Below, piece after piece: positions 1-43,475 of a stretch of 43,475 nucleotides of DNA. The stretch spans positions 1 to 43,475 of the forward strand of contig CADEGF010000017.1 of NCBI GenBank assembly GCA_902826815.1, read 5' to 3'. Below the pieces are notes generated by a model. It was not told where the DNA came from. It saw only the letters and a list, made by a program, of their open reading frames with translations, and ran no database searches. This DNA is from an uncultured Mycobacteriaceae bacterium. Its GTDB lineage: Bacteria; Actinomycetota; Actinomycetes; Mycobacteriales; Mycobacteriaceae. Positions within the stretch are counted from its first letter, which is position 1, and each line of letters starts with the position of its first letter. A program made the position numbers and the translations under genes.

Positions 1-537
1 CTAGACGCACCCGACAGCGGCACCGTGGCGGTGGCAGGCCAGGACGTCTGGGCGATGAGCACCGGTGCGCGCGCGGCGTTCCGTCGGCGCAACCTCGGCT
101 TGGTGTTCCAGTTCTTCAACCTGGTGCCGATGCTGACCGCGGTGCAGAACGTGTCGCTGCCGCTTGTCCTCGACGGTGTTGCTGCCCGCACAGCCGACGC
201 ACGTGCCGAAGAGTTACTGGGACGGGTCGGGCTCGGCGACCGCGCGCGGCACCGGCCGGCCGAGCTGTCCGGCGGCCAGATGCAGAGGGTGGCGGTGGCG
301 CGCGCGCTTGTGGCCCGACCGTCCCTGATCCTCGCCGACGAGCCGACCGGAAACCTGGACAGCCATTCGTCGACCGAGGTCCTCGATCTCCTGCGGTCGC
401 TTTCTGACCAAGACGGCGCGGCCGTCGTCGTGGTGACCCACGATCAGGCCGCTGCGCGCTACGGTTCCCGCGAACTGCACCTGGTCGACGGGCGCGCGTG
501 CGCAGACGATGGCGCCGCCCCCGTCGGCGAGCGGTGA
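1..537 (+). CDS. ABC transporter ATP-binding protein, 5' truncated by window edge
   Basis: The frame is open from base 1, so the true start and the Walker A loop lie outside the window. What remains is the second half of a MacB/LolD-type ATPase: a Q-loop region (GLVFQFFNLVPML), the ABC signature LSGGQMQRVAVARAL, Walker B LILADEPTGNLD and the H-loop switch VVVVTHD. The DEPTGNLD wording is typical of ATPases that pair with FtsX/MacB-like permeases. The stop codon overlaps the ATG of the permease by one base (TGATG), so the two are translationally coupled and almost certainly form one complex at the cytoplasmic membrane. Substrate is not visible; this group moves lipoproteins, peptides or small hydrophobic molecules. 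Confidence 0.93.
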   Translation, partial: LDAPDSGTVAVAGQDVWAMSTGARAAFRRRNLGLVFQFFNLVPMLTAVQNVSLPLVLDGVAARTADARAEELLGRVGLGDRARHRPAELSGGQMQRVAVARALVARPSLILADEPTGNLDSHSSTEVLDLLRSLSDQDGAAVVVVTHDQAAARYGSRELHLVDGRACADDGAAPVGER

Positions 538-3095
538 TGCGCGCGTTGCTCGCCGGCTGGCAGTCGTTCCGGCGAATCCACCTCTCCGCGTTGGTCACCG
601 ACTGGCGTCGGACGCTGCTCAGCATGATCGGCGTCGCCGTGGGGGTGACGGTGGTCCTCGGCACGTTGATTCTCAAGTTCGAGCTTGCCCGCCCGTTCGA
701 TGCATTCGGCCCGTCGCTCACCCATGCCGCCGATGTCGGGGTCGTCGAGGTCACGCCGAAAGTCAGCGGCCGCCTGTCCATCGAGACGGTCGACCGCCTG
801 CGCGCCGAGGTGACAGGGGCGCAGGCCGTCGTCCCAGTTGTCGCCGGGTTGACGCCCGTGGACGTTGCAAATAAAACCGAAGGATTCTTTCTGCTCGGCG
901 GTTCGTGCCAGATCGAGCTGCTGGTCGGCTCCTTCAACTGCGAGCAGCGCGCCCGCGATCAGCACCCTGCTCCCGGACCCGGTGTGCCGCTGCAGATTCC
1001 GGCGGTGATCGCCCAACGGCACGGCCTACAGCTCGGCAATGAGTTGCACATCCCCGGCCTGCCGTCAGGTTCGGCCCACATCGGCTGGACGTTCCAGGAG
1101 TTCCACCGCGTCGAAGGCATCAACGGCGGCTACGTGCTGCTGGCCCCATCCGCGGACATCGCCGCGAGCCTGCTCGGCTCGCCCGGCTATGCCACGGCTG
1201 CCTTCGTTCTGCCGCGAAAGGGCGCCGTCGTCGCGGAGGACGTCGACCGCGCCATCGCCGGAATTGCAACGGCAGGACCGCCACGCCCACGCCAGCCCGC
1301 CGTGTTCGAGAACGCAACACAGAGCTTCAACCTGAATGTGCTGGCCGGCATCCTGATCGGTTTCCTGATCTCGGTGAACACCATCCTCTTGGCCGTCGAG
1401 GACCGCCGCGCGGTGATGGGGACGATCGGCGCGATCGGTGCAAAGCCGGTCAGATTGTTCTGCGGCATGCTCGGTGAAGGCGCGGTGGTGGGTGCCCTCG
1501 GGGGACTGTTTGGGGTGCCGAGCGGATTCCTGCTCGGGAAGTATCTGGTGGACCGCTTCGGGCAGACCATGCTGGCAGGGTCCGGCGGCACGATTGCTAC
1601 CCACTTCACGCCGAGCTTGATCGTCATCGGGGTGGCCGCAGGCACCGTCTCCGGAATCCTCGCGCTGACCGGGCCGTCCCTCAAGTTGGTCCGCGACGGG
1701 CCATTGGCGTCCATGGCGAGCATCGGCGGGGTGCAGCGCGCAAGGCGAATCCCGCTGTGGCCGCTTGTCGTCGGGGTGGGCCTGCTTGCGGGCGCCGTCG
1801 TCGCGTTGAAGATCTTCGAGCACGGGTCGCTGCCGCTCAACGCGGGCATCAACGGGATGGCGGTGGCCTTGTGCGGGCTGGTGTTGGTGACAACGTGGGC
1901 CGCCCCGCGTGCGGGTGCGCTGGTGATCGGGTGGCTGACGAACGCGCGTCCGGTGATCGGCAGGCCCCTCGGTGCCGACTTCCGGCGCTACACGCTGTTG
2001 TTCGCGCTGTCCGCCGCGCTACTCACCGAAGGCACAAGCGGTGCCATCGGCTCACACAGCATGCAACTGCTCGGCACCGAACAGATCGCCGCGCAGAAGG
2101 CGGACCGACTGCCCACCGCATTGTTGATCTCCCCGCAATCGGTGCTCGACCAACGCGACGGCCGGCTTTCCGATTCCACGTTCGAGTTGGTGACCAATGC
2201 CGCCGACGGTCGGAGCGTGTCGTCGCACTGGCGGTCGACGATCTCGTCAGGCACATCGTCGCGCCTGGTCGCGGGTGTGACTCCAGGCGACTGGTACAGC
2301 CGGGCGCTCTACGAACCGACGAAAGCTGCCGACACGTTCTGGCAGGGGGTGCGCGACGGCGGCATCGGCCTCAGCGAGATCGCCGCCAGCCGGCTCGGCG
2401 TCGTAGCCGGCGACACCGTCGAGCTGCCAACCGTCAAGGGGCACAAGACCTACCGGGTGGCCGGAGTGTTTCAACCACGGATGGTCAACGACGCCGCCGT
2501 CGGTGACATCGTGGTCGTCTCCGACGAGTTGGCGCGTTCCGACTGGGCGGCGGTGCGCGATCAGGTCGCGGTGAACTATGCGTCGCCCGCCGATGCGGCC
2601 GCCCATCGTGGCGATTTCCTCGATCTCGGGGCCGGACTGTCGGTATACGACAACGATCAATGGCGCGCGGAGGCCACCGCCGGGATCACCCGTTTCCTTG
2701 AGCCGTTCACCATCGCGGGGTATGTGGTGATGGCAGCCGCGGGCTTGAGCGTGCTGAATGTGTTCGTGTTGGGACTCGTGCAGCGCAAGCGCGAGCGTGC
2801 AGCGTTGCGGGCGATCGGCATGACCGCCGGGCAGGAACAGGCCGTGATCGTCGCCAACGCCTGCCTCCTCGGCGTACTCGTCGCAGGTCTCGCCGTGCTC
2901 GGTGGATTGGGCTTCACCTATCTCTGGTCGCTTGGTTCACCGGTGTATTACGGCATCAAGATCGAATGGGGGGTGCTACCTGTGGCCTTGCTGACTGCGG
3001 TGGAAGCGGTATTCATTCTCGTGCTGGCGACCGCGGTGTATCCGGTCATCCATGCGAGGCGGCTGGAGACAGTCGAGGTGCTCCGGAGCAGCTAG
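537..3095 (+). CDS. FtsX/MacB-like ABC transporter permease, double FtsX type
   Basis: This 852-residue permease starts at the ATG that overlaps the upstream ATPase stop; an upstream in-frame start at 498 would add a basic stretch overlapping the ATPase and is less likely. An N-terminal membrane anchor (LLSMIGVAVGVTVVLGTL) is followed by a large extracytoplasmic region. A first cluster of membrane segments follows (near residues 265-470), then a second extracytoplasmic domain, then a last cluster ending in VFILVLATAVYPVIHARR. Two FtsX-like halves in one chain are common in actinobacterial exporters. With the ATPase it should form a mechanotransmission-type exporter. Its stop codon overlaps that of the convergent acyltransferase within the palindrome CTAG. 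Confidence 0.9.
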   Translation: MRALLAGWQSFRRIHLSALVTDWRRTLLSMIGVAVGVTVVLGTLILKFELARPFDAFGPSLTHAADVGVVEVTPKVSGRLSIETVDRLRAEVTGAQAVVPVVAGLTPVDVANKTEGFFLLGGSCQIELLVGSFNCEQRARDQHPAPGPGVPLQIPAVIAQRHGLQLGNELHIPGLPSGSAHIGWTFQEFHRVEGINGGYVLLAPSADIAASLLGSPGYATAAFVLPRKGAVVAEDVDRAIAGIATAGPPRPRQPAVFENATQSFNLNVLAGILIGFLISVNTILLAVEDRRAVMGTIGAIGAKPVRLFCGMLGEGAVVGALGGLFGVPSGFLLGKYLVDRFGQTMLAGSGGTIATHFTPSLIVIGVAAGTVSGILALTGPSLKLVRDGPLASMASIGGVQRARRIPLWPLVVGVGLLAGAVVALKIFEHGSLPLNAGINGMAVALCGLVLVTTWAAPRAGALVIGWLTNARPVIGRPLGADFRRYTLLFALSAALLTEGTSGAIGSHSMQLLGTEQIAAQKADRLPTALLISPQSVLDQRDGRLSDSTFELVTNAADGRSVSSHWRSTISSGTSSRLVAGVTPGDWYSRALYEPTKAADTFWQGVRDGGIGLSEIAASRLGVVAGDTVELPTVKGHKTYRVAGVFQPRMVNDAAVGDIVVVSDELARSDWAAVRDQVAVNYASPADAAAHRGDFLDLGAGLSVYDNDQWRAEATAGITRFLEPFTIAGYVVMAAAGLSVLNVFVLGLVQRKRERAALRAIGMTAGQEQAVIVANACLLGVLVAGLAVLGGLGFTYLWSLGSPVYYGIKIEWGVLPVALLTAVEAVFILVLATAVYPVIHARRLETVEVLRSS

Positions 3096-4411
3096 GCGTG
3101 GACTTCGCGGTGCAAAAGTGGGATATCGTCGTCCGCGTGCCGAAACCTGCGCAGATGCTCCTGGATCGCGGGGCTCGACATGACCTCGAAATCCCTGGGC
3201 GGCAACGTCATTTGAAACACAAGTCCGCGGCCTCCCAGTCCCTCGATCAGGGAGCCGAACCCGGCAACAGGTACCTCCATCACGACCGTGCAGTAGCTGG
3301 CGCAGGTGTCCTCGAAGGTGATGCGATGCACGCCGAACCCGCTCACGTTCGTGATCAACGGATTCCATCGGTCAGGGTTGAAACTGGCTGCCACGCAGCG
3401 AGCGCCCCGCCATTTACCGGCAGCCTCTAGGAACTCTTGGTTGATGCGCATATCGCAATGTTCGTCGGCGAAGTGGTCGACGTCGTGGCGGATGCGTTCG
3501 GCGATCGAACGTGCGGGCTCGCCGCGCCGGATGTCGACGTGCAATGCCGAGAGGATGTTTCCGGCGAGCATCGGATCCAGGCCACACCGCCTCCGCGCGT
3601 TCACCGACACGATGAGCGTGCGACGATCCACTGCAAGATTCGCATTCATGAGTGCCTCGGAAATATGCGCGCACACAGCGTCATTCGCAGACAGTCGCAT
3701 CCGGTTTCCGTAGGTTTCGCGCATGCGGGTGATTTCGCCGTCGGCGAAGTAGAGGCACAGCGTGCGCTGCTTGCGCCCATCTCTTGCCAGGTACAGCAGG
3801 CTGCGGGCAGTCTCGGCGAGCCCGAGGCAACGCAGACCAGGCTCGTCGGCGCCGTCGGCGGGGAGGTGCTCGTCGAGGTAGGCAGCGCGGTCCTCGACGA
3901 TCACCGGTTCGGGAAGCGGCGCGCCGACAGCGGCGGCCGACCACGCGGTCATCAGGAACATCAACGTCTGCATATCGCCGATAACGTGGTGGAACGACAC
4001 GCCGATCGCGGTCGCGTCGTCCGCAAGATGTGTGACACGCACCGTGCACAACGGACCGAATCCCCATCTGGCCGCGGCGCCGTTCACGGGGTCGACGAGC
4101 CAGTCACCGCTGTCCCCCGTCGCGGACCGCATCGCTTCGCGGAGTGTGCGATCGGATGACACAGATGTGAAGGACACGCCTTGCCCCCTGCACCGGATCC
4201 CCAATGCGCCACGGGCCAATGTCGTTCGTCCCGCGAAAATCGGGAGATTCGTGAGCGCCTGCCCGAGAGCATCGGCGAGGGCTCGCGAGTCGAGCTGTCG
4301 CTCGAAGAAGAAGACGAGGTGGTTCGCCGCGTTCGAGAGCGCAACATCAATAGCCGTACACCGAATGTCGAGTCGTCGTGCATGCGATGGCCTGATCAAC
4401 TGAGTTGTCAT
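3092..4411 (-). CDS. BAHD-like (HXXXD) acyltransferase
   Basis: The 439-residue protein carries HHVIGDMQT with the HXXXD catalytic pair at His142 and Asp146. This is the motif of the CoA-dependent acyltransferase superfamily (BAHD transferases, condensation domains, wax ester synthases). The surroundings (SFHHVIGDMQTL; later NVSGFG near residue 353, in the place of the structural DFGWG motif) look most like the plant/fungal BAHD transferase family. Length fits a single two-lobed transferase. It would transfer an acyl group from an acyl-CoA to a hydroxyl or amine. The gene begins 6 bases after the P450 stop on the same strand, so the two are probably an oxidation-acylation pair acting on one metabolite. 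The substrate cannot be read from sequence. A PapA-like polyketide acyltransferase is the main alternative. Confidence 0.78.
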   Translation of the reverse strand: MTTQLIRPSHARRLDIRCTAIDVALSNAANHLVFFFERQLDSRALADALGQALTNLPIFAGRTTLARGALGIRCRGQGVSFTSVSSDRTLREAMRSATGDSGDWLVDPVNGAAARWGFGPLCTVRVTHLADDATAIGVSFHHVIGDMQTLMFLMTAWSAAAVGAPLPEPVIVEDRAAYLDEHLPADGADEPGLRCLGLAETARSLLYLARDGRKQRTLCLYFADGEITRMRETYGNRMRLSANDAVCAHISEALMNANLAVDRRTLIVSVNARRRCGLDPMLAGNILSALHVDIRRGEPARSIAERIRHDVDHFADEHCDMRINQEFLEAAGKWRGARCVAASFNPDRWNPLITNVSGFGVHRITFEDTCASYCTVVMEVPVAGFGSLIEGLGGRGLVFQMTLPPRDFEVMSSPAIQEHLRRFRHADDDIPLLHREVHA

Positions 4412-4417
4412 GGTGGG

Positions 4418-5743
4418 CTACTTCTTTCGGCGGGTGACGACTACTCGGCCACCGCGCTTCGGGGCATGGGCGACTCCCCGGAAGTGCGACTTCTCGTCGG
4501 CGGCGGAGTCGGTGTGGATCGCGAAGTTCTGCAGCACAGTCCGCAGCACGATATCGATTTCGTTGATCGCGAAGTCGGCCCCCATGCATCTGCGTGCGCC
4601 GTGTCCGAACGCCAGCCATCCTGGCGCCGAATGCTTGTCACGGAAGCGATTCGGATCGAATCTCTGCGGCGCAGGGAAGATCTGCGGATTCTCGTGCAGA
4701 TCGGCGAGGCTGACGAAAACGTTGTGACCGTGCGGAATCCGCCAGTCGCCGATGTCGAGGTGCGGCGCCTTGACCCACCGGCCGGGTAGGTCGATGACGG
4801 GGCGGGCCCGCAGTACCTCCAGAATCGTGGCTCGACGGAAGTCGCTGCCCCCCTTGTCGACCTCGTTGACCAACTCGGCCAGCACATCCGGGTGACGCCG
4901 CAATCGTTCGAACGCCCAACACAAGGCCGCTGTCGTGGTCTCGTGTCCGGCACCGATGAGGCCCACCAGTTCGTCGCAGATGTCTTGCCGCGACACCCCG
5001 GTCGCGTCGGCCGGCATGCCCCGCAGTAAAACCGCAAGAACGTCCGTCCGCTGATCGAGTTCCGGATCCGCCTCGGCTCGCTCGATCAGAGCGAATATGA
5101 CCTTGTCGAGGTTCCTGCGGACCTCGTCCATCCTGCGCCAGGGACTGTAGCGGCGGGTCCGCGCGATCGGCAGCGGCATGAATTTCACCATGACCGACCC
5201 GATCGACGCGTGCCGCGGGCAGACCTCGCGCAGTTCGGTGAGCTCGGCACCTTCGGCGCCGAAAATGGTCCGCAAGATCACGTTCAAGGTGATCCTGGTC
5301 ATCGATTCGAGTACCCGAAACTCGTCGTTCTCCGGCCAATTCGCACTTTCGCGCAATGTCTCGTCGACGACGATCGCTTCGTGATGTCGGAGGCACCGAC
5401 CGTGAAATGCCGGCCCCAGAAGTCGACGCCGATCGTGGTGGCGGCCACCGTCGAGTGCGAATATCGAACCTGGCCCGAAGATCGCACTCACATTCGGCCG
5501 ATAGTTGGTCAGCAGTTCGGGGCCGGCGGCGAATACCGACCTCACCAGATCCGGGTCGGAAACGGCGATGCAATGACCGAAGAACGGCACGTTGAACTCG
5601 AAGACACGTCCGTGCCGCTTGATCCAACGCCGCATCGCCTCGCGGCGGAACGCGGTCAGCACGAGACCGACCACGAGCTTGGGTAGGCGCACCGACGGCG
5701 GGTCCAACCGGGTCGACGTCGCCGTTTCACGCAGATCGGCCAT
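4418..5743 (-). CDS. Cytochrome P450 monooxygenase
   Basis: All class-defining P450 motifs are present in 441 residues: the I-helix oxygen-activation motif AGHETT (265-270), the ExxR pair Glu309/Arg312, a FDPNRF segment (362-367) and the heme loop FGHGARRCMG (379-388) with Cys386 as thiolate ligand. No membrane anchor is seen, so it should be a soluble bacterial P450 using a separate ferredoxin and reductase, neither encoded here. It is the first gene of a two-gene operon with the acyltransferase. The start codon is divergent from the DUF885 gene across 80 bases that contain a perfect palindrome. No good ribosome binding site precedes the ATG, so the mRNA may be leaderless. The substrate is unknown. 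Confidence 0.95.
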   Translation of the reverse strand: MADLRETATSTRLDPPSVRLPKLVVGLVLTAFRREAMRRWIKRHGRVFEFNVPFFGHCIAVSDPDLVRSVFAAGPELLTNYRPNVSAIFGPGSIFALDGGRHHDRRRLLGPAFHGRCLRHHEAIVVDETLRESANWPENDEFRVLESMTRITLNVILRTIFGAEGAELTELREVCPRHASIGSVMVKFMPLPIARTRRYSPWRRMDEVRRNLDKVIFALIERAEADPELDQRTDVLAVLLRGMPADATGVSRQDICDELVGLIGAGHETTTAALCWAFERLRRHPDVLAELVNEVDKGGSDFRRATILEVLRARPVIDLPGRWVKAPHLDIGDWRIPHGHNVFVSLADLHENPQIFPAPQRFDPNRFRDKHSAPGWLAFGHGARRCMGADFAINEIDIVLRTVLQNFAIHTDSAADEKSHFRGVAHAPKRGGRVVVTRRKK

Positions 5744-5778
5744 GGGAGAATCGTCGGGCGAGTGCGGGTGGATGCACT

Positions 5779-5794
5779 CAGTAGTGCACTACTG
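5779..5794. promoter_or_regulatory. Perfect 16-bp palindrome, candidate operator (copy 1)
   Basis: CAGTAGTGCACTACTG is an exact inverted repeat. It lies in the middle of the 80-bp gap between the divergent P450 and DUF885 genes, 35 bases from one start and 29 from the other, so a bound repressor could block both. The core GTAGT-NN-ACTAC recurs at 9945 and, with one mismatch, at 15212. The binding protein is unknown; a dimeric TetR, GntR or BlaI-like regulator would suit a short dyad. Confidence 0.65.
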
Positions 5795-5823
5795 CAATCT
5801 CGCCGAGCAGAGGGGGCTCAGCC

Positions 5824-7584
5824 ATGACCGGACGCACCAGCAGGCTGATTGCGGCGCTCGCCGCACTATTGCTCATGACGACGGGCGTGCAGGCATGCGG
5901 CCGATCAGGCGAATCGACGACTCAGGGCGCGCCGTCAGGCGACGGCGCGTTCCGGCAGCTGGCGACTGAGATTCTCGAGTTCACCTACGAGAGCGACCCG
6001 TCGAACGCGACATATCTGGGGATCCACAAGTACGACAACCGGATCCGCGACTACTCGGCCGCCGGAGTCGAGGCCGACGTCAAGACGGTCAAAGCCTTTC
6101 AGGCCCGGCTGAACGAGATCGATGCCGAAACACTTTCCGACGAAGCTCAACTCGACCTCGAACAGACCAAGCACACGCTCGACGGGATGGTGTTACGCGC
6201 CGATGTCATCCGGCCGTGGGCCAAGGATCCCGACACCTACAGCAGCGGTATCACCAACGACGCCTATGTGATCATTTCGCGGACGTTCGCGCCGCCCGAA
6301 GACCGGCTCAAGTCGCTGATCGCCCGCCTGAAGGCGATGCCGAACGCTCTCGCCGAGGCCAGAAAGAACCTCGACAACCCGCCGCGGATCTACACCGAGA
6401 TCGCGATCGAGCAGATCGACGGGAACCGCGCCTTCTTCGCGAAGGATGTCCCCGCGGCGTTCACCGATGTGAAGGATCCCGCACTGCTCGCCGAGTTCCG
6501 CTCCGCCAACGACGCGGTCATCGCCGCGCTCACCGACTACGGGAACTGGCTGCGCAGCGATCTGCTGAACCGGTCCAACGGGTCGTTCGCGTTCGGTGAG
6601 GACACCTACCGAAAGGTGCTCGACGCCGACGAGATGATCACCACCGGTCTGCCCGACTTGTTGGTGGTGGCAGAGGAGGACCTCAAGCGCAACCAGCAGG
6701 CGTTCACCGATGCCGCGCGAGCGGTCGATCCGACGAAGTCGCCGACGGATGTGTTCGCCGACATGACCAAGGATCACCCGCAGGCCTCCGAACTACTGGC
6801 CGCTACCCAAGGCAACCTCGACAGCCTCGCGCAGTTTGTGCGCGACAAGCAGATCATCGACGTGCCCAACGCGCCACCTGCCACGGTGAAGGAGACGCCA
6901 CCGTTCATGCAGGCGACGACGTCAGCCGCGATGGACACCCCAGGCCCGTTCGAAACGGTCGCGACCGAGGCCTATTTCTTCATGACGTTGCCCAACCCGT
7001 CGTGGCCGAAGGAGGAGCAGGACGACTTCATGTCACAGTGGTACCGGCCGTCGATCAGCAACGTGTCCGTACACGAAGTGTGGCCCGGCCACTACGTCCA
7101 GTTCCTCTATGCCAAGGACTATCCGTCCGATGTGCGCAAGGTCTTCGGTGCGGCGAGCAACTTCGAGGGATGGGCGCACTACTGCGAGCAGATGATGCTC
7201 GACGAGGGACTGCACGCTGACAACCCGCGTTATCGCCTCGCGGAAGTCCAGGACGCTCTGCTTCGCGATGTGCGGTTCATCGTCGGCATCAAGATGCACA
7301 CCCAGGGCATGACGATCGAGCAGGCGCAGGACATGTTCGAGAAAGAGGCCTACCAGCCTGCGCCGGTCGCGGAGTCCGAGGCGAAACGCGGCACCTCGGA
7401 TGCCACCTACGGCTACTACACGATGGGCAAGCTGATGATTCTCAAGTTGCGTCAGGACTACAAGGCCAAGATGGGTGATTCGTATTCGCTCAAGGACTTC
7501 CACGATGAGTTCATTCGGCTCGGTCCGCTCCCGCTACCGCTGATCCGCAAGGCGATGCTGGGAGAGACCGGCAATCCGTTCTAG
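5824..7584 (+). CDS. DUF885 family lipoprotein, putative metallopeptidase
   Basis: The 586-residue protein begins with a basic-hydrophobic signal peptide ending in a lipobox-like GVQAC, with Cys25 as the predicted lipidated residue, so it should be anchored on the outside of the cytoplasmic membrane. The body is DUF885, a family with a thermolysin/neurolysin-like helical fold. The diagnostic HEVWPGH is at residues 417-423, and EGWAHYCE, which would supply the third ligand, is at about 448. An agaggggg ribosome binding site lies upstream. The gene is divergent from the P450 and shares the palindromic operator with it. Physiological substrate is unknown for most of the family; peptide hydrolysis is inferred from the HExxxGH arrangement. 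Confidence 0.88.
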   Translation: MTGRTSRLIAALAALLLMTTGVQACGRSGESTTQGAPSGDGAFRQLATEILEFTYESDPSNATYLGIHKYDNRIRDYSAAGVEADVKTVKAFQARLNEIDAETLSDEAQLDLEQTKHTLDGMVLRADVIRPWAKDPDTYSSGITNDAYVIISRTFAPPEDRLKSLIARLKAMPNALAEARKNLDNPPRIYTEIAIEQIDGNRAFFAKDVPAAFTDVKDPALLAEFRSANDAVIAALTDYGNWLRSDLLNRSNGSFAFGEDTYRKVLDADEMITTGLPDLLVVAEEDLKRNQQAFTDAARAVDPTKSPTDVFADMTKDHPQASELLAATQGNLDSLAQFVRDKQIIDVPNAPPATVKETPPFMQATTSAAMDTPGPFETVATEAYFFMTLPNPSWPKEEQDDFMSQWYRPSISNVSVHEVWPGHYVQFLYAKDYPSDVRKVFGAASNFEGWAHYCEQMMLDEGLHADNPRYRLAEVQDALLRDVRFIVGIKMHTQGMTIEQAQDMFEKEAYQPAPVAESEAKRGTSDATYGYYTMGKLMILKLRQDYKAKMGDSYSLKDFHDEFIRLGPLPLPLIRKAMLGETGNPF

Positions 7585-7616
7585 CCCTTGCGCGATTGCC
7601 CTCTGCAGATGTCGGT

Positions 7617-8123
7617 CTACCGACGAGTTTCCCGCTTCGGGACGAACTGAACGAAGCGAACGGATGCCGCTGCGGGGTGACCGCGCTCCTGGATGTCGTT
7701 GGCGAGCTTCAGTGCATCCTCACCTTTGCCCGATGTGGGCGCGACGACCAAGCCGTCATCGGTGCTCTCGACGATCTTGTGCGGGAGTGCGCGCGGGTCG
7801 GCCAGCACGTCGATCACCGCCTGGCGCTGCTCTGCGGTATCGAACTCGACCCGCACCTCCGGTAACGCCACCATGACGGCCTGATCGTTGCGATACACCG
7901 GCTGCAGCGCACCGACGTCACGCAGGCTCGTGAGCATCTTGTCGTCCAGCGCGTCGCGTTCCACCAGAAGGACCCCACCGCCCCCGCGCTGGCTGCCCTT
8001 GGTGGCCACCTCCACCTGCGCGTCGAGCCCAGCCTCCTTCGCCACGTCCGAGACAACGGCGACGTAGCTGTGGTCGCGGTCGATCTCCACCTTGCGGCCC
8101 CCGGCGTAGTACGACTCGCTCAT
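7617..8123 (-). CDS. Small protein resembling a stand-alone S8 protease propeptide
   Basis: This is a 168-residue soluble protein with no signal peptide. Its C-terminal half (GLVVAPTSGKGEDALKLAN, then an ASVRFVQFVPKRE ending) reads like the propeptide of subtilases: a strand, a helix rich in ALxLAN, and a final strand that normally precedes the catalytic domain. The neighbouring S8 protease has a comparable segment of its own (LLRVDKIDRMFGLVDLLL, then VGSVTPNFLRR). The gene follows the protease gene by 79 bases on the same strand. It may act in trans as a folding chaperone or inhibitor of that protease. This is an inference from pattern and position. The ATG at 8123 has no clear ribosome binding site; an upstream extension in the same frame is basic low-complexity sequence and unlikely. 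Confidence 0.6.
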   Translation of the reverse strand: MSESYYAGGRKVEIDRDHSYVAVVSDVAKEAGLDAQVEVATKGSQRGGGGVLLVERDALDDKMLTSLRDVGALQPVYRNDQAVMVALPEVRVEFDTAEQRQAVIDVLADPRALPHKIVESTDDGLVVAPTSGKGEDALKLANDIQERGHPAAASVRFVQFVPKRETRR

Positions 8124-8202
8124 ATGTGAAGCATAGCCCCGACCCTGGCGGCGGCAGTTGCCGCTAAAGTGGCGCTGAACTGCAAGTATAGGCCGATTCC
8201 GG

Positions 8203-9834
8203 TTATCGCTTACCGGCCGCGGTTTTCTTGGCGGCGGCTTTCCTGGCGGCCGCCCTCTTCGCAGGCGCCTTTCTGGCCGGTGCCTTCTTAGCCGCCTTCT
8301 TACCCGCGGCCTTTCGGGCCGGCGCCTTCTTAGCCGCCTTCTTGACGCCGGCCGCGGAACTTCCCGCACTCTTGGCCGCTTTCACGGCCTTTTCAACGTC
8401 GAGTCGTCCCCATCCGAGTTCCTGCGTCCAGCCGGTCTGACCGGTGAGCTTCCTCGCCGTCTTGGCGAGAATGTCGCGGACTGCACCGGCGCTCAACGCA
8501 GGGTTGGCGCTCAACATCAGCGCCGCCGCCCCGGCCACCGCCGGAGTCGCGGACGACGTTCCGTTGAAGGTCTTCGTGAACTTTCCGGGGTCATACCCGG
8601 CAGGGCCACCGATGTCGGTAGTCCAGATGAACACACCAGGCGCGAGCAGGGTGATCGTCGCGCCGAAGTTCGAGCCCCACCATGTTTCGCCGTCCGACGA
8701 CGTGTGCGTCTTGCGCTCGTCGGCCGGGTTCGATGCACCGACGGTGACGTAGCCCGGCAGATCACCGGGGAAGTCGATCAGCGCCTCGTCGTTGCCGGCG
8801 GCGATCGCGACGACGGACCCAAGGCCGCCGCGGCCCTGGGTACGGGCGCGGGCGAAGGCTCGACTGATCGCATCGCTCGGAGCGCCGCCACCCCACGAGT
8901 TGGACAAGATGGCTGCGCCCTGCCGCCAGCACCAGTCGATGGCGTCCGCGGTGGCGAAATCGTCGAAGACCCAGTGGCCGGTACCATCGTCCATCGCGAT
9001 CCTGGCCGCGATGAGCGAGCACCGCGGCGCGATTCCGGAGAATGTCCGGTTTCGGGACAAGACGATTCCTGCACATGCCGTGCCGTGGGCATCATCGCCG
9101 CTTGGCATCGCCGAGTCGCCGTTGCCGCCGATGAAGTCCCGTTCGGCGACGACCGCAGGCTTCAAGGCCGGATGACTGGTATCGACACCCTCGTCGAGCA
9201 CAGCCACCTTGATGTCCTTGTGTCCCTTGGTGATCTCCCATGCCTTCGGCACGCCGACCTTCGGGTGAGACCACTCCTTCTCCTGTACCGAGTTTCGGGT
9301 GTGAGCGACGCGCCGCAGGAAGTTCGGCGTCACGGAGCCGACCTCGCGCGCTAGAAGCAGATCGACGAGACCGAACATCCGGTCTATCTTGTCGACACGG
9401 AGCAGTACCTTTCCGTCGAGTCCCTCCTCGACGACTTTGGCGCCAAATGATTTGGCCGCCTTGAGATCATCCTGCCGCAGGCCTTCAGCGATCACCGTCG
9501 GGGTGGCAATCGTCATCGCGGCGTAGGTCGAGATCGGCGACCGCCGACCAGGTCCTGCGCCTGCCGCCGCGCGCCGTGCGGGAACGCTGCCTTGCACGAC
9601 AGCCAGCTGACCCGGCTCACTGACGCGCGACTGCAGGACCGGAGAGTCGTTGACCATCGCGACGATGGCTTGGGCGTCGGCATTGGGTCGTGCCGCCGCT
9701 GGTGCGGCGGCCGCGGTTACCGCCCGTCGTCCGCGCATGGCGCGGGGTGCTGCACTGCTGTCGGCGGCATTCAGTGGCAGCAAATTGATTTCATGCCATT
9801 GGCCGAGTGCTTCGTATCCATGCCGTGTGGTCAC
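8203..9834 (-). CDS. S8 family (subtilisin-like) serine protease with basic histone-like tail
   Basis: The catalytic triad is intact: Asp214 in AVLDEGVDTSHP, His250 in DDAHGTACAGI and Ser427 in NGTSSATPAVAG, with the oxyanion Asn in AIAAGND. I place the start at the GTG at 9834 because ggggga sits 4 bases upstream of it; the open frame runs to 9996 but without support. There is no evident signal peptide, so the enzyme may stay in the cytoplasm or leave by another route. A low-complexity Ala/Arg-rich N-terminus and propeptide-like region precede the catalytic domain. The last roughly 55 residues are repeats of KKAAKKAPARKA type, like the tail of mycobacterial HupB, and may bind nucleic acid or polyanions. 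It is divergent from the phosphorylase-fold gene. Confidence 0.9.
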   Translation of the reverse strand: MTTRHGYEALGQWHEINLLPLNAADSSAAPRAMRGRRAVTAAAAPAAARPNADAQAIVAMVNDSPVLQSRVSEPGQLAVVQGSVPARRAAAGAGPGRRSPISTYAAMTIATPTVIAEGLRQDDLKAAKSFGAKVVEEGLDGKVLLRVDKIDRMFGLVDLLLAREVGSVTPNFLRRVAHTRNSVQEKEWSHPKVGVPKAWEITKGHKDIKVAVLDEGVDTSHPALKPAVVAERDFIGGNGDSAMPSGDDAHGTACAGIVLSRNRTFSGIAPRCSLIAARIAMDDGTGHWVFDDFATADAIDWCWRQGAAILSNSWGGGAPSDAISRAFARARTQGRGGLGSVVAIAAGNDEALIDFPGDLPGYVTVGASNPADERKTHTSSDGETWWGSNFGATITLLAPGVFIWTTDIGGPAGYDPGKFTKTFNGTSSATPAVAGAAALMLSANPALSAGAVRDILAKTARKLTGQTGWTQELGWGRLDVEKAVKAAKSAGSSAAGVKKAAKKAPARKAAGKKAAKKAPARKAPAKRAAARKAAAKKTAAGKR

Positions 9835-9944
9835 GATTCCCCCAGATCTCTTGTGGAGTGCCAGAACTGATGGGCAGACAATACGGCGATTCACCGGATG
9901 TTCAGGACGAATTTTCACTCTCGATCGGATTCGCCGTAATTCGA

Positions 9945-9956
9945 GTAGTCGACTAC
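9945..9956. promoter_or_regulatory. Perfect 12-bp palindrome, candidate operator (copy 2)
   Basis: GTAGTCGACTAC is an exact dyad in the 218-bp gap between the divergent S8 protease (start 9834) and phosphorylase-fold gene (start 10053), about 100 bases from each. It matches the core of the palindrome at 5779 at every position except the two central bases. Sharing of a 10-base specified dyad by two divergent promoter regions suggests one regulator. Confidence 0.6.
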
Positions 9957-10052
9957 GCACATCGGACCCCGATGTAGCGGGAGGATAAGTGCACACTCAA
10001 TCGCCGAACAACAGTCCGCGCCTGAGTCGAGGTCACGAGAAAAGGAGGCGAT

Positions 10053-11261
10053 ATGCCTGCTCCGCAATTCGAGGATCCCCGCCGGCGAATTATCGAATTC
10101 GGGGCTACGGCGGCAGATCTGGGCCCTCGCCAGCCGCCGTCGCCCGGCCCTCTGATCGCCCTTGGTCTGCCTTTTCCTGCCGGCCAGGCCCCACTGCCTC
10201 GCCCCTTACAGCACGAGCCCGCGCCCACCGATCCGCTACCGCGCGCCGATGTGTTGGTGGTGACTTGGACTGTCGCCGAACACGATGCGCTGGCCGATGT
10301 CCTGACTCCCGGGTTCGGACGCAATTCCTGGTATCGCTATGCCAAGGATTTCCCGACCTATCTACCCGAGATCCGAAAAGGTGCGCCTGCTCGGAATGCG
10401 CAACGCCTCGGCAGCTATTTTCCGACCAGTATCGCCGGACGTGACGTTCTGTGCGTCAAGTCCGAACTCCACCTCAATCAAGATGGCGTCCGGACAGGCG
10501 ACGGAACCGCGACGATGCCAGTCAAACGCTTCTTCCGGCAGATGATCGACGAGGTCAAGCCGTCACTTGTCATCACGGTCGGTACGGCCGGAGCGACCTT
10601 TCCGCCGACCGGAACCGTAAAGGTCGCCGGTATCACCTGTCCGGCACATGAATTGGGCGACGTCATGATCACCCGCGCAGCAAAGTTTCGGCTGGCGCAG
10701 GAATTCCGCAACGAGGAATTCGCCACCAAGCAGTACCGGTGCACGACATTCGACATCCCAACCGGCCGCTTCGACGCTTCCGCTGACCTTCTCGCCGTAC
10801 ATGCCGCCAAACTCGTCGAACCGAGCTTCGGCGCGCCCACCCGAAAGTACAACCTCCCCGATCTCGTACCGGGATTCACCAACACACCCGACTTCCGCAT
10901 CGACGGACGCGACTTCCCTGAGTTCCATCCCATGCTGACGACCGACTTCTTCGAGTTCGGCACGTCGACCAATGGGCTGCACAAGAAGGGCTGCGGCGTC
11001 GAGATGGGCGATGCGGTGCTCGGGATGGTCGTCGACGAGATGCGCGACGAGGGGCTGACTGCGCCGGACTGGCTGGTGATCCGCAATGCGTCCGATCCCC
11101 AGATCAATGGGGAGCTGCCCGCAGGTGACAATCCCGCCGTTCCGCCACAGATGCGTCGCGCACTCAACATGCAGGCCCACTGGGCGGTCTGGTACTACGA
11201 GGCCTACGGCTACTGGACGAGCGTCAATAGCGCCATCGCCACATGGGCGATGACCGCCTAG
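10053..11261 (+). CDS. Nucleoside phosphorylase-fold protein (PNP/MTAN superfamily-like)
   Basis: The 402-residue protein starts after a strong aaaggagg ribosome binding site. Its first 60 residues are proline-rich and probably flexible. The remainder carries marks of the phosphorylase/nucleosidase superfamily: a Rossmann-like first strand (ADVLVVTWTVAEHDAL), the loop LVITVGTAGA near residue 172, GVEMGDAVLG with Glu317 where the base- or ribose-binding Glu sits, and VIRNASDP with Asp348 where the catalytic Asp sits. It is longer than housekeeping members and has an inserted region around residues 225-300. A ribosylbase-cleaving activity is inferred. It is the first gene of a two-gene operon with the UDG-like/amidohydrolase protein. 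Similar domains also occur as effectors in bacterial conflict systems, so a housekeeping role should not be assumed. Confidence 0.72.
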   Translation: MPAPQFEDPRRRIIEFGATAADLGPRQPPSPGPLIALGLPFPAGQAPLPRPLQHEPAPTDPLPRADVLVVTWTVAEHDALADVLTPGFGRNSWYRYAKDFPTYLPEIRKGAPARNAQRLGSYFPTSIAGRDVLCVKSELHLNQDGVRTGDGTATMPVKRFFRQMIDEVKPSLVITVGTAGATFPPTGTVKVAGITCPAHELGDVMITRAAKFRLAQEFRNEEFATKQYRCTTFDIPTGRFDASADLLAVHAAKLVEPSFGAPTRKYNLPDLVPGFTNTPDFRIDGRDFPEFHPMLTTDFFEFGTSTNGLHKKGCGVEMGDAVLGMVVDEMRDEGLTAPDWLVIRNASDPQINGELPAGDNPAVPPQMRRALNMQAHWAVWYYEAYGYWTSVNSAIATWAMTA

Positions 11262-11282
11262 ATCAGGCAATTAGGAGGCGTC

Positions 11283-14108
11283 ATGCCCGACCCACTCGTG
11301 TCCAAGATGCCGACCGAGGTGGAGCTCGTCCTCGAGGTCATGCCATGTCTGTCGATGCGGCAGACGTATGACTCGGCCACCGAACCCCATCCCTGCTCGT
11401 ATTTCGGCGAATGGGGCCATTACCACTCATACGACTACGCAAGCGCAGGCCCGCCCGAGCAGCAGCGGATCGACCTGCCGGTCGTTTACGCGGGAAAGCG
11501 GCAGGTGGTGCCCGAGCTGTTGTCGGGATGCCGCAAGGCGCCGATCCTCTGTGTCGGTATCAACCCCAATCTGCCCGGCTGGACCGACTCCACGCGCAAT
11601 GCGATTCACCCGTATTTCGACGACGTCCTTCAGTACGCGCACTACTTCCGTTACCGAACGCGCGACAAACTCCGCATCCCGCTATCCGACTATGAGGGTC
11701 TGCTCGGCACCGAAACCGACGAACCCTCTTCACCACGGCCGCTGACCAGTCCCGGCGACGACATTCCCGTAGAACCTGCGCGGGTCCTGATGTACGCGCA
11801 ATATCAGCGTCTGCTCGACGGACTCGCGCAGCGCCGAGGATGGCAGCCTCACAAGCTCGCCGTCGGCGAAGACATCGCCTACGCGAACATGGTCGCGTGC
11901 CCTTCGACGCGCTGGGTGGTTCGTCCCAGCCAAGAAGATCCGGCCATGCCCGTCATGGGCGCCCGACGCAGCAAGGGCATCGTCGGTGAATGCTTCTATG
12001 AGCGCAAGTACTTTCTGCGCCAACTAGTTCAGAGCCTCCCTGCGGTCATCATCGTGTTCAGCCAGACGACCGCGCGCGAGTTCATCACCGCGCTTGCTGG
12101 CCGGTTCGTCGAGGGGGACCCCGAGCCTGACGAGCCACTTGCCGATCTGTTCGAGCGAACGATCCGGCTCCGATACGGGCAATTGTCCGACGGCACCAAC
12201 TTGGATGCGCGGGTGGTCTTCATGCCTCACGCGTCCGCACGGCCTGCCGAGTTCGCCGAGATGCTCAACCGCTGCATCGACTGCCTCGACGAGGAAGTGG
12301 AGAGCAGTGCCCTGGTATTCCGCCCGCAAACCGGCCATCTTGCGCGTGGCCGAGGCACGTGTGTGTTCTGCTCCAACTCGCTCTACCGCATCGGGCCGTG
12401 CGACTACGAGCAGGAGCTGACGCCCATCGCCCCCGGACAGGTCGGGCCGCTGGCAGTGGCACCCGAAGGCCCGGATCCGTTGGTGGACAAGCCCGAGCAG
12501 ATGCGTCTCCTCGCTGATCTGATGGGTGTCCGCGGTGCAGGGCCGTCACCGGCGGCCGGGCCGCGCCCAGCGGCCGCGTCGACTCGACGACTGATAGTGC
12601 GCGGAACGGTGGTCTCCATGGCCGGCGATCCGCAGCCCAACCGCGCCGTCTACATCGCGGATGATCGGATCGCGGCCATCAGCGATGCCGACTCGCCAGT
12701 ACCGGCGGAGTTCGCGGGAGCGCGCACGGTCGACACGGACGGCGTCATCTATCCGGGCCTGCTCGATCTGCACAATCATCTTCCCTACAACGTGCTTCCG
12801 CCGTGGAAACCACCGCGCCGCTTCGACAATCGCGCGCAGTGGCTGCGCCATCCCGAATACTCCCGGCACGTCGGCGAACCGATGGATGTCCTTGTGAACA
12901 GCGGTCGCAACGCCATCAAGGCGATCATCCGCTACGTCGAAGTCAAACTGCTGCTCGGCGGGGTGACCTCGACGCAAGGTCTGCGTTCACGATTCGGCGG
13001 ACAAGGCTTCTACCGCGGTGTGATACGGAATTTTGAGGCGCCCGGTGAACCAGGGCTCGCAGCCGCGGGCTCGCGTGTCATCGACCTTGATCAAGAGGCG
13101 ACCGCAGACTTGCGGGCCGGACTCGACACCGGCCGCCCGTTGTTCTTCCACCTCGCCGAGGGCATAGACACCAAGGCGCGACAGCAGTTCCTTCTGCTGC
13201 AGGACAATTCGCTGCTCCGCAAGAATCTCATCGGAATCCACAGCCTCGGACTGCTTCCCGCGCAGCACCGCGCCATGAAGAAAGCCAAATCCTGGATGGT
13301 CTGGTCACCGCTGTCGAACTCACTTCTCTACGGCGAGACGATCGACCCGGCGGTTCTGAAGAAGCAGAAGGCGTTGTTTGCACTGGGATGCGACTGGACG
13401 CCCAGCGGCAGCCGCAACCTGTTGATGGAGCTGAAAGTGGCGTGGCTGTGCGCGCAGCAGGTCACTTCGGCGACTGATCGCCTCACCTTCAAAGACCTGG
13501 CCGAGGCAGCGACGACGCGCGCCGCAACGGCCGCAGCATGGCATGGGCACGTCGGGACCATCGAGGTGGGCAAGCTCGCCGACCTTCTCGTGCTGGATGC
13601 CAAGCACGACGACCCGTACGAGAATCTGGTGCGCGCCACCGAGCGTGAAGTCAGGCTCGTGACAGTCGGCGGTATCCCACGCTGCGGCGATCAGAAGCTG
13701 ATGAGGGCGGCGGGGCTCCCGGACTCCAAGACCGAGCCGCTCACCGTCGGCGGTCGAAAGAAGCGCCTCCATCTGGACCAGCCGGACTCCCCGCTGGGAA
13801 CCATTACGTTCGACGCGGCACGCGAGCGACTCATCGCAGTGCTGTCCGATCTGGACAACGCCCGAAGTCATCCCGGAACCTTCGAGCCCCTCGACGGCCA
13901 ACCCCCGATCGATATCGAACTGGACATGCAGCCGATCGACGTCGAGGGTGGGCCAACACCGCTGGCTCCTCTACCCCCACTGTCCAGCGTGGCGCTCGAC
14001 GCGCCCACCGTCATCGATGATCCGGCTTTGTTCGACACGCTTGAGGCGTTCGAGCATCTGCCCGACTTCTACAAGGGTCCACACGGACTCCGTCAGTTCT
14101 ATTCCTAG
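11283..14108 (+). CDS. Fusion of UDG-like N-terminal region with metal-dependent amidohydrolase
   Basis: The 941-residue protein starts 21 bases after the upstream stop behind a perfect aggagg. The N-terminal third (about 1-340) has ILCVGINPNLPGW (GINPN at 92-96), ANMVACPSTRWV and a helix ECFYERKYFLRQL followed by IIVFSQTTAREF. This order resembles the uracil-DNA glycosylase superfamily. A CVFC motif near 359 may bind zinc. The C-terminal part (about 438-815) is an amidohydrolase of the ATZ/TRZ and nucleobase-deaminase type. Its ligands are His497 and His499 (DLHNHL), His623 with Glu626 (HLAEG), His653 (GIHSLG) and Asp704 (GCDWTPSGS), and it ends with GHVGTIEVGKLADLLVLD. The amidohydrolase looks active. 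The glycosylase likeness is weaker. The last roughly 120 residues are Pro/Asp-rich. Confidence 0.75.
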   Translation: MPDPLVSKMPTEVELVLEVMPCLSMRQTYDSATEPHPCSYFGEWGHYHSYDYASAGPPEQQRIDLPVVYAGKRQVVPELLSGCRKAPILCVGINPNLPGWTDSTRNAIHPYFDDVLQYAHYFRYRTRDKLRIPLSDYEGLLGTETDEPSSPRPLTSPGDDIPVEPARVLMYAQYQRLLDGLAQRRGWQPHKLAVGEDIAYANMVACPSTRWVVRPSQEDPAMPVMGARRSKGIVGECFYERKYFLRQLVQSLPAVIIVFSQTTAREFITALAGRFVEGDPEPDEPLADLFERTIRLRYGQLSDGTNLDARVVFMPHASARPAEFAEMLNRCIDCLDEEVESSALVFRPQTGHLARGRGTCVFCSNSLYRIGPCDYEQELTPIAPGQVGPLAVAPEGPDPLVDKPEQMRLLADLMGVRGAGPSPAAGPRPAAASTRRLIVRGTVVSMAGDPQPNRAVYIADDRIAAISDADSPVPAEFAGARTVDTDGVIYPGLLDLHNHLPYNVLPPWKPPRRFDNRAQWLRHPEYSRHVGEPMDVLVNSGRNAIKAIIRYVEVKLLLGGVTSTQGLRSRFGGQGFYRGVIRNFEAPGEPGLAAAGSRVIDLDQEATADLRAGLDTGRPLFFHLAEGIDTKARQQFLLLQDNSLLRKNLIGIHSLGLLPAQHRAMKKAKSWMVWSPLSNSLLYGETIDPAVLKKQKALFALGCDWTPSGSRNLLMELKVAWLCAQQVTSATDRLTFKDLAEAATTRAATAAAWHGHVGTIEVGKLADLLVLDAKHDDPYENLVRATEREVRLVTVGGIPRCGDQKLMRAAGLPDSKTEPLTVGGRKKRLHLDQPDSPLGTITFDAARERLIAVLSDLDNARSHPGTFEPLDGQPPIDIELDMQPIDVEGGPTPLAPLPPLSSVALDAPTVIDDPALFDTLEAFEHLPDFYKGPHGLRQFYS

Positions 14109-14113
14109 CGCGG

Positions 14114-15091
14114 TCATCCCGAGTGGAGAACGGCGAAGCCGCCGTTGTCGTCGACGATGAGAAGCCGGCGAGCGCCTGGTCCACGGAACGCGGTGACGCC
14201 TTCTGGCTTCGTCTCAGGCCTCGTCGTCGATTCGCGCCGGAAGGTGACGTCGAGCACGTCCACCGCTGACGCGCTGCCATCCCAGGTGCAAAGCTGAAAC
14301 GGGGCGTTGCCGCCGCTGATCGAGCGGCCGACGACGACAAGAAACTCCCGGCGGGCATGGTCGTAGTCGATATCGCGGATGCCCTGCGGCTCAACAAAAT
14401 CCGGCTTCCGGATCGAGAGCACCGGCCCTGCGTCGAGAGCCGCCGTCGTCCATGGCGCGTCGACGTCCAGATGGACGCGCAACACCGGGATCCGGCCTCC
14501 TGCGACGGGCGAGCGCACGCCGAACAGCAGGGCACGGCGCGTCGGATCCCAGGCGAGGCCCTCGATATTCAGGCCGTGATTGTCAGGGATCTGTCGGGCA
14601 GCTGCGGCGAACGCCGGGTAGCTGGACAGCAGCCAGTCCCGGAATCCTTCCATCGCGATCGCGCGCAGGTCGCCCTTGGGGCGATACCGGATCCGCACCA
14701 ATCCGTGGTTGGCGTTGACCTTTCCCGGGGTCACGCTGCGGACGCACATCGACGACGCGACGATAAGGTCCATTCCGCCTTCGGTGTCGATGCGTGCAAT
14801 TCCCTCGGGATCGGATAATGCGCGGTCTGCCAGCCCGGCGAGCGCTCGCCGTTTTATCCCGCCGCGCTGGGTTCCGTCGGCCTTGAGGCTCAGCTCGAAC
14901 AATGCCGTCGGGTCGAGGTTGTCGACGAAGACGAACCGGGATCGGTTGATCGGGACTACGCCCGAGGCATTGAACGCCCTTCCCGCGTTCGTGTCGGAGA
15001 ACGGCGTCGACGAGACGGTTACCACGATCTGTTCACCTCGTCTCCTTTGCTCGACCCCGCTGAAAATTCTGGCACCGGACGAATCGTCCAT
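14114..15091 (-). CDS. DUF3616-like beta-propeller protein
   Basis: A 325-residue protein without signal peptide. Segments such as ALSDPEGIARI, LNIEGLAWDPTRRALLFGVRSP, EPQGIRDIDYD and KPEGVTAFRG are repeated strand-turn units with 'EG(I/L/V)' turns. These are characteristic of DUF3616 and of esterase-like phytase propellers. The family has no settled function; a secreted or ligand-sensing role is often assumed but no export signal is visible here. The stop codon lies 5 bases beyond that of the convergent amidohydrolase fusion gene. It is divergent from the SARP regulator over a 368-bp gap, so it may belong to the injection-system regulon. Confidence 0.6.
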   Translation of the reverse strand: MDDSSGARIFSGVEQRRRGEQIVVTVSSTPFSDTNAGRAFNASGVVPINRSRFVFVDNLDPTALFELSLKADGTQRGGIKRRALAGLADRALSDPEGIARIDTEGGMDLIVASSMCVRSVTPGKVNANHGLVRIRYRPKGDLRAIAMEGFRDWLLSSYPAFAAAARQIPDNHGLNIEGLAWDPTRRALLFGVRSPVAGGRIPVLRVHLDVDAPWTTAALDAGPVLSIRKPDFVEPQGIRDIDYDHARREFLVVVGRSISGGNAPFQLCTWDGSASAVDVLDVTFRRESTTRPETKPEGVTAFRGPGARRLLIVDDNGGFAVLHSG

Positions 15092-15211
15092 TGCGATTAA
15101 TCGGATATTCGAATTGGTCTGCCGTTAACGCAGCAATTCGAGTGTTGTTTGCCGCTCCCCACCGCCGCGGTGCCAACTACAAGACTGCGTAGCCGGAAGC
15201 CCTGAAATGCA

Positions 15212-15223
15212 GTAGTCCATTAC
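15212..15223. promoter_or_regulatory. Candidate operator, imperfect copy 3 of the GTAGT-NN-ACTAC dyad
   Basis: GTAGTCCATTAC differs from the palindrome core at one half-site base. The flanks extend the match: CA on the left as in copy 1, and GC on the right as in copy 2. It lies 120 bases upstream of the DUF3616 start and 236 upstream of the SARP start. If the same protein binds here, the injection-system regulator is under the same control as the enzyme genes. Confidence 0.4.
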
Positions 15224-15385
15224 GCTACGCGGCCCACGCGCGCGGCGAAATAATCGACGAATCGGTCCATTCACACTAGGCGGTTGAAATGACAGCGGCT
15301 CTGGAAACATCAAGGCGAACAATTGATTCGGGACAACCGTGCCATTCTCCAACCGGACTTCACCCCGGCTGGCCGTCGATCACAT

Positions 15386-15404
15386 ACCAAGGCCTACCCT
15401 TGGT
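15386..15404. promoter_or_regulatory. Inverted repeat upstream of SARP gene
   Basis: ACCAAGG and CCTTGGT are exact inverse complements separated by CCTAC, ending 55 bases before the SARP start. There is no T-tract, so it is not a typical intrinsic terminator. An operator at the SARP promoter or a short leader hairpin is more likely. No second copy was noticed in the window. Confidence 0.35.
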
Positions 15405-15459
15405 CGACGTCATGAACCGACGCCTGACGCCATACCCGACTCACTGATGATGGGTCGGC

Positions 15460-16230
15460 GTGATGGAAAGTGTCGGCATCTTCATTCGCCTGCTTGGGCC
15501 ATTTCAGATTCTCAAGATGGGCGAACCCGCATCGCTGCGATCGGGCGGTAAAGCCGAACAGCTGCTCAGCATTCTCGCAATGCGTGCCAGGTCAGGGGTC
15601 CACCGCGAAACTCTGGTCGAGAAAATATGGCCCGACGCCGCACCCACTCTGTCAAAACAATGCCTGAACACCCTCGTGCACGGGCTCAAGACACAACTTG
15701 CCGACGCGATCGACGGGCAACCACCAATCGTGCACATGCAAAGCCATTACCTGTTGAATCTCGACAGCGGACTCAAGGTCGACGTGCTCGAGTTCGAGGC
15801 GGCGGTGGACACCGGACACCGATTGCAGTCGGAGGGTTCCGTCGCGGCGGCCATCGCGGCTTACGAGCGCGCCGTACTCCTGTATCGCGGCGACCTGACG
15901 TCCGACCCGGAGATCTCCGGATTGCTGGAGCGTGAGCGGTTGCGGGCGATCTGCCTGAACACCCTTGCGCGGTTGGCCGACGCGCACTTCGAACTCGCCG
16001 ACTACGAGCAGGCGCTCGCATACGCAGTCCGGCTGCTTGGCGTCGACCCCTGTCGCGAAGACGCCCACCGGATGACCATGCGGTCGTATGTCCGCCTGGG
16101 AGCGCGCGCCCAGGCGCTCCGGCAATACAACATCTGCCGTCTGATCCTCGCCGAGGAATTCGACGCCACCCCCGAACCCGCCACCGAACAGCTCTTCGCG
16201 CTCGTCCGCACCCAACCCGCCTTGATCTGA
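15460..16230 (+). CDS. SARP-family transcriptional activator (winged helix plus BTAD)
   Basis: The 256-residue protein has the plain two-domain layout of small SARPs. An OmpR/PhoB-like winged helix occupies about 7-95 (IRLLGPFQIL at the start, then GGKAEQLLSILAM and LVEKIWPDAAPTLSKQCLNT). A helical BTAD domain occupies about 100-245 (VDVLEFEAAVDTG, LYRGDLTSD, ALAYAVRLLGVDPCREDAHR, QALRQYNICRLILAEEF). There are no ATPase or TPR extensions. The start is GTG at 15460 or the ATG immediately after; neither has a strong ribosome binding site. SARPs are activators that bind direct heptamer repeats beside the -10 of target operons, and such an array starts 13 bases after this gene's stop. It is therefore probably the pathway-specific activator of the downstream injection-system operon. 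Confidence 0.9.
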   Translation: MMESVGIFIRLLGPFQILKMGEPASLRSGGKAEQLLSILAMRARSGVHRETLVEKIWPDAAPTLSKQCLNTLVHGLKTQLADAIDGQPPIVHMQSHYLLNLDSGLKVDVLEFEAAVDTGHRLQSEGSVAAAIAAYERAVLLYRGDLTSDPEISGLLERERLRAICLNTLARLADAHFELADYEQALAYAVRLLGVDPCREDAHRMTMRSYVRLGARAQALRQYNICRLILAEEFDATPEPATEQLFALVRTQPALI

Positions 16231-16242
16231 CTCGATCAGCCA

Positions 16243-16315
16243 CCTCAGCCAAACCTCATCGAGACCTCACCGACGACTCAGCCACCGGTCTCCGAGGCCT
16301 CATCCGGTGCTCAGC
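16243..16315 (+). promoter_or_regulatory. SARP-type heptamer array, 11-bp period
   Basis: Heptamers CCTCAGC (16243), CCTCATC (16254), CCTCACC (16265), ACTCAGC (16276), a degenerate GGTCTCC (16287), CCTCATC (16298) and GCTCAGC (16309) lie in exact 11-bp phase, with the shared core CTCA-N-C. Direct heptamers spaced 11 or 22 bp on one helix face are the known binding pattern of SARP/BTAD activators. The last unit ends 6 bases before a -10-like TAGTAC. The array sits between the SARP gene and the first gene of the injection-system operon. Confidence 0.8.
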
Positions 16316-16321
16316 ACCCGC

Positions 16322-16327
16322 TAGTAC
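16322..16327 (+). promoter_or_regulatory. -10 promoter element for injection-system operon
   Basis: TAGTAC fits the actinobacterial TAnnnT pattern except at the last base and lies just downstream of the last heptamer. No -35 hexamer is recognisable; in SARP promoters the activator replaces it. Transcription would start at about 16334, giving a short leader before the ATG at 16360. Confidence 0.45.
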
Positions 16328-16359
16328 AACTGGGCTCAGATCAAGTTGATGAGGTCCAC

Positions 16360-16575
16360 ATGACGGAGGGCGACCAGGCGGACAAGCTCTCTGCCAAACG
16401 CGAATTCGTCCTCGTGTTGCGCCTTGTCGTCGAAGGGGATGGAAAAGTGACCGGTGAACTCGTGGATCCGGTCTCGGAACGACGGCGTCGATTCACCGAG
16501 ACCACGGACCTCATCGACGAAGTCCGCAGCTGGATGGACGACGCGATCAGCAAGGTCGTCCGGGATGACCAGTGA
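16360..16575 (+). CDS. Small conserved-type protein, first gene of the injection-system operon
   Basis: A 71-residue acidic protein behind a gagg site 5 bases from its ATG. The pattern is a strand EFVLVLRLVV, a turn EGDGKVTGELVDP, a strand RRRRF and a helix TDLIDEVRSWMDDAI. This matches a loosely defined class of small bacterial proteins of the form 'strand-G-x-V-strand-F-x-x-x-x-E-L-helix', with no established function. It is the first gene after the SARP array and lies 72 bases before the sheath gene, so it is co-transcribed with the particle genes. A role as a regulator or assembly factor is possible but not shown. Confidence 0.7.
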   Translation: MTEGDQADKLSAKREFVLVLRLVVEGDGKVTGELVDPVSERRRRFTETTDLIDEVRSWMDDAISKVVRDDQ

Positions 16576-16647
16576 CGCGCCGACGTACCAGGCGCAACGC
16601 ATGAATCCGATGGTTCATGCGAATCCCCAACCCCTACGGAGGTTTTC

Positions 16648-18351
16648 ATGCCTGTTCTAGTCGTGCCAGGAGTATCCGTCGAGGCGACATTCGACGTCCT
16701 GCCACCGCTGCCCGCAGGGGCCGGCATCGTCGGCATCGTCGGCATCGTCGACCGGCCGCCGGCAGCGACGGCACCGCTGGGTGGCGTCAGTCGTGTCTCC
16801 GAACTGCAGGACCTGTTCGGTCCGGGGACCGTCGCCTCCATGCCCGAAGCGGTGGCCGCCCTTTCGACCGGCGCGCGGGAGGTCGTGGTGTCCGCCGTCG
16901 ACGGCGGCAACGCCGCGACCGCGACGCTGATGAACTCAGAAGAACCCCCTGGCCCGGCGGTTCGGCTGCGGGCCCGGTCTCGCGGCGCTTGGGCGAATCA
17001 ACTCAAGGCCGACGTCGGAGCCGTCACCAACGCCGCAGGCAAGGTCGTGCGCGTCTCTCTGCGGATCCTGCAGGGCGACCAAGAGGTGGAAAGCTTCAAC
17101 GACCTCGTCGTCGAGCCGGGCCAGCCGTTGGACCTGTTCAACACGGTCAACTCCCAGTCGACCTACGTCGTCGCGGTCGAGCCCAACTTCGACGGCGAAG
17201 ACCCCAAGCCGGGCGACTATCCCCTCGGCGCCCAAGGCTCTGTCGAGGTCGAGCAGGCGGGCGCGGCAGGCACGGTGTTGATGGACATCAAGCTGAATCC
17301 CGGCGTCACCGATCAAGGCGTGACAGTGCGCATCGCTGGCGCGGGCGACGCGATAACTGTCGAGGTGCTCCGCAACGGTGCACGACAGGAATTCTTCGAG
17401 AGCCTGACCATGGACCCGGACTCGAAGTCGCACCTGCCGACGATTCTCGCCGCGTCGAGTCGACTCGTCCGTGCGGTGCCGCGCAGCTCCCTGGCTGCCG
17501 CCGCCAGGCTGCCGCGGGCGACACCGGCACCGGTGGCGTTCGCCGGCGGCACGTCACCCAATGTCGCGGCCTATCGCGCCGCCATCGACCGGCTCTCCGA
17601 CGACTCGCGCATCGACCTGGTGATGGCCAGTTTCGACCCGGCCCTGAGTTCGGCGAACGTGATCCAGATCCATCAGGCGCTTCTCGCGCACGCCCTGACG
17701 TCGAGTGACGCCGCCGCGCCACGCATCGCGTTCGGTTCGATCCGCGCGGCCGACGCCGACAACCTCGACGCGATCCGCGATCACGCTGCCGCCGTACGGA
17801 ACAGACGGTTCGTGCTTGTCGCGCCACCGGGCGCCACCGGCGCCGTGGTAGGCCTCATCGCCCGCATCAACCCGGAGATCTCGCCGACCTTCCAGTCCAC
17901 CCAGCTGCTCGGCATCCCACCGTCGAGCTACCGAGAGAGCCAACTCAACGTGCTGCTCGGGTCGGCGGTGAACCTGCTCGTCGTGCAACAGCGCGCGGGT
18001 CACGGGGTGATCGTGCTCAAGGGCATCAACACCATCGGTGACCAGATCTCGGTCACCCGCGTCGCCGATCGGTGTATTCGCGAGACGAAGGCGATCAGCG
18101 AGAACTTCATCGGCCAACTCAATTCCGCGGACGCCCGGGACGCCTTGAAGCAACAGCTTGTCGCGACGTTCACCCGGCTGGAACGCGCCGGCGCACTCGT
18201 GCCAAGCACCGACGGCTCCGACCCTGCGTTCCTCGTCGACGTCTACTCGACGGGGCAGGACTTCTCGCAGGGCATCGTCCGGGTCGACATCGCGGTGCGC
18301 CCCGTCCGGGCGATCGACTACGTGTACGCGACGATCCGCGTCAAGAACTAG
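16648..18351 (+). CDS. Contractile tail sheath protein
   Basis: The 567-residue protein starts behind acggagg. The N-terminus MPVLVVPGVSVEATFD has the PGV-x-V beginning of phage and injection-system sheaths. Later come VSELQDLFGPG, a middle domain with RGAWANQLKADV, and a C-terminal domain from about 470 to the end (ADRCIRETKAISENFIGQLN, then VDIAVRPVRAIDYVYATIRVKN). That closing strand is the conserved sheath C-terminus that forms the inter-subunit handshake. It polymerises around the tube and contracts to drive it. Only one sheath gene is present, whereas Afp and PVC have three. The tube gene follows after 21 bases. Confidence 0.93.
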   Translation: MPVLVVPGVSVEATFDVLPPLPAGAGIVGIVGIVDRPPAATAPLGGVSRVSELQDLFGPGTVASMPEAVAALSTGAREVVVSAVDGGNAATATLMNSEEPPGPAVRLRARSRGAWANQLKADVGAVTNAAGKVVRVSLRILQGDQEVESFNDLVVEPGQPLDLFNTVNSQSTYVVAVEPNFDGEDPKPGDYPLGAQGSVEVEQAGAAGTVLMDIKLNPGVTDQGVTVRIAGAGDAITVEVLRNGARQEFFESLTMDPDSKSHLPTILAASSRLVRAVPRSSLAAAARLPRATPAPVAFAGGTSPNVAAYRAAIDRLSDDSRIDLVMASFDPALSSANVIQIHQALLAHALTSSDAAAPRIAFGSIRAADADNLDAIRDHAAAVRNRRFVLVAPPGATGAVVGLIARINPEISPTFQSTQLLGIPPSSYRESQLNVLLGSAVNLLVVQQRAGHGVIVLKGINTIGDQISVTRVADRCIRETKAISENFIGQLNSADARDALKQQLVATFTRLERAGALVPSTDGSDPAFLVDVYSTGQDFSQGIVRVDIAVRPVRAIDYVYATIRVKN

Positions 18352-18372
18352 CCGGCCAGGAGGACCACAACC

Positions 18373-18744
18373 ATGCCCACAATTTTCGCCGCCTCGGAGA
18401 GCACCGTCCTCATCGACGGAGAGGCCGTCGACGGAGTGCAGGGTATCGACTACCGGACCCGTCGTGACAGGACCAACATCTACGCACTCGGCAGCACCGA
18501 ACGCGTCGGAGTCGTCTCCGGCGCCTACGAGGTCGAGGGCCGGCTGCGGGTCACCTCGGCAAGCGCGAAGCTCGACGGTCTCGCAGGCGACAAGCTCTTC
18601 CAGATCATCGCCAAGCTGCGCAACGGCGACACCGAGGCGACGGTCACCTTCGATGACTGCTACCTGACCGAGAAGGCATTCGATCTGACGGTGAACGGGC
18701 AGGGCGCGGCGGTGTACACGTTCAGCGCCACCAGAGTGCGGTAA
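18373..18744 (+). CDS. Inner tail tube protein
   Basis: A 123-residue protein behind ccaggagg. The sequence alternates strands: TVLIDGEAVDGVQGIDYR, a NIYALGSTERVGVVSGAY segment, VEGRLRVTSAS, then VTFDDCYLTEKAFDLTVN and VYTFSATRVR. This is consistent with the small beta-barrel tube fold of XkdM/Afp1-like proteins. Position directly after the sheath supports the call. It would form the hexameric rings of the rigid inner tube. One tube gene is seen, in contrast to the two or three paralogues of Afp-type systems. Confidence 0.83.
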   Translation: MPTIFAASESTVLIDGEAVDGVQGIDYRTRRDRTNIYALGSTERVGVVSGAYEVEGRLRVTSASAKLDGLAGDKLFQIIAKLRNGDTEATVTFDDCYLTEKAFDLTVNGQGAAVYTFSATRVR

Positions 18745-18751
18745 CAGAAGA

Positions 18752-19942
18752 ATGCCCAATCCGCTTGTCGTCGTTGATCTGACAGTCGGCACCGCCCGCA
18801 TCGCCGACACCACGGTTGCGGTGCAAGGCCAACCAGGCGGCGCGCTGAAGCTGGCCGGCAGGGTGATCCGTCCGCTGAGCTTCGGCGAGCGGTGGCGACT
18901 GCTCGACGACGTGGCCTCCAGCGGAAGATCGCTCGGTGCAACGGTTTTGGCCCGCTCCTGCGCTCGCGAATCGGCCACTGAACCGTCGGCAGACGACGCG
19001 GTCGCTCAGATCCTGGCCATGCACCTGGCCGGTGCGCGTCCCGAACGACGGGCGCACGCGTTCGAAGCCCAGCTGGCGTGGCTGGTTGCGGAAGGGTGGA
19101 AGGCCCACGACGTCTTCCACACCGATGCCGACCTAGTCGACCTCCTCACCGCGGATGCACTCGGCACACCAGCAGAGAATGACTGGACGACCATCCTTCT
19201 CGTTCCCGACGCGGCCACCTCGCTGACGGAGGTCTTGCTGACGCTGGAACGGAACCTGTTCGACCGCATGATGTCACCCGATGTCGGCGATGCCGTCATC
19301 TGTGGCGATCCCCACCGGGTGGCGCAGGCCGAATTCGATTCCCCTCCGGCTTCATTCGCTCATATCGATCGTCGCAGCCTCGACCACCCGCCGAATGTGA
19401 ATCACCCCGTCGCGTCATCGGCAGGCGGGCGGCCCTCAACGCGGGCGCTCCCCGCACGGAAGGCATCGTCAGCGTCAACCGCCAACCATGCAGTCGCCGG
19501 CCGCGCCGACTCCTTTGTGCCATCCGTCGAAACACGCACCGTCGCAGACGACGGGGACACGGCGGTCGTGATACCGGACGCTCCACGCCCCATCCGAGCC
19601 GGATGGCCCGGGCATCCCGCAACGAACGCACGGCCGGACGCGGGCCGTAACAGTGCCCCGACGGCGCGCGCACCACAAGATCCGTCGGCGAGTGCGATGC
19701 GCTTCCCCGAATCGGTCCTCTCGCGTGCCGAGACGCCCGCGGTTTCGCAAGGACTCCGACCGCGAAACCGGGCGACTCCCCCCGCGGGCGCGGCATCCAC
19801 CGTCGTGCACGACGACCCCGTCGCGACGCGGACGTCACCGCTCGCGACCCCGTCACCGGCGGGGCCTGACGCGCTCGAGCTGGCCGATCAGCTGGCTGCG
19901 CTGTTGGATGACGAATCCGACCTCCGAGGTCTTCGCCGATGA
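18752..19942 (+). CDS. Possible tail assembly chaperone/baseplate protein with disordered C-terminus
   Basis: I do not recognise this 396-residue protein with confidence. The first 170 residues look folded: an IRPLSFGERWRLLDD helix, ATVLARSCAR, AVAQILAMHLAGA and a tryptophan-bearing helix AQLAWLVAEGW. This resembles T4-like baseplate/assembly proteins that sit between tube and hub genes and bind the tube or tape measure. From about residue 180 it becomes a long Pro/Ala/Arg/Ser-rich low-complexity tail, ending with a short helix ELADQLAALLDDE that may be a docking peptide. It starts 7 bases after the tube stop, and its own stop overlaps the next start as ATGA. Chaperone is the best guess; a scaffold is equally possible. 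Confidence 0.5.
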   Translation: MPNPLVVVDLTVGTARIADTTVAVQGQPGGALKLAGRVIRPLSFGERWRLLDDVASSGRSLGATVLARSCARESATEPSADDAVAQILAMHLAGARPERRAHAFEAQLAWLVAEGWKAHDVFHTDADLVDLLTADALGTPAENDWTTILLVPDAATSLTEVLLTLERNLFDRMMSPDVGDAVICGDPHRVAQAEFDSPPASFAHIDRRSLDHPPNVNHPVASSAGGRPSTRALPARKASSASTANHAVAGRADSFVPSVETRTVADDGDTAVVIPDAPRPIRAGWPGHPATNARPDAGRNSAPTARAPQDPSASAMRFPESVLSRAETPAVSQGLRPRNRATPPAGAASTVVHDDPVATRTSPLATPSPAGPDALELADQLAALLDDESDLRGLRR

Positions 19943-20637
19943 CCTCGCCCGCGCAGCCCGCGTCACCACCGCCGCCGATGCCGCTCGTCGGAGACATCGC
20001 GCTGAGCTCCGTACAGCAGATCGATCACGTGATGAGCGCGGGATTTCAGCGGATCGCCGTCCCGGGGCTCGACGGAGACGTTCTGCAGCGCGCGGGCCGC
20101 GGATCGCACGGCATCTGGATCCGCGGTGTGCTGTCGGGCGAGACCGCGGTGGCCGACCTCGGCAAGCTCCAGAAACTGGCCGCCGCAGGCACCGAGGTGT
20201 CCTTCTCCACCGACATCACCGTCGCGCTCGAACTGGCGCAGGTCGTCGTGGCCGACCTTCGCGCTCAAGCCGTTGCAGGCACCGACAAGCTCGTCGGCTA
20301 CGAGCTCAGCCTGATCGAAAGCCCGCCGCTGCCACCGCCTGCCGAGGTCAGTGGCTTCGGCGGCCTCGACGACTTCGGCCTCGGCGACCTCGGATTCGAT
20401 GCCGACATCATCGGCGACGTCATGGGCGATATCGCCGCTGTCGCCGGGGACGTCGCCGCTGCGGTCGATTCGGTGATGGAGGTGGCCGACCAGCTGTCCG
20501 CCCTCGCCGCCCTCAGCTCCCTCGACGTCGGCGGACCACTGCAACCGCTGTCCGGTGCCGTCGAGAATGTCACCGCCGCCACGGGCACGTTCAAGGACAT
20601 CTCCAAGTCGCTCAACGATTTACTAGGCGGCAACTGA
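19939..20637 (+). CDS. Tube-to-hub adaptor-like protein (gpN/Afp7-like N-terminal domain)
   Basis: A 232-residue protein. Residues 15-130 hold a beta-rich domain (VQQIDHVMSAGFQRIAVPG, GIWIRGVLSG, TEVSFSTDITVALELAQVVV, LVGYELSLIES). This resembles the N-terminal domain of Mu gpN/DNA-circulation-like and tube-initiator proteins. After a proline linker, the rest is Gly/Asp/Ala-rich with hydrophobic helices (GDVMGDIAAVAGDVAAAV). Afp7-like adaptors usually end in a LysM domain; none is seen here. The gene overlaps the upstream stop as ATGA and the downstream start as TGATG, which places it tightly with the hub genes. Its likely role is the first ring that joins the tube to the baseplate hub. Confidence 0.6.
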   Translation: MTSPAQPASPPPPMPLVGDIALSSVQQIDHVMSAGFQRIAVPGLDGDVLQRAGRGSHGIWIRGVLSGETAVADLGKLQKLAAAGTEVSFSTDITVALELAQVVVADLRAQAVAGTDKLVGYELSLIESPPLPPPAEVSGFGGLDDFGLGDLGFDADIIGDVMGDIAAVAGDVAAAVDSVMEVADQLSALAALSSLDVGGPLQPLSGAVENVTAATGTFKDISKSLNDLLGGN

Positions 20638-21659
20638 TGCCCGTGCTGAGCTTCGGCGCGACCGCCACGATCGGCTCGCTGCGCTACACCGGCGGGATCG
20701 CCGCGATTCGCATCACCCTGGCGATCGGACCCGGTGTCGGATCGGCTCGCATAAGCCTCCCCCGTGACCTTCGGGCGGACGCAAGACCCGGCGATGACGT
20801 CACCATCGCCCTGACCGGGGAGTCGCGCGACGAGGTCACCGCATTCACGGGGTCGGTGTCAGCGGTGCACCGCGCGCTGGATCAGACCGTGGTGCTCTGC
20901 GGTGACGCCTGCGCCGCGCTGGCCGCCACCCGGACGGGCAGCACATTCGAGCAGCAGGACGCGCGTGCGATCGCCAATGCCCTTGCGCGCGAGGCAGGTG
21001 TGGGCACCGGCACCGTCGACCTCGACCTCGATCTCGCGTGCTACGTCGCCGACCAGGGTCGCACCGCGTTGGAGCACCTCACCGTCCTGGCCGGCTGGAG
21101 CGGCGCATTCGTCACCGCTGCGGCAGACGGCAGCGTCGTCGTTCGCAAGTTCCCGTCACCGCCTGCGGACACCGCACTTCGCTACGGACGAGAGATCGCC
21201 GAACTAGGACTGACCGCGAACACGCCTGCCGCCGAGGTGATCTGGACCGGCAACGGGCCCGCAGGAGACGGCTCCGACCCGCGCGCGCAGTTGCAGAGCA
21301 CCGGCACCCTTCCCGACGGCGCGGCGGGCCCTGCTGCGCACACCATCCGGGTCGCGGCGCCTGCGCTGCGCACACCTTCCGCCGCGGCATCGGCCAACCA
21401 GGCGTACGCCAGCCACAACGGCGCGGCACGGCTGACAGCGAAGTGCTGGCTCGTGCCGGGACTGCGCGCGGGCACCGCGGTCGAAATCGCCGACGCGCCA
21501 ACACCGGAGTCGACCGGGCCGTGGTTGTTGACCCGCGTGGTGCACACCGTCGGTCCCGGGCCCGCGGGCCGAACCACCTTCGACGCGGTCAGCATGGCGG
21601 CGGCGGCTGGCGGCGGCCTGCTCGACATGATCGCCGGCGCGGTGGGGAGCCTGCTGTGA
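20637..21659 (+). CDS. Baseplate hub protein, gpD/gp27-like
   Basis: I place the start at the ATG overlapping the upstream stop; the open frame extends further 5' only as out-of-frame shadow. The 340-residue product has a first barrel (ARISLPRDLRADARPGDDVTIAL with FTGSVSAVHR) and a helical insertion QDARAIANALAREAGVG. It then has DQGRTALEHLTVLAGWSGAFVT with a following strand DGSVVVRKFP, and a second barrel closing with TGPWLLTRVVHTVGPG. This is the order of late-control-D/gp27 hub proteins, which form a trimer adapting the six-fold tube to the three-fold spike. Here it is a separate gene from the spike, as in phage P2, whereas Afp8 and VgrG are fused. Confidence 0.8.
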   Translation: MPVLSFGATATIGSLRYTGGIAAIRITLAIGPGVGSARISLPRDLRADARPGDDVTIALTGESRDEVTAFTGSVSAVHRALDQTVVLCGDACAALAATRTGSTFEQQDARAIANALAREAGVGTGTVDLDLDLACYVADQGRTALEHLTVLAGWSGAFVTAAADGSVVVRKFPSPPADTALRYGREIAELGLTANTPAAEVIWTGNGPAGDGSDPRAQLQSTGTLPDGAAGPAAHTIRVAAPALRTPSAAASANQAYASHNGAARLTAKCWLVPGLRAGTAVEIADAPTPESTGPWLLTRVVHTVGPGPAGRTTFDAVSMAAAAGGGLLDMIAGAVGSLL

Positions 21660-22309
21660 CCACATTGTTCGACTCCGTCGCCCGCATCGCACGGCACGAG
21701 GCCGGGGCGCGCTCGATCGCCGGGATCGGCATCGTCGTCGACGTCTTCGACAGCGACAGCGCGCCACCCAATCACGCGGTATCCGTCAAGCTGCGCGACA
21801 CCGGCACGCTGTTGCCGAAAGTGCCGATCGCAGTGGGTGTTCCAGGGCAAGCAGCGACCCCGCGGGCAGGAGATCTCGTCGTCGTTCTGTTCGCCGACGG
21901 TGACATCAACGCACCGGTGGTGATCGGTACGCTCTACCACGCCGACCTCGCCCCGCCCGCACACGGCGACGGCGACGTCGTGTTCGCGTTGCCTGCCGGC
22001 GCTTCGCAACCCGGTTTCCGGGTCGTCCTGCGCGGCGACGACCCGAAGCTGACCATGACGATGGGCGACGTCGAGCTCGTCGCCGATGACACCCGAGTAC
22101 GAATTCGCACCGGCGACGCGCAGGCCATGCTGGAAACCGCGGGCAGCGGCCGGATCGAACTGAAAATCGGCGACGCGAGCATCACGATCACCGGCGGAAG
22201 CGACATCGTGCTGAAGACCGGGGGAAAACTCAGTCTGAGCGCCGACCAAGTCGAGATCGCGGGGCAGAGCTCGGTCACCATCTCCGGTGCACAGGTGAAG
22301 GTGAACTGA
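21656..22309 (+). CDS. Baseplate spike protein, gpV/gp5 C-terminal-like
   Basis: The start is the GTG overlapping the hub stop (GTGA), giving 217 residues. The N-terminal OB-fold is recognisable: GIGIVVDVFDSDSAPPNHAVSVKL, then PGQAATPRAGDLVVVLFADGDINAPVVIGTLYH. That arrangement is diagnostic for gpV/VgrG spikes. The second half is a series of short alternating strands (VELVADDTRVRIRTG, IELKIGDASITITGG, LKTGGKLSLSADQVEIAG, SSVTISGAQVKVN), as in a trimeric beta-helix needle. It would form the central spike that carries the PAAR tip, encoded immediately downstream with a one-base overlap. Confidence 0.9.
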   Translation: MTTLFDSVARIARHEAGARSIAGIGIVVDVFDSDSAPPNHAVSVKLRDTGTLLPKVPIAVGVPGQAATPRAGDLVVVLFADGDINAPVVIGTLYHADLAPPAHGDGDVVFALPAGASQPGFRVVLRGDDPKLTMTMGDVELVADDTRVRIRTGDAQAMLETAGSGRIELKIGDASITITGGSDIVLKTGGKLSLSADQVEIAGQSSVTISGAQVKVN

Positions 22310-22710
22310 TGGGCCAGCCAGCTGCCAACGGAGCCGCCACGGTCGTCGGCGTCGACACCCACATCGTGCTAGTGCCTTCCCCCGGCGGGCCAGTGCCCAC
22401 CCCACTGCCACATCCGTTCAGCGGGCCACTCAACTGCGGGCTGGTCAACAACGTCCTGATCGCAGGACAGGCCGCCGCGGTGGTCGGGTCGATGGCGACA
22501 AACCAGCCTGCACACCTGCCGACCCCACCCGGCGTGTCCTTTCAGGCGCCGCCCGCGAACACGGGCACCGTGCACATGGGCAGCACCGGCGTGCTGATCG
22601 GAGGTCAACCGGCCGCCCGCAACGGAGACCCCGTGCGCACCTGCAACGACCCCGTCGAGGCGCCGGTCGGCCAGGTCATCGCCGCCGTCCCGAGCGTGAC
22701 GATCGGCTGA
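22309..22710 (+). CDS. PAAR-repeat spike tip protein
   Basis: A 133-residue protein with PAAR features: THIVLVPSPGGPVPTPLPHPFSGPL at the start, NNVLIAGQAAAVVGSMATNQPAH in the middle, and a second half TGTVHMGSTGVLIGGQPAARNGDPVRTCND. His and Cys residues suited to metal binding at the tip occur near 71, 89 and 106. PAAR proteins cap the spike as a sharp cone and can carry effectors. Here there is no extension, so cargo would be carried elsewhere. The start overlaps the spike stop as TGATG. Confidence 0.92.
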   Translation: MGQPAANGAATVVGVDTHIVLVPSPGGPVPTPLPHPFSGPLNCGLVNNVLIAGQAAAVVGSMATNQPAHLPTPPGVSFQAPPANTGTVHMGSTGVLIGGQPAARNGDPVRTCNDPVEAPVGQVIAAVPSVTIG

Positions 22711-22724
22711 GGGTTGAGGCGACC

Positions 22725-23276
22725 ATGACCGATTCCTCGCTCCTCGGCACCGATCTTCGTGTCGTGCTCGGCCCGCCAGGGATGGCGGTCGACGACGCGA
22801 GAGCGCTCGACGTGCGCAGCCGTCCGACGCCGGTGCAGCGCGCGCAACGCGCCCGCTTCGGCCAACCGGCAATGCCTGAGGCCGGAGCGGATGCCGGTCT
22901 GCAAAGGTGGCAGCCCGAACCGGCTGGGGCAGCCGAACTGTTCGACCTCGACACCATTTCCGGTCGGCACAACGTGGCGCAGGCGTTGATACTGAGGCTG
23001 CTGACGCCGAAAGGCGCCTTGGCCGACCTCGGACACGCAAGTTACGGATCTCGGCTCGGCGAGCTGATCGGGCAGGGCAAGACGGAAGAGCTGCGCGGGC
23101 TGTGCCGCGCTTACATCCTGGAGGCCGTTCGCGAGGAGCCGCGGGTCGAAAACAAGCCCCTGGCAATAGATTTCGACCCAGCTCGCGAGCAGTCCTCGAG
23201 CTTTGTGGTGGAGATCGTGGTCCAGCCGGTGTCCACCGGCGACCCGGTCACTGTCGGAGTGGAGGTCGGGCTGTGA
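22725..23276 (+). CDS. Baseplate wedge protein, gp25/gpW-like
   Basis: A 183-residue protein. Residues 65-183 match the gp25-like wedge fold: FDLDTISGRHNVAQALILRLLTPKG, LADLGHASYGSRLGELIG and a C-terminal strand pair ending in VTVGVEVGL. The conserved helix-turn 'LLTPKGxLxxxxxYGSxLxxL' is the usual mark. The N-terminal 60 residues are an extra, poorly ordered extension. It nucleates the sheath at the baseplate. The start lies 14 bases after the PAAR stop, and the stop overlaps the baseplate J start as GTGA. Confidence 0.85.
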   Translation: MTDSSLLGTDLRVVLGPPGMAVDDARALDVRSRPTPVQRAQRARFGQPAMPEAGADAGLQRWQPEPAGAAELFDLDTISGRHNVAQALILRLLTPKGALADLGHASYGSRLGELIGQGKTEELRGLCRAYILEAVREEPRVENKPLAIDFDPAREQSSSFVVEIVVQPVSTGDPVTVGVEVGL

Positions 23277-25000
23277 GCGACCTTGAATACACACCGCGAC
23301 CGTACCCGGATATCGTTCGCGACCTTTTGACGACCTTGACCGGCGGGACAGTGCGGGAAGCCGCGATCGCGCCCGCAGACAGTCCGCTTGTGCTGGACCG
23401 GCTTTCGAGTCGGCCGATCCGCCGCGTCTCCCACCTCAACGGTGTCGTCGACGTCGGCGGGACACCGGTGCAGGTGCAGTTCACCGACGCCGACTTCTAT
23501 CTCGCCGACACGAACAACGACGGCCTGCCCGACGCGATCGAGTTCAGGGAGAACGGCCGCAAACCCATTCCTGGCAGCCAACTCACGGTGAACTACTACC
23601 CCGTGCAACTCGCGCGGCCTGTGCCACTGACCGATCTCAACATCGGTTCGGTGGTGCGGACCTTGCTGGAGACGGTCGCCCGCGAAGTCGCCCAGGACGA
23701 GCAGTACCTCGACATCATCTACCGATCGGCGTTCCTTGCCACCGCTGAGGGCGCCGCCCTGGAAAAGGTGGTCGCGCTCATCGGCGTCAATCGGCTGCCC
23801 GCCCGACACCCGCTGGCCAGCATCCGGTTCGGTCGCAACGCGGCCACCGGCGGCAGGATCACCATTCCGGCGGGAACTGTCGTCACCGACGGCGCCACCC
23901 CGCCTGCGCGGTACAGCACCGTCACCGACCTCACGCTGGAGGCGGGCGAGCAGTCCCGCAGCGTGCTGGCCGCGGGAGTTTCGGTGGACACCCAGGTCGT
24001 CGACGCGGGTGCGCTGGACCGCCCCGAGACAAGCATCGGTGGCGTTTCACTCGTGACCAACCCCGATCCCGCGTTCCGCGACTCGGCGGCCGAGACCGAC
24101 GATGCGCTACGCAGGCGCGCCCGCGGCGCACTGCACGGCACCGTCCGCGGCACCCTCGACGCGCTGCGCTTCGGCATTCTGTCGGTGCCCGGCGTCAAGG
24201 CGGTCGAGCTGACCGAATGGCCGGACGGCCAACCGGGCGTCGTCCGCGCCGACGTCGCGTACGAGACGCCTGACCCGGCGGTCGAGTCGGCAGTGCGCAA
24301 GCGGATCGACGAGGTTCGACCGGCAGGCATACGCGTGGACACCGGGGCGGCTACGCGCCGAAAGGTCAGCGCCAGTGTGACATTGGTGCTGTCCGGTACC
24401 GGCGTCAGCGGTGCCGAGCTGACCCGGTTGACAAGCGGTGTCGAGGACCGTGTCGCCAAGAAGCTGGCCGATCTGGCGCCGGGCGCACCGATCCGAATGG
24501 CGGCGCTGACCGCCGCGACGCTCGAGGACCCGCTGATCGCCGACGCCGAGATCGCACTTGCCGACACCGCCGCCCCACCCGGCACGCCGATCGTGCTGCA
24601 GCCCGGTGAAGTGCTCGACGTCGTCCGCCCGTTCACGTTCCCACCGCCGCAGCCGGAGCGTGCCGCGACCGGAGCGGTGGCCACCGCCGCCGACGTCGAC
24701 CTGGTGCTACCGGTTGCGCTACAGGCAGGCGTGGCGCTGGCCGACGTGATCACGGCAGTCCAGCTCGCCGTCGACCCGCAGCTGGCAGCCGTCGGGCCGA
24801 CCAACCCGTTGACGCTTTCCGGCTTGGCTTCGGCGCTGCAGGCCAGTCCGCTGTTCGGCCTGGTACGTGAGCAGGCGAGCATCCTGGTCGAGTCCGGCGG
24901 CCAGTTCGTCCAATTGCTCGACGACCAAGGCAGTTACACCCCCGCCCCTGGCGAGCGCCTCCGGCGTCGCACCCTCGACGTGCACGAGGCCGCCGGATGA
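23273..25000 (+). CDS. Baseplate J-like protein with EF-hand-like calcium loop
   Basis: The start is the GTG overlapping the gp25 stop, giving 575 residues. The core has baseplate J features: RRARGALHGTVRGTLDALRFGILSVPGVKAVEL, then VVRADVAYE and IRVDTGAATRRKVSASVTLVLS. A strand-rich N-terminal half contains ARHPLASIRFGRNAATGG with TIPAGTVVTDG, the dimerisation and wedge domain. Near residues 79-87 is DTNNDGLPD, a DxNxDGxxD loop like those of dockerins, EF-hands and type 3 thrombospondin repeats; calcium binding there is inferred. The C-terminal 90 residues are a helical extension. It forms the wedge ring with gp25 and the next gene's product. Confidence 0.85.
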   Translation: MSDLEYTPRPYPDIVRDLLTTLTGGTVREAAIAPADSPLVLDRLSSRPIRRVSHLNGVVDVGGTPVQVQFTDADFYLADTNNDGLPDAIEFRENGRKPIPGSQLTVNYYPVQLARPVPLTDLNIGSVVRTLLETVAREVAQDEQYLDIIYRSAFLATAEGAALEKVVALIGVNRLPARHPLASIRFGRNAATGGRITIPAGTVVTDGATPPARYSTVTDLTLEAGEQSRSVLAAGVSVDTQVVDAGALDRPETSIGGVSLVTNPDPAFRDSAAETDDALRRRARGALHGTVRGTLDALRFGILSVPGVKAVELTEWPDGQPGVVRADVAYETPDPAVESAVRKRIDEVRPAGIRVDTGAATRRKVSASVTLVLSGTGVSGAELTRLTSGVEDRVAKKLADLAPGAPIRMAALTAATLEDPLIADAEIALADTAAPPGTPIVLQPGEVLDVVRPFTFPPPQPERAATGAVATAADVDLVLPVALQAGVALADVITAVQLAVDPQLAAVGPTNPLTLSGLASALQASPLFGLVREQASILVESGGQFVQLLDDQGSYTPAPGERLRRRTLDVHEAAG

Positions 25001-26268
25001 CCGCTCGCGCAGAAGCCATGATCGGGCGGTTACCGACCCTCTACTCCGACGGCGACCTCATCCGCGGACTCGCCGCAGTCTGCGGTCTTCAACTCGAGAT
25101 CGTCGACGAGGAAGCGCGAATAATCCAGCGCGCCCGCTGGTTTGACACCACCGCCGAGCTGGAGGAAGCCGCGGCTCTCGGCGCCCTGCTCGACATCCCG
25201 CCCGAGGCATGGCAGGAACTCGGCGAGTACCGGGCCTGGTTCCACGCATTGCGTGACGCCCGGCTGCAACACGGAGCCGTCACCGCGACCGCGCTGACGG
25301 CTTTCACCAAGCAATACGCCGACGAGTTCGAGAAGACCAACCGGATCCAGGTGCTGCCGTCGTTCGGCGACTGGCAAGACAAGCCCACCCGCACCGGCCA
25401 CGCCCTAATCGAAAACTCTCTGCAACACCGAACCCTTCGGCTCGGCGGCCCTGGTGCGATCGAGCCGCTTCACGACCAGGTCTGCAACCAAGGGCTTGAC
25501 CCCGCACCGCTTTCCGTCCTCCTGACGGGCGGCCAGTACAGCGAGTACGTACCCGTACTCGTCAACCGGACCAGCGGCGAAGCGCTGGCATACCTTGGCG
25601 AACTGCAACCGGGCGACCGGCTCTGGCTGCAGGCAGCCGCCGACCGCTCGCTGCGCGCCCGACTCAACCGCGCCGACGTCACCGACAAGCTTGTCGGGAT
25701 CAGTCAGGTCACTCCTGGTACACCATGGAGCACGGCCGACGTCAGCGCTCCGCCGCAGGCGCTTTCGTTGCGACCCGGACGCAATGACATGTGGTTCCTG
25801 CCTGTCGCCCATTTCGACGCGCCAGGGTTGGACCGAGCGATGCTCGCACTCGCCGGGCTCGACATGACCGAGGGACGTTGGGACGAGTCGTTTTTCGATC
25901 ACGCGCTGTTCTACGCCGACCCGGCCGTCTACCTGGATCTCGCATGGCAGGAAGCACCGCCCGCCACGGTCCTCGTCGATCTCGACGCAGCTACCTTGAC
26001 CAACGACGCCGGCCGACGCGACGACGCGTTCGAGGCGCGCGAGCAGTTCGCCGGCTCCGTCGAGGGCGGCATCCGTGCGCTCGCCGCCGCAGGGGTGCGC
26101 GCCGAAGTACGGATGCGTCCCCTCTATGACAGCCAGCGTCAGCTCGACCATTTGACGTTCGTCAGCGGCATGGCACAGCGCGAGATCGGCACCGTAGGAA
26201 TCGGCAGGCTGTCGGATTCCGGCGGCGTGTTCGGCATCACGGGATACGACGACAGCGCCTACCAATGA
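24997..26268 (+). CDS. Tail protein I/Afp12-like baseplate wedge protein
   Basis: The 423-residue protein starts at the ATG overlapping the baseplate J stop (ATGA). The first 140 residues have the form usual for tail protein I-like wedges: MIGRLPTLYSDGDLIRGLAAVCG, a helix carrying EIVDEEARIIQRARWFDTT, then LGALLDIPPEAW and YRAWFHALRDARLQHGAV. The rest is strand-rich with no family I can name (LNRADVTDKLVGISQ, DMWFLPVAHFDAPG, QREIGTVGIGRLSDSGG). Position after baseplate J supports a wedge that links baseplate and fibres. It is longer than phage P2 gpI, as expected for injection systems. Confidence 0.7.
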   Translation: MTARAEAMIGRLPTLYSDGDLIRGLAAVCGLQLEIVDEEARIIQRARWFDTTAELEEAAALGALLDIPPEAWQELGEYRAWFHALRDARLQHGAVTATALTAFTKQYADEFEKTNRIQVLPSFGDWQDKPTRTGHALIENSLQHRTLRLGGPGAIEPLHDQVCNQGLDPAPLSVLLTGGQYSEYVPVLVNRTSGEALAYLGELQPGDRLWLQAAADRSLRARLNRADVTDKLVGISQVTPGTPWSTADVSAPPQALSLRPGRNDMWFLPVAHFDAPGLDRAMLALAGLDMTEGRWDESFFDHALFYADPAVYLDLAWQEAPPATVLVDLDAATLTNDAGRRDDAFEAREQFAGSVEGGIRALAAAGVRAEVRMRPLYDSQRQLDHLTFVSGMAQREIGTVGIGRLSDSGGVFGITGYDDSAYQ

Positions 26269-26302
26269 GCGCCCGAGCACGACGGGAAAGGGGAAGGCCG
26301 AT

Positions 26303-26806
26303 ATGCGAGCCAAGCTGAGGATGGAGCTGCGCGATCGCCGCGGCGCATTGCTACAGACACGGGCGGCACACAACACCGTGCTGCGCACGGGCGGCCGGCT
26401 CATCGCCGACCTCTTCAGCGGCACCGGCGGGCCGATCACCCACATGGCAGTCGGCACCAGTGACGCCGACCCCACGTCGGTGGCGGTGGCGGCGCTCGGC
26501 AACGACGACGGTGCGGGTCAGCCGGGGATCACCGGCGAGGCCGTCGCCGAGATCCCTTCTGACGCATTCGTCGTCGACGTCGACGAGCCGCGCAGCCGGG
26601 TGCTCGTCAAGGTGCGCGCCACGCTCGCCGACGCGGCCGCCGTCGGCACGCTGCGCGAAGCCGCTCTGATGTCGCGGCAGGCAGGCGCCGACGTGCTCTA
26701 CAACCGCGTCGTCTTCCCGCCCATCGCCAAGGGCGACGACCACGATCTGACGCTGTTCTGGGAGATCGAGTTCCCATTCGGCGACCTGCAATGGCTGGCT
26801 CGTTGA
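26303..26806 (+). CDS. Phage-tail-like structural protein, probable fibre adaptor
   Basis: A 167-residue protein behind gggaaagggg-aagg. Its start resembles a common phage structural element in which an 'NTVL-x-x-GG-x-x-I-A' helix is followed by 'THMAVGTSDADPT' and a later 'ALGND' strand. This pattern is found in collar and fibre-associated proteins of many tailed phages. The rest alternates strands (DAFVVDVDEPRSRVLVKVRATL) and ends with DLTLFWEIEFPFGDLQWL. Placement between the wedge gene and the two fibre genes suggests it joins fibres to the baseplate. The function is inferred. Confidence 0.55.
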   Translation: MRAKLRMELRDRRGALLQTRAAHNTVLRTGGRLIADLFSGTGGPITHMAVGTSDADPTSVAVAALGNDDGAGQPGITGEAVAEIPSDAFVVDVDEPRSRVLVKVRATLADAAAVGTLREAALMSRQAGADVLYNRVVFPPIAKGDDHDLTLFWEIEFPFGDLQWLAR

Positions 26807-26836
26807 GCGCCGGCGCGGACCCCTAAGGAGAAGTAA

Positions 26837-27790
26837 ATGCCTTTCGCCAAGAGCAGCCTCAACATCAAGCTGCAGAACTTTCCACCGGCCAACCGCGACG
26901 CGGTGGTCACACTGACCAATCCGCTCACCGGTCAGACGCTGGAGCGCAAACCCTTCCTCGACGGGACGCTGCTGGTTCGTGACCTCGACCCCGGCCAATG
27001 GCAGATCGCAGTCAAACACCCGAACGTGATCGGGCCGTTGTTCACCGGGGTGGTGAACACGCTGCCGGTACCGCTGCCCACCTATGTCCCGATCCCGATC
27101 CGTCCTGACGACTTTCTCGACACGCCGATCCAGGACCTGCCCGACGCCGACCTCGGTCCGGTGCAGCAGGCTGTGTCCGCGGCCCGTACAACGGCCGTCG
27201 CGGTGGGCGGCAAAGCGCCGGGCGAGGCGATCAGAGCCACCGACTGGAACCAGTTGGTCACCGCCGTTTCCGACGTGGCTGGGGCGGTGCTCGAACTGAC
27301 CTCTCTTGTCAGCCCGCGCGGCCATGACCACCCGGAGATCGCGGCCAAGATCGACGAAGTGCAGGGCAACCTGCGGCGGTTCATCGAGTCGTTCGGCAAC
27401 AGCGTTCTCGAACTCCGTCGCGACATCGAGAGCCAGAACCTGCGCCGGGTAACGCTGAAGGTGCTCGACGCAGGCGGGGTGATAGGACCCGAACGCGACC
27501 GCATCCTGCAGCGCGTGGACGACCTGGAGTTGGCACGGCAGGTCAGCACGTTGGAGTACTCGTCCAAGCTCGCCGATGCCGGCACCGTGCTCAGCTCTGA
27601 GGTGCAGAACATCGCGTTGGCCCAGGGGGCGAACGCCGACGCGTTCTTGAACAACGACGACGTCAAGACCATGGTGGGCATCACTGCGGCATTCGCCGCG
27701 AGCGGTGGAACGCTCAGTGCCGACCAGGAGCTCGACACGTATCGCCGGACAAGCCTGGTTCAGCGCACCTCCAAGTTCGGCGGGATCTAG
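26837..27790 (+). CDS. Fibre-like coiled-coil protein with DWN...HDHP module (paralogue A)
   Basis: A 317-residue protein behind taaggag. An N-terminal beta domain (1-90) has the look of a carboxypeptidase-regulatory or Ig-like sandwich (VVTLTNPLTGQTLERKPF, LLVRDLDPGQWQIAVKHP). It is followed by a Pro-rich linker and then a module at about 129-180: GEAIRATDWNQLVTAVSDVA, Asp136-Trp-Asn and GHDHP with His163 and His165. The remainder is long helix with heptad character (VQGNLRRFIESFGNSVLEL, RRVTLKVLD). The same module is found at the N-terminus of the next protein. It is probably a tail fibre or baseplate-fibre connector that trimerises; His-x-His could hold a metal ion as in some phage fibres. 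Confidence 0.55.
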   Translation: MPFAKSSLNIKLQNFPPANRDAVVTLTNPLTGQTLERKPFLDGTLLVRDLDPGQWQIAVKHPNVIGPLFTGVVNTLPVPLPTYVPIPIRPDDFLDTPIQDLPDADLGPVQQAVSAARTTAVAVGGKAPGEAIRATDWNQLVTAVSDVAGAVLELTSLVSPRGHDHPEIAAKIDEVQGNLRRFIESFGNSVLELRRDIESQNLRRVTLKVLDAGGVIGPERDRILQRVDDLELARQVSTLEYSSKLADAGTVLSSEVQNIALAQGANADAFLNNDDVKTMVGITAAFAASGGTLSADQELDTYRRTSLVQRTSKFGGI

Positions 27791-27793
27791 ACA

Positions 27794-29368
27794 ATGGCCA
27801 CCGTCGCCGACATCGAACGGCTCAAGGCCCTTGCCGACCGCTTGCTGCCGTTGTCGTCACGGACGCGCGGCGAGGTGATCGCCGCCGACGACTGGAACAC
27901 GGTGGTCGGCGCGCTGCTGGAAGTCGCGCGCGCCGTCGTTGCCGACAGCGGCGACGGCACCGCAGTGCCCGAGCATGACCACCCGGACCAGGTGGCGCTC
28001 GGCTGGCTTGACCCGCGGCTGCGGCAGCTCATCGAACGGGGCCCGCTCGCCGACCCCGCCTCAACATCACGGGTGACGGCCATCGAACGCCAGGCCGTGC
28101 TGATCGGACGGCAGCTGGACGAGGTGTCCACCCGCATCCGCGATCTGCGCGTCGTCACCAACCGGCAGGAGACCAACGATCTGAACCGCGCGTCAGCGCT
28201 GACGGTGTTGTCGCGGACGGTCTCCGGCTTCAAAGATCCCCGCAACGAGATCTCCGACCTGCGCGCATCGCTCGACGCGATCGGCTCCAACGTGTCCACG
28301 GTGAGCGCGTTCGCAGCCGGCCTCGGCGACGTCAGCGCGGCCGCCGTGCTGGACGGACTGAGGAAGGTGGACGAGCTACAGGAACGCCTCACCACTCCGA
28401 CGGGGACCGTGCTCGACGCCGCAGAGTTCGAGCGTCGGCTCACGGACCTGAGCACCACCCTCGTCACCGAGGACGAGTTGACCGAAGCCATCAAGAGCAG
28501 GCCGGCAAGGCTGACCGACGCCGCAAAGGCCAAGCTTCTCGACGAGACGAAAGTTGCCGCGCAGCGGCAGGCGGAGGACAGCGCAACAACGCTCAACGAG
28601 GCGTTGCGAAACCAGCTTTCGGCCCGAATCGACGAAGTGGCACAGTCCGCGGTGCAAGCGGCAAGGGAAGCCACGGCGGACTTCCGCGACGAGCTCAAGA
28701 CCACCATCACCGACCAGCTGACCCAGGTCATCGCTGCCGGTCAGCAAGCAACCGAAGACCGGCTGAACGCAAACGTCGACGCCACCAAAACCGCCCTGCA
28801 GTCGGCGGTGGACGAGCGGGTCAACCTGCTTGAAACCTCGCTCGGTGGCCGGGTGGCCAACGCCATCAACAATGCTCGGCCCGACATTCTCGGTGAACTC
28901 AACGCGACGCTCGACGACCGACTGCGCGGGATCGACGACCGGTTCACCACTCTGCAGAACGGCATCGGCGAGATCCGAACCGGGCTCGCTTCCGCGACAA
29001 CCGATCTGGCTGCCATCCGGCAGAGCACCGCAAGCGCGCTCGACAACCAGATCGCCGCGCTTCGCGCCGAGATCGCCGGTGAACACGACCGTGTCGATAT
29101 CGCCATTGCCGACGTGCGGGGCCAGATTCCTGCCCCCAGCCACGGCATCACCCGGGAAGAGCTCCTCGTGGAGCTGGCGCGCAACAACGACGTGCTGCGC
29201 TCCGAAGTCCAGACCACCGTCGTCACCGGCGTTCGGACCCAGCTCGACGAACGCCTCGCAGGCCACTTCCAGTTCGTCGACCCCGGCGGCGGCGGCCCGG
29301 TGTTGCATCTCGAGCCGGGGCAACGCCTCGTGCTGCGACCCATCGAACCCGATCAGCCAATCGGATAG
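27794..29368 (+). CDS. Long coiled-coil fibre-like protein with DWN...HDHP module (paralogue B)
   Basis: The 524-residue protein starts 3 bases after the previous stop. Residues 26-82 repeat the module of the preceding protein: GEVIAADDWNTVVGALLEVA, Asp33-Trp-Asn and EHDHP with His61 and His63, at nearly the same spacing. From about 90 to 480 it is almost entirely charged helix without prolines (for example LTDAAKAKLLDETKVAAQRQ), typical of an extended coiled coil. A short C-terminal domain follows a glycine linker (HFQFVDPGGGG, VLHLEPGQRLVLRP). It is most likely a fibre whose tip binds the target surface. No enzymatic motif is seen. It could instead be an internal scaffold. Confidence 0.6.
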   Translation: MATVADIERLKALADRLLPLSSRTRGEVIAADDWNTVVGALLEVARAVVADSGDGTAVPEHDHPDQVALGWLDPRLRQLIERGPLADPASTSRVTAIERQAVLIGRQLDEVSTRIRDLRVVTNRQETNDLNRASALTVLSRTVSGFKDPRNEISDLRASLDAIGSNVSTVSAFAAGLGDVSAAAVLDGLRKVDELQERLTTPTGTVLDAAEFERRLTDLSTTLVTEDELTEAIKSRPARLTDAAKAKLLDETKVAAQRQAEDSATTLNEALRNQLSARIDEVAQSAVQAAREATADFRDELKTTITDQLTQVIAAGQQATEDRLNANVDATKTALQSAVDERVNLLETSLGGRVANAINNARPDILGELNATLDDRLRGIDDRFTTLQNGIGEIRTGLASATTDLAAIRQSTASALDNQIAALRAEIAGEHDRVDIAIADVRGQIPAPSHGITREELLVELARNNDVLRSEVQTTVVTGVRTQLDERLAGHFQFVDPGGGGPVLHLEPGQRLVLRPIEPDQPIG

Positions 29369-29383
29369 GACCCTGTCGACCTC

Positions 29384-30295
29384 ATGCTCGCTGACCTCGA
29401 ATCCCGCCTCGCCGACGTGCTCGGCAGCCGGTTGACGGGTCCGCTCGCCGGACGAGTGTTCGTCACACCCGGACCCGCAGCGACCGACCGGACCGCGCTG
29501 CTGGTCGGCGTGAGCAGGGCCGAAGTGGTCGAGCAGGGCTTCGGCACCGGGCGAAGGCCCGAGGTGGTCCCCGGCGCTTCCGACCCGCGCAGGGTCGTCC
29601 GGCTCCGATGCGCCATCAGGATCGAGGTGCGGCCGGGCGACGACGACACAAGGGCACAGACGATGGCCGCGCTTGACGCACTTCTCTACGAGCTGGATCA
29701 CCCCGAGCTGCGCAGCGCCAGTGCGCTGAGCGCGCCGGGTGACCCCGGTTTCGTGCTGGACGCACAACTTCCCGGCGCGGTGTCGGTCGCTCCCAAAGAT
29801 GAAGGCGGCGACGGGCTTCCCGCTGTCGAGCTGCGGGCCGAAGGCTGGTTCTGGCCGCCCGATACACCCGGCATCACCGGTGACAAGATCGTCGCCGCTC
29901 TGGTGCGGACCGCCACGCTGCCGATCGGCCTCGCACCATGGCCGCTGCTGATGCGGGCGGGTGATCCCGCGGTCCCGTTGACCGTGCTGATAGGCGCCGC
30001 CGGTACCGCACGCGTGACCCGAGAAGGCGTGACCGTCAGCCTCTTCGGCGAGCTCGCCGTACGGGTGGTCGACGCCGGCGGCCGGCCGGGAGCAGGATCG
30101 CTTTCCGGCGGTGCGGCGGGACCAGACGACAGCCGGTTGATCACCGTCGCCAACGAGGCCGCGGCGATCACCTATCAGCCGCCCGCCGCACCCGCCGTCG
30201 ATCAGCTGGTGGTTCACGCCGCGCGCGCCGACACCGGCAACGGTCCGGCCATTGGCGCCGAACTCGCCCGTTTCCCGCTGGCGGTGACCGCATGA
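29384..30295 (+). CDS. Possible tail terminator-like protein with C-terminal beta domain
   Basis: A 303-residue protein starting 15 bases after the fibre gene. The first 165 residues run helix-strand-helix in the order of tail terminators (LADLESRLADVLGSRL, a strand VVRLRCAIRIEVRP, a helix TMAALDALLYELDHPELR, then strands ending VELRAEGWFWP). The last 110 residues look like an Ig-like sandwich (PLTVLIGAAGTARVTREGV, RLITVANEAAAITYQPP). Afp16-like terminators cap the tube and set sheath length; assignment here rests on predicted fold order and locus, not on a clear motif. Its stop overlaps the next start as ATGA. Confidence 0.4.
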   Translation: MLADLESRLADVLGSRLTGPLAGRVFVTPGPAATDRTALLVGVSRAEVVEQGFGTGRRPEVVPGASDPRRVVRLRCAIRIEVRPGDDDTRAQTMAALDALLYELDHPELRSASALSAPGDPGFVLDAQLPGAVSVAPKDEGGDGLPAVELRAEGWFWPPDTPGITGDKIVAALVRTATLPIGLAPWPLLMRAGDPAVPLTVLIGAAGTARVTREGVTVSLFGELAVRVVDAGGRPGAGSLSGGAAGPDDSRLITVANEAAAITYQPPAAPAVDQLVVHAARADTGNGPAIGAELARFPLAVTA

Positions 30296-31923
30296 AAGCC
30301 TCTGCTGCGGTGCCGTTTCCAGACGTACTCACGCTGCTCGACCCTGCCCGGCAGGCGGTGCGGCTCGACAGCGTCGCCGTCGTCGCGCCTGCCACCACCT
30401 CAGGGTTCGTTGTCGGGATTCAGGCCGCCGCTGTCCGCATTCCGCCGCCGCTCGTCGACGTGCCCGCCGACGGCATTGAGTTCCCCTTCGACTGGGGTCC
30501 GGTGCTGCCCGGCACCGATCGCGTCGAACTTGCGCCGGTGGCCGTCGACATGCGGGCAGACCGCGCTTCCGAGTTCGGCGGCTACGCACTCGGTGAACTC
30601 GGCACACAGCCCGGCAACAGCGAGGTGAGCGTGACCGTGCCTGGCGGCCGCCGGATCCGCGCGCTGCATCTGACCGGACTGACGTCGGACAACGTCGAGA
30701 TGCACAGCAAAGACCAGCTAGAAACGGCAGCCCGCCGGCTAACCGTCAGTGTCCCCGACCCGCGAGGCGGGTGGGCCGCACCCACGGTGTCCGTGCCTCC
30801 CGTGAAAAGCCGAGGCGCCATCCCGCCGACGCTCACCGGTGCCACCTTCGCGAACAGCGTGCTGCAGCTACCCGATCTGTCCGGACCCGTCAAAATCGCC
30901 GTCGTCGACGGTGACACGCCCGACACGTTCAACGCGCACGCGATCACTGTGAAGAAGGTCCTCGGGTGGGCCGCGCCGACCCCGATAGACCTCACCTTGA
31001 CCGGCCCCGACGGCGCGACCTTGTGGAATTTCGCGGGCGCGCTGCCCGACGGCGCCGAGCAAGCCCCCGATGTGACGGTCGCGGTCTCCAGCGCGGTAGA
31101 GGGGCTACGCGCCGCAGGCAAGCCGATCGCCGGAAGCTTGAAACTGACAAGCAAGTTCCCGTGCAAGGTCCGGTTCGCGGTGAGCCCGGTGCAAGGAGAC
31201 CTTGTCCGCGCGCTCACCGGCACCACGACGATCGAGCTTGCCGGCGAACCGATCTCGCTACCGCTCGACAGCCCTCTGCCTCCTGCGACCCCCAGCACCG
31301 TCGTCGCCGATGTGAAGGTGACCTATCGCGGAATGCGGCTGGCCGACATCTCCGATCCGCTCCCGCCGAACGGCGCGCACCGCGGCGTCGTCGTACGCGC
31401 CGACCGAGTACTGCGGGCGTTGCCGCCGCAGGCACTGCGCGGTGAGCGCGTCTACCGGATCGGGCTGGTCGGCTACTGTCCGCAGCCCGCCGCACTTCTC
31501 GTTCGGCTGGTCCCTGCCGAGGCGACGCCTGAGTCCGCTGCCACGTTGGCGCCGATCGGCATACCGGGCACCGCCCAAGTGGCGGCGGCGGGTTCCGCCG
31601 GGGTGATCTGGGTGGACCTACCCGAACCAGTGCTTGTCGATCAGCCGGTTGCGATCGAAGTCAGCGCAGGCTCCGGCGTCCTGCACTGGGTCACCGGATC
31701 GGACCCCTTGGTCCGCATCGTGGTGCAGGACCCCGATCCCGGCAGCAGACCGATCGTGCTCGGCGGCGCCACGCTGCTGACCGTTGATCAACCGACGATC
31801 GCCGCGTCACGTGCCTCGCTTCCCGCGGCACCGTTCGGCGCCGACACACCGCTACTGGCAAGTGCACTGTTCTGCACCGTCGAGCTGACCGACGGCGAAC
31901 TGCGCTACCCGCGGGGGGCCTGA
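30292..31923 (+). CDS. Unknown beta-rich protein of the injection-system operon
   Basis: I do not recognise this 543-residue protein. It is strand-rich throughout with few helices, no signal peptide and no membrane segment. Segments such as RALHLTGLTSDNV, RRLTVSVPDPRGG, VKIAVVDGDTPDTF, SLKLTSKFPCKVRFAVSP and GVIWVDLPEPVLVDQPVAIEVSA suggest a chain of Ig- or carbohydrate-binding-like sandwiches. The pattern 'T-x-x-x-F-x-x-x-x-L-x-L-P' with discrete beta domains would suit a receptor-binding or baseplate-decorating protein. Both ends overlap neighbouring genes (ATGA and TGATG), so its product is probably needed in step with the tape-measure candidate and the preceding gene. Confidence 0.5.
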   Translation: MKASAAVPFPDVLTLLDPARQAVRLDSVAVVAPATTSGFVVGIQAAAVRIPPPLVDVPADGIEFPFDWGPVLPGTDRVELAPVAVDMRADRASEFGGYALGELGTQPGNSEVSVTVPGGRRIRALHLTGLTSDNVEMHSKDQLETAARRLTVSVPDPRGGWAAPTVSVPPVKSRGAIPPTLTGATFANSVLQLPDLSGPVKIAVVDGDTPDTFNAHAITVKKVLGWAAPTPIDLTLTGPDGATLWNFAGALPDGAEQAPDVTVAVSSAVEGLRAAGKPIAGSLKLTSKFPCKVRFAVSPVQGDLVRALTGTTTIELAGEPISLPLDSPLPPATPSTVVADVKVTYRGMRLADISDPLPPNGAHRGVVVRADRVLRALPPQALRGERVYRIGLVGYCPQPAALLVRLVPAEATPESAATLAPIGIPGTAQVAAAGSAGVIWVDLPEPVLVDQPVAIEVSAGSGVLHWVTGSDPLVRIVVQDPDPGSRPIVLGGATLLTVDQPTIAASRASLPAAPFGADTPLLASALFCTVELTDGELRYPRGA

Positions 31924-34900
31924 TGGTCACGTTCGAAGCAGAGATCAACGCGCTCGACTTCGCCGAGATCGACGCCGCACTGGCACGGGCCAGGACCGCG
32001 ATCGAACAGGCGCAAGGGCTTTCGCTGAACCTGCACCCGTCGGCACTGCTCGGCGAGCTCGGAACCGCAATGAACGCGATCGGCGAGGCCGGGCTGAACC
32101 CCGCCGATCTCGGCGATCTGGGAATGCAGGCCGTCGAGGCGCTCGGCGGTCTCATCGAGCTTCCGGACCTGACCGGTATCGAAGAGATCGTCGGCGGCTT
32201 CGACACGCTCGCCGATCGGCTTTCGGTGCTCGTCGCGATTTTCAGCGGAGGGGGCGACGGCAAGGACGTGCTCGACCGGGTGTTCGCGACGCTGAGCGGA
32301 TCGCTTGACCTCGAGGCGCTGCTCGGCGAGATCACCGAGCGCGCCGTGCGGGCATTCGACATCGCGATCCCCGACGAGTACGCCGCACCGATGCGGGCAC
32401 TCTCCGCACTCGCGGGCAATCCCGAACCGACGCAACTGCTCGACATACTCGGCTCGGTCTTCACCGGTCTCGACGTCGCGGCAGTGGCTGATCTGGTGAA
32501 CGCGGCAGAAGGAGCGCTGAAACTCGTTGCAGCTGCGGGCGATGCCGCTCCGCTACAAGCCGCGGTCGACGCGGTCCACCTCCGGCTGGATGCCGGATAT
32601 CGCTTGATGGCTGCGCCGGACATCGACGTGGCGGGCCTGCTGGCCGCGATCAACGCGATCGGAGCCGAGGTCGACCACATCGCCGCCGTGCTGCCACAGT
32701 TCGCCACCGGACTCGGTGCGGACCTGCGAACCGCGGCCAACACGCTGTCCGGCCTCGACGTGGCGGGGTCACTCGACAAGCTGATCGACCGACTCCCGCT
32801 GCCCGGCGAGGACATCCCGCGCCAGCTCGTCGACTCGCTCGAAGGAATGGCCGACTTCCTCGAGCAGATCGACGGTGCCGCGGTCACCGCGGCGATCGCG
32901 GCCATGAAGGACGAGTTGCTCGCCGCCGCGGGCCTCGACCAACTGACCGATCTGCTTTCCGGGATGGACAAGGTGTTCGACGACGCAGGCGCCATGCTCG
33001 ATCGACTGCCTGCGCGACAGTTGCGGGACGATGCGGTGGCGGCCCTCGTGACCGCCCAGCAGAAGGTGCTGTCCTTCGATGGATTCAGCTTCCTCGACGA
33101 TGCGATCGCCCCGGTTCGAGCCCTGGAGAACAGGATTCGCACGCTGGACCTGGGCGCCGTGACCGATGCGGTCGACGCGGTCAAGCAGCAGTTGGACGAT
33201 TTGACGGCCGACGTCGACGTGACCCCGGTCCGCGAAGCCGTCGACGCGGTCGTCGACCCGCTCGGCGAGATCGTCGAGCGGCTCGTGCCGTTCGTCGAAA
33301 AGGTGGCTGCGCTGCTCGGCACGCTTGTCGACTCGCTGACGGCAATCGACTTCGACGCCGCGGGAGCGACGACTCTCGACTTGATGCACGGGATCCGTGG
33401 CCAAGTCGCCGACGCAGTCGGCGGCGGCGACGTGCCGGAACCGGTCAAGGTCGCCGTCGCGGCAGCGGCGGCCGTCCTGCGCAAGATGGACGTTTCGGTT
33501 CAACTCACCAAACCATTCGACGAGTCGATCAAAGTGATAGACATCGCCGGACTGCTCGAGCCGATCGAGGGCACATGGCACATCGCGGGGGATGCATTGG
33601 CCAAGGCGACGCCCGCCGCACTGATCGCCGAACTGGACCCGCCATTCGAGAAACTCCTCGACGCACTGGACAAGGTCGGTCTGCAACAGCTGATCGACGA
33701 GGTCCAGCGGCTGTTCGACGATGTGGTGGCCCAGCTGCGCAAGCTGGACCCGCGCACACTGGTCTCGCCGCTGGAGACCAGGTTCCAGAGCCTGGTGGCC
33801 GAGGTGACCGCGTCGTTGGACCCCGCACCGCTCTTTGCGCCGTGGCGCACGGCGTATCACGCACTGACCGAGCTCCTCGACCAAATCGATGTCACCGCAA
33901 CGCTTCACAGTGTTCTGAAGGGCCTTGCCGACATGCCCCACCAGATGACCACCCGACTGGGCGACCGGTTGCAGGCGGGTGTGTCCGGTGCGGCTCCCGC
34001 CCCGGTCGCCGCAGACGGGTTCCAGCTCGGCGACGTTCTGCGCCCGCTGGCGCTGTTCCTCGGCGAGATACGCGGCAGGCTGTCAGAACTCAGTGCCGAG
34101 GTACTCGGCCCGGCACTGGCCGGTCTCGCCGCAGCGACCCGCGGACTGCGGTCACTCACCGACCCCGACACCGGCTTCGCGGTGCAACTCGGCGATGCCG
34201 TTGACACCAGGATCGCGTGGCTGGACCCGAACTCCGGCAGCGGGCCACTTGCGCAGCTTCGCACCGACCTCGAGTCGTTCCAGATGGCTGTGCAGGCAAT
34301 CGATGTCGGCGCCGGTGCACATGCACAGCTGACCGCGTCGGCGGACGGCGTGCAACTCGACGCCAGGGTGCACATCGAGGCCGACGGCGAGGCTGCCCGA
34401 CACGCGAAAACGATTCGCAGCGCCGCCGATTCGGCGGCCCTCGGCCGAAGCCTGCGGCTGCTGGCACGCGCGCTCGATGCGGTGCTGCCCGCAGAGCTGC
34501 TCACCGGTGCGCTCGACCCGGCGGCCGCCACCGACGCGTTCCTCGACGCGGTGTTCGCTCGGGTCGACCCGAGCGAACTTGCCGACCAGTTGGACGCTGT
34601 CGGCGGCAGAATCGAAGCCCGGTTCGTCGCACTCGCCGAGCAACTCGGCAATGGGCTGTTCCTCTTGATCGACGCAGTCTTCGCCGGCATCGAGCCGCTC
34701 ATGCCCGACAGCGTCATCAACAGGCTGCAGAGTGGGATCGACGGCGTGACAGCCCGTTTCACTGTGCTCGATCCCACCCCGATCGAAGACGAGGTACGCG
34801 ACATCATCAAGGCCGCGATCTCGCTTCTTGCCGTGCACTCACCTGCTGAGCTGGCAGCAGAGCTCGGCGCCGTCTTCGACAGCTGCGTCGACCGGATCAA

Positions 34901-35198
34901 CTCGCTTGCGCCTGCCACGCTATTCGCGGGGGCGGATCCGTTCGTCGCCGTCAAGACGCAGCTGGAGGCGATGAAACCCAGCACGGTGCTGGAACCGCTT
35001 GTCAGCAAGACCAAGAAGTTCACTGTCGCGCTGGACACCATCACCAACATCGACCTCGACTTCGCGGTCGGTGTCGTCGGCGAGCTGAAGCAGAATTTCG
35101 AGGCCGTGCTCGACGGCGTCGAACGTGAGTGGAATGCCTTGCTGGACGAGCTTTCCCGAGTCTCCGGGGGTGTCTCGGCGAATGTCAGCGTGGGATGA
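31923..35198 (+). CDS. Tape-measure-like 1,091-residue helical protein
   Basis: The ATG overlaps the preceding stop (TGATG). The protein is almost wholly helical, made of irregular repeats about 35-60 residues long. In these, motifs such as AVxAVxxQLDxL, LxxLxEQIDGAAVTAAI and FxxLLDALDKVGL recur, with Ala, Leu and Asp dominating. No enzyme motif or clear membrane segment is visible. Size, composition and place after the fibre genes match the Afp14-type tape measure, which fixes tube length. At about 1.5 angstrom per residue, it would give a tube in the range of 150 nm. A different long helical fibre or scaffold is the alternative. A short Ala/Val run (KVAVAAAAAVLRKM) near 505 is the most hydrophobic part. 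Confidence 0.6.
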   Translation: MVTFEAEINALDFAEIDAALARARTAIEQAQGLSLNLHPSALLGELGTAMNAIGEAGLNPADLGDLGMQAVEALGGLIELPDLTGIEEIVGGFDTLADRLSVLVAIFSGGGDGKDVLDRVFATLSGSLDLEALLGEITERAVRAFDIAIPDEYAAPMRALSALAGNPEPTQLLDILGSVFTGLDVAAVADLVNAAEGALKLVAAAGDAAPLQAAVDAVHLRLDAGYRLMAAPDIDVAGLLAAINAIGAEVDHIAAVLPQFATGLGADLRTAANTLSGLDVAGSLDKLIDRLPLPGEDIPRQLVDSLEGMADFLEQIDGAAVTAAIAAMKDELLAAAGLDQLTDLLSGMDKVFDDAGAMLDRLPARQLRDDAVAALVTAQQKVLSFDGFSFLDDAIAPVRALENRIRTLDLGAVTDAVDAVKQQLDDLTADVDVTPVREAVDAVVDPLGEIVERLVPFVEKVAALLGTLVDSLTAIDFDAAGATTLDLMHGIRGQVADAVGGGDVPEPVKVAVAAAAAVLRKMDVSVQLTKPFDESIKVIDIAGLLEPIEGTWHIAGDALAKATPAALIAELDPPFEKLLDALDKVGLQQLIDEVQRLFDDVVAQLRKLDPRTLVSPLETRFQSLVAEVTASLDPAPLFAPWRTAYHALTELLDQIDVTATLHSVLKGLADMPHQMTTRLGDRLQAGVSGAAPAPVAADGFQLGDVLRPLALFLGEIRGRLSELSAEVLGPALAGLAAATRGLRSLTDPDTGFAVQLGDAVDTRIAWLDPNSGSGPLAQLRTDLESFQMAVQAIDVGAGAHAQLTASADGVQLDARVHIEADGEAARHAKTIRSAADSAALGRSLRLLARALDAVLPAELLTGALDPAAATDAFLDAVFARVDPSELADQLDAVGGRIEARFVALAEQLGNGLFLLIDAVFAGIEPLMPDSVINRLQSGIDGVTARFTVLDPTPIEDEVRDIIKAAISLLAVHSPAELAAELGAVFDSCVDRINSLAPATLFAGADPFVAVKTQLEAMKPSTVLEPLVSKTKKFTVALDTITNIDLDFAVGVVGELKQNFEAVLDGVEREWNALLDELSRVSGGVSANVSVG

Positions 35199-35207
35199 GG
35201 CAACGAG

Positions 35208-38200
35208 ATGACGACGACGGATCACGGGCAGGGAACGAGGTTCATCGAGGAAGTTCTCGATGACGCGGTCCGCGGTCGGCGGCGGTTCTGGCGCGACGAC
35301 GCCGGGCTTACGGTCCGGGTTCAGATGGCAGACGGCGCAACTCTTGAAGTACACCGTGACGACGCCGACGGCGTTTTCGGCGTGACAACCGGCGACGGGT
35401 CGCCGTTGCTCACCCTCGCCGCTCCGGTTGCCATCCCCGCCGCCTTACGCGCGATGGGGCTGACCCCCGCACAGGCGGCGGAGATCGATGGCACACACCG
35501 ATTGGCCGCGACCGACCGCAGCGGCACAACCAGGACCGAGTTGCGCGGGCGGACAATCCGGGTGGAACGCGAAGGCGCGGTCCTGCGGATCGACGCGGAC
35601 GACGACGGACGGCCCCGGCGAGTGACCACGCCCGGATTCGACGACTTGGTCTGCTGCTGGACTGACGGCCGCTGGCAGATCGGCCTGCTGGACGGCCCCC
35701 TCCTGCTGACCATCGCCGAATCGCCGGACCGCACCGACTTCGCAGCCCGGTCGGCGACCGCCGACCTGAGCTGGTCTGAAGCACAACTCGACACCGGCCA
35801 ACGGTGGTCAGACCGCGACGAAATCCCGCTTGTGGAAACCGATCTGGACATGGCGGGCAAAGTCAGCCATCGCACATGGCACGACGGCCGGTCGATCGGT
35901 TACAGCCGCGACGAGCACGGCAGGCTGATCGAATGGGCCGAGACGCTGTCGGGCACCGACACGGCGCGGACGACGGTCCATGCCCGCCAGTACACCGGGA
36001 ACGAACTCAGCGGAACGCTCAGCAACGGCGTCCGCACGGTTGTGCGTTCCGACGGCGCCGGGCGCATCCGAAAGCTGATCGGGCCGATGCGCACCGTCAG
36101 CTATGAGTACGACGCCAACGGCAGGCGAGTTTCTCGCGCATGTCGCGGGCACCTCACGACCTACACTTACGACCCACTCGGCCAGCTCACCTGCGTGACG
36201 ACGCCGGAGGGCACGGTCGAATACGGGTGGGACGCGCTTGGCAGGCGGATATCGGTCACCGCCCTCGGCACCGAGTACCGCGAGCACCGGGATACGACCG
36301 GGCGGCTGTGGTCGGTGACGACCGCGGCGGGTGAGCCGGTCTGCCGCTTCCTGTGGTGGAACGGCAGGGCGGTCGCTCGCTGTGACGCCGACGACGCGAT
36401 CGACGAGATCTACCTCACCGATCCCTTCGGCACACTTCTCGGCGTGGCGAGCGCGACGACGGATTGGTGCTTCCGTGACGCGATGCAGCCACCCTTCGGC
36501 CAGGTCGGTGCCGGTATCGGTTGGCGCCCAACACTGTTCGGTCACATCGCCGACGACTACACGCCGCTGATCTGTTTCGGCGGGCGCGAACTCGACCCGG
36601 AGACGGGCAGCTTCCTCACCCCTGACCCCTGGCACGGCGACCCCGATGATCCGCGCCTGCTGGCCGGACATTCGCCGGCATCACTGCCAAAGGAAGTACC
36701 GGCCAACGGAATTCACGCGTACGCACTGAGCCAGTACGATCCGCTGGGTCGGCCCGACCGCGACGGCCACTTCGCCGTCTTCAACTTCGTGCTGACCCTG
36801 ATGCTCGGCCCGACGTGGGGCGCCACCCTCACCTCGCTGTCACTTTTCCTGTTCGCCCCCCTCAATTTCTACGGTGAGGTCATCGGGTTGCTCGGTTATA
36901 TCGGCGGCAGACACGCGTGGCCTCAGCATTCGATCTTCGGCCTGCGTGCAGTGACGGGCAGCTCGCGGTTGGGCACCATGGGCCTGGCATTGAACGGCTT
37001 CGTGCCACGGGGTTTCGCGGGTGTCAACGAAGACCGGTGCATCACCATCGGCTACGTGGCGTGGGAGAGCAGGCATTACTTCCGCCAGCTGGACCGCCCC
37101 CGTGTGCTCGAACTCGATGACATCTCGGGCACGCCGAAGCCCGACGGCAAACCCAGTCTCGACGCGCGCCGCTTCTCGTCTAGCGCCGGCGGCTCCATCG
37201 TCGCCATCACCGGTACCGACCGCGACCGCCGGAAGCGGGTTTACGCCAGCTGGTGGACGCGTGGACCCGGCAATGCGGTGAGCGTGCGCAGTGGCGCTCA
37301 AACATTCGAGGACCAGGTAAAGCCCGGCGACCCGCATGCACGCGGCACGATATTCCTGGCCCAGCCGATGCCGGAGTCGATGCCTGCACCGAGCTCGAAC
37401 AGCGACACCGAGACGCTGACCGTCGACGAGTACACGGTCACACAGAGCAGCACCGCAGAGTTCGTCCCCGAGGTGTGGTTCGCCGTCGACGTCGAGGCCA
37501 ACTCCGGCGTCGCGGCGGGCACCGTGCTCGGCGTGTCCGCAGGACCATTGGCTTCGGCCTACGGTGCCGTTCTCACGGTCGTGCCCGGCGCCGAGCCCGT
37601 TGCGGTCCTCGACCACGAACTACCGCAGCGGTTCAAGAACCGGCGAGGCCTACGCAACTCCGTCACCCTGCAGAAGCTCACCGTGTCGGCAGTGACGAGC
37701 AACGGGTGGACGTCGAGGCCCGGCGCAGCCAAGCCGAACCAGATGATCGACATCGTCGCCCCCCCGCATCCGGTGGCGGTCGGCGACGTATTTCGTTGTG
37801 CCCCGACCGGCGGCGCACCAGCAGGACGCCCGGACGCGTACACCGCGGTGGAGTCGGTGTCCCTCGCACTCACCGTGTCACCCACGCTCGGCGCCACCGC
37901 GGTGGCCGGGGCCACCCTCTACCGTCTCGCGCCGGACGGCGTCGCGACCAACGCCGCGTACCCGGGCCCGCCGGGCAATCCGGCTCAGCTGACATTCGCC
38001 CGCGAGCAGCCATTCGCGGTCGACGAGCTGGTCCAAGTCGTGGCGGGGGCGGTCACTCGGTACGGCCGCGTCACCGCGGTCGCCGAGCCGGTGGCCGCCG
38101 GCCCGCCGGGGCCTGGCGGTGCGCCAGGAACACCCGCGACGCCTGCCTCGATCACCCTCGACGAGCCGCTCACCGGGCTGCCCGCCGGTGCTGTGAAGGT

Positions 38201-40979
38201 GGCCCGCCTCAAGGAGACCAACCGCGACATCGACAAGGGCGCCGGCGTCACCCAAGCCGGCGACGTGCTCACGGTGAAGGTCGCCTCAACCGCCTTGTTC
38301 ACGGCCAACCAGCCGGTGCTCATCGACAGAGCACCGCGACTGGTGCGCGAGGTCTCGACGATCGGAACGGTCGGCGTCGACACGGTCGACGAGCTGATCG
38401 GAACCGGCCCGTTCACCCTGACGAAGTACACGCCCGACGGTTCCACCATCGGCACCAAGATGTCGTCGTCTCGCTTCCTCAAATGGATCAGCGGTCCGGC
38501 GCCGGCTTCGTATGGCACCTGGCCAAGCGCGATCATGGGGCTGGTGCCCGCCGCATCCGACCCCGATCGACAGCCCAGCGGCTGGCGCTTCTTCCTCCAG
38601 TGCAATCCGCGCCCCGCGGACATGCATCCGGAGTTCGGCGACTACTGGCAACCGGCCACCGTCGCCGGGGTGGACTACTGGCTGCTGTCCAGCGAGCTGA
38701 AGATCACCAGGACCGGTAACAATTTCTACTTCGAACCCGACGCCGACGACCACCCGAGGCGCTATCGGCTGAATATCGCGCCGCCGGACCCCATTACCGG
38801 TGCCTCCCGCCTGGACGTGAAGGGGTTCCTCAAGACCGCGGTGACCCGCCCCGACGCAGGCGGGGGCCGGGTATTCGCATTCCCCGCCGAGGCGCAGGTG
38901 CCCGAGGCGCCACGCGCACGGTGGAGTCTCGGGGACTCGCTGGCCGACCACGAACTCACACACACCCTCCAGAACACATGGTGGGGACCGATTCTGGGCG
39001 CACTTCCCCTGCAGGGTGCATTCCGCACAGTCCGAGATGTGCTGGTGGCCAACAATATTGACCTCGACAATGATGCTCCCGAATGGATGATGCACCCGTT
39101 CGGGGGAGGTTTCGCGGACATGAATGTGTTCGAGGTCCTCAGCATCGGCGGACTGATGCAGATCATCTGGAGCTTCGTGATCCTCGGGCCCGCCCTGCCG
39201 GACGCCGACGCCCGCCGTGCGATCCTGTCGACGAACTTCGACGACTGGTCGAGCGTGTTCAGCCCGGTCAACCACTTGATCATCGACGCCATTCCCAAAG
39301 TGCAAGACGATGTGCCCGAGTCGAAGGACTGGAAGGTGGTACTCGGCCGCGCGCTGACGCGGGCCCTCGACATGAAGGCATGGACCCCTTTCATCGGGTT
39401 CATCAAGCTGATGCTGCCCGACGGGCCGCGAAACTTCCTCGAACAGCAGGCAAGTCGCAAGAGCGGAAACCTCTACTCCACCCTGCTTTCGGTCGACGAC
39501 AAGTTCAGCGCCCGGCTGGCGTTGGCGCCGAACATGACCAACGCCAATGTCACCAAGCAGCTGGGCGGCGTCGCGCGGCTGATGTCCTACGCCGACGGCT
39601 ATCAGAGCCGCACAACGGCATTGGCACGGTGCGACGCCGACGGTTCGCACCTGATGACCTTCAACGACACCTTCGGCTGGGGCGCCGCGGCCGGCATCTT
39701 GCAGTTCAAACCCGCCGCCGGTGCGCTGCTGCCAGCTGATCTATACGAACCGGTGGGCGCAGCACCGGTGCCGAGAATAGTGGTGGACGGTCCGACCATC
39801 GGAGGCACGCCGACGACGACGGAGCTGCTCGACGTACCGGCGAACACGCTGATGCAGCCGCGTCTGCAGGCGATCGTGCCGATCCCGCCCCGGGTATGGC
39901 AGGCGCTCGGCTGCTACCTCGTGCCCGCCGGCCCCGCGGTGTGGTCCGCGACCGCACCCGATGCGTTTCCGCACCCGGCAGCCGATGACGCGCACACCGC
40001 CGAGGCGAAGATCACCGTCAAGAGCCGCGTCACCCTCGGGTCCGACGACGTGCCGTGGAGCAACCCGCCGGCGACCGGCGTCGCCCCGACGGGTCCGAAG
40101 ATCGCCCGCTTCGTCACCGAGAAACAGGCCCTGACCGTGAGCGGACACAAAACCATCGGCTGGGAGGCGGCCGGCGAAAACGGTGTCACGGTGACCCCCC
40201 GGCCGGCTGGCGGCGGGTGGGATCTGGCGGTCGACCCGCCGACGCCGGGGGTGGCGCTACCCACCGACGTGCGGGTGCGGATCTGGTCGCCGGTGCGGCG
40301 AACGGACGCCACACTTTTCGACCTCGATCATCCCGACGTCCCGACCCTCTCTGGCACGCGCAGCTACCTCGAGAAGGACATCTGGATCCCGGTGCGGGAC
40401 TTCCTGATCACCGTCACCGACCTGCCTGCGCTGCCGGCAGGCGGGGCGCCGGCGACAATGACGGCGAACGGCTCATACGACCTGGATCTACCGATCAAGG
40501 TCGCAGGACCGCCGAGCATCGTCGTCGCAGGCGCGCTGCTGCGCGCCGGCCGCGACAGCGACCTGCCGCCGCGTGGGGAACGCTGGAAGTTCACCGTGAG
40601 CGGTGACCGGTTCGTCGAGGCGCCGCAGACCGTGCATGTCGTCGTGCGGTTCGGTCCGGGCGTGGAACGGCCCTTCGATATCACCGTGAACCCGAATTTC
40701 ACTCTGGACGCCGCCACTTTCGACGTGACACAGGCGGCTCCGCTGGCGCTGACGATCAACGGCGGCGCGGCGCCCTTCACCGTCGTCGATCAGCCACCGG
40801 CCGCGTCGCGCGCCACGGTCGCGATCGCAGGTACCACCGCCACCGTCACCATCGCCGCACCGCCGCCTGTGCCTCCCGGCGGCCCCGCACCGGGTCCGGT
40901 CGCACCGATCACCTGGAAACTCAAGATTCGCGACGGCGCAGGCAATCTCGGAGCACGCACGATCACGCTGCATCCCTGA
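35208..40979 (+). CDS. Giant RHS-repeat protein with HExxH metalloprotease-like region, candidate effector
   Basis: This 1,923-residue protein is the last gene of the locus. YD/RHS repeats at about 210-400 (YEYDANGRR, YTYDPLGQLT, YGWDALGRRIS) lead into an RHS-associated core at about 455-520 (GGRELDPETGSFLTPDPW, then NGIHAYALSQYDPLGRPDRDGH). A hydrophobic stretch follows (523-566). The remaining 1,350 residues are unlike usual short RHS toxins. They include beta-rich regions, a GPPGPGGAPG linker, and HELTHTLQ at 1248-1255, an HExxHxxQ motif seen in RHS-linked and DUF4157-type metalloprotease-like domains. The C-terminus is Ig-like strands. RHS shells enclose toxic domains. There is no immunity-like gene downstream. 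It may be cargo or a particle-tip component. Confidence 0.82.
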   Translation: MTTTDHGQGTRFIEEVLDDAVRGRRRFWRDDAGLTVRVQMADGATLEVHRDDADGVFGVTTGDGSPLLTLAAPVAIPAALRAMGLTPAQAAEIDGTHRLAATDRSGTTRTELRGRTIRVEREGAVLRIDADDDGRPRRVTTPGFDDLVCCWTDGRWQIGLLDGPLLLTIAESPDRTDFAARSATADLSWSEAQLDTGQRWSDRDEIPLVETDLDMAGKVSHRTWHDGRSIGYSRDEHGRLIEWAETLSGTDTARTTVHARQYTGNELSGTLSNGVRTVVRSDGAGRIRKLIGPMRTVSYEYDANGRRVSRACRGHLTTYTYDPLGQLTCVTTPEGTVEYGWDALGRRISVTALGTEYREHRDTTGRLWSVTTAAGEPVCRFLWWNGRAVARCDADDAIDEIYLTDPFGTLLGVASATTDWCFRDAMQPPFGQVGAGIGWRPTLFGHIADDYTPLICFGGRELDPETGSFLTPDPWHGDPDDPRLLAGHSPASLPKEVPANGIHAYALSQYDPLGRPDRDGHFAVFNFVLTLMLGPTWGATLTSLSLFLFAPLNFYGEVIGLLGYIGGRHAWPQHSIFGLRAVTGSSRLGTMGLALNGFVPRGFAGVNEDRCITIGYVAWESRHYFRQLDRPRVLELDDISGTPKPDGKPSLDARRFSSSAGGSIVAITGTDRDRRKRVYASWWTRGPGNAVSVRSGAQTFEDQVKPGDPHARGTIFLAQPMPESMPAPSSNSDTETLTVDEYTVTQSSTAEFVPEVWFAVDVEANSGVAAGTVLGVSAGPLASAYGAVLTVVPGAEPVAVLDHELPQRFKNRRGLRNSVTLQKLTVSAVTSNGWTSRPGAAKPNQMIDIVAPPHPVAVGDVFRCAPTGGAPAGRPDAYTAVESVSLALTVSPTLGATAVAGATLYRLAPDGVATNAAYPGPPGNPAQLTFAREQPFAVDELVQVVAGAVTRYGRVTAVAEPVAAGPPGPGGAPGTPATPASITLDEPLTGLPAGAVKVARLKETNRDIDKGAGVTQAGDVLTVKVASTALFTANQPVLIDRAPRLVREVSTIGTVGVDTVDELIGTGPFTLTKYTPDGSTIGTKMSSSRFLKWISGPAPASYGTWPSAIMGLVPAASDPDRQPSGWRFFLQCNPRPADMHPEFGDYWQPATVAGVDYWLLSSELKITRTGNNFYFEPDADDHPRRYRLNIAPPDPITGASRLDVKGFLKTAVTRPDAGGGRVFAFPAEAQVPEAPRARWSLGDSLADHELTHTLQNTWWGPILGALPLQGAFRTVRDVLVANNIDLDNDAPEWMMHPFGGGFADMNVFEVLSIGGLMQIIWSFVILGPALPDADARRAILSTNFDDWSSVFSPVNHLIIDAIPKVQDDVPESKDWKVVLGRALTRALDMKAWTPFIGFIKLMLPDGPRNFLEQQASRKSGNLYSTLLSVDDKFSARLALAPNMTNANVTKQLGGVARLMSYADGYQSRTTALARCDADGSHLMTFNDTFGWGAAAGILQFKPAAGALLPADLYEPVGAAPVPRIVVDGPTIGGTPTTTELLDVPANTLMQPRLQAIVPIPPRVWQALGCYLVPAGPAVWSATAPDAFPHPAADDAHTAEAKITVKSRVTLGSDDVPWSNPPATGVAPTGPKIARFVTEKQALTVSGHKTIGWEAAGENGVTVTPRPAGGGWDLAVDPPTPGVALPTDVRVRIWSPVRRTDATLFDLDHPDVPTLSGTRSYLEKDIWIPVRDFLITVTDLPALPAGGAPATMTANGSYDLDLPIKVAGPPSIVVAGALLRAGRDSDLPPRGERWKFTVSGDRFVEAPQTVHVVVRFGPGVERPFDITVNPNFTLDAATFDVTQAAPLALTINGGAAPFTVVDQPPAASRATVAIAGTTATVTIAAPPPVPPGGPAPGPVAPITWKLKIRDGAGNLGARTITLHP

Positions 40980-40997
40980 CGAGATCTTGCTGGACAC

Positions 40998-41013
40998 CGC
41001 CGGCTGAGCGGCG
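40998..41013. terminator. Weak hairpin between convergent genes
   Basis: CGCCG and CGGCG are separated by a 6-base loop in the 57-bp gap between the RHS gene stop and the convergent DUF2182 gene stop. There is no T-tract, so it is not a canonical intrinsic terminator. Location alone makes a bidirectional stop plausible. Confidence 0.25.
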
Positions 41014-41036
41014 ATGCTGCACAGCCGCGGGCGCGT

Positions 41037-41837
41037 TCACCAGAGCGAGACCGCGACGGCCGCCACGGCAAGTCCCGCCGCGACTGGTCGCACCACCCGG
41101 CTTGGGGTTCCGGCCTTTTGATACGCGATCACCGCGGCCAAGGGGACCATCAGCCACAGCGCGTGCAAGTGATCGGCTACCAGCATCGGCGCCATGATCG
41201 CCCAGCACGCGCCCAGGCAGGACACCGCGTTGCGGACGCCGCGCTTCATGGCGGCCACGTCCGATTTCCATCCGTCAGGCGGAACCGGCCGATGCCGGTG
41301 GCACGCACGCAGGAAGCGCAGCTTCCAGGTGGTCAATTCCCAGAGCGCCGCGATCACCAGTGCGGCGACCACCGCCCATCGACCACCAACGGCGGGGCCG
41401 ATGTACCGCAGAAGTGTCAGTGCGACCACGCCCACCGAAATCCACACCGCCAGATACCCGAGAACGAAGATCGTGGGGCCGCGCTGACGGCGTTTCCACC
41501 TACCTGTCAACGCCATCAGCCTGGCGGCAGGCAGCACCGTCGGAAGCATCATCGCGACCACCATCAAGGTCCAGTGAGTGAGCGACATGACGTGGTGCGA
41601 CTCGGTGCGGACGACGGGTGACCCGTGGTGCTCATGCCCCCCAGGCACCACTGATCCGCCTTGGACGTGAACGGTGGCGAGAAGCGCCATCCAGGCGGCG
41701 ACGGCGCCGACGGCCAGCGTCCACTCCGGGTGTTCCCAGCGCAGACGGCGCCAAGCGGCACGCAGCTCGCGGCTCGGTGAAGCCGTCTCGGCAGTCGACG
41801 AGATCATCGCAGCAGCAAAACTATTGGAAGAACACAC
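41037..41837 (-). CDS. DUF2182 integral membrane protein, possible metal-binding
   Basis: A 266-residue membrane protein. The sequence HWTLMVVAMMLPTVLPAARLM is the DUF2182 hallmark. Hydrophobic segments are AVGAVAAWMALLATVHV, the hallmark helix, FVLGYLAVWISVGVVALTLL, WAVVAALVIAALWELTTW, GACWAIMAPMLVADHLHALWLMV and VAAGLAVAAVAVSLW. The loop after the first segment is His-rich (GGHEHHGSP, ESHHVM) and could bind copper or another metal. Start is uncertain: the GTG at 41837 overlaps the tyrosinase gene by 17 bases and has an acagg upstream, while the ATG at 41807 lacks a ribosome binding site. It is the downstream gene of the hemopexin-tyrosinase operon, so a role in copper handling for that enzyme is an attractive inference. 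Confidence 0.8.
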   Translation of the reverse strand: MCSSNSFAAAMISSTAETASPSRELRAAWRRLRWEHPEWTLAVGAVAAWMALLATVHVQGGSVVPGGHEHHGSPVVRTESHHVMSLTHWTLMVVAMMLPTVLPAARLMALTGRWKRRQRGPTIFVLGYLAVWISVGVVALTLLRYIGPAVGGRWAVVAALVIAALWELTTWKLRFLRACHRHRPVPPDGWKSDVAAMKRGVRNAVSCLGACWAIMAPMLVADHLHALWLMVPLAAVIAYQKAGTPSRVVRPVAAGLAVAAVAVSLW

Positions 41838-43475
41838 TGACCTGTCCGACGTTTACCGTCCCCGGCTCTCGCTCGGTGCCGGGAGCATCGCCGCCCTCCG
41901 GTCCGCGTCCCGCACGGCTTGCGCGGCGAACAGGCACCAAACGGACACGTGCGGTGTCTGACCACAACCCGGCGTCCCGCAGCCGCTCGTACAGGTCGGT
42001 GATGTCGAAGACCAGTCGCACGCCGGGATGGTCGGTTGTCGAGTCACCTTCCCTCGGAACGCCGAACATCGATGCCGTACCCACGTAGTGAGCGTCTGGC
42101 GTGTCATCACTGTCGTCGGGCACGTTGAGATAGACGGAGTAGGAGCCACCCGGCCGCACCTCGTAAGTGAGGTCTTCCAAGCGCAGAAATACCCGCGCGG
42201 GCGGCCTGGCCTCCAGCGGGCCCGCCCCAGCGGAGATCGCGAACTTGACGTCGACGGCGTGACCGGTCAGCTGTACCGGTTGCTCCGTTGCGCCAACCAG
42301 TTGAGGCGGGTTATCGGGTTCCGGTCGCATCTGCTCTGCTCCTAGCGGCCCCACCGGACCGGAGAGGTCCTCGTACACATAGTTCAGCTGGGTGGCGCTG
42401 TCCAGCGTAGCGTCGACGGTCATGCGTGTCTCCGCACCGGAAGCGTCATGGAATCCAAATTGGATTGCGTTGAGCCACAGGTTGTTTGCCGGATTGCGCC
42501 GTCCGCCACCCAATCCGAGCCAGACGTCCCAGATCCGATCGATGTTGGCGTGATGAAGCCAGAAAATCGGGTCAAGTGCGGCCGTTTCGAACAGTGCCAT
42601 ATTGCCGCCCACCTCAGTGTGGACGGTACCGTGCGGGCTGCCCTCCAACGGTCCACCGGCGCGATTCGGGTCCTCGGAGCGGTGATTCTCACCGGTTTGC
42701 GCACCGCCGAACTCTGTGGCTCCGGTGAATGTGAGGGGCCGCAGCGCAGTTCGATAGTCCTGGTCGATCACATCAGGTAGTGGGACACGGTTGTTGACAT
42801 CGCTCAGCCGCGACGGATCGAACAGGGGGTTGGGCGCCCCGCCCGGCAGGGTCGTGGAACTGAACGTTATCGGCAGGCGGCGCGATTCCTCGCCCTTGGT
42901 GTAGTCCCAGTACGGCAGTGCCCAATTCGCCTTCGTCTCGTCGTCGACGTTGTTGAGTCCTTCGACAACGGATCTGACGATCGACTCGAACTGGTAGACG
43001 TACATGCGGTGCCACGGCAGGAAGAACCAACCGAAGTGCTGGCACTTGTTTCTAAAGCCGTCGCCGGGGTCCGGTATCACGCCGTGCACGTGAGCCTGAT
43101 AAATCCATCCGGTCGGATCATTGATGTTCGCGGCGGAGCGTTGCCGAAGGACATCGACCGCGCTTGCGTACGCCAGAATGATCGGATGCCATGGATCACC
43201 GGGATTCTCGGATTGCAGGCTGAATATGCCGCGCCGGGTGCGGACGGTGGCCGCGGGACTCTGACCGAACCCACCCCAGCCCCATTCGGAGATGTTCTTC
43301 GGGTAACCCGCATCAACCGTGCCGGGACCGATGGCGCCCCGAGTGACACGAATGTACTCATCGCCAGCAAAAAAGTAGCACTTCGACCCCGAGTACAGGG
43401 CAGCGTCAATTCCGTTCTGCCCGAACCCACCCCAGCCCCATTCCGAGATGTTCTTCGGGTAACCCGCATCAACCG
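41821..43475 (-). CDS. Hemopexin-repeat tyrosinase, 5' truncated by window edge
   Basis: Reading the reverse strand from the right edge, the frame stays open across the whole interval; the 43089 GTG is internal. The N-terminal part consists of hemopexin-like repeats (GIDAALYSGSKCYFFAGDEY, IRVTRGAIGPGTVDAGYPKN, ISEWGWGGFGQ). The tyrosinase domain follows. Its CuA site is AHVHG, then CQHFGWFFLPWHRMYVYQFE. Its CuB site is PHGTVHTEVGG, then DPIFWLHHANIDRIWDVW. A C-terminal beta domain (YEVRPGGSYSVYLNVPDD, VRLVFDITDLYERL) resembles the polyphenol oxidase C-terminal domain. It should be a type 3 copper phenol or catechol oxidase. Hemopexin repeats usually bind ligands or surfaces. No signal peptide can be judged, because the true start is outside the window. 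Confidence 0.87.
   Translation of the reverse strand, partial: VDAGYPKNISEWGWGGFGQNGIDAALYSGSKCYFFAGDEYIRVTRGAIGPGTVDAGYPKNISEWGWGGFGQSPAATVRTRRGIFSLQSENPGDPWHPIILAYASAVDVLRQRSAANINDPTGWIYQAHVHGVIPDPGDGFRNKCQHFGWFFLPWHRMYVYQFESIVRSVVEGLNNVDDETKANWALPYWDYTKGEESRRLPITFSSTTLPGGAPNPLFDPSRLSDVNNRVPLPDVIDQDYRTALRPLTFTGATEFGGAQTGENHRSEDPNRAGGPLEGSPHGTVHTEVGGNMALFETAALDPIFWLHHANIDRIWDVWLGLGGGRRNPANNLWLNAIQFGFHDASGAETRMTVDATLDSATQLNYVYEDLSGPVGPLGAEQMRPEPDNPPQLVGATEQPVQLTGHAVDVKFAISAGAGPLEARPPARVFLRLEDLTYEVRPGGSYSVYLNVPDDSDDTPDAHYVGTASMFGVPREGDSTTDHPGVRLVFDITDLYERLRDAGLWSDTARVRLVPVRRASRAGRGPEGGDAPGTEREPGTVNVGQVSVFFQ
43261..43475. repeat. 156-bp period tandem repeat encoding hemopexin-like units
   Basis: The 59-base segments 43261-43319 and 43417-43475 differ at two bases only, giving a repeat period of 156 bp, or 52 codons. 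Each encodes the end of a hemopexin-like unit (DAGYPKNISEWGWGGFGQ). The window stops exactly inside the second copy, so more copies probably lie beyond the edge. Confidence 0.85.

Follow-up and report, generated by a model that had tools for sequence, protein, structure and literature searches.

A contractile injection system locus without a recognised AAA+ ATPase gene in an uncultured Mycobacteriaceae bacterium

Does a run of contractile tail genes from an uncultured Mycobacteriaceae bacterium, in which neither head genes nor an Afp15-like ATPase gene are recognised, encode an injection particle of a known family, or does it belong to a distinct, little-described branch, as a first-pass annotation made from the sequence alone had proposed? 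The stretch of DNA analysed here, referred to as the window, comprises bases 1 to 43,475 of a contig of 107,988 bp (CADEGF010000017.1) in a genome of 6.87 Mb. Profile scans covered this 43.5-kb window, and ORF calling and searches for Cis15 were extended along the contig to base 79,999.

Extent and gene content of the locus

Seventeen co-directional genes extend from the sheath gene g02 (starting at 16,648) to the giant gene g18 (ending at 40,979), separated by gaps of -4 to +34 nt and intact (Table 1). The coordinates of the single contractile-tail run delimited in the first-pass annotation were thus confirmed. The SARP/BTAD regulator g01, whose GTG lies at position 15,460, stands 417 nt ahead of the sheath gene and likely controls the operon; a homologue occupies the same place in Mycolicibacterium agri, M. 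senegalense and Agromyces. A BTAD regulator also lies beside the canonical operon of S. clavuligerus (L161, 23,119 to 25,116, versus 15,463 to 16,230 in the window), hinting at a common mode of control in actinobacteria.

According to the Pfam scan, the part of the window upstream of the operon encodes nothing out of the ordinary (permease, acyltransferase, P450, peptidases, amidohydrolase), and a copper chaperone-like gene followed by a tyrosinase gene lies directly 3' of the operon. The latter two occupy 41,037 to 43,475 of the window, the last one continuing to contig base 43,596. Given that their relatives are found upstream of the operon in M. agri (joined set, 9815 to 12,128), the two neighbourhoods share genes in a rearranged order. 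The M. agri contig also retains three upstream genes with an identity of 82-90%. For 17 of the 18 genes, identity to M. agri and M. senegalense ranges from 61 to 91%, the exception being g04.

No capsid, terminase, portal, integrase, lysin or other lysis gene was detected among the window genes scanned with Pfam, in agreement with the earlier reading; these scans omitted the hub and a small first ORF, and the hub was covered by PHROGs and NCBIfam. A headless contractile tail operon without lysis genes, a trait of canonical eCIS and PLTS, is therefore what the scanned genes present. Sheath searches found one sheath gene in the host genome, in line with the one sheath gene first described for the locus, and a PF04984 search of that genome returned no sheath match. 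Profile searches, which had been suggested as a check, recognised the sheath, hub, spike, PAAR, gp25, J and RHS proteins of the original part list, with the hub (VgrG_rel) and gp25 (PF04965) below the cut-offs. The tube, adaptor, wedge, fibres and tape measure on that list found no firm profile and are putative assignments based on position, conservation and sequence character.

Table 1. Genes of the locus with their positions in the window and the evidence for each assignment.
Gene	Assignment	Position	Strand	Evidence or character
g01	SARP/BTAD transcriptional regulator	15463..16230	+	PF03704 E 8e-27; non-structural
g02	contractile sheath	16648..18351	+	PF17482 E 2.6e-7 (over cut-off); phrog_279 E 7.7e-21; clade of 16
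g03	probable inner tube, 123 aa	18373..18744	+	position after sheath; in 17 other loci
g04	fast-evolving protein	18752..19942	+	44% / 38% to M. agri / M. senegalense
g05	probable tube-baseplate adaptor	19939..20637	+	DUF6046 E 0.002, below cut-off; relatives' best E 1.2e-6
g06	hub (gpD-like)	20637..21659	+	VgrG_rel E 7e-8, far below model cut-off
g07	spike (gpV-like)	21656..22309	+	PF04717 E 2.5e-6; phrog_9992; VgrG models below cut-off
g08	PAAR tip	22309..22710	+	PF05488 E 9.6e-9
g09	gp25 baseplate wedge	22725..23276	+	phrog_975 E 3.7e-15; PF04965 below cut-off
g10	baseplate J	23273..25000	+	GTG start 23273; PF04865 E 3.2e-14; phrog_6 E 6e-40; clade of 17
g11	probable gpI-like wedge	24997..26268	+	position after J; conserved among relatives
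g12	small structural protein	26303..26806	+	phrog_5417 E 2.8e-15
g13	probable trimeric fibre	26837..27790	+	sequence; cross-match with g14 profile, 189 bits
g14	probable coiled-coil fibre	27794..29368	+	sequence; cross-match with g13 profile, 166 bits
g15	candidate tail terminator	29384..30295	+	inference
g16	conserved protein	30292..31923	+	recognised in nine other genomes; like-sized slot gene in four more
g17	tape-measure candidate	31923..35198	+	A+L+D+E 47%
g18	giant RHS protein, 1923 aa, putative effector	35208..40979	+	PF05593 E 1.4e-12; HExxHxxQ at residue 1248

One relative of the probable tube protein g03 matched PF18906 (Phage_tube_2) below the cut-off (E 0.0079), and the g03 profile had no match in the PDB. 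Its comparison by hhalign with ten canonical and phage tube genes, some of them taken as tubes by position, was not significant. The protein g04 may occupy an assembly-chaperone slot; it was recognised in six other genomes, all actinobacterial, and different sequences fill the slot elsewhere. Among the relatives of the hub, one matches Phage_GPD (E 5.4e-8). Another genome of the same order has, in the vicinity of a CIS that is otherwise canonical, a PAAR gene closely resembling g08 (E 4.7e-48; L101, 12,278 to 12,667). No notable Pfam match and no PHROG match were obtained for g11, and a single Walker pattern in Frankia g11 was taken as chance. The proteins g13 and g14 look like paralogous trimeric fibres; they have a domain of about 190 residues in common, with HDHP in both. 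Pfam gave no match for g13 and weak matches only for g14 and g17, which were taken as coiled-coil chance. An identity of g15 with Pvc16_N was considered and dropped, the two profiles matching at only 0.2%, and the g15 profile found nothing meaningful in the PDB. Of 12 g17 genes called, 11 encode proteins of 1075-1202 aa and one, a crude call with a far-upstream start, a protein of 1596 aa.

Phylogenetic placement and distribution

The sheath tree of 34 rows (without Paenibacillus L151, phage RaK2 L157 and G577, the last with a weak partial sheath match) contains a new clade of 16 rows with a support of 100/99 and a canonical eCIS clade of 10 rows with 99/95, the latter comprising G432, S. clavuligerus, Deinococcus, Brasilonema, Haloferax and five more; G336 and G381 had no sheath in the stretches examined. 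Forcing the new clade and canonical eCIS together was rejected (p-AU 0.0004), also after removal of four long rows (p-AU 5.6e-5) and under a constraint that admitted intermediate sequences and excluded phages only (1.8e-5). Because the sheath groups were partly picked post hoc and the tree contains long-branch phage rows, these tests suggest, without proving it, that the two lineages are independent. In the J tree, the 17 rows of the new clade (100/100) are separated from canonical J by a very long branch, and sisterhood with canonical eCIS is not rejected (p 0.38); only S. clavuligerus and G402 yielded a canonical J, so that this tree has two canonical rows. The first-pass annotation had proposed to place both proteins by phylogeny, and both fall outside the known eCIS clade, with the join rejected for the sheath only.

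A profile of the 16 new-clade sheaths found a single PDB entry, 9ezm (E 1.1e-7), which is a strong match of the canonical CISSc-type sheath of G432 too, and the window sheath as a single query found nothing meaningful there. The G432 sheath alone retrieved 7b5h, 7adz and the PVC, AFP, pyocin and T4 sheaths; the Afp/PVC/AlgoCIS/tCIS sheaths in the PDB were thus missed by the new-clade profile but found by the CISSc-type sheath. The G432 sheath is nearly that of PDB 8bky (1050 bits), which we take to be the CISSc particle of Streptomyces coelicolor.

With canonical eCIS including CISSc, the window shares the contractile sheath, gp25, J and the spike/hub, and no head genes are listed for either, although sheath and J stand in different clades. 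The canonical locus of S. clavuligerus is annotated with a LysM adaptor, at least two genes of the tail-tube type and one gene related to VgrG, whereas the window, in which no LysM adaptor was detected, has one tube gene and separate hub and spike genes. That hub and spike are separate, as first described, was borne out, but this is not unusual in itself: the accessible part of Sarris 2014 (PMC4122934) reports it for several PLTS groups, Actinobacteria not being among those named there. A type VI secretion system would have a sheath of two gene products (TssB/TssC), a tube of Hcp, the membrane complex TssJLM and ClpV; the window has a single sheath gene, no model of this system exceeded its NCBIfam cut-off, and the locus does not qualify as one.

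An alignment of J found 16 loci in the genome collection, distributed over Actinomycetota (M. agri, M. senegalense, Occultella, Agromyces, Phytomonospora, a Nanopelagicales MAG and two Frankia), Proteobacteria (Neoroseomonas, an Acetobacteraceae MAG, Sphingobium and a gammaproteobacterial MAG), and Verrucomicrobiota, Acidobacteriota and Desulfuromonadales (a Desulfuromonadales MAG and Verrucomicrobiaceae, Pyrinomonadaceae and Bryobacteraceae MAGs). The locus had been regarded as peculiar for lying in an actinomycete; it does lie in one, but the lineage crosses phyla and is not restricted to them. Its nearest named relative is M. agri (J 79%), which, together with the shared upstream genes, makes an environmental Mycolicibacterium the most probable host. 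Profiles of the window genes showed that the order sheath, tube, adaptor, hub, spike, PAAR, gp25, J, wedge, g12-g15 and g17 is kept where the contig is long enough, apart from Phytomonospora, which has no PAAR match, Frankia QA3, where a 283-aa gene without a match to the g15 profile fills the g15 slot, and Frankia gtarii, with a weak g15 match and g17 on the opposite strand. Gene calling was crude and of no use on the gammaproteobacterial MAG (G+C 0.50), and the all-frame profile searches are the firmer evidence. Two overlapping frames make up the spike of the Desulfuromonadales MAG (L040, 6807 to 7495) and the sheath of the Verrucomicrobiaceae MAG (L041, 2567 to 4851). Compared with the Mycolicibacterium type, the Frankia, proteobacterial, Desulfuromonadales, verrucomicrobial and Bryobacteraceae sheaths (L011, L014, L037-L041, L044) are about 200 residues longer, with an insert after about residue 186.

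In the genome samples searched, the system is uncommon and its occurrence scattered. The sheath query matched none of 60 relatives (36 of the same genus) apart from its own genome, none of 297 further genomes of the order and 5 of 393 further genomes of the class, two of them weakly; the order and class searches scored no more than three or four candidates in each genome, so that matches may have been missed. One further locus (L015 in G564) was rejected as a member of the lineage and is a distant relative only, with a differing gene content. Plasmids gave no sheath match, and phages gave weak matches to Klebsiella jumbo phages only (10 records).

Among viral contigs, a first sheath scan confirmed none and an alignment-based second scan yielded two loci, the IMG/VR contigs L046 and L047, which form the nearest outgroup of the new sheath clade (support 99/98). 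They have the same order of sheath, tube, adaptor, hub, spike, gp25, J and wedge, but differ in that no PAAR was found, extra genes follow the tube, L047 has two adaptor-like genes and the sequence ends before g12. The ORFs read in L047 (1 to 13,566) include no head genes, and this contig looks like a cellular, possibly archaeal locus and not a virus.

The missing ATPase and the terminal giant gene

As had been claimed for an Afp15-like ATPase, no AAA domain was found in the operon by Pfam, and the search beyond the window that had been suggested at the same time detected no Cis15 on the contig to base 79,999. The queries were five genes of comparison genomes, assigned as Cis15 by place and mutual similarity (38-64% identical, E 1e-59 or better), and they had no match at E 1e-3 in 20 contig sets from 17 lineage genomes (745,854 bases). 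The best 23 of 33 AAA matches in the host genome all lie on other contigs; to the 20 regions that hold them, Cis15 showed a generic similarity, at best 37% over 145 residues (E 8e-12). Pvc16_N (DUF4255), the usual partner of Cis15, had no match in the host genome, compared with 18 of 148 genomes with a match in the class. The canonical locus of Haloferax, in contrast, has an AAA ATPase beside DUF4255, neither of which was detected in the window operon. A 655-aa Walker gene upstream in Phytomonospora was rejected as the ATPase, being an elongation-factor GTPase; upstream Walker genes are also present in Sphingobium (853 aa) and Frankia gtarii (748 aa), whose contig sets are without a Cis15 match. 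Since the same ATPase-less gene set recurs in distant phyla, it looks like a separate, little-described branch, and the proposal of such a branch gains support from the sheath and J clades and from the Cis15 search of the contig.

Thirteen contig sets reach past g17, and in 11 of them a giant gene or open frame of 1721-2767 aa comes next. The terminal gene of the Bryobacteraceae MAG is truncated by the contig end (824 aa), and Frankia gtarii, with its inverted g17, has a next gene of 706 aa and no giant. The motif HExxHxxQ, with an adjoining Gly-Pro, is present in 8 of the 12 terminal proteins (the 11 giants and the cut one) and invariant in their alignment; it is absent from the Acetobacteraceae, Sphingobium and gammaproteobacterial MAG proteins and from the cut Bryobacteraceae protein. 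The motif region of the eight proteins aligned with the second half of the eCIS_core profile (hhalign E 2.4e-5, 76%). Window g18 alone had no eCIS_core (DUF4157) match in Pfam, and the giant of the Nanopelagicales MAG matched below the cut-off in the protein scan (E 0.0017, 18.9 bits) and above the 22-bit cut-off in the genome search (25.3 bits). RHS repeats were found by Pfam in three of the seven scanned giants (window, Frankia QA3, Verrucomicrobiaceae), and no Pfam family at E 0.01 in that of Phytomonospora. Weak M23 peptidase matches, below the cut-off, were obtained for the Sphingobium and Acetobacteraceae giants, both alphaproteobacterial and without HExxHxxQ (the two loci being L053, 908 to 9202, and L055, 12,104 to 18,679). 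The terminal slot may hold the payload of the system, although proteins with RHS repeats and proteins with an M23 match at this position may serve different functions. A headless contractile tail operon, a terminal putative effector gene and an eCIS_core-like motif are also features of Afp, PVC, AlgoCIS and tCIS, from which the window locus differs in having neither the Afp15-like ATPase nor Pvc16_N.

A putative ATPase-independent particle and its competing readings

In the reading that we consider likely, the product of the locus is a complete contractile injection particle belonging to a lineage of its own, and this particle works without the canonical eCIS AAA+ ATPase, has its cargo built in and delivers the giant g18; the formation of particles, the identity of the tube and the function are predicted from sequence. 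In such a particle, the baseplate (g09-g11) would assemble on the hub, spike and PAAR tip (g06-g08), g03 would polymerise around g17 as the length setter, g02 would polymerise outside the tube, and g15 or g16 may form the end cap. In the accessible part of PMC11495950, the Pvc15 ATPase is described as facilitating effector loading into the PVC tube; a lineage without the ATPase must therefore load otherwise. Cargo might be incorporated during assembly in the fashion of a phage tape measure, with g17 inside the tube and without threading by an ATPase. The protein g18, presumably an RHS shell with an eCIS_core-like metallopeptidase motif, would be attached to the tip or baseplate, and contraction triggered via the g13/g14 fibres would drive spike, tube and cargo into the target cell.

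The ATPase might instead have been lost, or be borrowed from elsewhere in the cell, by an ordinary eCIS that has diverged strongly. Several observations fit this explanation, namely the J join that is not rejected (p 0.38), the eCIS_core-like motif of g18 and 9ezm, the sole PDB sheath found by the new profile, which is close to the canonical type. Moreover, at another place in the genomes of Occultella, both Frankia and Phytomonospora, a strong eCIS_core gene and an AAA gene lie no more than about 2.5 kb apart, a pair that we read as part of a separate canonical system. However, the sheath trees reject the join, the host has no Pvc16_N match and the best 23 of its 33 AAA matches resemble Cis15 only generically (at most 37%, E 8e-12 or worse), and we regard a diverged eCIS as unlikely. 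Far less probable still is that the locus represents an R-type tailocin or a prophage of which the tail alone is left. The parts that could be recognised are those of a phage-like tail, J matches baseplate proteins of phage Troll and halovirus HRTV-25 in the phage collection, and the tail genes and their order are shared with the contractile tails of Herelleviridae, haloviruses and actinophages. The scanned window genes, though, include no head, packaging or integrase genes and no lysis cassette of the R-type tailocin kind, a BTAD regulator stands in place of a phage repressor, and the g12-g18 block is conserved, with g12-g17 and the giant gene recurring across phyla.

Another question is whether the lineage has already been catalogued as a subtype in an eCIS database, for which we see a minor chance, somewhat above that of a diverged eCIS. 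The accessible part of Sarris 2014 (PMC4122934) names Mycobacterium sp. JLS and Frankia EAN1pec as PLTS carriers, but the same part describes the AAA+ ATPase as constant in PLTS clusters. As far as their accessible text goes, the surveys of Geller 2021 and Nachmias 2026 (PMC12923769) filter by markers, and these are absent or barely present in this lineage; those seen for Nachmias 2026 are DUF4157, Pvc16_N, CIS_tube and DUF6519, none of which occurs in the scanned window genes. The eBAP5 subtype of Nachmias et al. 2026 resembles our lineage in being called new, earlier missed and tied to Actinobacteriota in the available text, but it is defined by DUF6519, a fibre domain that no scanned window gene matches and that is not among the 25 families listed of 31 found by Pfam for 60 clade proteins. 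In the literature searched, no ATPase-less lineage or Mycolicibacterium system is described, and eCIS databases or subscription papers may hold one.

For the ATPase-independent particle, a possible origin, which we advance with less than even confidence, is that a contractile phage tail was domesticated for a second time, independently of Afp/PVC/CISSc; the part of Sarris 2014 (PMC4122934) available to us describes domestication as having happened once. The ATPase would never have been acquired, loading would have stayed phage-like and the system would have spread across phyla, perhaps including archaea via L047, and the giant proteins, of which many have an eCIS_core-like motif, would be its exchangeable payload, encoded in a near-fixed terminal slot.

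If a widespread lineage without the ATPase is confirmed, the role of this ATPase would become testable by natural comparison, and marker-based surveys would be seen to be able to miss a branch. The lineage would also offer a system with a different mode of payload loading, and environmental mycobacteria would join the hosts of such machines.
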